Part shown: positions 1 through 64,000 of the stretch, one piece after another
Layout of the letters: every line of letters begins with the position of its first letter
Numbering within the stretch: the stretch's first letter is position 1
Assembly: GCA_963575645.1 (NCBI GenBank)
Contig: OY754466.1
Span: 17,462,001-17,526,000 of the forward strand
DNA: 64,000 nt
Source of the DNA: Xanthostigma xanthostigma
Taxonomy: Eukaryota; Arthropoda; Insecta; Raphidioptera; Raphidiidae
Direction: 5' to 3'
Program-made: the position numbers and the translations under genes
Notes under the pieces: model-generated
Seen by the model: the letters and a program-made list of their open reading frames with translations, nothing else
Told to the model about the DNA's origin: nothing
The model's database searches: none

Positions 1-293
1 AACTGCTACAAGGATTCTTTCGCTATTCATTTTGTAATTTTTAGGAGCCCGATTAAGAGTTAAAAAAAAAATATTATGGGAAACTTCCTAATTCTTGTTT
101 AGTGTAGTTTTGTTATTTTGAATTTCTTCAAATTGATAGCAAATTTTTTGAGAATTTTAAACAAATGGCTAGAAACCGTTTCAATACAGTAACTGAAACC
201 ACTGTTTTGACAGCAAAAAACTAGCAAATCGTGGTTTCTTTGACTTATATTATTTCGAACTTTTAAATAACTTCCGAATGTTTTTAATTTCAG

Positions 294-3200
294 CCGCGGC
301 TACCAGAGAGCCGATCTACCTTCACAACTAGACAACACGATTTGCTGCCAGGATTTGCCAAGTCGCAATCGCAGCGCGGCGTAAGTGTACTTCTCGGATC
401 AAATAAATCTATGGTGCCGATTTTTTTTTTCTCGATAAAACTAGTGCAGTTTCTTTCGAAGCCGTATGTAGAATCAGTGATAAAATCGGCCGGCTGGTAA
501 ATTGCCAACCGGATCGTAAAAATAAAATCTCGTCGGTTTTCACAAAAAAAAATTTCAAAAAACTAATAATATGTTTTTATTCTGCAAATAGATTCAGTGT
601 CGATTAAAAAAAGTTTATTTTTTATTTTTTGCGTCTTTTTGACTTTCGAAAAATACATTGTCTTTTTCTATTTGCAGAGCGTCACAAAACGAAATAGTCA
701 ACAAGGCAACAAAGCGAAAACAAAATCGCAACAGCCGAACGTAATTCAATTTTCACTGTCACTGAACCAGGAGGTAAAACTGCACGAGACTGAAAACGCA
801 TGGAAACCTGCCCGGTTCGTGAACAAGAGCGAACTGACCGAAGAAGAGGCAAAGACTAATGTGGGTAGCTTCTCGACATATTGTCAAGTTCAGCGACGAC
901 GATTTTGTTTCGACATACTCATTTGTAACATATTTTGTTTGTTGGTATTTCAGGAACTAGTTAGGAGATTTAGAGCCATACTTAACAAATTGACGCCGCA
1001 GAGATTTTCTACTTTAGTGGAACAAGCGAGAACTCTAGAAATCGATTCGCTCGAGCGATTGCAGGGCATAATTGAAATTGTTTTCGAAAAGGTATGTTGT
1101 TTGTTTGTTTCACAATTTATAACTCGCCATAATCGGACGCACGGCCGGAAAATTCAAATTGCAGTGGCGATGTTTACAGATCGAACGACACCGGGCTGAG
1201 AAAATATTTTCACCGCATTTGGTTGACACTCAATAAACTATTTGTTGCCAAAATGTATTGATCCATCAAAATTACCGAATCGAATCGTTCAAATTATCTG
1301 ATTCGACTGCGGTAAAATCGATAAGATCAAACCACCGAACAAGTATTTTGTTCGCTACTTTTGAATTTAAATTTAAACTATTCGACTTAAATTGTTCATA
1401 TTTGTTTGGCCTTAACCGATTTAAATAGACTTGAACTGTATACTAATGAGTGATTTGTTGGAAAATGGATTTTTCGACAATAAAATGTTGTTATTTATCG
1501 CGATCTTAATGTAGTGTTCTGTTTTTCCAGGCTGTGGACGAGCCCAATTTCTCGGCGAACTACGCTCTCTTATGCAGAGAAATGGCGCTGACAGAAGTAA
1601 GAATGTTTTTATTATTTTTTTTTTCATCCTCTCAAACTCTTAGGTACGGTCATGCGTTGCATATGAGTCAAATGAGACACCAATTAATTTCCACACCGAA
1701 TCATTAAGTTATTTGATTTACCGAGTCAAAGTTCGATTAAAATATTAAAATAATTGTCTTGTTATCAATCGCTTATTAATATAAAATTCTTATAATCCAG
1801 TGATTATATTGACAGCTTCAACTATAACGCATATAAATAATTATTAACTAATCGTTTGATAACACAATTTTTTGTGGCGTTATATAAACAGCATAATTAA
1901 AAGAATATCTTACAACAATATTAATAATCAAAATGTCTATTCTAATAATATAGTTGTTACAAGTTTAATCATTAATGAGTTGAATTTTTGATGGATGATA
2001 ATTGCGTGGTAGAATTATCAAATATAAGAAATTAAAATTTGTATTTAATGTCAAATCGCACTCATGAACGTCCTTAAGAGGAACTATTTGTATTTGTGCG
2101 GCAAAGTCAAAATTCGTCTAGATGTGATATGAACGAAATATTGAACTCTTACCTGTATATTCGAAAAATTACGACAAAACATTGTACACAATCCGAATAG
2201 ATATCTGCTGGGATTTTTAAAGTTACGATTTGATTCCGATATGAAATTTAGATTACACTTTAAACCCTTGCTATTATTTTAATTTCTTTCAAAGTGCAAT
2301 TTTCATTTGGTGAAGAGATGTATATAGACTTTATTTATGCTTTTTTTTTTTTTTGCTTTATATGCTTTGGACGGGAATAATCACTATGCCAGGAAGCTTT
2401 TTTGACGACGCGTTCAGCTTTACAGTGGATTTCGGTTATACTGACGTAACACTTAAGTCCCTTGAATTTAAAGTTTTCTTTCTATATAGCGGCGGAATTA
2501 TGTTCTCCTTTCATTGTCGCTATAACCGAAATCCGCTGTATTATTATTTTTTAACCGTGACTTCCAGAACGACTGATGTCGATTGAAAATCAAAGTTGCA
2601 AAAACTTTTGAAGCGCTCTCCCAAAAAACCTAAATTGCTATGGAGGCCGATTAACGTGGTTAGGGCGCTGTTCTTTGAAACAAACTATAATGGGTTCGAA
2701 TCCCAGCTCCCTCACGAATGCTTAGCGATGTCTTTTAATTTAATTCCGTGCTATTAAACGCCAATGGCCATAGCTGTTGCGCGTTCTACAATAAATAGCG
2801 GCAACGATACAGAGAAGCGGTTCTCAATAGTGTGGTATGTGGGCCCTATGAAGATTCGCGAAATCTCTCAGTGGGATCCATTTTTCTTTTCTACTACACC
2901 AGAAAATCGCCTGAAAAGACCAATTCCCATTGTAAATAGTTACAATAGTTGTAAAATGTCGCCGTTGCATCTCTGAATTCAAAATGCGTCTGTAACCAAA
3001 AGAGTTTGTAAACCGCCGATGTAGAGTACTTTACCATACCGATGTGCGGTAAGCGAAGGCAACAAAGAGCTTAGAAAATATGTCTCCTTCTAAGTAATTC
3101 CCTGGTTACTCCGACATATATTAACATAGCATATGTTTTTAACTAATGACAGTAACCAATCAGTGCCAGCTAACTGTTTCCACAAAAAATGATTGCATCC

Positions 3201-6200
3201 TTATTGTGCTAACATGAGTTTGGTACAATAAAAAACATATAGTTAATAAGTACATAATTTTCGTATGGGCTTTTTTTATCATTTTACCGAAAATGAAATT
3301 CGTAATAAAACTTTATAGTGTAGATTGGATAAGTAAAAGCTTGTGCATTCCTTGGACAAAAACACAAAAAATGTCTGTTGCCAAACATTGCTTCATTTTA
3401 TCACATATCATTTTAATTCGAGCTTTTTGTATTTTTATCATTTTCTAATTGCTTATCGTTTTTTCACCATGTTGATTAACAAAACCAGCATCTAACTGAC
3501 AGTTTAATTTGAGGACACCATTTTTGATTAATCGTTTTCATAAGATGACGTTTTTGCTGAAATGTTGAGAATTGACGTCATTAACTTTTTGGGTGACATA
3601 CTTTCGACCTGTACTGTACTGAATAGAACAAAAGTAGGCCTGGGTAATTGCTCCGTAATCCTTGGTGTAAGATGACTAACTTCGAAGATTACACTCCTTC
3701 AAGGAATGAAAGTGTTTTCAAATTTTTTTTTTCTTTTTAATAGAAAAATTTTCATAATATGAGAAACTGATATAATTTCTACCATTGATAAAAAAATAAA
3801 ACAAATTACAATGTCCGTTTTCGGTATTTTAATGTGGGAATACTGATGCGGACAGAATGAAAGCATTCGTTGAAACGATATTTTTCAGCTCGTTTTTATC
3901 AAAATTTAGTTTGGAAAGCGATCTTTTTCTGTCAATCATTTGTTTTTGTTTAGTACAATCAAATGTTTTACACGACAGAGAATTTGAAAGCGACACTGGT
4001 CCTGAATATATAAAAACTGTAATTAAAATTTTTTGACAGTGTTTTCTGCAAATCGGCATAATAACCAAAAACAATTTAGGCATTGTAGTTTTTAATTTGT
4101 GGACAAACTTGTATTATGATGTTAGCTTCTCGGATGTGATTTAGCTGTTGTTGCAAAATCATTGCTATGTAATAACCGTCGCGTGGAAAAATGTATTTTG
4201 GTCCATATTCAGTAGATCCTAACATTTTTTTCAAAATTAATAACTAAAATCTGTTACACATAGAGTGCATTCGTCTTGGGCACTTAGACGTGTTCAGCTC
4301 TGTCAAGCGATGTTTTTAGTGTTTAAGTTGACACTGTGAGCGTTGACAAAGTGCGCTTATGCTTGAGCTCAATGATCGGCACAGCGCTCAAAACGCTTGT
4401 CCTCTCGAGTTAGTGAAGCAAAAGCGTTAGCGCCAAATCGGTTTAACTACTAAAACGAACACAGTATAAGCGTTTGTTCGCGTCATGTTTAATTAAGGCA
4501 TCTTAACCTAACTTTTGTGTGTATTGAAAGCAAATGAAACTTAAAATTATTTTTCTTTGAAAAATTGAAAATTCATTGCTCACATTATACTCAATTAATT
4601 TGGAAGATCCATTATCGCTTGAAAGATTCCTAAATTATTTACATCCGCCATAATGATGCCAACTGACGTTTACCACGTGGTTATCCCAAAGCGAACGGTA
4701 TTTTATTGAGTAACGTTAACGTTCAAAAGCCAAGACGAATGTCGATAAATAACGCTGAAAGCGTCTAAGCGTCCAAGATGAATGCACCCATAGATAATAA
4801 TACCGGTGCTACATGGAGTAGCAACTGTTGCACGAGTCCCACGCGCTGAAATTGCAGGGGTGCTGCTTAAATATATATCAAGTGTCCTCACTGACTGACT
4901 GACTCATCAACACACATTCAAAACTGAAAACGACTTAAGCTAGAAACTTGAAAGTCGGCAAAATTCCTGAATTAAAAAATAATTAGACACTGAAAGAACT
5001 ACTCAAACTGTTGAACGGAGAGGAGGTGGGTTTTTCGAGTTCGTATCAACACGCGCTGAAATTGCAGGGGTGTTGTTTAAATATATATCTAGTGTCCTCA
5101 CTGACAGACTGACTCATCAACACACAGTCAAAACTGAAAACGACTTAAGCTAGAAACCTGAAAGTCGACAAAGCTCCTGAATTAAAAAATAATTACACAC
5201 TGAAAGAACTACTCAAACTGTTGAACGGAGAGGAGGTGGGTTTTTCGAGTTCGTATCAACATTAAAATGAGTGAAACGCTTGGATTCTAAATTCTACCCG
5301 AATGAAGCCGAGTAGGTACAGCAGTTTGTAAAGAGGCCAAACTGACTGTTTAGGTGAAATTAGATGCGGCACTGGATAAATGTTATTCAATTTTTCTCAT
5401 TCCGATGAAATTTCATTTTTATTGCGACAGATATCACTGACTTTTTCCATAAAAAGCTTTTTTTTGCTGATGCTAGTTTTTGGTAGTGTCACAAAACATT
5501 TTCATAGATTGTTAGAAAATTGGTTCCAAAATTGATTATACTAAAATAGTTTTAGGCTTGGAAGGATTATTCCACGACTGACTGCCTCAAATACTTATAA
5601 AGCAATTAAGTTGGTAAATATAACACACTAATCGGCTGTTTATTTCTCGCGCACTTTTTTTTGATGCTCATTTGTTAAACAACAAAAGCAATTACCGACG
5701 CGCATGAGCAGATAGCGTGAAAACAAAACAGTATTGATCATTGCTGCCAACCGTTGTGATTTATTACTTCAGTCGTGAAATAATCGTAATATAAAATTGT
5801 GAAAAAACATATTGTATACTATGAGGATTAATTCGAATTTCACACGTTTTTTCATGACAGTGGACCAAAGATATGGCTACCAATGTAGAGGGACTAATTG
5901 GCCTAGATGCATTTAATAAAGTATTCACTAATTTGCAGGTAAGAAAAAGATCCAAGTTAATAAAAAAAAAAAAAAAAACAGTAGTTCCTCTCTTTTTTTT
6001 GCCTGAACAATAACGGGCATGACGTCGGATTTATTTATCGTGCCAAAAAAATCGCACGCAAGTCGTAACACGCCGCCTTCTGAAGCCGTCACGCATGCTT
6101 AAATAGGCCGACGACTGCGCACCCACACCCCTGCTTAGCGGTACTTTCCTGAATGGAGTTAGTGACGTCGATTTTAAAAACCATTTATCATCTGAAAAAC

Positions 6201-9200
6201 ATACTCGAGTTTTTGAGCGCTTTTTTTGTGTACGTGTGTGTGTGTCTGCTATTGTGATTAACCAACGACCTTGATTAACCCATTAAAAACAAATGATGCC
6301 TAAACAAAGTCATAACCGAACAAATGCGTATTTTGCAAAAAATATTAGTATGAATCGACGTTAGCTGTGCATGTCTTGAACCAGAAATACAGCAAATGCA
6401 ACAATGCCTAAATAAAGTCAAATAAACGCGTGTAGTGCTAAAAAGATCATCCGTCTCTGTGAATTAGCATTAACTGCGCATGCCTTGAATCAGATATCCA
6501 TTCGAAAGTCCATAAATACATGAACTGCTAGTCGAATTTCAAGACTTTTCGCTTAAACACTAAAATCTACGCTTGGGTTATTTAATTTGTTACAGTCGTC
6601 TGCAAATGCTTGAACAAAGCTCTATGTTCTTATGCTGTCAATGGTGGCAGCGCTGGGAAGTTTTTTTTCTAACCTGTCACTTTCGCATTTACAGTAAAGC
6701 GAGCGAAGTTGTTTCGCAATTGTTTGTTGAAATTTTAACCGTTTTGGACTACAGTTTTGCTTCGGTGATTATTTTTAAGGATAGCTATTGAAAATTGGTG
6801 TTTGGTTTCTTATATGCCCGCGAGGGTGACTTTTAGCCGAATGTTATAAAAGTCGGAAGAGTAAACATTTCGTTAAACTTGGTCTAAGGTGTCAAATATT
6901 GAGTGTTGAGATTCTGAATCGTATTTTTATACTTTTCAAACATGCGTCTGTCAACTGGTCGATACGCGAAATCGTAGAAATCGAAATGTCTTTTTGTTTT
7001 ATTAAGCCGCCCCCAGAAAGAATTATTGTCGATAGGCTAGACACAATGGCCGTAAGTCGGAATGAATCCCGCGATATGCTTCGTGTAGCACTTTAGATTT
7101 GTGTTTAAAATAATTACTTTTCGTATCTTTTTTGTATGTGCATTTTTTTAGAATGTGTCTTCTTCTTTTGTTTAGGTAACGGGACACAACGGTGAATTAA
7201 CTAATTTTAGAAAACTTCTCATTACGAGATGTCAACTACATTTTGAAAAAAGCAATGTAGATGAAACTGAGCGCAACGCAAAATTAAAAGAAATTGAAAA
7301 AGAAAATGACCCTGTAAGTATATATTTTATTGTTTTATCAGAACAAACTTGCTCAGGTGATAGCCATTCAAGGATAAGACCATCAACTGTATTTGCGATA
7401 TTGAAATTTGGTACCGCAATGCTATTTGAAAGAAAGTTTTGAGGCTAGAAAAATTGAGAACATTAAATTTTATGGCACAGACTTTTTTAATAAATAAAAT
7501 TATCGACCAATTTATTTATTGAAAAGTTCTAATCAGACGTTAATCAAAGATTTGAACATACTTTTTTATATATAATGTTTCATTTGTTAACAGGATAAAA
7601 AGAAGGAACTTCAGTTAGCATTAGAAGATGAAGATAGAAGAAGTCGAGTCCGTTCTGTTGGAAACGTTAGGTTTATAGGTAAGTATTATTGGCGTTGCAA
7701 ATTCGATATTTTTTTGTCAAATTTGGTCATTAATAATCTTCGTTTATCGTCGTAAAATACAGTGTGTTCACTGATAGTAACAACAGTGAATAATACTAGG
7801 GACAAAAAAATCTCAATAGGTCTTTATTTAACTCGAAACTTACTATTGGAAATTAGAGCTGTAACAAACCGTATGTATTCGTTACTGAGTAATGGGTACA
7901 TCGTCTGACTCGAAGTAACGAATCGTTACTTACAAATTCATTTCGTTACTCGCATGTTTCGTATCTATGTCAGTTCGATTCGTTTGATACGGTTATACGA
8001 GCACAATGTGTTATACTAATATACTTATAAGTATTCATAAAGTACGAAGTCATTACTCATGTCGTATCACTATCACATATGCGACGCGCTTTGGTGCGAA
8101 GCTACATGCTTATTGCTTGATGCTGTTAAGTACACTATTGTATGTCATATGAAAAGTACCGAGTAACGTAACGATACGAAAGTAACGGGTACTGGTTCTT
8201 TAAGTAACGAATACATACGGGTACACAATTTCTCATTACTTTTACAGCTCTATTGGAAATTGCTGAGGTATATTTTCTTGTACTTCATCGTTAACCGGAA
8301 GTGTAAATGCATTTTATTCTCTATAAATTCATATAAAATTGTCATAAAGTTACATAATAAAATATTTGAGAATAAACGTTACCGCTTTATTATTTAAACA
8401 GACTAATAATTAATTATTAATAATAATTTAAACGTGTGGAGTGTTATTAAACGTAATTGTTAAGTCTGTTTGTTTATTGCTAGTAGAAGTTTTGTTCCAA
8501 AAATATGTATTGAAGGAGATCATAAATAAATCTCCTTCAATCTGTTTGTTTAATTTATAAATTGATAACATTTTTCTCGAATATTTTCTTATGTAATTTT
8601 ATTAAATTTTATATGAATTTATAGAGAAAAAATAGAGATTTTGAAAATGTAAAAAATATATATATTTCCACTTGAAATTTCGAGTTGAAATCAAACTATT
8701 TTATATCTAGTAGGATACAAGAATTATTCATTGTTATCACTATCGGTGAATACAATGTATATGTTACGGCTAATACGAGAAACTAGTTTATTCGCAAATT
8801 AACCGGCGTCAAGGATAAATGCCGAATATGTCTTAGTTTCTCGCTTTTTCGCCTATTATCAAGTGCAAGCAGGTTAAAACGCGAATTATCCAAAAGCAAC
8901 CGTATAAAACGTTTATTGTCTAGGTATTCTTATTTTTATGATAAATCTATTTGTTTTTTATCAGTGTTGTTTTATTTTATTTGGAGAACATTTGTTATTT
9001 TGTATTATTTTAATAAAAATTACAGCTCACTACTTATACGCACGTCTATGAATTTGAGGTTAATTGCTTACTTAACATATTATCCAGCTAATTCGCGAAA
9101 GAGCCAAGAGCTATCGGATATAACCGATCATATTGTCTAATTCGCGTTTTAACCGAATAATTTGCGAAAATTGTTAAATCATATTTCTTTCTTTGGTAAT

Positions 9201-12200
9201 AACCGGCTGTATTGGTTAATTCGGGTACAGTAGAGACGCGTTAATCCGAACCTTTATAATCCGGATTCTTTGGTAATTCGGACAGTCGTTTGATAGTATT
9301 ATGTACATTGTAGTCCGGATTTTTCCAGTTTCAGTAATCCGGATCATGAAACTTAGTTATTGAGTAGCTGTACCGGCACTATTTGCGTCAACACTATTGG
9401 CCGGCGGTGTGTTACAGTTACATACATATTTGTTGCCGGAGAAGTTAGGTGGTTTTAGTATGTATGTAGTCGCTGTCAAACTCAGATAGAATTACATAGA
9501 GAACGCACTATGGCGCCGCGTAAACGATCACACGTTACTTTATCACTGCAAGTAAAAAACGAAATTCTTGACAAATTAAAAAAGGGAGCCTCAAATAAAC
9601 AGTTAGCCGCAAAATATGAGCATTTTAGTTTGTTTTCTTGATAATTAAAATTACATCCAGTAATCCGGACATTTTGATAATCTGGATCAGCTGTGTTTTA
9701 ATTAGTCCGGATTATCGCGTCTCTACTGTATTAGCCGGTTAATTCGCGAATAAACTAGTTTCTCGTATTAGCCGTAACATATATATATATATATATATAA
9801 TTTTTTTTGCTGTATTCCAGGTGAACTCTACAAACAAAATATGCTTACGACCAAGATTATGTTGCGTTGTATACGTTGTTTGTTGGAACCGATTGAGGAG
9901 GAGGGCCTCGAGTGCTTGTGCAAATTACTTTCGACCGTCGGTAAAGACCTTGAAATGGGAAAAAATGAACATCTCAATCCTTACTTCAATATGATGCAGG
10001 AGATCGCCGACAGAAAACGAGGCCACAAAATCAGTAGTCGTGTCAGGTGAGTAGTGTTTTCCCGCCGTCGCAGAACTTTAGACTCTGTCAACTTCGAAAA
10101 TCCAATTGATACGTGTTCGAAATCAAATTGCTACATCGATATTCTTGTTTTGTAGATTCATGCTTCAAGACGTGATCGACATGAGAAAGAATAAGTGGGT
10201 GCCTCGGCGCCAAGACGTTAATCCGAAAACAATCGATCAGATCCAAAAAGAGGCCGACACAGAACAATTTAACGCCCAGATGCTAAACTCCGCACCGCTG
10301 AACACACCGCGAAGGGACGATCGCGATCGCAGCATGGGCGGAAATGACAGAAGACGGCGGAACGTCACCGACGACGGTTGGACTGCTGCGGCGTCGCGCA
10401 ACAACCGCACACCTTATTCCGTCGAATCGTCTAAACTGAAAAACCTCAACAAGTCGGTAAGTCATCTGTTTCTTTAGATCTTCTATTTCCGAAAGATCTA
10501 CTACTATAACTAAGAGACTAAAAATCACGGGCAACACTGTTTGTGCTTCTAATGCCGCCACAAAAAAGTTCCTTTTGTAAATATGGAAGCTACTTACTAA
10601 TGGCAATTGTTTAGTCTGATATTTTTTTTTTTTTTTTAATCGTGGGAATGTCGGAAAAATATCAGTGTTCTTTTTTTTTTTTTTAGACTACCACGGATGA
10701 GGTACAGTTGGGCTCTAAAACGTTGTTCGGTCAGTGGGGACGCGGCAGCAATATCAAAGCGCAACAATCTCTTGTTACCAACACGACGAACATGTACGCA
10801 CCTCTCGAACACATGCCTTCTGAACCGGAGAGGCCGAGACCAATGAGTATGAGTGAGTGTTTTGCTATTTTTTAAGCGCAGAGTATCCTAGTTAAAAGTA
10901 CGGGCAGCCCAACGTCAAAACATTTTGTACTTATAGCTCTCTTAGCTGTTTGAATTAATCAAGTTTGTAAAACTTTTAATTGAGACAAAATCGCATCCAA
11001 AGAAAATTGATTCGAATCTGCTTTTTTTCAATAATAATATAAATGTCCTGGTTCGTGCAGCTTACTGTAAAATTGAACACGTTTTGAAATTTTTATGCGT
11101 TCACAAGTTGGTTGAATTTTTCTCATCGCGAGGCAATTTTCCGTTTTGTACAGGTTCTCTTGACTCAATCGTCAAACTTTTTGGCGAGGTGATATTTTAA
11201 AGCATGTATGAAATCCAAACAACTTGTAAATAATACAGTCGAGTTAATTTGAACAGTTTATTTTTTTTTTTTTTAGTTTAAAATTTATCTGCCATAACAA
11301 ATTATCAGTTGCGTTACATCTATAAAGAGATACAACATAGCTAGAAAAAGTTTCCCTTCTTCTTAGTAGTGGAGTTCAAAAAAATCTTTTAAGAAGGTAG
11401 TGCCATCTGTTGTGTGATGGTAGCGTTACAAATATAACCAAGAACAACGTTCAAGGTTAAGTTATCGGACTGTTGTGGGGTTCAGATTAACGCGACCAAA
11501 CGTGCTATTGAATATTTATTGCATATGTTGTGTAAATCGCTTGCTTACATTTGCAGCTGAAGTGGAGAATCAATACTGAAACTACGTGATTTATAAACAC
11601 TTAGCGCTTTCTTTTCTTTATATCTGCACTTCATGCACTGGGACAGATACTTTCATCGTTGGTTGATTTTTCGAACATCTAGTTTAATATGGTCTCTACT
11701 CTACAAGTAATAAATGGCGTGACCTTGACGGTCAATCTTCAACGCCATGTTTATAAAATGGCGCCATGGGTTTAAATCATAAGTTGGGTTATGTAATACG
11801 GTCAATCCAATTCTGATGTTTTGTTATGGTTTTTAAATTTTTTTTGTTTTATTTGGTACTTTACAGCCTTATCGACCGTTAGAAACGAGAACAGAGCTCG
11901 ACAAAACAAAAAATACAAAGTGGATGACAGAAACGGATCGCATAACAACAACGACAGATCGACACGTAACGAAAGTAAATTTTGCACCAAATCACTAAAA
12001 AAAATAAAAGTTTCATGCTCTCTATTCTTATTCTATTTTTTTTTTTTTTTTTTTTCAAAATTAACGTTTTGGCCTCGACTATTTTTTGACGACACTGCTA
12101 TTGAGATACTACTGTTTATCGTACTGTCTTTAATCGGACAGTTGTATTCGTGTACACACGATAATTTTGCCTTGGGTTTTTTATATGCTTTAGCTTCAGT

Positions 12201-15200
12201 GTGCATTTATGTATAAACAGAAAAGATCGATGAAACGGTTTTTTGAGATGCTAGATTATTATTGAGATCCTAAAAAAGATAGCGATGCCATTAGAATTTT
12301 ATTTGAATTAGGTTCAGAAGCTATTCGGCGCCGTCAATCTTCTCTGTTCTGTATGAAAAAAATGAGATATGTAGTGATTGTTCTGTTTTTGAACAGTCGT
12401 TACGAATCTGCAGCAACAACTGGTTAATTTGAAATGACACTATCCTTTGTTTTGTTTTTTTTTTACAATTTAGATACACGCAACGGAAGCAAGGATCCAT
12501 ACAATTCGAAAGGATCGAGCATGGAAAGATCCAACTACAAACCCTCTTATGAAGGTAACTATCCCCGCGAAAATAATGCAATAATTATTTTTTCTGCACC
12601 ACTCCGAGCTAAAACACGTTTCGTGCTATATATGCCCATGTTTTAAACGCTCGTAAAATCTCTATACTGACATATCTTGTGGTGCTATGAAAAATTGGAA
12701 AACTTTTTGACGTAAAACTTGAGTCGCGCTTTGTGAATAATTCGCGAAGGGACAATTCCGTGAGTTGCCATCTCGTAATATATCATAATGTTCATGCATT
12801 TAGTATTTTCAGTCTAAGAGCCGGCTATAATTGAAATAAATCTTTTCCGGTATCTCGACTATGAATACAACTTGCCGCTAACATATCTATTGTTTATATT
12901 TTTTACTTCAACCGCGCCTCATGGTTACATTTACATTTTTTTCCGTCTGTTTTTCGAAGACAAAACACTAAATAAAGCTAATAACATATTTATTTTTTCG
13001 TAACCTCACGGAATGTATATTGAAAAATTAATACAAATACCGGTGGAAAATTTTGGCAACTAAGAAAAATTCAGTGTTAAAACGAATTCAGTACTCCATT
13101 TAGTTGAAAACAAATGACATTCTCAATTCTACATTTAAAGTTAAAAGTCATATCGGAAATCGAGCATGAGAGTGATTTCTGATCCGTATTTGTTTTGCAA
13201 TTCAAGATGGTCGCGGCTCCCGAAGTGGTAGCCAAGCCAGATCGCGAGAAGCTTCGACTGCCAGACAGCCTCCGATGCCGCCACCGACAACACCCGCGCG
13301 GCCGGTCGAACCTCAATTGACACCTGAACAACTGGAGAATCGTATTCATAGTATCTTTGATGAATATGCAACTAACTGCATCACACTTTTGGTGAGTTTG
13401 TTTCTTTTTTTCTTTTTTCTTTTTTTTTTTTTAATTTTATTGTGTAATTTCTCTGCTCTGTATTTATTTGCATACAACTGAAATATAAAATAATAACGAA
13501 CGCGTCATCTCGTTTCGTTCTTTCACAAGTTTTGTGTGATACAAAAAAATGTTTTGTTTAACCACCGTAACTTCGGCACTCAAAAATAAATAAGGCGCTC
13601 ATTTAAACGACAAAAATTAAACATGATACTTATTTGTTACAGGAATGTGAAACCGAAATATCCTCAACCTTTACCGACTCGACCGTACGCGAATTTGTAC
13701 TGGAAATTCACAACTACGTTTTGGAAAAATCAGCCGGGTCACGACAAATGGCCGGACAGCTGTTTGCGCAGTTGATGGGATCAGGCTTCTTACCTCCCGC
13801 TTCGTATTGCAAGGGACTCGAAGCGTTCCTCGAAGCTGCTGATGATTTGACTATCGACATACCAAAACTGTGGGACTATATTGCAGAAATGATTGGTAAA
13901 TATCTGATTGTTATGTTATGGCAACGCTCTTTAATTCTGATATGGCTAGCAAAATATGAACCGACTAGTTTATAAACTTTGTAAATTATATTCGATTTGT
14001 TTTTTGTTGGAACCGGTTGATGTCAACTTTTTTCACGTTTCAGTGCCTCCGTTGCTCGAAAAAGCTATCTCGTTCAGCACATTGCGAAGTAGTTTCGCCC
14101 TACTCATTACACAAGGGCACGCCGGCAAATTGCTTAACAGCATATTCAAGCAGATCGTCGTCGCTAAAGGACCGCAGTTCGCGCGTCAACTGTGGAAGGA
14201 AGCGGACGTCAAGTTCCAAGACTTCATGCCTATCGACGAAGTTAGCGGCTTCCTTCGACAAAACGTGAGTTTTTACCACGACATTTTTTTTATCAGATAT
14301 GATAGTTTATTACAGTGCAGCAATTAAAAATCGTAACTGAACTGAATTAATATTTCAATACAAATTGTATAATTCTTTAACACAATGAACCGTTCTTCTT
14401 TTGTTACAGCAACTTGAATACTTGCTCAGTAATGCAGTTATACCTGCCACGTCTTCAAATCTCACTTTTGACCAGATCCGCACGCATCTGCGAGAATGTT
14501 TCAAATCAAACACCGAATTCGATGAAATTACCGGTTGGATCACGGTAAGTAGTGGGAATTTGGATCAGTCGGTCGACGGGAAGGCATGTTTCAATTTGAT
14601 TTTTTTCCTTTCGCAGGCAAACATTGGAGACAAAGTGAATTCGAAGGAATTTATCCGCGCGCTGATGACCGCCATTTGCGAGCACGCCATTAACCGACTG
14701 CCGACCGGAGCGTACAAATTGAATTTGGATCTGCTGAAAAACAATTACAATCTTCTATTGCGCTACGTAGATAATAAAGATACGCATGAGTTGCAAGTGC
14801 TATACGCCTTGCAGGCATATATTCATAAGATTGAACACCCTCAAAGTAAGTTTTCTTCTTTTTTTTACATAGGGCTTATAAAACGCTTTTTATGAGCAGG
14901 ACAAAATCGCCACATCTCGATAAAAAAAAATTATAGAGGGCAGTGAGGATGGGCACTGCCAAACTTTACCGCTAGAGGCGCCAGCTATATAACCACCCGA
15001 TTTGTGGACCATTGTATTGTGTACAAAATTAGTTTATTTTAAAATAATAAGTCATTGACAGTACCGATGTGTTGTCTTTATCAGTGTTCAAATTATAAAG
15101 GTTTTGTATTTCCAAAGATTTGGAACTGAAAAAAGAAGTGCTTGTATGTTATCAGAAGGGAAGGTAGCTATATACCTGCTGCCATCTATATTACGTTTCT

Positions 15201-16324
15201 CATGTGCCCATCTCCATTGAATATTTGTTAATGTTTGTTAGCGTATTTCATTTAAAAAAACATCGAGAAAATGTTTGCATCAATATTTTTGCATGATGTC
15301 CTATGGAGAACTTTGACGTATAACCATAAAGCAATTGGGCTTTTGAATGAAATTTTTTTTTGTCATAAATGGAAAGATCGTATATTAGTTTTATAACAAA
15401 ACTATTTTTCTTTTTTTTATTTTCGTTATAATTCAAAAGTTATATCAAATTAAAAATAAATTTTTGTACTCAGTTCCGAGAACGCGCCGACATTTCCCGA
15501 ACATAATGTGACGTCATAATGTTTTAGTCAATACACATGTAGAAGCCATTGATAGTATACTGCGTATATACATTTTACCATTATGACGTCACAACTGTCA
15601 AAAACAATTTTAGTGCGTTTGCAGTCACGTGATTTTTTTTAATATTTTATCAATTTTAAATTGCTTATAATTTATTTAAAAAAAGTTTTTTGAAAGTTTT
15701 TCGCATCGATTATCAATATTATTTATAATAAAGTTTTAAAATACAATAAAAAAATCGAAAATTTTTTTTTTTTTCAAAAGCCTAAATTTTAATTCAGAAT
15801 TCGTATAGATATAAAACGTTTTTACGCAGTGCTACACAAAATAATAGAGTCATAAAATGTATCGATACAATCCGGATGTGGAAATTGGCTCTATCTCGTA
15901 AAATCGATTAAATATGCGGTGTTTTGTTGCAGGTGTGCTGTTCACTATATCGGAATCTTTATGGGAAGAGTCGATCATATCTGTCGAAGGATTTTTAGCT
16001 TGGGAAAAGAGTGACGATCCTGCCGAAAGAGAAGGGAAAGGTACTAATTCAAGTTTTGGTTATATATATTTTTTTTTATTAAAACGGGTTATTTTATAAT
16101 GATGCTTTAAACGATGAAAGTAGTGATATGATTTCTATATGATTCGACTATATAAAAATACTGAATTGATAAAAAAAAACCACACAGTTTCGTTTGTTTC
16201 GTTGGAGGAAATGCTCACGCCTTGCGTCGTTACAGGTGTCGCTCTGAAGTCGTTGACCAGCTTGTTCACACTTCTGAGGGAAGGAGAAGACGAAGAGGAA
16301 TCTTCCAATAGTGAAGCGGAGTGA
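294..16324 (+). CDS. eIF4G: Eukaryotic translation initiation factor 4 gamma, C-terminal part (unit A, complete to stop)
   Basis: This is the scaffold of the cap-binding complex eIF4F, which recruits eIF4A and eIF3. The N-terminal exons lie left of the window. Exons, all with AG/GT borders and consistent phases, are 294-380, 678-860, 954-1091, 1531-1596, 7176-7313, 7594-7678, 9821-10046, 10156-10456, 10687-10852, 11867-11974, 12474-12554, 13207-13391, 13643-13895, 14044-14264, 14410-14544, 14617-14845, 15933-16040 and 16236-16324. They give 932 residues. MIF4G starts near visible residue 91 ([16 protein letters not shown]) and includes [29 protein letters not shown] and [21 protein letters not shown]3 starts near residue 560 ([17 protein letters not shown]) and includes [15 protein letters not shown]2 runs from about 747 and ends with [15 protein letters not shown] and an acidic tail. 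It is the only copy in the window with an intact W2. The match to animal eIF4G is clear along the whole length. Confidence 0.96.
861..953 (+). other. 93-bp stop-free, frame-preserving intron of eIF4G
   Basis: The interval between exons 2 and 3 has a GTGGGT donor and a TTTCAG acceptor. Its length is a multiple of three and it holds no in-frame stop, so retaining it would add 31 residues just before MIF4G. The equivalent in unit C (30958-31050) has the same property. Its hydrophobic, cysteine-rich translation is unlike eIF4G, so normal removal is the better reading. Confidence 0.6.
2642..2716 (+). repeat. tRNA-like sequence (SINE head or pseudo-tRNA)
   Basis: It has a recognisable B box (GGGTTCGAATCCC) preceded by an A-box-like stretch around TAACGTGGTTAGGGCGC. 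The arms do not fold into a good cloverleaf, so this is more likely a tRNA-derived repeat head than a working gene. Confidence 0.35.
4263..4790. mobile_element. MITE-like element with terminal inverted repeats
   Basis: The left end (GAGTGCATTCGTCTTGGGC then CTTAGACG) is repeated in inverse orientation at the right end (CGTCTAAGCGTCC, AGATGAATGCACCC). ATA flanks both ends. The element is about 530 bp with no coding capacity and lies within the block specific to unit A. Confidence 0.6.
4841..5261 (+). repeat. Tandem duplication, two units of about 210 bp
   Basis: The stretch from ACGCGCTGAAATTGCAGGGG to TTTCGAGTTCGTATCAA occurs twice in a row (4841-5050 and 5051-5261) with few differences. No coding potential is evident. 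Confidence 0.85.
5872..5937 (+). CDS. Possible alternative first exon of eIF4G inside intron 4 (or start of an unknown nested gene)
   Basis: An ATG opens 22 codons (beginning [16 protein letters not shown]) that end at CAG followed by the donor GTAAGA, in phase 0. The next annotated eIF4G acceptor, at 7176, is also phase 0, so a transcript starting here could join in frame to [15 protein letters not shown]. The same short frame occurs in unit C at 32338-32403 with one synonymous change and a weaker donor (GTAAAA). It could equally be chance or the start of an unrecognised nested gene. I do not recognise the peptide. Confidence 0.3.
7854..8252. mobile_element. hAT-type MITE, family 1, copy in eIF4G intron
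   Basis: The ends are TAGAGCTGTAAC and TTTACAGCTCTA, flanked by an exact 8-bp duplication TTGGAAAT. The equivalent site in unit C (around 34746) carries TTGGAAAT once and no element, so it is an empty site. The interior is rich in CGTTAC/GTAACG repeats and has no coding sequence. Three more copies lie at 46532, 49236 and 50598. Confidence 0.9.
9228..9728 (+). mobile_element. pogo/Tigger-type deletion derivative nested in 8761-9780
   Basis: The 501-bp element has ends CAGTAGAGACGCG and CGCGTCTCTACTG flanked by TA, as expected for the Tc1/mariner superfamily. An ATG at 9510 opens 43 codons ([20 protein letters not shown], then [17 protein letters not shown]). This matches the N-terminal CENP-B/pogo helix-turn-helix DNA-binding region. 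The rest of the transposase is missing. Confidence 0.85.
9510..9641 (+). pseudogene. Truncated pogo-type transposase N-terminus
   Basis: Forty-three codons encode the start of a CENP-B-like DNA-binding domain (basic MAPRKR leader, then a helix-turn-helix with [14 protein letters not shown]). It ends at TGA soon after the domain core. No DDE catalytic domain follows before the right inverted repeat, so it cannot move itself. Confidence 0.75.
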
Positions 16325-18250
16325 CCGAGGCGCCATCGCGGCCCGTGGCGCGCGCTACCACCTCCTCCGACTTCTTCGGTTCTCAACACCGGCATGACTG
16401 TTTTGAATTGAGGAGTCGCAAAGTCGTGTGCGTGTGTGTGTGTGTGTGTGCGTGCGCGCGTTTTACTTCTCCAAAAGTGTTTTGCAAACATTGTATATTA
16501 TTATAGTCATTTCACCACCACCACCACCACCGCTACTCTACAGCTGCTACTTCCGCCTCTACTTTGAAAGTGTGTTGAATAATCGGGTTTAACGTATATA
16601 AAGATTTTTGACAATACTCATTGAAATAAATAATAAATTGATTTCTGTGCTGGTATCACTGGGGACGACACAATTAAAAAAAAAACCTTTTAGCGTTTTT
16701 TTTTTTTTCTTTATAGCAGCAGTATGGAGATTCGATTGAAATGTTATATATATATATATTATATGTGTGTGTTGTTTTTTTTTTTTTTTTGTAAATAGAG
16801 CGTGATGAATGTTTGGACTCAGTGATATCAAACAAATAAACTTATTTAAATAAAGACAAATTTATTTAATCTTAATTTTTAAGACTCAAAAAATTCAGGA
16901 CGTGACTTTTTAATATAAATTTTTTTTTAAATATCGTTCCTCAACTGTACATTAAATAAAAATTTATACTCAAATAATAAATTGTTTATATTATAAAGTT
17001 ATATATTATACATATATATATAAAGATTAAAAGTGAAATTTGAAAAAAAATGAAAAAAAAATCTAAACTTTTAATGTATTTTTGTTGGTAATATTTTATC
17101 ATATTGGATCACAGTCCGAGTCGTGTTCTGGATTGCAGATGGTTTTTATATAAAATGATTTAATGCTGGACATTTTTTTGAAATTGGCTACGCGCAGACG
17201 CGAATTGTGATCGGTATGAATGAAGTGCCAACATTATAAAAAACTGGAACTAAAAAATTTGCCCGCGAACGGTATAAAACAAACGTGGATCGAGAATGAA
17301 ACATGAACTAAAAAAATTGTGAATAACTGATTAAAAAAAATTATGATTATTGTAACTTATTTGTACAAAATGAGTCATATGGACATTTAAAAAAAATATA
17401 GATTCGACAGTGGTGCGCGAATCAGTGCCGCCACCGGCCCCCATTGTCGTGACTTTTGTTCTATGTTTTTCTTTATTTAAGTTAAATTATAGTTTAAAAA
17501 TATATATTGTTTTTTGTATAGAAGGAATAACTTACATACGCATAGTTGATCAGTTCAGTTTTGGACACGTCGTTATATATTTTTTCTCTCCGTTGTGTTG
17601 TGGTGTGTAAAATTGCACTGGTTAGCTATACTAGTCAGAACGTTGTTTTATTAAAAGAAATATTGTATATATTTTATATTATTGAAAACATATACAGTAT
17701 TTTTCTGACTGATTGTATATATACATTATTATTGTGGTAAAAAAAAAAAACAGGTAAGGCAGGCTTCATAGGAAGTAACATTATTCATTCTTTTTTTTTT
17801 AACTTTCCTGGTCGTAGAAGCTAACTTTATCTGGTTGGGTAATGGTTTAAATTCATGTTTCTATTGAACCATGGACATAGCGGAGCGCAGTGTTTACTGT
17901 TTCGCAATAATCGCTTCGGAATCCGGCTTGACCATGGTCCTTTATAATTATTTTAAGGGAGATTTTCGAGTTAATTTAATTACATTGTTTGATTTATGCA
18001 TAACGGAGCATGTTATTATTAAACCCCATGCTAAGAATCAACATTATTATATTTACAACTAACAAATAAAAAACTGATACTGCAGTAATTTAATGTGTTT
18101 TTAAAACATCAACAGAACTGTCCCTCTACCGAGACTACACCACCCCACCCCCGATTATCCTAAATCGTAGCGCGGTATGTTTGTGCGAAGGCAGAAAGTA
18201 GAGTAGACATATATAGACGCTCGGCAACAGTGGACATTAGGGTATGCCGA
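16325..18250 (+). other. 3' untranslated region of eIF4G and AT-rich spacer
   Basis: The stop at 16322-16324 is followed by a GT/GC microsatellite, a CCA repeat near 16514 and AATAAA-type signals near 16624 and 16838, which are likely cleavage signals. The rest to 18250 is AT-rich with no supported gene. In unit C almost all of it (about 16506-18254) is missing and the flanks are joined. Confidence 0.6.
16426..16460 (+). repeat. (GT)n microsatellite in eIF4G 3' UTR
   Basis: A run of GT dinucleotides with GC interruptions lies about 100 bases after the stop codon. The copy in unit C (42348-42388) is longer. Confidence 0.9.
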
Positions 18251-18461
18251 TGTTTAAAACTGTGTTATTGAATGGGTCCAAACAAAATGTTTCTCAAAAT
18301 AACAGCTAATATTTATTAATAATTGCATTTTAATCTTCTTTATAATCTATAATAACATCTAGTGATGTCAGTTCAACAAAACTAGTTATGTAACAATTAA
18401 TATTTTTTTAGGAGTATCTTTTTTAAAATTATGTCACCTACTGAATTTTAATTGCGACCTT

Positions 18462-18675
18462 AAGGCCTAGTTTATATGAGAGGCGTTCAACGCGCGTTGG
18501 CCCAACGCGCGTTTACAGCTTCTATACAATTGTATAGGACTGTTTATATGATAACGCGCGTTGGTGGCGCGTTGAACGCGCGTTATCATATAAACAGTCC
18601 TATACAATTGTATAGAAGCTGTAAACGCGCGTTGGGCCAACGCGCGTTGAACGCCTCTCATATAAACTAGGCCTT
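18462..18675. mobile_element. Near-perfect fold-back palindrome (about 101-bp arms, 12-base loop)
   Basis: The sequence starting AAGGCCTAGTTTATATGAG reads identically on both strands except for a short centre (GGTGGCGCGTTG). The arms contain repeated AACGCGCGTT motifs and TATACAATTGTATA. A related degenerate palindrome follows at about 18676-18778. It sits where unit C carries the last bursicon alpha exon, so its arrival is linked to loss of that exon in unit A. Confidence 0.9.
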
Positions 18676-18949
18676 AGGCCTAGCACACATGAAGAGCGTT
18701 CAACGCGCGTTTACAATTTCTATACAATTGTATAGAACTGTTAACATGATAACGCGCGTTATCATATAAACAGTTCTGGCCTACTAATTAGTAAGTACTT
18801 ATTTCGGCCAAACACGCCCAATATTTTTTTTCAAAGTCAACCAAAAATCACAAAAATTTAACAGTCATTTTTGAAAAGGTTTTGACATATTTGCAAATTT
18901 TCGTAATTTTGTGTTTGTTAATTCATTTATCGAGGGTACTTCCTAAACT

Positions 18950-19740
18950 TTATTTTAATAACAAAAGGAGTGTAGACAAAAGCCATAATAAAGGAGGTTA
19001 AAGAAGCGGTTATTTGAATGACATCACAGGCAATCGAACAGTTTTCGGCAGTTTTGGAATACACAAATGTAACGAGCACAGAGATACAAAACACGTGTTT
19101 TGTGATACAAATTGGTTGATGAATTGACGTTTCTGTTTTCTCATAATTAGTGAACTTAAAAAAGTGTTTAAAAACAGTTATATTACACGTGCCGTATGGA
19201 AAAATAATTCTAGGTATGACGCAATAACGATATTTTACATTATTTTTGAACTTCTTGTGTTTGTGTAATACATTTTCTAACCCTATATATGTGTGAGTAA
19301 TTATTTCTTTGTTAAAAGCATAGTTAAAAGGAAAAGTGTTTACCAGACCATCGGTATAGTAATTAAGAAAAGTAACTTACTTTTCTAAATTTGCGTTCTC
19401 CTGGTTTTGCTTTCGGGCAAAATAATGAAACCGTCGCTTCTCTTTCGCCTGACTCTTGACAGCTCGTGTATGTTCTCTGGACAGCACATACATGATCTTT
19501 CCATTTGCCATATTTTGCTTCCAGAAACCTTTGACAAAAACATCAATTATATTATTATCATTGCAAGATAAGAAAAACTGTTAAACAAATTAAAACACGA
19601 CGTTTTAATAGTTTAAATTCTCTAGGGATAAGTTGCGCATTGGGCATCCGCATTTGATTAATATTTTTATGCGTTAAGTTTTAAATAAATGGTCTGAAAA
19701 AATATTTAAATCAGTGAAACGATGCCAATTATATTCAGTA
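18950..19740 (-). pseudogene. Duplicated fragment of the bursicon alpha locus (unit A)
   Basis: This block aligns with 44262-45005 of unit C and keeps the middle bursicon alpha exon at 19381-19528 on the minus strand. That exon carries a 22-bp insertion within the cysteine-rich MCCQES segment, which shifts the frame. The last exon is replaced by a palindrome and the cystine-knot N-terminal exon is absent, so this is a dead fragment. Splice borders of the middle exon are still present. Confidence 0.9.
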
Positions 19741-20139
19741 AAGCGCCCTGTAAACGATCAAATTTGTTTGTCAAACTTTACGTTTTCATCAAACAATAGC
19801 TTAAACGACCAAACCAAAGATCAAACAAATTTGTCAAATTTGCCCGTAGTTTCGGTTTTCTCCTTGTCGTGTCCGCCTCCGCCATGATTGCAAGGCGACG
19901 ACTGAGACACAAGATGAAGAATAGACAATAACTTATTCTGTGACTGAGATCTTGTTTGACAAATACCGCCGCCACCTTCAAACTTGTTTGTCAAACACGC
20001 CGTCAATCCAGATTTCCATCAAACGCGTCAAACAGGTTGTTTGAACAAAAACAAATGCGTCAAACAAAGCTGCACACTATCAAGTGGTTTGACAAACACG
20101 TAAAATTTGACAAACAATTTAATCGTTTACAGGGCGCTT
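19741..20139. mobile_element. MITE with terminal AAGCGCCCTGTAAACGAT repeats
   Basis: The 399-bp element has inverted ends (AAGCGCCCTGTAAACGAT and ATCGTTTACAGGGCGCTT), with TA at each flank. Internal copies of a TTTGTCAAA-like motif recur many times in both orientations. The corresponding place in unit C has a short unrelated stretch instead. Confidence 0.8.
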
Positions 20140-20165
20140 TAGGAATTGTCAGTTTGTTTTTCTTT

Positions 20166-21306
20166 TAAGGCGCGACCCAAGCTTTAGCTGGAAGCGCCTC
20201 TATGTACTCGCTTTGTCTGTGAATCTGTGTGTCACGTTTTTTTTGTGTCACGCGTACAGCCCAAACGCCTTAACCGATTTTAAAAAACTTTTTTTTGTTT
20301 GATTCGTCTCCGCGTAACTTAGCTCGTAACGTCGGCCGATTTTTGAATTTTAACCCCAGAGGGAAGCAATAAGGAAAAAACGAAGTTTTTCGCTTATAAC
20401 TTGCTCAATTTAAATCAGATCGGTGCGAAACCTGTCTTAAACGAAAGAGGAGAAAATTTTACATAATTTTCGCACAACAGAATTTGCCCAATCAGTTTTT
20501 TTATACACATTTATATAGAAATAAATTCAATTTGATATAACCGACGGCAAACATCTTTCGGTTATCTCTCTCTATTGCACGGTTTAACATGGCAATTTAA
20601 AAATTGCGTATGTTCTGTCTTCAAATAAAATTGATCGATAATACTATTTATTACAATAATGAAATAAAAAGATAGCATTTGTTCAAAAACGGATGCCGTT
20701 TCGAATATTTGTGAAATGCAACGCCTTCTGAGTTAACAATTTGAATAATTAATTATTAAAACATAATACTTTGACAGATGCAACTGTCATTTTTGACATT
20801 TCTCACCATTCCGACACCACGGATGAGCGGATTGAAACCAAATTTTGGGAGGATGTTTGATATGTAAATATGAAGTGGCCTATTGTTTTTGGGGAACGTC
20901 GGCGTATGCGTAAAAGAATATATCTCTTATAATGTTGTTTTATACAGGGTGTCCCTAAAAGGTCTTTACAAAAGCCTACAACATATTCTTCAGGCCAAAA
21001 CACCTCGATACAAGCAAACTTACCTCAGTACAAAGTTGCTTAGTTTGGGCGCTAGACGGCTCTTAAGTTACAATTTTCAAATCGTTTTTGCTTTATAACT
21101 TTGAAACGGCTCATGAGATTTTACTCAAAATTGGTACGTTGGCATAGCTTTATTGGGCAATAAAACCCAAATCATAATAATGATGAATATCATTCCATGG
21201 GCGTAGAACTTGGTTTTTCGATAATTAAACATCTAAAACTTCTACGCCAATGGAAAAAAATCAGTTTGAGTATGAAATCTGGATCACGCGACTCATTTAC
21301 TACAAA
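20166..21306. repeat. Repeat-derived spacer interrupting the duplicated bursicon alpha intron
   Basis: Sequence related to 23480-23950 occurs here in direct orientation (for example AAATCAGATCGGT and GGATTGAAACCAAATTTTGG). From 20943 an 85-bp stretch starting TATACAGGGTGTCCCTAAAA is repeated inverted at about 24025-24104. No gene is visible. Flank comparison shows that 20166-26504 was inserted into the bursicon intron. Confidence 0.6.
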
Positions 21307-23346
21307 AAAGGTACTCTTGATAAAATTCGATTACTCTCATAGTTTCGACAAAATTTTAATTTTAGTAATTTAATAGAGCATAATTAAATATTAAAACTCA
21401 ACTGCAACAAAGGTTTGGTGACGTGTGTGAAGTTAGCATCTCAAGTGTCAGCATCTCACAAATAAACCGCATATAAACTGGCATCCCGCATAGTTCTACA
21501 GTTCTTGACAAGTTTTAACAATAGTTCCGTCGATTTTACTATCGAAACCGCATTTTGAAAAAATGAGATGCTAACTTCACAAATCGGATTTTTCAAGTGT
21601 CAGCATCTCACAAATAAACTGCATATAAACTGGCACCCCGCATAGTTCTACAGTTCTTGACAAGTTTTAACAATAGTTCCGTCGATTTTACTATCGAAAC
21701 CGCATTTTGAAAAAATGAGATGCTAACTTCGCAAATCGAATTTTAGCATCTCATCGAATTTCACAAATTTGAGTGTACTAGAGGTGAAATTAAGAAAGTT
21801 GTACATCCTAAATATATTCTGTACATAGTTCTACCGAGTTAAAATAATTAGGATCACTAATAATCATAATAAGAGAAGTGAAATGCTGGGGTACAATTGT
21901 CAGTCGTATGGAGATTACGACGGATAATTATGGAATATTCTGGTCCTTTGAGTTTCCAGAGAAATTACCGTTTACTGAAATAAATAAAATATCCATAAAA
22001 ACGTCAGATGGTGTGTTATAACTAAGGTTTCTACGCAGTAACAATTTCCTTAAATGATAACTGGAAGTCCCCTACACAAATTTTGAAATAGTTCTGTTCT
22101 TTAAAAATCCCAAAATTGATGGTTCATTGTTAAAAATAAATGTTCATATATGAGTGAGATACTGTGGTATAACCGGTGTTTTTGAGTTGTATTGTTGTAT
22201 AAATGTTTTGAACGATAACTACGGGTCTGTTACATAAGTTCCGCAAGAGTGCTGGTCTTTTGAACATCCTTAGTAATTACTAATTATGTATCTTGTTGTA
22301 AACAAAATATGCATACAAACGTGAGATGCTGTGGTATAACTTTTGGTGAGCTTTATCGATCTGTGTATTCAGAATAAAGCTAAACCCGATAATCCGTTTT
22401 TTTGTTTTTACTACGCAGGTACTATTATTGTATTTTATTGTTTATGATTTTTTAAAACTTAAAAAAAAAATAAGATTCTTTTATATAAGTAGTTTTTATT
22501 TTTAAAAATTTACTTTTTCTTCTTTTTTTCGGTGTTATCATATTAATAAACGCTTTCTAAAATACTTATATATTTTATTTGCGAAAAACCCCGATACAAT
22601 TCTGGTTTCATGCAAAACCCAATAAATCGAAACAAATGTTTTTTGTTTTTTTTTTTAAGATAATAAATATTTCTTTTTATATTCAGTAAACTCATTTATA
22701 TTTTTGTCAATATAATTGTCTGAAAAATTGGTCAATAATTTTATTTAGTATTGAAAAACTCATCTATGACCTATATATCGTAAAATAAAATTTATTAATT
22801 ACCTATCTAAACGATTCTGTGTGACAGATTTTAGCGATTTACTCGAAACTAGTAAAACTGGATTTGTCGGGTTTTGCATGTTTGCTCCTCAATTTTACCC
22901 CAGAATCTCACTGCTCTATGGATATTTTGGTTATTATGATTATCAGCGATCCTAATTATTTTAACTCGGTAGAACTATGTGCAGAATGGATTTAGGATGT
23001 ACAACTTTCTTAATTTCACCTCTAGTACCCTCAAATTTGTGAAATCCGATGAGATGCTAAAATTCGATTTGCGAAGTTAGCATCTCATTTTTTCAAAATG
23101 CGGTTTCGATAGTAAAATCGACGGAACTATTGTTAAAACTTGTCAAGAACTGTAGAACTATGCGGGATGCCAGTTTATATGCGGTTTATTTGTGAGATGC
23201 TGACACTTGAGATGCTAACTTCACACACGTCACCAAACCTTTGTTGCAGTTGAGTTTTAATATTTAATTATGCTCTATTAAATTACTAAAATTAAAATTT
23301 TGTCGAAACTATGAGAGTAATCGAATTTTATCAAGAGTACCTTTTT
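21307..23346. mobile_element. 2-kb inverted-repeat element with arms of about 400-500 bp
   Basis: The left arm (21307 to about 21850) starts AAAGGTACTCTTGATAAA. The right arm (about 22930-23346) is its reverse complement, ending TTTATCAAGAGTACC. The left arm contains an internal tandem duplication of about 160 bp carrying AGCATCTCAAGTGTCAGCAT and GAGATGCTAACTTC. The centre has no coding frame of note. This is a non-autonomous fold-back element of unknown family. Confidence 0.8.
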
Positions 23347-24010
23347 GACGTGATAACGTCTTATAAATTGATGAATCACCAATATTATAAATTGATAAAA
23401 CACCGGCTGCATGTTCGAAAAAGTGTAACGTAACGTTCCTAACGCGTAACGTTCCGCCTGACCCTGTGCGTGCTTTTTGCTAATTTCTCGCTCAATTTAA
23501 ATCAGATCGGTTTGAAACCAGTCTTAAACGAAAGAGGAGAACATTTTTCATAGATTTCGTATAACAGAATTTGCCTAAACAGTTTTTTTATACAAATTTA
23601 TATAGAAAAATATTTTATACAAATTTATATAGAAAAATAGCTGTATAAATGCAATGTTGTGTAATGCATGACGCGACGCGGTCGGTTGTCTTTGTTTGCC
23701 GTACATGGAAATTAGAAGCAAACGTATGTCTTGTCTTAACATGAAAACAGCTGCATTTCTAATGTTTAATTCAATTTTTTGACATTAGTATATTGTGAAA
23801 TGCAAAGCCTGCTAAGTTAAGTATTGGAATAACTAATTATTATTAGAACATAATACTTTGTAAGTTGCAAACGTCACTTTTGACATTTCTTATCATTCCG
23901 ACACCAAGGATAAGCGGATTGAAACCAAATTTTGGGAGGTTTAGGTTATGTATTACGGAATACGTTATCACGTAAAACTATCGTCCGTAAACCGACTTTA
24001 CAGACAACCA
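23344..24010. mobile_element. Repeat with GACGTGATAACGTC-type ends
   Basis: It opens with GACGTGATAACGTCTTATAA and closes with ACGTTATCACGTAAAACT followed by CGTCCGTAAACCGAC. The same two ends bound a shorter copy at about 56165-56415. No coding sequence is seen. Confidence 0.6.
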
Positions 24011-25212
24011 TTTTTTGTAGTAAATGATTGCTTGTATCGAGTTGTTTTGGCCTGAAGAATATGTGGTAGGCTTTTGTAAAAACCTTTTAGAGACATCCTG
24101 TATAATAATAATATAGTTTTTAAAACGGTTTATTATTCTATTTTTACTAGAAATTTTTGTAAATTTTTTGGGGGTAATCGGCGCATGCGCAGAAGAGGTA
24201 TAAGTTATAAAGTTGTTTGTATATAACAATGGTATACTTTTCATAACGGTTTATTATTCGATCTATTTTTACAAGAGTTTGTATAATTTTTGGGAAAAGT
24301 CGGCGCATGCGCAAAAGAGATACATGCTATAGTTGTTTTTTATATAATAATGGTGTACTTTTTATAATGTTTTATTATTCTACTTTACAAGAAAGTTTTG
24401 TAAAATGTTTTTTGAGGGAAAGTCGGCGCATGCGCAGAAGAGATATATCCTATAAAGTTGTTTTTATATAATAATGGTGTATATTTCATAACGGTTTATT
24501 ATACTATCTATTTTTGCGAGCTTTGTCAATTTTTTTAAAGAAAATTGGCGCATGCGCAAAAGGGATATATGCCGTCGTTGTTTTTTTCTTTTATATAATA
24601 GTGGTGTACTTTTAATAATGGTTTATTTATTCTACTTTACAAGAAAGTTTTGTAAAATGTTTTTTGAGGGAAAGCCGGCGCATGCGCAGAAGAGGTATAA
24701 GTTATAAAGTTGTTTGTATATAAAAATGGTAAACTTTTCATAACGGTTTTATATTCGATCTATTTTTACAAGAGTTTTGTATTTTTGGGAAAAATCGGCG
24801 CATGCGCAAAAGAGATACATGCCATAGTTGTTTTTTATATAATAATGGTGTACTTTTTATAATGTTTTATTATTCTACTTTACAAGAAAGTTTTGTAAAA
24901 TGTTTTTTTGAGGGAAAGTTGGCGCATGCGCAGAAGAGGTATAAGTTATAAAGTTGTTTGTATATAAGAATGGAAAACTTGTCATAACGGTTTATTATTC
25001 GATCTATTTTTACAAGAGTTTTGTATAATTTTTGGGAAAAATCGGCGCATGCACAAAAGTGATACATGCCATAGTTGTTTTTTTTATATAATAATGTAGT
25101 ACTTTTTATAATGTTTTATTATTCTACTTTACAAGAAAGTTTTGTAAAATGTTTTTTTGAGGGAAAGTCGGCGCATGCGCAGAAAAGGTATAAGTTATAA
25201 AGTTGTTTGTAT

Positions 25213-25858
25213 TAGGGATGTTACGGAGCTTCGACTCCGACTCCGATATGTCGGAACTTCCGATTGATCTTACACCTCCGGTTCCGACTTCGGTTCCGAT
25301 CCAATTGATCTTACACCTCCGGTTCCGACTTCGGCTCCGATACTTTTAAATCGGAGGTTTTAATCGGAGGTCGAAGCATACGGCTGCGGTCAACGTGTAC
25401 GAACAGGTTTATGCATGTGCATGTGCTATTCCCACATGCACATTGCACATTACAACAAATACAAAATTCCAATCTCTTAAACCGATTCCCCTCCAATATT
25501 TGTCATGTCCACCAGGTTCAGTAGCAAGCGAACAACTTTTTAGTGGTGCTGGCCTAATCTACGACCCGTTAAGAAATAGATTGGATGGAGACAAAGCTGC
25601 TGTTTATTAAATATAATTTGCTACTTCTGGAGTCAATTAATTTGATTTAATTCGTTGTTATAAAAATGTGATTATTATATATAAGTTTATTATTTTTTAA
25701 TTGAAATTAAAGAGGCTGACTGATTAATGTTGGTAGTGTTTGACGTTTGTACTATTTTATTTTATTGCCGGCCCTTAACACATCTTTCTTTTGCCACCAT
25801 CTCTGACTCCGATTCCGACTCCGATTTCGGTTCCGATTCCGGTTCCGTAACATCCCTA
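25213..25858 (+). mobile_element. hAT element with transposase remnant inserted in the repeat array
   Basis: The ends TAGGGATGTTACGGA and TCCGTAACATCCCTA are flanked by an exact 8-bp duplication GTTTGTAT. The interior near both ends is rich in GACTCCGATTCCGA-like repeats. A coding remnant on the plus strand (about 25480-25609) matches the C-terminal dimerisation region of hAT transposases. It is deleted for the catalytic core and therefore non-autonomous. Confidence 0.92.
25480..25609 (+). pseudogene. hAT transposase C-terminal (hATC) fragment
   Basis: The frame reads SVASEQLFSGAGLIYDPLRN then RLDGDKAAVY and a stop. This has the conserved order of the hATC domain (S-x-x-S-E-x-x-F-S-x-A-G, then R-N-R-L). 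The DDE core and BED finger are absent. Confidence 0.8.
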
Positions 25859-26547
25859 GTTTGTATATAACAATAGTATACTTTTCATAACGGTTTATTA
25901 TTCGATCTATTTGTACAAGAGTTTTGTAAATTTTTTTGGGAAAAATCGGCGCATGCGCAAAAGGTATTCATGCCATCGTTGTTTTTTATATAATAATGGT
26001 GTACTTTTTATAATGTTTTATTATTCTATTTTAAAGAAAGTTTTGTAAAAAATTCTTTTAGCGAAAGTCGGCGCATATATGCTATAAAGTTGTTTTTATA
26101 TAATAATTGGGTACATTTCATAACGGTTTATTTTTCTATCTGTTTTTACAAGAAAGTTATGAATTTTTTTTTCTAAACTCATAATTTCAGAAATATTTTG
26201 AAAAAAAAATCTGTTGTTCTTTTGTTCTAAAGATGTTAGTTAGGTAGTTCATTGTTTAATTTTTGCATGACATAACAACATATTACATAGAGAACCATGA
26301 AATTATTAAAATTATCTTTTCCTTTCTGTGTGTCAATATTTTAAACTGTTATTTTTTCTCTCAGATTAAGTAAATTAAGTTATATTATTAAGCTCCAAGC
26401 GTCGTTAAATATATACACCGATTTTCAAACAAAACACCGGGGTATATGATGTAAAATATCGCGCCTTGTAATTCTTGAATTACTTGGGCATATACTCCCA
26501 CTGGTTTATAATTTTAATTACAACATGCTTTTCATTGTTACGGATAG

Positions 26548-29503
26548 TGGATGACAGAAACGGATCGCATAACAACAACGACAGATCGACACGTAACGAA
26601 AGTAAATTTTGCACCAAATCACTAAAAGTTTCATTATCTCTATTCTTATTCTATACTTTTTTTTTCAAAATTAACGTTTTGGCCTCGACTATTTTTTGAC
26701 GACACTACTATTGAGATACTACTGTTTATCGTATTGTCCTTAATCGGACAGTTATATTCGTGTACACATGATAATTTTGCCTTAGCTTTTTTATATGCTT
26801 TAGCTTCAGTGCGCATTTATGTATAAACAGAAAAGATCGATGAAATGATTTTTTGAGATGCCAGATTATTTTTGAGATCCTAAAAAGATAGCGATGCCGT
26901 TAGAATTCCGATTTGAATTAGGTTCAGAAGCTATTCGGCGCCGTCAATCTTCTCTGTTCTGTATGAAAAAAATGAGATATGTAGTGATTGTTCTGTTTTT
27001 GAACAGTCGTTACGAATCTGCAGCAACAACTGGTTAATTTGAAATGACACTATCCTTTGTTTTGTTTTTTTTTTTCAATTCAGATACACGCAACGATAGC
27101 AAGGATCCATACAATTCGAAAGGATCGAGCATGGAAAGATCCAACTACAAACCCTCTTACGAAGGTAACTATCCCCGCGAAAATAATGCAATAATTATTT
27201 TTTCTGCACCACTCCGAGCTAAAACACGTTTTGTGCTATATATGCCCACGTTTTAAACGCTTGTAAAATCTCCATACTGACATATCTCGTGGTGCTATGA
27301 AAAATTGGAAAACTTTGTGAATAATTCGCGAAGGGGCAATTCCGAGAGTTGCCGTCTCGCAATATATCATAATGTACATGCATTTAGCTTAGTATAGTAT
27401 TTTCAGTCTAAGAGCCGGCTATAATTGAAATAAATCTTTTCAGTATCTCGACTATGAATACAACTTGCCGCTAACATATCTATTGTTTACATTTTTTACT
27501 TCAACCGCGCCTTATGGTTACATTTACATTTTTTTTCCTCTGTTTTTCGAAGACAAAACACTAAATAAAGCTAATAACATATTTATTTTTTCGTAACCTT
27601 ACGGAATGTATATTAAAAAATTAATACAAATACTGGTGGAAAATTTTGGCAACTAAGAAAAATTCAGTGTTAAAACGAATTCAGTACTGCCAGCGAAAAG
27701 TTAAATGTTTTGTTTCTGATATGACTTTGAGCTTTAAATCTGAATTTGTTTCGTTTCAACAAAATGGCAACTCCATTTAGTTGAAAACAAATGACATTCT
27801 CAATTCTACATTTAAAGTTAAAAGTCGTATCGGAAATCGAGCATGAGAGTGATTTCTGATCCGTATTTGTTTTGCTATTCAAGATGGTCGCGGCTCCCGA
27901 AGCGGTAGCCAAGCCAGATCGCAAGAAGCTTCGACTGCCAGACAGCCTCCGATGCCGCCACCGACAACACCCGCGCGGCCAGTCGAGCCTCAATTGACAC
28001 CTGAACAACTGGAGAATCGTATTCATAGTATCTTTGATGAATATGCACCCTACTGCATCACACTTTTGGTGAGTTTGTTTCTTTTTTTCTTTCTTTTTTT
28101 TTTTATTGAGTAATTTTGTAATTTCTCTGCTCCGTATTTATTTGCATACAACTGAAATATAAAATAAGAACGAACGCGTCATCTCGTTTCGTTCTTTCAC
28201 AAGTTTCGTGTGATACAAAAAATTTTTTGTTTAACCACCGTAACTTCGGCACTCAAAAATAAATAAGACGCTCATTTAAACGACAAAAACTAAACATGAA
28301 ACTTATTTGTTACAGGAATGTGAAACCGAAATATCCTCAACCTTTACCGACTCGACCGTACACGAATTTGTACTGGAAATTCACAACTACGTTTTGGAAA
28401 AATCAGCCGCGTCACGACAAATGGCCGGACAGCTGTTTGCGCTGTTCATGAAATCAGGCTTCTTACCTCCCGCTTCGTATTGCAAGGGACTCGAAGCGTT
28501 CCTCGAAGCTACTGATGATTTGACTATTGACATACCAAAACTGTGGGACAATATTGCAGAAATGATTGGTAAATATCTGATTGTTATGTTATGGCAACGC
28601 TCTTCGTTTCGTATATGGCTAGCAAAATACGAACCGACTAGTTTATAAACTGTGTAAATTATATTCGATTTGTTTTTCGTTGGGATCGGTTGATGTCAAC
28701 TTTTTTCACGTTTCAGTGCCTCCGTTGCTCAAAAGAGCTATCTCGTTCAGCACATTGCGAAGTAGTTTCGCCCTACTTATTACACAAGGGAACGCCGGCA
28801 AATTGCTTAACAGCATATTCAAGCAGATCGTCGTCGCTAAAGGACCGCAGTTCGCGCGTCAACTGTGGAAGGAAGCGGACGTCAAGTTCCAAGACTTCAT
28901 GCCTATCGATGAAGTTAGCGGCTTCCTTCGACAAAACGTGAGTTTTTACCACGACATTTTTTTTTTTTATTCTTCATTTGACACTGTGTAGAATTTTTGT
29001 AGACACACTCGGGTGAAGTTCTACAAATAATTTAGTAATTGTACTCACTGCAATACTGCATCGGCCGATACCGATAATCGGTCACAAAACCGATATTGAT
29101 ATTGCTATCTATACGTCTTGCCGAGAGGCTGTATAAATTAGAGTGCTGCCCTTCAAGGCTAACTGAAAGAAAAAGATTCATGGAAATTTTATATCAGATA
29201 TGATAGTTTATTACAGTGCAGCAATTAAAAATCGTAACTGAACTGAATTAATATTTCAATACAAATTGTATAATTCTTCAACACAATGAACGTTCTTCTT
29301 TTTGTTACAGCAACTTGAATACTTGCTCAGTAAAGCAGTTATACCTGCCACGTCTTCAAATCTCACTTTTGACCAGATCCGCACGCATCTGCGAGAATTT
29401 TTCAAATCAAACACCGAATTCGATGTCATTAATAAAGATACGCATGAGTTGCAAGTGCTATACGCCTTGCAGGCATATATTCATAAGATTGAACACCCTC
29501 AAA
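26548..29503 (+). pseudogene. Partial eIF4G copy, unit B (linker, MA3 and shortened W2)
   Basis: Exons matching unit A are a truncated 26548-26601, then 27084-27164, 27884-28068, 28316-28568, 28717-28937 and a fused 29311-29503. The first begins mid-exon directly after bursicon intron sequence. In the last, a deletion joins the early W2 exon (after NTEFD) to the later part ([14 protein letters not shown]). It keeps frame while removing the intron between them and about 60 residues of W2. The last two eIF4G exons are missing. MA3 is open with several substitutions relative to unit A. With no promoter, start or end it is best called a pseudogene. Confidence 0.9.
29033..29197. other. Intron segment shared by units B and C only
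   Basis: Sequence from about TAGAATTTTTGTAGACACAC to ATGGAAATTTTATATC, including CGGCCGATACCGATAATCGG, is found here and at about 41640-41850 but not in unit A at 14284. It supports B and C being the closer pair. Confidence 0.7.
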
Positions 29504-29836
29504 GTAAGCTTTCTTCCTTTTTTTTACGTAGGGCTTATATAACGCTTTTTATGAGCAGGACAAAATCGCCACAACTCGATAAAAAAAAAATATAGAAGGC
29601 AGTGAGGATGGGCACTGCCAAACTTTACCGCTAGAGGCGCCAGCTATATAACCACCTGATTTGTGGACCACTGTATGGGGACCGAGCTTCGTGACTTACA
29701 CGCTAACTGGTGACAAAAAGCTTAACTTTATAGAAGGATTTATTCAACTTTTACATGTAATTTCTTGTTCTTATAATTATTTTTTTTTATAAAGTCAAGG
29801 TCGAGAAAAGTTTGTGGTATCAGTAGGTATACCAAT

Positions 29837-30347
29837 TAGTGATGATTAGGGAGAAGAAAGATCCGTATCCATTAGTTTTATGGCGGATCTTTTACCTTAT
29901 TAATTTTCTATTCATAGATGAAATTTTATATATATATATATATAGGTGATTAGGTAATAATGAAAAACTGTTAAATTCCATTCAGGTTATTAATTTTTAT
30001 TTCTTAAAATCGTATTTGGCACTTTTATATTGCAAAAATTTATCGTAGTGAGTACCATACCAATAGTACATAACTCAAAGGTACTAATAAAAAACTATCT
30101 TTATAATGAGATATTGCACATCGATCTTTGGAAAGAGACAATCTGTTATGAGAGTTAACTCTTAAAGAAGTCAATAACTTTTCCCCATAACAGATAGTCT
30201 CTTTCCAAAGGTCGATGTGCAATATTTACCGCCGCGTACTCTAAGAAAGTTAAGATCCGTATCCGTATCCGCGGATCTTGAAACCAAATATCCGTATTCA
30301 GATCCGTATCCGCGGATATACATTTTTAACGATCCGGCACATCACTA
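29837..30347. mobile_element. hAT-type MITE, family 2, copy 1
   Basis: The ends TAGTGATG and CGGCACATCACTA are flanked by an exact 8-bp duplication ATACCAAT. The element is 511 bp. Subterminal GATCCGTATCCGCGGAT repeats are present. A central hairpin is built from GGAAAGAGACAATCTGTTAT and its near-complement. It is an inverted relative of the copy at 42960. Confidence 0.9.
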
Positions 30348-30409
30348 ATACCAATACATCACATATGTGCTAGAGTGTCAATATTGTGCTATGTAGAATT
30401 TAAGGGTTA

Positions 30410-30749
30410 ATAAATATAGTTTAAAAAAAACTGAAAAACACGCTTTATATCAAACTAAAAAGTGAAAAATAAATATAGTTTAAAAAAAAACTAAAAAACA
30501 CGCTTTATATCGAACTAAAAAGTAAAAAATATTTTTTTAAAAATAAGCTTAAAAAGCGTGGGGCGCTTTGTTCCACATTTTCGTACATCGAGCGCCCCAC
30601 GCTTTTTAAGCTTATTTTAAAAAATTATTTTTTACTTTTTAGTTCGATAAAAAGCGTGTTTTAAAAGTTTTTTTTAAACTATATTTATTTTTCACTTTTT
30701 AGTTTGATATAAAGCGTGTTTTTCAGTTTTTTTTAAACTATATTTATTT
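30410..30749. mobile_element. Long AT-rich palindrome at the border of unit C
   Basis: Two roughly 170-bp arms are inverted copies, each with a repeated TAAATATAGTTTAAAAAAAA / ACACGCTTTATATC module. They meet at a GC-rich hairpin (AAAAAGCGTGGGGCGCT, GAGCGCCCCACGCTTTTTA) around 30550-30607. Unit C sequence begins about 60 bases further on. Confidence 0.85.
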
Positions 30750-32337
30750 TCCACTTTTTAGTTCCATTTATTGTCAAAAATTTGCCAAAAAAAAAACAAT
30801 TTTTTTTTCGGCGAAAACAAAATCGCAACAGCCGAACGTAATTCAATTTTCAGTGTCACTGAACCAGGAGGTAAAACTGCACGAGACTGAAAACGCATGG
30901 AAACCTGCCCGGTTCGTGAACAAGAGCGAACTGACCGAAGAAGAGGCAAAGACTAATGTGGGTAGCTTCTCGACATATTGTCAAGTTCAGCGACGACGAT
31001 TTTGTTTCGACATACTCATTTGTAACATATTTTGTTTGTTGGTATTTCAGGAACTAGTTAGGAGATTTAGAGCCATACTTAACAAATTGACGCCGCAGAA
31101 ATTTTCTACTTTAGTGGAACAAGCGAGAACTCTAGAAATCGATTCGCTCGAGCGATTGCAGAGCATAATTAAAATTGTTCACGAAAAGGTATGTGTTGTT
31201 TGTTTGTTTCACAATTTATAACTCGCCATAATCAGACGCACGGCCGGAAAATTCAAATTGCAGTGGCGATGTTTACAAATCGAACGACACCGTGCTGAGA
31301 AAATATTTTCACCGCATTTGGTTGACACTCAATAAACTATTTGTTGCCAAAATTATTGATCCATCAAAATTACCGAATCGAATCGCTCAAATTATCTGAT
31401 TCGACTGCGGTAAAATCGATAAGATCAAACCATTGAACAAGTATTTTGTTCGCTACTTTTGAATTTAAATTTGAACTATCCAACTTAATCGTTTATATTT
31501 GTTTGGCCTCAACCGATTTAAATAGACTTGAACTGTATATTAATGAATGATTTGTTGGAAAATATATTTTTCAACAATAAAATGTTGTTATTTATCGCGA
31601 TCTTAATGTAGTGTTCTGTTTTTCCAGGCTGTGAACGAGCCCATTTTCTCGGCGAACTACGCTCTCTTATGCAGAGAAATGGCGCTGACAGAAGTAAGAA
31701 TGTTTTTATTATTTTTTTTTTATCCTCTCAAACTCTTAGGTACGGTCATGCGTTGCATATGAGTCAAATGAGACACCAATTAATTTCCACACGGAATTAT
31801 TAAGTTATTTGATTTACCGAGTCAAAGTTCGATTAAAATATTAAAATTAATTGTCTTGTTATCAATCGCTTATTAATATAAAATTCTTATAATCCAGTGA
31901 TTATATTGACAGCTTCAACAATAACGCATATAAATAATTATTAACTAATCGTTTGATAACACAATTTTCATAGATTGTTAGAAAATTGGTTCCAAAATTG
32001 ATTATACTAAAATAGTTTTAGGCTTGGAAGGATTATTCCACCACTGACTGCCTCAAATACTTATAAAGCAATTAAGTTGGTAAATATAACACACTAATCG
32101 GCTGTTTATTTCTCGCTCACTTTTCTTCGATGCTCATTTGTTAAACAACAAAAGCAATTACCGACGTGCATGAGCAGATAGCGTGAAAACAAAACAGTAT
32201 TGATCATTGCTGCCAACCGTTGTGATTTATTACTTCAGTCGTGAAATAATTGTAATATAAAATTGTGAAAAAACATTTTGTATACTATGAAGATTAATTC
32301 GAATTTCACTCGTTTTTTCATGACAGTGAACCAAAGA

Positions 32338-32403
32338 TATGGCTACCAATGTAGAGGGACTAATTGGCCTAGACGCATTTAATAAAGTATTCACTAATTT
32401 GCA
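32338..32403 (+). CDS. Unit C copy of the possible alternative first exon
   Basis: The 22-codon ATG frame matches 5872-5937 with one silent change and runs into the donor GTAAAA. Joining to 33547 would be in frame and would give the otherwise startless unit C a start codon. Expression is unknown. Confidence 0.25.
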
Positions 32404-34026
32404 GGTAAAAAAAAGATCCAAGTTAATAAAAAAAAAAAAGTAGTTCCTCTCTTTTTTTGCCTGAACAATAACGGGCATGACATTGTCGGATTTATTTATC
32501 GTGCCAAAAAAATCACACGCAAGTCGTAACACGCCGCCTTCTGAAGCCGTCACGCATGCTCAAATAGGCCGACGACTGCGCACCCACACCCCTGCTTAGC
32601 GGTACTTTCCTGAATGGAGTTAGTGACGTCGATTTTGAAAACCATTTATCATCTGAAAAACATACTCGAGTTTTTGAGCGCTTTTTTTTATGTGTACGTG
32701 TGTGTGTGCTATTGTGCAAAAAATATTACTATGAATCGACGTTAGCTGTGCATGTCTTGAATCAGAAATACAGCAAATGCAACAATGCCTAAATAAAGTC
32801 AAATAAACGCGTGTAGTGCTAAAAAGATCATCTGTCTCTGTGAATTTGCATTAACTGCGCATGCCTTGAATCAGATATCCATTCGAAAGTCCATAAATAC
32901 ATGAACTGCTAGTCGAATTTCAAGACTTTTCGCTTAAACACTAAAATCTACGCTTGGGTTATTTAATTTGTTACAGTCGTCTGCAAATGCTCTATGTTCT
33001 TATGCTGTCAATGGTGGCAGCACTGGGAAGTTTTTTTTTCTAACCTGTCACTTTCGCATTTACAGTAAAGCGAGCGAAGTTGTTTCGCAATTGTTTTTTG
33101 AAATTTTAACCGTTTTGGACTTCAGTTTTGCTTCGGTGATTATTTTTAAGGATAGCTATTGAAAATTTTTGTTTGGTTTCTTATATGCCCGCGAGGGTGA
33201 CTTTTAGCCGAATGTTATAAAAGCCGGAAGAGTAAACATTTCGTTAAACTTGGTCTAAGGTGTCAAATATTGAGTGTTGAGATTCTGAATCATATTTTTA
33301 TACTTTTCAAACATGCGTCTGTCAACTGGTCGATACGCGAAATCGTAGAAATCGAAGTGTCTTTTTATTTTATTAAGCCGCCCCCGGAAAGAATTATTGT
33401 CGATAGGCTAGACACAATGGCCGTAAGTCGGAATGAATCCCGCGATATGCTTCGTGTAGCACTTTAGATTTGTGTTTAAAATAATTACTTTTCGTATCTT
33501 TTTTGTATGTGCATTTTTTTAGAATGTGTCTTCTTCTTTTGTTTAGGTAACGGGACACAACGGTGAATTAACTAATTTTAGAAAACTTCTCATTACGAGA
33601 TGTCAACTACATTTTGAAAAAAGCAATGTAGATGAAACTGAGCGCAACGCAAAATTAAAAGAAATTGAAAAAGAAAATGACCCTGTAAGTATATATTTTA
33701 TTGTTTTATCAGAACAAACTTGCTCAGGTGATAGCCATTCAAGGATAAGACCATCAACTGTATTTGCGATATTGAAATTTGGTACCGCAATGCTATTCGA
33801 AAGAAAATTTTGAGGCTAGAAAAATTGAGAACGTTAAATTTTATAGCACAGACTTTTTTTATATATAATGTTTCATTTGTTAACAGGATAAAAAGAAGGA
33901 ACTTCAGTTAGCATTAGAAGATGAAGATAGAAGAAGTCGAGTCCGTTCTGTTGGAAACGTTAGGTTTATAGGTAAGTATTATTGGCGTTGCAAATTCGAT
34001 ATTTTTTTGTCAAATTTGGTCATTAA

Positions 34027-34634
34027 CACGTTGACTGCCGCTATAGCATAGAAAAATTCGGGCCCCACACGCCACTTCTTTTTTTTTTTGTTTATAGTGT
34101 AAAAAAATGTTAAAAAACAATATTTCAAGTGTTTAGGAGGTTTCTATTTGTTTATAAACAGAAAAAAAATATTTTTTTATATGGTGACACATTGGTCTCA
34201 CGCGGCACCCAAAAGCTATAAAAGCCAATTTTGCCTTATGATGAGACCAATGTTGAATGTGTCACCACAATATAGAATATTTGCGTTCTTCTATATTATT
34301 AAATAATATGTTTTTTAATTATTATGTAATTAGGTATATACGAAAAATAAATTTTTGAAATCATAAAAATTACATAAATTTATATAACATACATTTTTAG
34401 CACAAAAGGTGGATATAGCCGTATGAAGCCACATTGGTCTCGCGCACGCACAGGCCGAAATATGTATCAGGTTCGTCATGCCGAGCTCTTTATAATTGAA
34501 TGCATTTACGGAGTCCAGTGCGGTTTTACACGACAAAATACATCGGTCGAAGTTGTGAGTCCATATTGGTCTCGCGCAGCATATAGTGCCATTTTTGTCG
34601 TGAGACTAATTAGTCTCATACGGCAGTCAACGTG
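34027..34634. mobile_element. MITE with CACGTTGACTGCCG termini, unit C only
   Basis: Inverted ends CACGTTGACTGCCG and CGGCAGTCAACGTG bound 608 bp that are absent from the same intron in unit A (near 7734). The interior repeats TTGGTCTC in several places and has no supported gene. Confidence 0.85.
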
Positions 34635-34766
34635 TAATCTTCGTTTATCGTCGTAAAATACAGTGTGCTCACTGATAGTAACAACAGTGAATAATACTAG
34701 GTACAAAAAAATCTCAATAGTTCTTTATTTAACTCGAAACTTACTATTGGAAATTGCTGAGGTATA

Positions 34767-36590
34767 TAATAATAATAATAATAATAATTTATTACTTCCA
34801 TGAAAATACAGTTATTTATAAACAAACAAAATACACATAAATGAAAGTATATAGGTTCCTTCCAAGGAAAACCTGTGCTGAAGAAACCATTAAGAAAAAA
34901 AGAGATGATGTGGACATTTTAATTAAAGCTTAAGTGGGTTGAATTACCCTGGACACAAAACATTTGAATAGAAAAAAAAAATTAAATGTAATATCAAAAG
35001 AAAAACTAAAGCACATTATATAAGTTTTACTGGCAAATACAAAATAAATTTTCAACATTTGCTTGGTTCAAGAGCCAAGATTTGAGTAATGAACTAAAAA
35101 TATTTTTATTGTGACAATTTTGAATATGGACAGGTAATATATTAAACAAAAAGGGAGCAGTAAATAAAAAATATCTTCTAAATAATGATTTATAAGGTCT
35201 AGGTACACCCATTTTTGTGTGCCTGAGTCTATAAGGATGTTCCACAGTAAGACGTGTATTACCACTTCTAATATAAAATATTTTTAGAACCTTATAAATA
35301 TATAAATGTCTAACGGGCAACAGCGATAAGGATTGAAATAATGGAAATGAATGTTCACGGTTATTCTTGAATAGTAATGTTCTTATAATTTTCTTTTGGA
35401 TAATGGATACACGATTGAAAAAGTTGAGATAAGCACCGCCCCAGCATGCAATACCATAATTCAATTTTGATTGGATGAGTGCATAATAAAATGATTTGAG
35501 AAGATTGACTGGACAACGAGACCTCAAAAAATACATTTTGCATAGGCCGTAGCGTAAAGATCTAGACAAATTAGTTATGTGGCATTCCCAATTAAGTTTT
35601 GCATCGATATATACACCTAAATACTTATAGTTGGATACTTTTTCTAGAACAATACACTCGTCATTTTTACATGCTATGGTGTCTATGTTGTTACACCTGA
35701 CAGAGTGATAAATCAGGTCAATATTACATGCTGTACTACCATAAATATTAAACAAAATGTATTTGGATTTGTCACTAAGCTTGAGTCGATGATAAGCAAA
35801 CCAATTCCTTAAGATATTTAAATCGGCTTGCATGCAACTAATGATTTCTTCATGCGTCTTACCGGAATAGCATAGTGCGATGTCGTCTGCAAAAGCTGTT
35901 AAGCAGCCGTTGAAGTCGATATTGCATAAGCCATTTATGTATACTAAAAACAAAACTGGGCCTAGGACTGACCCTTGTGGAACTCCAGATTTTATTACGG
36001 ATGCAGCACTAAGTTGGTTAGAGATTTTAATTTGCTGGATCCTGTTTAAAAGATAACTTTTAAACCATTTGTAGTTGACACCTCTGATTCCTGCTTTATA
36101 TAACATATTTAACAACAATTTATGATCTAATGTGTCGAACGCTTTGGAAATATCAATGAACAGTCCTGCTATTTTATTGCCTACGTTTATACCATTATAT
36201 AGTCTATTTGTGAATTCAAGTAGGGCTTCTTCGGTGCTTTTATTTGCTGTAAATCCAAATTGTTTTAAGCTAAAAAAGTTGCATTTGTTTAAGAAAAGTA
36301 CTAGTCTTGTTTTCATTAGGGACTCTAAAAGTTTTGAAAAGATGGACAGAAGAGAAATCGGACGGTAGTTAGATATATTTGAACGATCACCTTTTTTATA
36401 AAGAGGAATGACAACTGCGTTTTTTAAAATATGTGGAAACTCTCCAGAACTAAAACTAGAATTGATTAGCTCACAAATTGTTGGGGCTAAGATGTCTACA
36501 ATATTTTTTAGTATATTTGATGAGATCCCATCAGAACCAGGAGCTTTACCAGTTTTGAATGAATTGACTAAGCTTATAATTTCATCAGAT
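34767..36590 (-). mobile_element. 5'-truncated LINE inserted in the unit C intron
   Basis: A (TTA)n-type 3' tail lies at 34767-34787 and the element reads leftward. Flanks GAGGTATA and TATTTTCTTGTAC are joined without it in unit A (near 8270), which fixes its borders. The reverse-transcriptase frame is uninterrupted, suggesting a recent arrival after the duplication. The 5' part, including any endonuclease, is missing. Confidence 0.92.
35027..36590 (-). CDS. Reverse transcriptase of a non-LTR retrotransposon (5' truncated)
   Basis: About 520 element-encoded codons are open. In order they carry SFKTGKAPGSDGISSNILKN, the VVIPLYKKGDRSNISNYRPI and SLLSIFSKLLE region, GLFIDISKAFDTLDH, SGVPQGSVLGPVLFLVYING, and the catalytic FADD box (TAFADDIAL). 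A C-terminal region with LNYGIACWGG follows. The layout is that of Jockey/CR1/L2-type elements. The open frame runs about 25 codons past the truncation point into host intron, which is not part of the element. It lacks the N-terminal endonuclease and so is unlikely to be autonomous. Confidence 0.92.
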
Positions 36591-39290
36591 ATTTTCTTGT
36601 ACTTCATAGTTAACCGGAAGTGTAAATGCATTTTGTTCTCTATAAATTTATATAAAATTGTCATAAAGTTACATAATAAAATATTCGAGAATAAACGTTA
36701 CCGCTTTATTATTTAAACAGACTAATAATTATTAATCATAATTTACACATGTGGAGTGTTATTAAGCGTAATTATTAAGTCTGTTTGTTTATTGTTAGAA
36801 GTTTTGTTCCAAAAATATGTATTGAAGGAGATCATAAATAAATCTCCTTCAATCTGTTTGTTCAATTTATAAATTAAAATATTTTCTTATGTAACCTTAT
36901 TAAATTTTATATGAATTTATAGAGACAAAATTGAGATTTCGAAAATGTAAAAAAGAATATATATTTTCACTTGAAATTTCGAGTTAAACTTTTTTTTATA
37001 TCTAGTAGGATACAAGAATTATTCATTGTTATCACTATCGGTGAATACAATGTATATATATATTTTTTTTTTTTTTTGCTGTATTCCAGGTGAACTCTAC
37101 AAACAAAATATGCTTACGACCAAGATTGTGTTGCGTTGTATACGTTGTTTGTTGGAACCGATTGAGGAGGAGGGCCTCGAGTGCTTGTGCAAATTACTTT
37201 CGACCGTCGGTAAAGACCTTGAAATGGGAAAAAATGAACATCTCAACCCTTACTTCAATATGATGCAGGAGATCGCCGACAGAAAACGAGGCCACAAAAT
37301 CAGTAGTCGTGTCAGGTGAGTAGTGTTTTCCCGCCGTCGCAGAACTTTACAGTTTAGACTCTGTCAACTTCGAAAATCCAATTGAAACGTGTTCGAAATC
37401 AAATTGCTACATCGATCTACTTATTTTGCAGATTCATGCTTCAAGACGTGATCGACATGAGAAAGAATAAGTGGGTGCCTCGACGCCAAGACGTTACTCC
37501 GAAAACAATTGATCAGATCCAAAAAGAGGCCAACATAGAACAACTTTACGCCCAGATGTTGAACTCCACACCGCAGAACCCACCGCGAAGGGACGATCGC
37601 GATCGCAGCATGGGCGGAAATGACAGAAGACGGCAAAACGTCACCGACGACGGTTGGACTTCTGCGGCGTCACGCAACAACCGCACACCTTATTCCGTCG
37701 AATCGTCTAAACTGAAAAACCCCAACAAGTCGGTAAATCGTCTGTTTCTTTAGATCTTCTATTTCTGAAAAATCTATTATAACTAGAGACTAAAAATCAC
37801 GGGCAACACTGTTTGTGCTTCTAATGCCGCCACAAAAAAGTTCCTTTTGTAAATATGGAAGCTACTTACTAATGGCAATTGTTTAGTCTGATATTTTTTT
37901 TTTTTTTTTAATCGTGGGAATGTCGGAAAAAATATCAGTGTTCTTTTTTTTTTAGACTACCACGGAAGAGGTACTGTTGAGCTCTAAAACGTTGTTCGGT
38001 CAATGGGGACGCGGCAGCAATATTAAAGCGCAACAATCTCTTGTTACCAACACGACGAACATGTACACATCTCTGGAACACATGCCTTCTGAACCGGAGA
38101 GGCCGAGACCAATGAGTATGAGTGAGTGTTTTGCTATTTTTTAAGCTCAGAGTATCCTAGTTAAAAGTACGGGCAGCCCAACGTCAAAACATTTGGTACT
38201 TATAGCTCTCTTAGCTGTTTGAATTAATCAAGTTTGTGAAACTTTTAATTGACACAAAATCGTATCAAAAGAAAATTGATTCGAATCTGCTTTTTTCAAT
38301 AATAATATAAATGCCCTGGTTCGTGCAACTTACTGTAAAATTTAACACGTTTTGAAATTTTTATGCGTTCACAAGTTGGCTGAATTTTTCTCATCGCGAG
38401 GCAATTTTCCGTTTTGTACAGGTTCTCTTGACTCAATCGTCAAACTTTTTGGCAAACGATATTTTAAACTTTAAAGCATGCATGAAATCCAAACAACTTG
38501 TAAATAATACGGTCGAGTTAATTTGAACAGTTTAATTTTTTTTTTTAGTTTAAAATTTATCTGCCATAACAAATTATCAGTTGCGTTACATCCATAAAGA
38601 GATACAATATAGCTACTTAGTAGTGGATTTCAAAAAAATCTTTTAAGAAGGTAGCGCCAACTGTTGTGTGAACAAGAACAACGTTCAAGGTTAGGTTATC
38701 GGACTGTTGTGCGGTTCAGATAAACGCGACCAAACGTGCTATTGAATATTTATTGCATATGTTGTGTAAATCGCTTGCTTACATTTGCAGCTGAAGTGGA
38801 GAATCAATACTGAAACTACGTGATTTATAAACACTTAGCGCTTTCTTTTCTTTATGTCTACACTTCATGCACTGGGACAGATACTTTCATCGATGGTTGA
38901 TTTTTCGAACATCTAGTTTAATTAAAATTGAACATATGGTCCCCGAAGGGGGAAAACTACAAGTATAAAATGGCGTGACCTTGACGGTCAATCTTCAACG
39001 CCATGTTTATAAAATGGCGACATGGGTTTCAATCTAAGTTGGGTTATGTAATACGGCCAATCCAATTCTGATGTTTTGTTATGGTTTTTAAATTTTTTTT
39101 TGTTTTATTTGGTACTTTACAGCCTTATCCACCGTTAGAAACAAGAACAGAGCTCGACAAAACAAAAAATACAAAGTGGATGACAGAAACGGATCGCATA
39201 ACAACAACGACAGATGGACACGTAATGAAAGTAAATTTTGAACCAAATCACTAAAAAAAATAAAAGTTTCATTCTCTCTATTCTTATTCT

Positions 39291-39329
39291 ATATATATAT
39301 ATATTATTATATATATTATTATATATATT

Positions 39330-39380
<51 letters not shown>
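39291..39380. repeat. (AT)n microsatellite in unit C
   Basis: A long run of AT, with some TATTAT interruptions, directly abuts the left end of a Helitron. Confidence 0.9.
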
Positions 39381-39381
<1 letters not shown>

Positions 39382-39384
<3 letters not shown>

Positions 39385-39812
39385 TTATATATAAAAATAA
39401 CGTGTCACATGTTTGTCCGCGATAAACTCCTAAACTACTGAACCGATTTTAAATTTGATTTGCACACCGTGTGCAATTCGACCCAACTTGAAAGATAGGA
39501 TAGCTTACATTTCAATTTATGGTCGCAATATTATTTTATTGCAAATTATTTGTCTATTCCTTGGCAGTCATAATTATCTGTTGACTGGATTGAGTGGATA
39601 TTCAATAGATGGCGCAACGTTTCATATAAGCTACAATTCAATAGCATAACCACCACGTGTTGCTGAGGTTAAGGTATCGAGCACGACGGCGCAGCCGGAG
39701 TGCTCGAATATATATATATATTATCGCGTTAAAATAAAAACGCTTTTCGTGGAGACCAACTTTGCAACGGTGGAAATCTACAAATTCGAGCGAAGCCGAA
39801 CCGGGCCGCTAG
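39382..39812 (+). mobile_element. Short non-autonomous Helitron
   Basis: The element starts TCTTTATATATAAAAATAAC, then CGTGTCACATGTTTGTCCGC, and ends GGGCCGCTAG between A and T, as Helitrons do. A GC-rich short hairpin (GAAGCCGAACCGGGC) precedes CTAG. No Rep/helicase is encoded. Its insertion lies where unit C lost the 81-nt eIF4G linker exon. Confidence 0.8.
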
Positions 39813-40240
39813 TATATATATATATATATATATTTAGGGGTTTAAAAGTGTTTTGGGGCCCAAAAATACCGAAAAAATTCTCAGAATCGTTTCAAATTTG
39901 AAATTTAACCCTTTAGTAATTATTTAAATGTGCTGCTAAAATTTTAATAAAATCGGCCCGACAGGACCGGACTTACAAATTTTATGAAAACGCAAGTTTA
40001 ATAATATGGTTTTACATACTGAAGGGTGTATATAATTTGGTACAGGTGTTGAATTGCTATGTAGTATTGAAATTAAGTAAAAAAATTTTGTTTTAAGGGG
40101 TGTATTAAGGGGTAATTTTTTTTATTTTGTCCAAAAACAAAGTTAAGTTCATACAAAAGAGCCACACTACTTATAAAAGCAAATACACTATATTGTCGGC
40201 AGGGTTTCGCACTGCGACCCGAGTTTTTTACAATTCAGAT
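39813..40240. other. Unassigned sequence replacing deleted eIF4G intron and exon
   Basis: After a TA repeat the sequence (for example TTTTGGGGCCCAAAAATACC) matches nothing in units A or B. No coding sequence or inverted ends are visible to me. It rejoins eIF4G intron sequence at about 40240. Confidence 0.5.
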
Positions 40241-42346
40241 GTTTATTAAAAAATTAATACAAATACCGGTGGAAAATTTTGGGAACTAAGAAAAACTCAG
40301 TGTTAAAACGAATTCAGTACTGCCAGCGAAAAGTTAAATGTTTTGTTTCTGATATGACTTTGAGCTTTAAATCTGAATTTATTTCGTTTCAACAAAATGG
40401 CAACTCCATTTAGTTGAAAACAAATGACATTCTCAATTCTACATTTAAAGTTAAAAGTCGTATCGGAAATCAAGCATGAGAGTGATTTCTGATCCGTATT
40501 TGTTTTGCAATTCAAGATGGTCGCGGCTCCCGAAGCGGTAGCCAAGCCAGATCGCGAAAAGCTTCGACTGCCAGACAGCCTCCGATGCCGCCACTGAAAA
40601 CACCCGCGCGGCCAGTCGAGCCTCAATTGACACCTGAACAACTGGAGAATCGTATTCATAGTATCTTTGATGAATATGCAACCAACTGCATCACACTTTT
40701 GGTGAGTTTGTTTCTTTTTCTTTTTTTTTTTTATTTTATTGTGTAATTTCTCTGCTCTGTATTTATTTGCATACAACTGAAATATAAAATAATAACGAAC
40801 GCGTCATCTCGTTTCGTTCTTTCACAAGTTTTGTGTGATACAAAAATTTTTTTGTTTAACCACCGTTTAACCACTCAAAAATATATAAGGCGCTCATTTA
40901 AACCATTGACTACGTTAACCAATGTTTAAACGACAAAAACTAAACATGATACTTATTTGTTACAGGCATGTGAATGCGAAATATCCTCAATCTTTACCGA
41001 CTCGACCGTACACAAATTTGTACAGGAAATACACAACTACGTTTTGGAAAAATCAGCCGCGTCACGACAAACGGCCGGACAGCTGTTTGCGCTGTTGATG
41101 AGATCAGGCTCCTTACCTCCCGCTTCGTATTGCAAGGGACTCGAAGCGTTCCTCGAAGCTACTGATGATTTGACTATTGACATACCAAAACTGTGGGACT
41201 ATATTGCAGAAATGATTGGTAAATATCTGATTGTTATGTTATGGCAACGCTCTTCGATTCGGATATGGCTAGCAAAATATGAACTGACTAGCTTATTATA
41301 AACTTTACAAATTATATTCGATTTGTTTTTTGTTAGAACCGGTTGATGTCAACTTTTTTCACGTTTCAGTGCCTCCGTTGCTCGAAAAAGCTATCTCGTT
41401 CAGCACATTGCGAAGTAGTATCACCCTACTCATTACACAAGAGCACGCCGGCAAATTGCTTAACAGTATTTTAAAGCAGATCGTTGTCGCTAAAGGACCG
41501 CAGTTCGCGCGTCAACTGTGGAAGGAAGCGGACGTCAAGTTCCAAGACTTCATGCCTATCGATGAAGTTAGCGGCTTCCTTCGACAAAACGTGAGTTTTA
41601 CCATGACATTTTTTTTTTATTCTTCATTTGACACTGTGTAGAATTTTTGTAGACACACTCGGGTGAAGTTCTACAAATAATTTAGTAATTGTACTCACTG
41701 CAATACTGCATCGGCCGATACCGATAATCGGTCACAAGGCCGATATTGATTATACGTCTTGCCGAGAGGCTGTACTTGTAATAGGTACAAATTAGAGTGC
41801 TGCCCTTCAAAGCTAACTGAAAGAAAAAGATTCATGGAAATATTATATCAGGTGTGCTGTTCACTATATCGGAATCTTTATGGGAAGAGTCGATCATATC
41901 TGTCGAAGGATTTTTAGCTTGGGAAAAGAGTGACGATCCTGCCGAAAGAGAAGGGAAAGGTACTAATTCAAGTTTTGGTTATATATATATTTTTTTATTA
42001 AAACGGGTTATTTTATAATGATGCTTTAAACGATGAAAGTAGTGATATGATTTCTATATGATTCGACTATATAAAAATACTGAATTGATAAAAAAAAAAA
42101 CACACACAGTTTCGTTTGTTTCGTTGGAGGAAATGCTCACGCCTTGCGTTGTTACAGGTGTCGCTCTGAAGTCGTTGACCAGCTTGTTCACACTTCTGAG
42201 GGAAGGAGAAGACGAAGAGGAATCTTCCAATAGTGAAGCGGAGTGACTGAGGCGCCATCGCGGCCCGTGGCGCGCGCTACCACCTCCTCCGACTTCTTCG
42301 GTTCTCAACACCGGCATGACTGTTTTGAATTGAGGAGTCGCAAAGT

Positions 42347-42378
<32 letters not shown>

Positions 42379-42432
42379 CGTGCGCGCGTTTTCCTTCTCC
42401 AAAAGTGTTGTGCAAACATTGTATATTATTAT

Positions 42433-42600
42433 TAAAACTGTGTTATTGAATGGGTCCAAACAAAATGTTTCTCAAAATAACAGCTAATATTTATTAATAA
42501 TTGCATTTTAATCTTCTTTATAATCTATAATAACATCTAGTGATGTCAGTTCAACAAAACTAGTTATGTAACAATTAATATTTTGTCTTAGAAGTATTTT
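42433..42600. repeat. Duplicate of 18255-18415 downstream of eIF4G
   Basis: The stretch from AAAACTGTGTTATTGAATGG to about AACAATTAATATTTT matches unit A almost exactly. It marks the eIF4G to bursicon spacer as part of the duplicated unit. Confidence 0.9.
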
Positions 42601-42959
42601 TTTTTTTTAAGATTCATCTTGTTCTGATCATGACAAACTGAATACGTTATTAAGTGTATTTATTGTGAACAACTTTTTCTAACCCTTTAGGACCTGTGTT
42701 GAATTATGAGCGCATCATTTTTAAAACTATTCAATGAACATTGATCACCTAAATACCTTAACTAGCCCACAGAAAGTTCGCGCAATTTTTGTGTTTTTGT
42801 TTTTGTTGCCATAAACATAGTTCCCATCTCTAATGTAAGAATTGTGAATAATCAACTAGTACTTGTTTAAGTCCTGAACCGTCTTAAAAGCGGTAGGACG
42901 TTCTGGGGCAAAGGGGAGATTTATGTGACAACTGAGCAATCAGTACAGTGCGTTATAAC

Positions 42960-43475
42960 TAGTGATGTGCCGGATCGTTAAAAATGTATATCCGCGGATA
43001 CTGATCTGAATACGGATATTTGGTTTCAAGTTCCGCGGATACGGATACAGATCTTAACTTTCTTCAGTACGCGGCGGTAAATATTGCACATAGACCTTTG
43101 GAAAGAGACTATCTGTTATGGGAAAAAGTTATTGACCTCTTTAGAGTTAAATCTCATAACAGATTGTCTCTTTCCAAAGATCGATGTGCAATATCTCATT
43201 ATAAAGATAGTTTTTTAGTACCTTTGAGTTATGTACTATTGTTATGGTACTCACTACGATAAATGTTTGCAATATAAAGGTGCCAAATACGATTTTAAAA
43301 AATTAAAAATAATCTGAATGGAATTTAACAGTTTTTCATTATTACTTAATCACCTATATATAGGTATATAAAATTTCATCTATGAATTGATAATTAATAA
43401 GGTAAAAGATCCGCCAAAAACTAACGGATACAGATCTTTCTTCTCCCTCGGATATGGATATCCGGCACATCATTA
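42960..43475. mobile_element. hAT-type MITE, family 2, copy 2
   Basis: The ends TAGTGATGTGCCGGATCG and CCGGCACATCATTA are flanked by an exact 8-bp duplication GTTATAAC. At 516 bp it is the inverse orientation of the copy at 29837 and has the same central hairpin. Confidence 0.92.
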
Positions 43476-43928
43476 GTTATAACATGGTTATAACAACCAT
43501 TGATTTTGAACTTCCTAAACATGCCCTTGCGGTCTAAAATGTGTCCCTTAGGCCACAACAATCCTTTTCATTCGTTTTAATCTGAAAACTATGATAGGTA
43601 CCAAGATGGTTATAAAAAGTCTCGCTTTGATATGGTGCATTGGTTTCACAACAAAGGCATTTGCAATACTAACAGAAATTGATGTATGAAAATGAATTTT
43701 TCCAGTGCATTTTTAAATTTGCTCAGTTGACGAACGTATATAACCTGCAATCTTTAAATATAACGTAAAAGTAAATATTATATTTTTATTTGATAAACAA
43801 ATTATAATTATCAATATTGTCTTGAACAACGATATATCACATTATGTCACCTACTGAATTTTAATTGCGACCTTAAAAATGAAAGAAATCAAAATATTGA
43901 TATATAACAATAATTATTTCTTTAAAAT
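43476..43928. other. Spacer downstream of bursicon alpha
   Basis: This AT-rich stretch probably includes the bursicon alpha 3' UTR, since the gene is on the minus strand. From about 43850 the sequence ATGTCACCTACTGAATTTTA is shared with unit A at 18431. Nothing else is recognised. Confidence 0.4.
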
Positions 43929-45449
43929 CTATTGTGATGAAGATTTTCGAAAATGGTTGGATAATGGGCCTTCATCTGCGTAACCGGCGATTTCTTGAGG
44001 TATGATTGTGCTTTCCTCGACACCGGTGCAGGGACGGCACATACATTCTAAAGGTGCTTTCGTGGATACCTGCAATTTAAAAATAATTGTGATAGACGTT
44101 GATAATCTTAGCTGTCGGGCGTCTACTAATATCTAAAAATTACCAGGATAAAGAATTGAATTAAAATTTTTGTTTTTTTTTTTGTGTTAACGGCCTGTCT
44201 CTTGCCTTTGGCCAGTTGCCGTGTTCAAAAAATTGTATGATGAGAAAATCGAAGAGTGTTAAGTAAGCTTTATTTTAATAACAAAAGGAGTGTAGACAAA
44301 AGCCACAATAAAGGAGGTTAAAGAAGCGGTTATTTGAATGACATCACAGGCGATCGAACAATTTTCCGCAGTTTTGGAATACACAAATGCACAGAGATAC
44401 AAAATGGTTGATGATTTGACATTTCTGTTTTCTCATAATTAGTGAACTTAAAAAAAGTGTTTAAAAACAGTTATATTACACGTGCCGTATGGAAAAATAA
44501 TTCTAGGTAAGACGCAATAACGATATTTTACATTATTTTTGAACTTCTTGTGTTTGTGTGATACATTTTCTAACCCTATATATGTGCGAGTAATTATTTA
44601 TTTGTTAAAAGGAAAAGTGTTTACCAGACCATCGGTATAGTAATTAAGAAAAGTAACTTACTTTTCTAAATTTGCGTTCTCCTGGTTTTGCTTTCGGGCA
44701 AAATAATGAAACCGCCGCTTCTCTTTCGCCTGATTCTTGACAGCACATACATGATCTTTCCATTTGCCATATTTTGCTTCCAGAAACCTTTGACAAGCAC
44801 ATCAATTATATTATTATCATTGCAAGATAAGAAAAACTGTTAAACAAATTAAAACACGACGTTTTAATAGTTTAAATTCTCTAGGGATAAGTTGCGCATT
44901 GGGCATCCGCATTTGATTAATATTTTTATGCGTTAAGTTTTAAATAAAGGGTCTGAAAAAATATTAAAATCAGTGAAACGATGCCAATTATATTCAGTAA
45001 ACTTTCAAATACTTAATTAACACAACAATTACTACTGGCTATTTGTTGGATGTTAGGAATTGTCAGTTTGTTTTTCTTTTTTATAACTTTAATTACAACA
45101 TTCTTTTCATTTTTACGGATCTTTTGTAACAAATAACGATCGGTGGCGTTCACCCGACCTCGATGTAAAATTTAAACTGTATGGGATCAATCGTTTTCAA
45201 ATACACAGCATTTTAAAATTAAAAAAAATACCTGTAAGTAAGACGCGCATCGACCTATGCAAGCGAAACTCGGAATCGGTTTCGGCACACAGCCGGGATA
45301 TTGCAGTACGTGAATAACGGGTGTCAGCTGACATTCGTCAGCCGATGTGTGAGCTTTTACGCCTGGGGGCCGTGAATTCAGTCGCGGATCCATACACATG
45401 CTTGCCAGCAGACTGATTGTGACCAGCTTCGTGACCGTAGTCCACTCTG
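43929..45449 (-). CDS. burs: Bursicon subunit alpha (first exon not found)
   Basis: Bursicon is a secreted cystine-knot heterodimer that triggers cuticle tanning and wing expansion through the receptor rickets (LGR2). Exons on the minus strand are 45449-45232, 44787-44662 and 44069-43929 (stop TAG). The mature part starts near DECQLTPVIHVLQYPGCVPK and contains FACIGRCASY, GSKIWQMERSCMCCQESGER, LFCPKAKPGERKFRK and APLECMCRPCTG. The 11 cysteines expected of the family are all present. The first listed exon begins with a hydrophobic stretch (KLVTISLLASMCM) that is the rest of a signal peptide, so a short upstream exon with the start codon is missing. The acceptor is an ambiguous AGCAGAG run. The gene converges with eIF4G; a broken duplicate of the middle exon lies at 19381-19528. 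Confidence 0.95.
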
Positions 45450-45690
45450 CTAATAAAAAATAGTGTGCGTGTAACCTTTACGTGCTGTTGAAGTAAAACA
45501 TGTAAACAATGCATATTTTGTTAGCGGCAAAGAGTATTCATAGCCGAGATACCGAAGAGAAAGTATCGATACAGATAAATAAACAGGCAAAAATGTTGAA
45601 ATGTGAAAATTCGCTCTAGGACTCTTTAAAACTACAATTACAGACCAAGTTACAATTTTATTTATTTATATGATTTCTTCTGTATAATTC

Positions 45691-45810
45691 ACTAGCGGCT
45701 CGAGCCAACTTCTCCCGAATTTGTAGATTTCTACCGTTTTTTCGTCGACTTACGTTGCAAAATTGGGATTCACGAAAGCTTTTTTCTTTTAATGCGATAA
45801 TATATATATA
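45691..45810 (-). mobile_element. Helitron 3'-end fragment
   Basis: Read on the minus strand it ends GCCGCTAGT, preceded by sequence closely matching the last 110 bases of the Helitron at 39382-39812 (GAATTTGTAGATTTC, CGATAATATATATA on the plus strand). A 5' end was not found. Confidence 0.6.
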
Positions 45811-46531
45811 TATAGTCTATATCCACCCTGAAAGTCCTTTCTAAATATTGGTAAAATCAATTTTAAAAGCGGATGAGTAGTTTCGAAGATTATCTCCTAC
45901 ATCTGCAAAGTTACAAACTTTGCCTCTTAATAATATTTGTAAAAAAGCAACTCCCGCAGTATGTATGTGAACTTTGTAATCCGTTGCCAAATAATATATA
46001 TACGAACACAGGAGAATTCTATTTTGTTGTATGTATAGGTAGCGCAAAAACGTCACATTTGTTCGTAACGGCAGATAATGGAGATGTCACAAGAAATCCG
46101 ACTTCCTTAATTATGAATAATCCCCAGGACTTCCCGCAAAATTTCCCTCCTTGTATAATGAAAATTTAAGAATCAGTAATAATAATCGATGAATATTCTC
46201 TCGTTGAAATAAAAATATTAGAAACATTCTTACCCGGTTGAAAATAAAACTGCAACATTAAAAAAAACTTGCGTTCCAATCTCGTTAGTTAAAAGTACTG
46301 GCGCAATTTTTCAGAGTTTTCATATTTATATACGAAAGAAAAATCGCACACAGTGGTGGCTACAAAACAATTGACTCTGTCGTCAGCACTCGAATTTGTT
46401 TTTTTTATTCTTTCTTTGCTTAAACTGTTAGTTATGCTTTAATTCTATTTCTTCAATAATATTTTTATTTTTCTAACAAAAAATTAAACATTGTTTTGAT
46501 ATCCATTTGGATTTTTTTTGTTAGTGTTTCA

Positions 46532-46873
46532 TAGAGATGTAACAAACCGTATGTATTCGTTACTGAGTAACGGGTAAATCGTCTGACTCGAAGTAACGAA
46601 TCGTTACTTACAAATTCATTTCGTTATTCTCATCTGTCGTATCCATGCCAGTTCGACTCGTTTGATGCGGTTATACGTTATGCGAACGAAGTCATATCGT
46701 ATCACGTATACGACGCGCCTCGATGCGATGGTACATGCTTGATGCTGTTAGTACACGATTGTATGTCGTATGAAAAGTAACGAGTAACGTAACGATACGA
46801 AAGTAACGGGTACTGGTTCTTTAAGTAACGAATACATACGGGTACACAATTTCTCGTTACTTTTACAGCACTA
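46532..46873. mobile_element. hAT-type MITE, family 1, second copy
   Basis: The 342-bp element (TAGAGATGTAAC to TTTTACAGCACTA) is flanked by an exact 8-bp duplication GTGTTTCA. It has the same interior as the copy at 7854 but is shorter by about 57 bp. Confidence 0.9.
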
Positions 46874-48108
46874 GTGTTTCATCTTTTGTGGCTTTAATGA
46901 AGTTATTGAATGGTTATTTCCTAAATAACCATTTTTTAAGTGCGCTAAATGCTATTTTGAGAGCGCCTTATATTAAAACCGTTAACTATCCTCACTGACT
47001 CACAGCTCACCATAAATAAGGAGTTTGGAAAATTACTATTCGAAATCTGTTTCAAATAATTTGTTAGAAAGCTTGCATTTTTTCTGATCGATTTTGCGGC
47101 CAGCTTAAATGTTCGTCAACAGGAAAGGTTTTTCTTCTAAATTTAAATTTGTTTGTGTTTGTCTTTCCAGGACATAAATTATTCAAGATAGATTTCTAAA
47201 CTATACTAAAAACAACATTTTTCCTTACGATTTATCATAAAATGCCCTAGTGCTAATTGAAAATTCTCCAAGTATGTCTCATATTTTGCTAGTGGAGCTA
47301 ACGTGAGAGTCAAATGTGCACCACAAAAAGGCTCAGACGCTAATTGATCTTAGTTGTCGAACTTCTGTAATCTTCAATCTACTCTCTCGAAAAGAGAGAG
47401 AGCCGCCTCATAGAAAAGCGATTTGTTAAAAATGTTTTATCTTAAAATTGAGTCACTTCTGAAGTATAATGGGAGCAGGGCCGACTTTGGGCAGTACAAA
47501 CGGTGCGATCGCACCTGGAGCTATCTTGGGGGGAAAAAGAAAAATAAAGTCTTTTCAGAGTACAATACAATACGCACAGGATGTGTAACCTTGAAAATTT
47601 TCCAGGCCGTTACAATATGAATTGTTTGAAATTGCCCGTTCATAAATTTCTGCACGGGCCACCAATGACAACAGTGTAGTATTGTTTTATGAAAGGGGTT
47701 AATATTAAATGTTACTTATGTGTGGTAAACATACAAGAATGACAAGCAGTGTGATGCGTCCTGCTGCGCAGATTACACACCCTACTTCACTTGTTTTCTC
47801 GAGTGATGAAGCATTAACCCCATAGAGGGCTACCGAGAATGTATACACGGCTTTATCGTTAATAAATGGTGTTATTTTTCAGTCCGTGCTGCGCGGATAT
47901 TTGCGTTGTACGAAATACTGGTTGACGAGATTTTCGATAGCTGATTTTGATCTCAAAATAACTTCGCGTTTCGTTTCCATATTTGCGACAAACGCTTACC
48001 GGTTTTTGAATGCTAAAACTGCGATGGCAGTTGTATTATTCTCCTTCTTAACTGTTACAATATAAAGGGAGGTTGTCTGCTGCCAGAACTCCGGAACCCG
48101 TAATCCGA

Positions 48109-48162
48109 TTCGATGAAATTTGGCACACGCATGTTCTATATGCGTGTGCCAAATTTCATCGA
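48109..48162. repeat. Perfect hairpin, 24-bp arms
   Basis: TTCGATGAAATTTGGCACAC and its exact complement flank a short GTTCTAT-type loop. It looks like an inverted duplication within a repeat and holds no gene. Confidence 0.85.
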
Positions 48163-48496
48163 ACTCTGAAGTCTGAAATGCTTTACATCAGGCGTCTCTC
48201 ACATGTTAATAAAACTATTTTTTATACAAAATCAATCGACTGGAGATTTTCAGCAAAATTCAGTACACGCATTAAGGAACTTCCGTACTCAAAAAGGTAG
48301 AGAACTCTATGCACACTTCGATCTCACCGATAAACATTCAAAGTGGGTTTCGACGGAACATTATAAAATGGAAAAAGCATTCAAATTATCTAGATAAGGC
48401 ATAATTGAAGAATTATAAAGAAAAACTATTAGGCTGGCTTAATGACCAATTTTTGAGTGAAATTTGCTCTTGGGCTACCTATTCGTATATTAAAAG

Positions 48497-48665
48497 TCGT
48501 CTGTAGCTTTGTTCCAACCTCTCTCTCTCTGCGAACTGAAACAGAACCGTCACAGTCATGCACAGGAGCTAAAACGAAACTATCGGTTTTGGAACACGCT
48601 TAGCTTAGCTACTGCGCATGAATGACGGTTCTGTTATTGTTCGCAGAGAGGCTGGAACAGAGCTA
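48497..48665. mobile_element. Small inverted-repeat element
   Basis: TAGCTTTGTTCCAACCTCTC with CAGAACCGTCA is mirrored by TGACGGTTCTG with GAGGCTGGAACAGAGCTA. It is about 170 bp with no coding capacity. Confidence 0.7.
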
Positions 48666-49086
48666 GTATTTTCTGAACTGTTTGCAGTTTGGTTAAAAAA
48701 TAGTGAAATAAAATTGTTTTATAGAATTCGAAAATCAGTTGTGCAAAATAATCGTATTTTTGTTTCGCAAACAACCAAAAACAGAGAAAGATTGTAGACT
48801 TTAGACACTCGACAATATTACTGAAGTCCACAGCGTCAGAGCCAAAAAGGTGCTACCTATTAAAATAAAAAAGTTTATTATCCAAATCTTAGAAAAACTT
48901 CAAAATTCTTCTGTAGGCAACTTAGCTGAAAAAATACATATTATGATAATAAATAAAAAGAGATATAATGAAAAAAATTATGTATTTAGAATATCATTTT
49001 TATTTCCATAAAAGTATAAATTAGTCATTACATAGGATTTGCGTTTAAAAATTAATTTTTCATAATTATTTTAGTTTTATGAAGAG

Positions 49087-49159
49087 GACAGAGTGGTATA
49101 ATGGTCAGCGTGCTGGCCTTTGAATCGTACTGTCGTGGGTTCGAATCCCACCTCTGCTC
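49087..49159 (+). pseudogene. tRNA-Gln(TTG)-like sequence, decayed (SINE head or pseudo-tRNA)
   Basis: An acceptor stem (GACAGAG with CTCTGCT, two weak positions) and a perfect T arm (GTGGG TTCGAAT CCCAC) are present. So are an A-box-like D arm and an anticodon loop CTTTGAA giving TTG. The anticodon stem does not pair (CTGGC against TCGTA), so a working tRNA is unlikely. A relative lies at 54001. Confidence 0.6.
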
Positions 49160-49235
49160 ATGGATATTTTGTGTTTGTCGTTTAGACCCAACTTTGATAT
49201 TTAATGATACTGGCCAGATTCCAAGAGGTAGTGCC

Positions 49236-49577
49236 TAGAGCTGTAAAAGTAACGAGAAATTGTGGACCCGTATGTATTCGTTACTTAAAGAACCAGTACC
49301 CGTTACTTTCGTATGGTTACGTTACTCGTTACTTTTCATACGACATACAATCGTGTACTAACAGCATCAAGCATGTACCATCGCATCGAGGCGCGTCGCA
49401 TACGTGATACGGTATGACTTCGTTCGTATAACGTATAACCGCATCAAACGAGTCGAACTGACATGGATACGACAAATGTGAGTAACGAAATGAATTTGTA
49501 AGTAACGATTCGTTACTTCGAGTCAGACAATGTACCCGTTACTCAGTAACGAATACATACGGTTTGTTACAGCTCTA
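49236..49577. mobile_element. hAT-type MITE, family 1, third copy
   Basis: TAGAGCTGTAAAAGTAACGA to TTTGTTACAGCTCTA, 342 bp, flanked by an exact 8-bp duplication GTAGTGCC. It is inverted relative to the copies at 7854 and 46532. Confidence 0.92.
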
Positions 49578-50597
49578 GTAGTGCCACTCCCCCAAGTGAT
49601 ATTCTCTTGTATATGTGGATATATACAATTGGATATACCTTTAAAAAATAGTTTTATGAAATTAATTAATTGGAAAAATGGTTAGTTTTAGTAATTAATT
49701 CGTAACCGAAATCGTCATAAAAATTGATTTTCGTGCTGTGTTATTTTTGAAATGTGCATACGAAATTTTGATCTCAAATCTCATTTTTTTAGTAAAATTT
49801 GTATTTCCAACAGTCCATATTTTTGGAATTAATAAATAAATTTTAATAAAATTCTTGTGAGAAAGTATTTAAATTTTGGCTGTAAAAATATGTAGTTGAT
49901 AGTTATTTTTTTTTTTTTTAAGTGACAACTCCTGGCCAGTGAATACGTCTGATTCGGCAGGGTTCGAAGTGAAACGCTTTGCGCTTATATGATTACCGCC
50001 CCGTATTATTCATGTGAAAGCATGATAAATATTTGTAAAGAAATAGACAGATATTTTTATAATTTAGTTCTCGAGTTATTTTTTACTTTGTCGATGAATT
50101 CGAATCAACTACGATCGCCATAGAAGATTTCACTTCGAACTTGCAGTCTTAAGCACAGGCATATTTTGTTTAAATATGACGTTACCACAAAATTCAAGCA
50201 TTTCAATTTGTATTTTACCTGTGGAAGTATGTTTTTTAAATAATTTTTATTTACAACAAATACATTTAAAATATAAATTATCAAAAAATATGCTAATCAA
50301 TACATTTTAGCTAAAAATAATGTGAAATATCAAATACTTTTTTAACAGTTTACTCTTTTCTTAAATTAAAAGCAACAATAATAACTATGAATAGCAATAA
50401 TTTAATGAACAAAAACCAGCGTTAAAGTTTGTCTCGTTAATTATAAGATTGTAGTACTTTTTAAAAGCCCTCTAACGGGAAAAATAAAATGAGATGTAAT
50501 TACTTTAGTGACAAAAATTGTCACTACCTACAAAAGCAGTTACAGGCTACAGCGACCTTGGAACAAAAATCAATGATGCATTTGTTCTGTAAAAAAT

Positions 50598-50938
50598 AGA
50601 GCTGTAGAAGTAACGAGAAATTGTGTACCCGTATGTATTCGTTACTTAAAGAACCAGTACCTGTTACTTTCGTATCGTTACGTTACTCGTTACTTTTCAT
50701 ACGACATACAATCGTGTACTAACAGCATCAAGCATGTACCATCGCATCGAGGCGCGTCGCATACGTGATACGATATGACTTCGTTCGTATAACGTATAAC
50801 TGCATCAAACAAGTTGAACTGACATGGATACGACAAATGCGAGTAACGAAATGAATTTGTAAGTAACGATTCGTTACTTCGAGTCAGACGATGTACCCGT
50901 TACTCAGTAACGAATACATACAGTTTGTTACAGCTCTA
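50598..50938. mobile_element. hAT-type MITE, family 1, fourth copy
   Basis: TAGAGCTGTAGAAGTAACGA to TTTGTTACAGCTCTA, 341 bp, flanked by an exact 8-bp duplication GTAAAAAA. It is very similar to the copy at 49236, so recent amplification is likely. Confidence 0.92.
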
Positions 50939-51193
50939 GTAAAAAATAAAATAAAAAAATGAATAACGCAAAACAAGGATTCATCTTTCATTCGTGTCAG
51001 TAATAACCGTTAGATATATTTTATACTTCTTAAATTTTATAAAACGACTTGTCTATGAGATAGAAGCCCAGTCGATAAAAATACAACCTTCATCCAACTT
51101 TTCTCTTTCTCTTTTTTTAATTTCATAACAGAAAAACAAATGGTAAATATCACATAATAAATTGTATAAATATCACAATATGGAGAATAATTT

Positions 51194-53072
51194 TTATCGA
51201 CTGAAATCGGCACACTTGTAACACTTGCAATCGGCCGGTTCTCTGATTTTTATGTCCATACTGTGGACATCCTCTCGGGTCAGTCGCATTCCGTCCGGAT
51301 CGTAACAGTGCGTCAGCGTTATGATGCGTTCCCGCAGGAAACTCTCCCTACAGCAGTAGCATTCCTGTCGGAAAAAAAAAATCAAAATTTTGCATTAATA
51401 TTTTTTTTTTTTCAAATCGGTCTCAAAATTTTATTCACAATGGCGATTTTGCATTTCTGTTATGCAAGGCGAAAATAGAAGTCAACTTTAACGAAACGAA
51501 ATGCCTTATTAAAATTTCTGTGACATTTAAGCGACATGTGACGTCACCCAACCGTGCTGACGTCAAATGCTTTGAAAAAAGCGTATTTTGATGAGGTTCA
51601 ATTTGATGTAAGCATTGAAAATTGCGTAACGAAAGCATGGCTAATTGACGTCACACGTTGTAGCACACTCCTGCACAGCGAATTTAATAAATCATTACGC
51701 TTCAGCGCGTCGTCTAATGTTTTTCAGATTTTAAAGTTCAGTTCAAAAATGTTACGTGCAAGTACCCTTTTATTCAAAGCAGTGGCACGTCAAGCCGGTG
51801 TCAGACAGGCAACTGGATGGCGAGTGGTAATCTGGGCCTTTGAGCCGAAAAAAAATTGTTGAAAATCCTTTTCATGCACAGACCTTTTAACAGTTCAAGC
51901 AGTCGTTAAATATTCGTTGAAAAGGATTTTCAACAAGTTTTTGCAGCGTATGGCATTATTGTTATTTTCATGAGGTTTAGGGGTGGCTAAATAGGGGTTA
52001 ATTTAATCGAAATCGGATGAAATTGATACACACCATTATTATTTGTACTTATAGGACAGTATAAATTTCGAATGCCATCCGATTTGAACAATTTTTAGTG
52101 TTTTTTTTTTTTACTTATTGTTGAAACAATCGAAAAAAAGGGTTTTCCGGCGACTTTGAGGGGTTGTTTCTCCGAAACTGCCCATCAGGATCGGATGGCA
52201 ATTTTTTCCCAACGTTTGGTGGTGTCAATAAGTATGCTCACTAATTTTGAAGCAGTTCACTTTTTTTTTATTGGCTAGTGCAAAAACGGCCCGCGTGTTT
52301 CGGCTGGCAAAAAAATTTTATTATATAATTAGGGTATTTCCTTCAAAGCTACCGCATTTTTATCCGGTTGCCTTTTCAAAAATTTTTCGATTTTGCCCCA
52401 CACCCATATCGCCGCCCCTGTCCATTTGGGATCACTTTGGCCGCTACCAGGGGGCTCTGTACCACTCAAAGGCCCAGATCACGACTCGCCATCCGGTTGC
52501 CAGTCCGACACCGGCTGACGTGCCACTGCTTTGAATATTTTAAAAGATATGCGTAAACTGAGTTAATCTGTGATCGATTAAAATTTATCGTGACTTAAGG
52601 AATCGCTCGCTTACTTTTAGAAATCCTGTCGGAGTGATCACCGAAGGTTGAACTTGACTGTTGCACATGCCTTCGCACTTGTTAACTGCAATTTCTCCGT
52701 TACACGTTCTCTGTAGTCTTCCGAGCTCATCGTATTCCTCTAAAAATAAAAAAAAATATATTGTTAGGTCCAGTACATTCATATTATGTGTGAACACCTT
52801 AAATAAAACGCCTGCAGCCACTGATGCAACCAAAATGCGTATAGATGTTGACGATAAGCAGTCACAAATAATTTCCAAAGTCGCTGCCGATAGTGATCTC
52901 ATCGATGCTCGATAGATCGATGGTGACGACGCTTACCTTTCGTTATGTGTATTTCGGACGGCAGTGTTTCGCAGTTCTCGTCGCCCATTTTCTCTTCGGC
53001 TTGCGTACTGCACAAACACAGCTGCAATAGGCACAGCGCCACCGTTGTCAGTGTGAAAGTTCTGCCAGCCAT
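51194..53072 (-). CDS. pburs: Bursicon subunit beta (partner of bursicon), complete
   Basis: This is the second subunit of the bursicon heterodimer; its homodimers are linked to immune signalling in flies. Exons on the minus strand are 53072-52937, 52739-52615 and 51364-51194 (stop TAA), giving 143 residues, the usual family length. [20 protein letters not shown] is a clear signal peptide ending near STQA. The mature part has [66 protein letters not shown] and [13 protein letters not shown], with 11 cysteines in cystine-knot order. In-frame Met codons upstream of 53072 lie before a charged stretch and would bury the signal peptide, so 53072 is preferred. It lies 5.7 kb upstream of bursicon alpha on the same strand. 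Confidence 0.97.
51771..52537. mobile_element. Inverted-repeat element in the second bursicon beta intron
   Basis: Ends of about 75 bp starting TATTCAAAGCAGTGGCACGT (left) and reading ACGTGCCACTGCTTTGAATA (right) are inverted copies. It is about 767 bp with no coding sequence. Its superfamily is not recognised. Confidence 0.85.
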
Positions 53073-53113
53073 CTTGGTTAACCGACTAAGGTTGCGTCTC
53101 GTAGTCGCGTACA

Positions 53114-53120
53114 CTTTATA
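53114..53120 (-). promoter_or_regulatory. Candidate TATA box of bursicon beta
   Basis: TATAAAG on the minus strand lies 42-48 bases before the chosen ATG. A start of transcription about 30 bases downstream would leave a leader of only 10-20 bases, so the assignment is tentative. Confidence 0.35.
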
Positions 53121-53379
53121 CTTTCCCATACTCCGCGACATTTCATTCGTGTATGTATTCGATGTACGTTTATGTATATTTATACTGAAAATAAGTTTTG
53201 ATATTGTTTGCGTATAATAACAATAACTAGAGTGACCTGTGCGAATTATTCGCACTAAATATAAGTAGAATAATTATCACTTTACAAAATTATTTTTTAA
53301 ATATGATTGCAGGTATTCAATTCGTTTCTAATTTTGCACACTGCTTATAACGTTCTTCTTTTTGTTGTATTACAATATG

Positions 53380-53650
53380 AAGCTCAGATGACAGATCGAA
53401 GAAATATTTTACTAAAATTGTCATATAGAGGCGCAAGTAGCAAAAGCGTTGAGCTAAGCCGTCAGATGGCATCATGCAGCATTGTTGTGACGTTGTTCAG
53501 CGTTGCTCGGTGTTTCAAAATTAAAGCCGTTAGATGGCAGTATGCAGTATTGTGTCTGTTGTATTACAATATGAAGGTCAGATGACAGATCGAAGTGTTG
53601 GCGTTGTTTCAAAATTAAAACCGTCAAATGGCAGACGTTGTTCAGCGTTG
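53380..53650. repeat. Short imperfect direct repeats upstream of bursicon beta
   Basis: CAGATGACAGATCGAAG, TTGTATTACAATATGAAG and GTTCAGCGTTGCT each recur. No gene is evident. It lies in the 5' flank of bursicon beta. Confidence 0.5.
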
Positions 53651-54000
53651 CTGTATTTTAATTAATTTACAAAAACAAAAGCAATAATAAATTTTTTAGT
53701 TGTCGATGTCAGTAAAGCAAGCAATTATCTGTAAAATGATATATACATATCATTTATGTGAAGAAATTGTGTGTTTTTTTCTAAAAAGGGAGGCAAACAT
53801 CTTTAACCTTAGCGTATTAATATATATGATTTTCACTTAAATAAAAGACGAATACATAGTGTTCTCTTGTTTTATAAGGCAAATAAAAGAGGAACGTTTT
53901 TTTTGTGTTGATTTTTTTTTATTGTAGTTTCTTGATGCTGAACAGCGTAGATAATAATTAGTGCCTTAATTTTAATTACACAAAATAAAATCATGCACCC

Positions 54001-54068
54001 ATGAGCGAGGGTAGGATTTGAACCCACGACCGCTCGATTGAAAGGCCAGCATGCCACTACACTGTTAA
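54001..54068 (-). pseudogene. tRNA-like sequence, minus strand (SINE head or pseudo-tRNA)
   Basis: Read on the minus strand it has the T arm (GTGGGTTCAAATCCTAC) and an A-box-like GTGTAGTGGCATGC. The anticodon region CTTTCAA would give TTC. It shares CTGGCCTTT and the CTCATGG end with the sequence at 49087. The cloverleaf is degraded. Confidence 0.5.
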
Positions 54069-54403
54069 AAATATCTTTTTTTTTTTGTTTTGTAAACAAA
54101 TTAAACAAAAATTGGACGTGTGGCAAGGTCGGTAGTTACGCAGGTTGTCTCGTTCCGTAAGTGACGTCAGCTGGCAGACCGTTCATATTTTTATCAACCA
54201 CGCAATATCAATTGAAAGGCTCCCCACTACTATCCAACGGAACGAGATAACCCCTGCATCTACCAACCTTGGACGTTTGGTGGTTTTTTTATCTATAGTA
54301 CTTTCAGAATTTACTAACCAATTACCAAAAACATTCGTTTGTGATGTGAAAATTCGATAATTTTTTACAAAACTAGCGGCTTTAATAGCGCTACTTATTC
54401 TTT

Positions 54404-54922
54404 TTTAGGGTTCTGTACCTCTATAGGAAAAAAGGAGCCCTTATCTGTGTTGTCCGTCCGTCTGTCTGTCAATACTCTTGGGAATCAAAACCTATAGGGT
54501 ACTTCCCGTTGACCTAGAATCATGAAATTTGACAAGAAGCAATGTCTTATAGCACAAGTAAAGGGAAAAATCCGAAAACCGTAAATTTGTAGTTTCATCA
54601 CAAAAAAAATGTTTTTAAACCGCAACAACATGCTACGCGCGTACACAGTAACAGTTCTAATATGTAAAACAAGCGTCCGCTACCGGTACAATATGAGAAC
54701 TTTCGCATACAACACGGTACGACAACTAGGCTAACAGATATAGCCACGAAGTACAATACAGTTCAGTAGTTCATCTGAATTCATGGTAATTACACGCTTA
54801 GTTGGTAAACTGACCGCGGCCTTTGTCGATGTATGGTGACAACAGTTTTCCAACGGCTAAGCGGAATAAATCATCGAGACTCGGAACCCTCGGTGCGCGA
54901 GTCCGACTCGCACTAGGCCGTT
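54404..54922 (+). repeat. Dispersed repeat with GGGTTCTGTACC start and T-rich end
   Basis: It begins TAGGGTTCTGTACCTCTATA and includes a GTCCGTCCGTCTGTCTGTC run and GGGTACTTCCCGTTGACCTA. It closes with GGAACCCTCGGTGCGCGAG, CGACTCGCACTAGGCCG and a T tract. From memory this closely resembles an abundant repeat in moth and butterfly genomes. No protein is encoded. Confidence 0.65.
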
Positions 54923-56160
54923 TTTTTTTTTTTAGAATTAATAACAAACTGGGATCAAAGTGGAATTATAATTAGAAACTCCGTTTCATATTTCAAAATT
55001 ATTTTGAATCGTTCAACTCTAATTTTGATAGAGGTTCTTTGTTTTGTTTTGTGTTTTTTTATTTTAATGTCTAAAACTGAACTTCCCATTTTACTAAACA
55101 GGCGTAAAATCATTTCATAGACTGTTGTGTAAATCAACCGCCACCCGCCGCGTTACACGATTTTTATTTTAAGGGCATTGTATCAACAAAGGATTGACAA
55201 TGTGTGAAGCGACACATTTATAAACTGCTATTTAGTTTTACTGCAAATTGTCATGTTTTATAAATGACATTTGATCGATGTTTTTGCCATTGTTTCACGG
55301 TCTTTGTATTGAAACGGTTCCCAAAAAAAATCTTTTGAAAAATTTATATTCTTTTGAAATTTTTTTTCAAGTAAGAATATTTTCAAAATTATGCTCTGAA
55401 ATATTGTCATTGAATATTTTAGAATTTTATAAAAAATGCATTGTTTATGTAAATCGACTATATTTTTATTAATAAAGGATTTGGTATAACAAAAAAACAC
55501 TCTATGGGCTATGTGCACGGAGGCGGAGTTACAAATTTTTCGATGCGAGCGTTTGTGGTGAGCACTAGGGGAAACTTCGATCTCCAATTTTTCGTATGTC
55601 AGTGAGCAATGTTTATTAAAAGTGCAAGTAATTATAATTTTATAAAGTTTTTTAATTACAAAGAAAACATAGGAAAACTAAGCGATCTGGAAATGCTTGT
55701 TGTGTTCCAGGCTGTTGCGCTGATGGCGATTTAAGTAAAATAAAGACCATTGGCGCCCTATTTTGACGTTCCGCTGTCAGTGTAAACAAATTAACATCAG
55801 TTTTCCTTATTACATTTTTTTTGACACATCGTGGCCAACTAAAGTTTTTGACTTATCACCTTAGAAACATGTCGCGATTTCCATTCAATAATTCTCTATT
55901 ACCCACTAGCGGCGCTAATAGGCTTCGTGCACACAGCCTATTGAAACGTCTTGGGCATTAGTTTGTACAAAAGGTCACAAAGTTTTTCCAAACTACTTAA
56001 AAAATATATCAATTATTGTCCTGAAATATCCAAGGGAAAATTTAAATAAGAAATCTTTGTCATAGAAATATGTTTCAAAAGCAATGTTTGAATTCTTAAA
56101 ATACATAAAATCAACAAAATGGTGTCGTGTTGAAATAAAAAAATCGCAGTGAAAAAAAAT
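54923..56160. other. AT-rich spacer, nothing assigned
   Basis: This is intergenic sequence between bursicon beta and the zinc-finger gene. Short frames (for example 55258-55587 on the minus strand) lack codon bias or any family resemblance. Confidence 0.5.
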
Positions 56161-56164
56161 TGGT

Positions 56165-56415
56165 TGTCTGTAAAGTCGGTTTACGGACGATAGTTTTACG
56201 TGATAACGTCATAAAGAAACATTGATGAGCTCTCTGACGTCACGCGAGAAGAGAGAGAAATGCGTACAAGCTGACGCTTGGGCCGATCGTGCCTCTCTAT
56301 GGCTTATACCGCGCTCTCGCTTGCACGCTCAGGCTCAGGCGGAACGTGACACTTTTTTGTGCGTGCAGCCGGTGTTCCATCAATTTATAAGACGTTATCA
56401 CGTCAAAAAGTAATT
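56165..56415. mobile_element. Short copy of the GACGTGATAACGTC-ended repeat
   Basis: It starts GTCTGTAAAGTCGGTTTACG, then TTTTACGTGATAACGTC, and ends GACGTTATCACGTCAAAA. Both ends are shared with 23344-24010. It is about 250 bp and has no gene. Confidence 0.75.
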
Positions 56416-56465
56416 TTAAAAATGTGAATTTTCATACGGTATAGTGCGTACTACTATTTAATAAC

Positions 56466-56628
56466 TTTAAAGAATAGCTTCTGTTGCTACATTGTTGAAA
56501 CACCCATTGTTACATGTCACCATCGGGTTCGTATCCCGATGGTGACATTGTTTGAGAAATAAATTTTTCTAATATAGACATGTAACAATGGGTGTTTCAA
56601 CAATGTAGCAACAGAAGCTATTCTTTAA
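56466..56628. mobile_element. Palindromic MITE just upstream of the ZC3H10-type gene
   Basis: Arms of about 52 bp (CTTTAAAGAATAGCTTCTGT onward) are perfect inverted copies. Between them is a second hairpin (TGTCACCATCGGG, CCCGATGGTGACA). It ends about 85 bases before the first mapped exon. Confidence 0.85.
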
Positions 56629-56718
56629 AGTAATTTTAAAATTCGTCCATTATTTAACTGCATGAAAATTTTGTTTGACCTTTTCGAAATATAAAATTCC
56701 TGTTTTATTTCAGATACA

Positions 56719-56778
56719 ATGACGGAATGCAAGAACGAGTTTATAGATAGTGTCGCTCGATTAGTTTCTTTCGAGTAA
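56719..56778 (+). promoter_or_regulatory. Upstream open reading frame in the leader of the ZC3H10-type gene
   Basis: In the same exon as the main start (acceptor CAG at 56711-56713), an ATG opens 19 codons ending TAA six bases before the main ATG. Ribosomes would have to skip or re-initiate, so it could dampen translation. The short spacing makes re-initiation inefficient. Confidence 0.5.
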
Positions 56779-56784
56779 GGATAC

Positions 56785-59700
56785 ATGATGTCGGAGAGCT
56801 CCGATTTGGATTCAAAAGTGAATAATGATTCAGAGCGAGAAGGCGTATGCCGTGATTTTCTGAGAGGAATGTGCGATAGACAGCGGTGCAAATACAAACA
56901 CGAAAAAGTTAACGGCAACGACAACGGCCTAACACCTACCCTGATGTTTTGCCATGACTTTCAGAACAACAGCTGTCCAAGGCCGGCCTGCAGGTATTTA
57001 TACTTTTGTTTTTAAGGGTATACCTCGAACGGATAGTGCTAACCAGGTGGCATTATAAAATGGTTATTTCATCAACGTCTTCTAGGTTCATCCATTGCAC
57101 CGTGGCGGAAGAAGAAGAGTATAAGCGTTCGGGTGAGTTGCCAGTACACGTGCAGCTGGACGCAGCGAGAAAACATCAAATTCCGCTCAACAGTTCGGTG
57201 CAAGTTTGCAAAAATTTCCTCAACGGAGAATGCAGGTGATGTTTATTTTATTTATTTATTTATTTATTGTTTCAACAGGGCAAGCCCCATACAAAAATAT
57301 AAATTTGAAATATTTGTGTAGCTTAAAAAATATAACAAAAAAATTAAAATGTAAGTAATTAAATAAGGAGTATTACAAAAATACACCTATCCCCCGATTT
57401 ACACGGTAGATACGTTCCTGAGAAAAACGTGTAAGTAAATCGAAAATTAAAAATTTTCAAGTCAAAACCGTGTAAATCGAAAAGCTTGCAGAAAATGCAT
57501 AATTTTGCTATTTAACAGTTGTGATTTTTTTCAATATTTTTAGGTGTACACAGAAATAAAAATAAAATGCATTGACAGGTTCTGAAACTGTGAAACTTTC
57601 ACTCAAATACAATTTTCCGTAGATAACACTTTAATTTTATGTGAAGAAATACAGACACAGTGTGCGGGTGCAGCAAGTCAGCACATAAGCTCGGGATTCC
57701 CCGTGAGATGTGTACACAGCGCACGTGTTCAATCACAGTAGCATTTAGTAGAGTGCGGCAAAAACAAAAAAAAACTTATTTGGAAAACCGTGTAAAAGCA
57801 AAAACGTGTAAAACAAGTACCGTGTAAATCGGGGGATGGGTGTACTAAAAAAATAATACAAAAGTTTATTCATATTTTAGTAAATTCTTTGATTTGCTTT
57901 TAACTTTAAAAATGGATGAACAATATAAATCCAACCAGGTAGCATTAACATTGCACAGTTCAGATAATCTATGCACTACACTTTTTTTTTGACCATCACG
58001 CAATGTTGGATTCAGAAAATAATAATTATTCGACCTGAGACTTCTAGGAGGAATATAGAAATTAAATCTATACAATAATTCTGAACAATCAATCAAACCA
58101 GAAAAGATCTTAAAAGCAAATAATATGTCTGCTCTATCTCTGGCTGATTCCAATGTACTAATATTAAACAATTTATAAATCGAAGAAAAGTCATGGTCCG
58201 TTATTTATTTTTTTTCTTTTTTCTTCAAAAGAAATTTGAGGGTTTTGAATCGTTGAGAATGCCGGAGACTCATGTTTTATTTTTTGTTTCATGAAGGCGA
58301 CCGAATGGCTGTAAATTCAAGCACCTTACGCAAGCCGAGTACGAAATCGAAATACGACGAGCTTTAAAAGTGCCTGAACACGATAGCACGTACGATCCTC
58401 CGTTCAATCGGATACATTCTCCCGACGCACCGCCGTCGCACATTGTCGGAAACGGTATGTCATTTGCGCGCTCTCTCTAATTTCACAAAATGTATCGTAA
58501 CTGGCAACCGACATTTTTTACAGGCTTGAGACGTAACGGATCGAGTTACTCCGATTTTAATGAATTCGGACCGCCGGAAGCTAAAAGGCGGTTTATGGTT
58601 CCGAATAACGTAGAGTTTTTGGATGCTAATGGATATCGCATACCGGACTGTGATTTGGATAGTAGATCTTTGTGCATTAAAAATATTTTTAGTGCTTCTC
58701 AGGGGCCTAACGTATCTATCAATAGAGATACAAGGTATTCTTTATTTTATTATTTATGCTTTCCATTTAAAAGCTATCAGTCAATCTTGTTTTATTGGAG
58801 TTACATTTCAGTTCTTGTTTAAAACATTTTAGAGTATATTTGACTCATTTGTTTTTCTATGCGCGATCTGTCACAATATTCGCGCATGCGCAGAGTCATA
58901 GTGTTTTTTCGCATGATGCCCGGTTTACATTATTCCAGTCCAGTGCTGGATTGCAACTGGAATAATGTAAACCCTCACTGGAATGCACTGGATCCAGTAA
59001 GCATTCCAGTCCAGTAACTGGATTCGCGGTCTACTTTTGAATCCAGTGCGATCAATCTAGTGCAACTGGAATAATGTAGACGGCCAATCCAGTGCCATTC
59101 CGTTCCTTTTTTCTTAGTTCATTATCAACCTCATTAATAACTTCTTGTAGCAAGAGTGATTGAGCACGTTTGAAACATTTTCGAAACTGATCTCTTTTTG
59201 AAATCATTGTCACTGTGGTGTTCACAATGAAAACGGCTTCTAAATGACTGGAATAATGTAGACAACGAATCCAGTCCAGCGATCCAGTCCAGCACTGGAC
59301 TGGATCGCTGGACTGGAATAATGTAAACCGGGCATGAGTAACAGTAGCTTCGTTTGATATTGTGTAATTTATTTTAAACTATTATATATCCATCTATTTA
59401 CGGGCAACATAGCCCCCTATAGGTCCTATATTATTATGTAAATGGAATAAATTATTATTATTATTATATTCGTAAATATTAAAACGAAACAATTTATTTT
59501 GTTATTTACTATAATTATTTACAGACAATGGTTATTTTTCAGAATATTAATATTGGAGGAGGAAAATTCACTTTTGCATAAACAAATTGCGGAACTCAAA
59601 AAACAGGTTAGTGAAATATTTTCATATGGCGGGTATAAATCAGCTTGTTTCTAAGCCCTCAGGTTATGTTATGTAATTATTATGAAACTTTGTTTTGTTT

Positions 59701-62634
59701 TTAATGAAGGTTTCAGATCTGACAGCCACAAACGAATTCCTGTTGGACCAGAATGCTCAGCTTCGAATATCGAGTAAACGTAACCAGGGCAGCGTGACTT
59801 CGGTGACAGTTCCTGCTGTGACGATTACGAACACGACCGTCCCGCCGAACAATACGCCTACTCAACCACCCCAACAGGTAATCGTCAGCACATTATCGAT
59901 TTTAAATACAACGAAGTCTGGTCCTCTTTTGTAAGTTAGTGGCTATTTTATGAAAGTGACGAAAATATATTTACGTATTGACCTGTTTAATTAAGGTACC
60001 TAGTACTGTCGATACCATAAGTATCAAATGTGTGCTCAGACACATTTGACTTACGTAGTATTTAAATTTGACAACGCGACGTAAAAGTAAGGAGGTATAC
60101 TGATTTCTTATAAGGTTCAATGTTAAATGCAAAAAAAACTTTTTAACAAAAAAATTAAACCGCCGAAAAACTGAAAAGCAAAAAATAATAAATCTTTTTA
60201 TTTAACTAAGTTCTATCTAAGTTGTTGAACGTATGTGACAGTCTAGTATATCTAAGTAATTTTGAGTCGGCGTCAACAATCCTTCGCCGGAAATCTCTGA
60301 GCGTTCACGAAGTTAATATCAGCGACAGAGCAACCCTAACGGGCACACTGAGGGCACACGTCTTTGCGAGTGGTCGTGTGGAGAGCGCATGTTTAGAATG
60401 TTAATGTTTATCGCTGGAGATTTCACGTATCATTGTTAATTTGATTTGGTTATTTCTTTTAGTGATCTTTGTTCATTGATGGTTTGACGCCGACTCAAAA
60501 TTACTTAGATATACTAGACTGTCACATGCGTTCAACAACTTAGATAGAACTTAGTTAAATAAAAAGATTTATTATTTTTTGCTTTTCAGTTTTTCGGCGG
60601 TTTAATTTTTTTGTTAAAAAGTTTTTATTTAATAATTTTTGGTGGCTATATAATTTATAATTGTAATATACACAACTCAGCGTAAAAATCTGTGAGTGAA
60701 CAATAAATCACCCCTATTTTCCCACCCTTAGGGTAGGAATTTTTTTCCAAATTTATATGAGACGAACCTCGAGGTATACCCTATCCAATAAAAAAATAAT
60801 TATCAAAATTGGACCACTCTGTAAAAAGTTATGTGTGGTCATACATTACAATCAGTGAGTGAACAATCAATCATCCCCTGTTTTCCTACCCTTAGGGTTG
60901 GAATTTTTCTACCAAATTTATATGGGACCAACTTCGGGGTATACCCTTTCAAACAAAAAAATAATTATCAAAATCGGACTACTCTGTAAAAAGTTATGCG
61001 TGGTCATACATAAATAAAAAAAAAAAAATATACGCGTCGAATTGAGAACCTCCTCCGTTTTTGTTTTTCGTCGGTTAAAAAACGTTTAATATTAATTACT
61101 TTTTTTTTGTTCATTGTAGCTTTTTGAAATTTTAGGTGGTTCATTAACGTATTAAAATCTACCAATATGTCAAGTTTCATTTAATATTGAACAGTACATC
61201 TCTAACCGATATTACTACCTTAAGCCACATTTTTCAACTTCTGCATTAACTAAAAATGATTTAGTTTCCGTGTTAAATTCGCCATCGATTTTGAGGTCGA
61301 CAATCTGTTTTCTTGTTACAGGTAATCCGAACCGTGACAGCAAGTGTGGCGACCGTTCCCGTATCGATAGCAACTGTGACGGCCGGAAATCCTGTATCAA
61401 TAGCCGGAGTATCGATGGCGCCTGTGCAGGCAGTTCCGGCCGTCAGTATTGCTCAACCGGCCGCTCAACAAATCATCGCGCAGAGTCAACAATTATTAGG
61501 TATTTGAAACATTCATTTCATTATAAACAAATCAACATCAGTGGATGCGTTCAGCAAACTAACGCTAGTAAAATTTTTATTCGCTTATATTTGGTCTTGA
61601 ATGAATACATTGTTTGGTTATATCTCAAAGGGATCAGGCAGCGTTTTCGATGAAAGCTTCCAGTTGGCTTGATTTCTTCCGACATCTTCAACAGTCATCG
61701 TCATATTTCTCAACCAATTTACACAAAACATTAATGAATTATACACATAAACCTTTCTCTTGAATCACTTTGTCTCAGCCCCGGATCTGGGGGGGGGGCA
61801 AACCGGGACACCTGCCCCGGGCGGCAATTTTAGAGGGCGCCAAAACCACATCTAATCTGACCTTTTTCCGATTTACTCTATCTGCTTGTTTTCTGACTGT
61901 TTTCTGACAGTTTCCCGTTCACGAAAAATACCAACCATTATATATTATTTGTGAGTTTTTTTAAGTAATTTATCTCAAAAGCTGGAGAGAGGGGGCGCCA
62001 CTATCAAGTTTCTGCCCCGGTTTGAAAAAATCGTAGATTCGTGGCTGCTTCGTCTATTGGTGAAAACCATATGAAAATCTATTCAGTAGTTTTTGAATTT
62101 ATCGCGTTCAGACAGACAGATAGACGCGGCGGGGAAACTTTGTTTGATAATATACCTATAGTGATTTTTAACCGATTGAACGTGTCCATTTATGTAACCG
62201 TTACAAATGTTAAACAAAATATGTATGAGTTTTAATTTTTCATAATAGCGAATCCAACAACCCAATTAACATTGGCCACCAGCTCTCAAGCTCAGCTCGC
62301 AATCGCTCAACAAAATTTAGCGAACAACTTGGCACAACAGACTCAACCGATCACAAGTCAACAGTTGACATCGCAAGCGCAACAGTTGGCCCTTGCTGCG
62401 AACAACACTCAACAGTTGACGTCACAAGCGCAACAGTTGGCTCTCGCCAACACGACTCAGCTGTTGACGCCGCAGAATTTGGCCACCTCGCAACAGATGG
62501 CACTGACAGGCAACAGTCAAATGAACGGGGCGATCAGCACGTCGCAAGCAATCGCGATGTCGAACGCAACCCAACCAATGGTTTCTTATCCAATCATGAC
62601 GCAGAGTGTGTTACAGAACGCGTTGCCGCACTAG
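56785..62634 (+). CDS. ZC3H10: Zinc finger CCCH domain-containing protein 10 homologue
   Basis: Eight coding exons are 56785-56993, 57086-57235, 58297-58454, 58524-58734, 59543-59606, 59710-59877, 61322-61499 and 62249-62634, with consistent phases. They give 507 residues. Three CCCH fingers are visible: C22-C30-C35-H39, C56-C64-C69-H73 and C111-C119-C125-H129. A basic EAKRRF motif, a coiled coil from about residue 243 (LILEEENSLLHKQIAELKKQ, VSDLTATNEFLLDQNAQLR) and a Gln/Ala/Thr-rich tail ending QPMVSYPIMTQS, NALPH follow. The order and both ends match vertebrate ZC3H10, an RNA-binding protein tied to microRNA processing and mitochondrial regulation. A 5' non-coding exon must lie upstream. 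The start may be the first or second of two adjacent ATGs. Introns hold several repeats. Confidence 0.95.
57241..58190 (-). mobile_element. LINE 3' fragment in a ZC3H10 intron, split by a MITE
   Basis: On the minus strand a 101-codon frame (58171-57866) reads like the C-terminus of a Jockey/CR1-type ORF2 (ARDRADILFAFKIFSGLIDC, then an arginine-rich stretch and a tryptophan-containing end). A T-rich tail of TTTA repeats lies at 57241-57270. A MITE at 57384-57842 interrupts it. Confidence 0.65.
57384..57842. mobile_element. TA-flanked MITE with CACCTATCCCCCGATTTACA ends
   Basis: The left end CACCTATCCCCCGATTTACA is mirrored by TGTAAATCGGGGGATGGGTG at the right, with TA on each side. This fits a Tc1/mariner or pogo derivative. 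Sub-repeats of CGTGTAAATCG occur inside. No transposase is present. Confidence 0.88.
58918..59333. mobile_element. MITE with GCCCGGTTTACATTATTCCA ends in a ZC3H10 intron
   Basis: Inverted ends (GCCCGGTTTACATTATTCCA and TGGAATAATGTAAACCGGGC) bound about 415 bp filled with CCAGTCCAG and CTGGAATAATGTA repeats. The flanks share TGA. The family is uncertain. Confidence 0.88.
60135..60632. mobile_element. Fold-back element with about 145-bp arms in a ZC3H10 intron
   Basis: The left arm (from AACTTTTTAACAAAAAAATT to GAGTCGGCGTCAA) and the right arm (TTGACGCCGACTC to AATTTTTTTGTTAAAAAGTT) are inverted copies with very few mismatches. They are separated by about 210 bp without coding sequence. Confidence 0.9.
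60690..61013 (+). repeat. Tandem duplication, two units of about 163 bp
   Basis: GTGAGTGAACAAT, CCCTTAGGG and AGTTATG(T/C)GTGGTCATACAT occur in the same order twice with about 90 percent identity. Confidence 0.85.
61776..62047. mobile_element. Short hAT-type MITE in the last ZC3H10 intron
   Basis: Ends CAGCCCCGGATCT and AGATTCGTGGCTG are inverted with two mismatches. Flanks CTTTGTCT and CTTCGTCT fit an 8-bp duplication with one change. Sub-terminal G-rich runs and GGGCGCC repeats are present. Confidence 0.7.
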
Positions 62635-63656
62635 ATGTACACTGTAATTTTTTTTGTCTATGACAAAAGATAGTGCGCTGTTTTGGCGGGTGTTGTAAAT
62701 ATTATTAAACTTTTTGTGGGAGCAAAACTGTGTTTGTGAATGCAGCATTATTATATAGAAAAGTTAGTTGTTAAGATGTTTTTTCTAGCTTTTAAAACTG
62801 TTTAAATTTGTGAAATTGTGGGATTATTGAATGCAAAGAATTTTTGGTAAATTCAATGTGAAGCAACGAGTGTTACATTTAAAATTTGAAAAATTTTAAT
62901 GACTTGATTTCTGGTAAATTCATTATTTATTTAATCAAAGACAATGTTACAATAACATGTATTTTTCTTGCATAAACGAATAGTTACTACGAATTTGAAA
63001 AATCCAGATAGTTACATTTTGGTAATGTAAGTTAATTAAGACTAAGTTTTTCACGTTGAAGAAAATCTGTAATTTACGAAACAGAAAAATAAAAGTCTGT
63101 TTATTTATTATTTTTGTGTTTGAACTTATTCATATGTTTATTTTATGTAACAAAAAACATGAGTGATTAATTGAAAGGTAAATAAGCTACCTGAAAGAAC
63201 TAACCAAGAATGCATGCCAAATACAGTCGGTTGTCTGTTATTGCAACATAATAAGAACATTTCCTATACAAGATCTCTGCGTAAGTAAGGTAAGCGGAAA
63301 TGTATTTAAAAATTACATACTGTGCGTATTCTAATGAAATATTCTTCATGATAATTTGCGAAAATTAAAACGCTTTTTAATTCATAACAATTCCATATAT
63401 CTAAATAAAAGTATAATATAATGCCTTATTCAAAAATAAATGAGTTTTTTACATCCCTAGTAAGCGCTCAATAGAACATGGTTCAATTGATTTTGAACGC
63501 ATCCTATTTTAGGGTTATTTACGTATTGTCCAACAGTTGCCGAATGTCGGAAAAAACCGAGAAAGTAAGCAATTGCTCTATATAATAAACAGTTTTTACA
63601 ATATATTCCTTACAATTTAAATGGATTTTATATTATAATAAACGATTTGAGTAAGA
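62635..63656. other. 3' UTR of ZC3H10-type gene and 5' flank of OPA1-type gene
   Basis: An AATAAA signal near 63088 followed by a T-rich stretch probably ends the zinc-finger transcript. The remaining 500 bases hold the promoter of the downstream gene, in which I recognise no motif with confidence. Confidence 0.5.
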
Positions 63657-64000
63657 ATGGCTACTATATTATGCGGAAAATTTGGGTAAGTTTTTGACAT
63701 TTAGAACATAACCTCTGTTTTGGAAAACTAATCATTTTTGTTATATTTTCAATTGCAGTCGATGTAGTAATTCAGTGTCTAAAAATTCATTTAAATATTG
63801 TCAGAGTACAGTAGTTCAACGTTCAGTGTCAAGTATTATATTTACAAGATCATTGGAGCGTTCCCGACCTTTTTTGGTTAGAAAACAAGTGATAGTTATT
63901 TCACCACGGACATACGCAATGCTGGTTGGAAGGATTTTAAGAGGTGTATTGAAAGTTAGATATCTTGTACTTGGAGGAGCCGTCGGAGGTGGTGTTACCC
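63657..64000 (+). CDS. Opa1: OPA1-type mitochondrial dynamin-like GTPase, 5' end only
   Basis: Exon 1 (63657-63685, [10 protein letters not shown]) and exon 2 (63759 to the window edge) give about 90 residues. The region is basic and serine-rich with few acids, as expected for a mitochondrial import signal. It is followed by [20 protein letters not shown] and AVGGGVT, which matches the inner-membrane anchor region of insect OPA1 proteins. The family fuses the mitochondrial inner membrane and shapes cristae. The GTPase domain lies beyond the window, so the assignment rests on the anchor. Confidence 0.85.

Follow-up and report, generated by a model that had tools for sequence, protein, structure and literature searches.

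Partial tandem duplication yields 5'-truncated gene copies, the unprocessed pseudogenes, and complex duplications that carry a templated insertion are known from replication template switching (MMBIR/FoSTeS). The locus described here lies in a 64,000-nucleotide stretch (the window) of the Xanthostigma xanthostigma assembly GCA_963575645.1, at 17.46-17.53 Mb of contig OY754466.1. It resembles unprocessed pseudogenes in that homology stops inside genes, exon-intron structure is kept, substitutions are neutral-like, and the copies are in direct orientation. Unlike the usual unprocessed pseudogenes, both of its ends lie in convergent genes, eIF4G and bursicon alpha, each of these neighbors retains a complete copy, and the junction is occupied by a third, partial copy. 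As in MMBIR/FoSTeS, the junction holds a segment copied from within the duplicated stretch, with a blunt or near-blunt join (26545/26546); in contrast to those systems, the side between units B and C has been overwritten by repeats, leaving a second switch unreadable. The locus also recalls false heterotype duplication, as portrayed in PMC9516828, in that nearly identical gene copies lie next to each other and differ by a few percent, and it departs from that portrayal in having no assembly gap, an excess of replacement changes, and copies that start inside exons. A literature search found no report linking bursicon, eIF4G, and a tandem arrangement. We consider it very probable that the locus is a true partial tandem duplication that cut inside two convergent genes and left a third fragment at the junction, and the event itself is an ordinary one, of a kind already known.

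Layout of the three eIF4G and two bursicon alpha copies

A self-BLAST of the window aligned units A and C (Table 1) as direct repeats in 13 collinear pieces, the first pairing 714-1871 with 30811-31968 and the last pairing 18944-19742 with 44264-45001. Unit B, a shorter third copy, matched unit A over 11919-15017/26546-29676 and unit C over 27606-29197/40239-41851. Units A and C measure 19.0 kb and 14.2 kb today, with substitutions at about 3% of sites across their matched pieces. The repeats are real, and they retain introns, as in partial tandem duplications and unprocessed pseudogenes. Both the self-BLAST and our reading of the exons agree with an initial annotation of this DNA, which had described three eIF4G and two bursicon alpha copies in one order and one orientation; its statement that each unit has separate insertions and deletions was likewise borne out by the later private indels found when A, B, and C were compared.

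Table 1. Positions in the window of the copies, their gene parts, and the sequences between them
Feature	Position	Strand	Details
Unit A (left copy): eIF4G 3' part (most of e2 to e16) and bursicon alpha fragment	714-19742	+	Self-BLAST, exon reading
eIF4G exons e2-e16 (15 read), open to stop at 16324	678-16324	+	Splice sites, frames, match to human eIF4G1
Bursicon alpha exon 2 relic in unit A	19378-19531	-	Split by 22-bp insertion
Stretch of ~6.8 kb interrupting the left bursicon intron	19743-26504		No counterpart in C; 244-bp satellite and piece of hAT transposase
Bursicon intron 1 piece, 41 bp	26505-26545	-	Equivalent to 45080-45120; 3 mismatches (38/41), E 4.5e-11
Unit B: eIF4G, starting inside e9 and running past e14, no e15-e16	26546-29676	+	Self-BLAST, exon reading
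Segment of ~75 bp in B and C, absent from A	27692-27770 and 40325-40403		Flanked by ACT repeats
Segment of ~223 bp in B and C, absent from A	28964-29187 and 41616-41849		Flanked by TTTTAT repeats
Dispersed repeat of ~500 bp between B and C	29848-30350
Unit C (right copy): eIF4G from inside e2, without e13-e14, and bursicon alpha 3' part	30811-45001	+	Self-BLAST
Bursicon alpha exons 3, 2, and 1, unbroken	44022-45339	-	Matched parts 44022-44072, 44659-44790, 45229-45339

The eIF4G exons read in unit A have AG acceptors, GT donors, and consistent frames, with the acceptor of e2 before 678 and that of e9 being the AG before 11867. Exon e8 closes with a complete codon and e9 opens partway through one; at least one small exon between the two was not located, so "open" covers only the 15 exons read. 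When joined, these exons matched human eIF4G1 with E values of 1.8e-77 and 8.2e-57, in alignments that span its MIF4G, MA3, and W2 regions. The gene starts to the left of the window. A motif pattern places the eIF4E-binding exon at about window coordinate -576, and this motif together with the human alignments identifies unit A as eIF4G. Long open frames farther left look like more of the N-terminal coding sequence. As had been proposed, the complete eIF4G C terminus is confined to unit A, where e13-e16 are intact. A search of the genome (623 Mb, 28 contigs) with the unit A MIF4G sequence matched only A, C, and a sequence 38% identical among 19 candidates, all of them scored. This last sequence lies on another contig (C10, 2247460-2248158) in a single 360-codon open frame, and we presume that it is perhaps a relative of DAP5/eIF4G2 type.

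The bursicon alpha exons were called from their match to a bursicon alpha probe; a Pfam DAN match on exon 1 alone gave an E value of 0.00088, below the curated cut-off. The gene is single within the 124 kb searched. The left copy consists of exon 2 and flanking sequence, and at that copy exon 1 had no match and exon 3 had only short, weak matches, the best of 17 bp. The right copy is thus the sole one with all three exons found, which agrees with an earlier statement that only unit C has an intact bursicon alpha; exon 1 itself is beyond unit C, outside the duplicated stretch. Exons of bursicon beta, called with a probe, lie at 51197-52740 on the minus strand, about 6 kb past bursicon alpha, so the two subunit genes are neighbors. 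Also to the right of the duplication is a CCCH zinc-finger coding stretch at 56779-57012 on the plus strand (zf-CCCH_10, E 4.6e-9).

Edges of the copies and the junction before unit B

All of the surplus copies are truncated inside a gene. Homology of unit C to unit A begins 36 bp inside e2 (C 30811, equivalent to A 714), unit B begins inside e9, and the left bursicon copy reaches into intron 1, where its homology ends at 19742, equivalent to 45001, and resumes in the 41-bp intron piece after the 6.8-kb interruption. This piece directly abuts the start of unit B, so that bursicon intron 1 is joined to eIF4G e9, and we read this boundary as a junction of the duplication. Within the interruption, an array of the 244-bp satellite (4.5 copies, 24101-25212) is followed by the end of a hAT transposase (25350-25607).

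The other side of unit B is less legible. The ~500-bp repeat and a palindromic stretch at 30409-30764 mask the B-C junction, and because they have overwritten it, the sequence that originally preceded the start of C in e2 is unreadable; with B and the repeats lying in its place, the original A-C junction cannot be seen directly. The ~500-bp repeat is present in opposite copies at 29848-30350 and 42960-43448 that are 93.6% identical. Elsewhere in the genome it has at least 39 copies, 94 to 97% identical among the matches listed (the whole query drew 3320 candidates at first look), and it may reflect a large recent burst.

These edges bear on how the surplus copies came to be incomplete. According to the initial annotation, the whole eIF4G-bursicon interval was duplicated or triplicated and the copies were then resolved by reciprocal loss of opposite halves, an account that fits the incomplete state of every copy: C is short of e13-e14, A of bursicon exon 3, and B of most of the interval. 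However, neither eIF4G 5' sequence next to C nor bursicon exon 1 next to A was found, and this account needs extra deletions that end at e2 and at intron 1, some of which the B-C repeats could hide. Since homology ends inside exon e2 and inside bursicon intron 1, there is no need to suppose that the absent 5' parts were ever copied. We have therefore set reciprocal loss aside as unneeded, and we regard it as improbable.

A partial tandem duplication would give the same layout directly. The two genes are convergent, and a tandem duplication of ~14 to 19 kb would have had its left breakpoint in eIF4G exon e2 and its right breakpoint in bursicon alpha intron 1; we infer that the points at which homology now stops are these original breakpoints. 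The left copy would then be the complete eIF4G because it is still joined to the eIF4G 5' part, and the right copy would be the complete bursicon alpha because it is still joined to the bursicon alpha 5' part. The surplus pieces, eIF4G in C and bursicon in A, would have had no 5' ends of their own from the start and would have decayed as point changes and deletions accumulated and elements inserted. Unit B would be a further copy of eIF4G e9-e14, put at the A/C junction.

Coding changes and reading frame in the surplus copies

Units A and C differ at 61 of 2070 exon sites (2.9%), a total that includes 5 intronic sites left of e9 with no listed difference among them, and at 212 of 6709 non-exon sites (3.2%); the counts omit the 36-bp match at 18428-18463 (1 of the 13 pieces), e13-e14, and the first e15 bases of a split codon. 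The exon differences comprise 42 replacement and 19 silent changes, a dN/dS of 0.61. Where all three copies overlap, dN/dS was 0.58 for A-B, 0.55 for A-C, and 1.23 for B-C, the last from 25 replacement and 6 silent changes, and there were 4 private amino acids in A, 8 in B, and 15 in C. Coding constraint is thus relaxed in the extra copies, and the pattern is as expected of one gene under constraint and two copies free of it. At the 40 A-C replacement codons, compared by eye with human eIF4G1, the human residue was that of A in 8 and that of C in 2, the others being neither or unaligned; this contrast is not decisive (sign test, P = 0.11).

The same counts speak to whether A and C are alleles laid side by side by the assembler, with B as a misplaced piece. 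False duplication of divergent haplotypes is a known assembly error, according to PMC9516828; alleles of a highly variable species could carry 2 to 4% divergence with many element insertions and indels, and the frame of C is well kept. Alleles of a conserved gene should nonetheless differ mostly silently, and a dN/dS of 0.1 predicts about 7 A-C replacements where 42 are observed. Uncollapsed haplotypes would be expected to have both alleles functional and silent differences dominant, whereas replacements here exceed silent changes, one supposed haplotype is without eIF4G e13-e14, and the other has a broken bursicon alpha. In addition, C and B begin inside exons, the sequence just left of A (103-713) matched only itself in the genome search (40 of 97 candidates scored), and there is no assembly gap, with 0 N in the 124 kb made up of the window and 60 kb of flanks. 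The coding changes look more like those of decaying paralogues than those of haplotypes. The decay pattern thus makes the assembly artifact that had been suspected unlikely, though it is still a rival to a true duplication.

One feature counts against a simple reading of decay. Exons of A and C show no indels in 2070 sites, whereas the 5798 non-exon sites contain 18 that lie outside simple runs. C has no stop in e2-e12, and AG and GT are preserved at those of its junctions that were compared, so that open frame and splice sites extend through eleven exons, from the partial e2 to e12. By our own arithmetic from the A-C counts, a neutral C would be expected to have about 3 indels and 1 or 2 stops. 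The frame of C is therefore better kept than neutral decay predicts. Frame-breaking changes are present elsewhere: the bursicon relic is broken, and e15 of C is out of frame because e13-e14 are missing, although e15-e16 are kept with 0 differences from A in 197 bp. Unit B has a net 243-bp deletion that spans e13, the following intron, and e14; with this large deletion set aside, it has no indels in the 910 exon sites compared and only 3, not counting those in simple runs, in 1899 non-exon sites. Unit C could, in principle, be transcribed from a new promoter and encode an eIF4G-like protein shortened at its N terminus, a newly arisen counterpart of DAP5/p97-type proteins, with MIF4G and MA3 but neither eIF4E binding, as C begins after the eIF4E-binding exon, nor W2. 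We regard this as highly improbable, and the fragments presumably have no function.

Two further sequences are found in C. A 556-codon open frame with an RVT_1 match (E 2.2e-30) lies at 35027-36697 on the minus strand and has no counterpart in A at that place; this retroelement was either inserted after the duplication or lost from A. An insertion of ~609 bp at 34027-34634 has inverted ends CACGTTGACTGCCG, and the TAATAA that A has at this site may be an excision footprint.

Divergence between A and C is also uneven along the unit, with 4.5% of sites differing in A 8418-14169 but 2.1% in the remainder. None of 200 permutations, in which sites were shuffled singly with no account taken of clustering, reached this contrast. 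The copies did not, then, diverge at a single rate. Gene conversion at the ends is our guess; mixed ancestry is another possible reading.

Relationship of unit B to units A and C

The initial annotation made B and C sisters on the basis of shared insertions. The segments on which it relied are indeed present in B and C and absent from A (near 27688/40320 and 29033/41640), but they are possibly deletions in A. A genome search with the 223-bp segment returned B, C, and one 50-bp match, so it is not a dispersed element; its insertion as a mobile element was not borne out, and a deletion in A accounts equally well for its sharing by B and C. The direct repeats around both segments fit either target-site duplication or microhomology deletion in A. 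Two amino-acid states common to B and C (at A 13769 and 13838), where A agrees by eye with human eIF4G1, weakly favor sisterhood.

The distances do not uphold it. Private differences numbered 13 in A, 16 in B, and 20 in C among 663 noncoding sites and 11, 10, and 21, respectively, among 713 coding sites. The copies are about equally distant from one another, and the B-C distance is not the smallest. Under a clock model, the noncoding counts gave a B-C stem of 0, with a 95% upper bound of 3 sites. These star-like counts would suggest copies of equal age, yet the uneven divergence between A and C does not fit so simple a history. A variant that is compatible with partial tandem duplication has the duplications occur sequentially, A-C first, with B then copied from C; the two segments and the two amino-acid states argue for this order, while the B-C distance, the star-like private counts, the absent stem, and the equally good account of the 223-bp segment by deletion in A argue against it, and we hold it as a possible but doubtful order of events. 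Being nearly equidistant from A and C, B probably dates from the rearrangement that produced them, through a template switch, or from soon afterward. We lean, on these sequence comparisons, toward a near-simultaneous origin of the copies.

In annotation of this genome, the exons of B and C should not be labeled additional eIF4G genes, nor the bursicon exon on the left a second bursicon alpha. The comparison also indicates that dN/dS between adjacent copies can, from the assembled sequence alone, argue for a decaying duplicate over uncollapsed haplotypes. When the breakpoints of a tandem duplication fall within two convergent genes, the event can be free of cost, leaving one complete copy of each gene and extra halves without a start.
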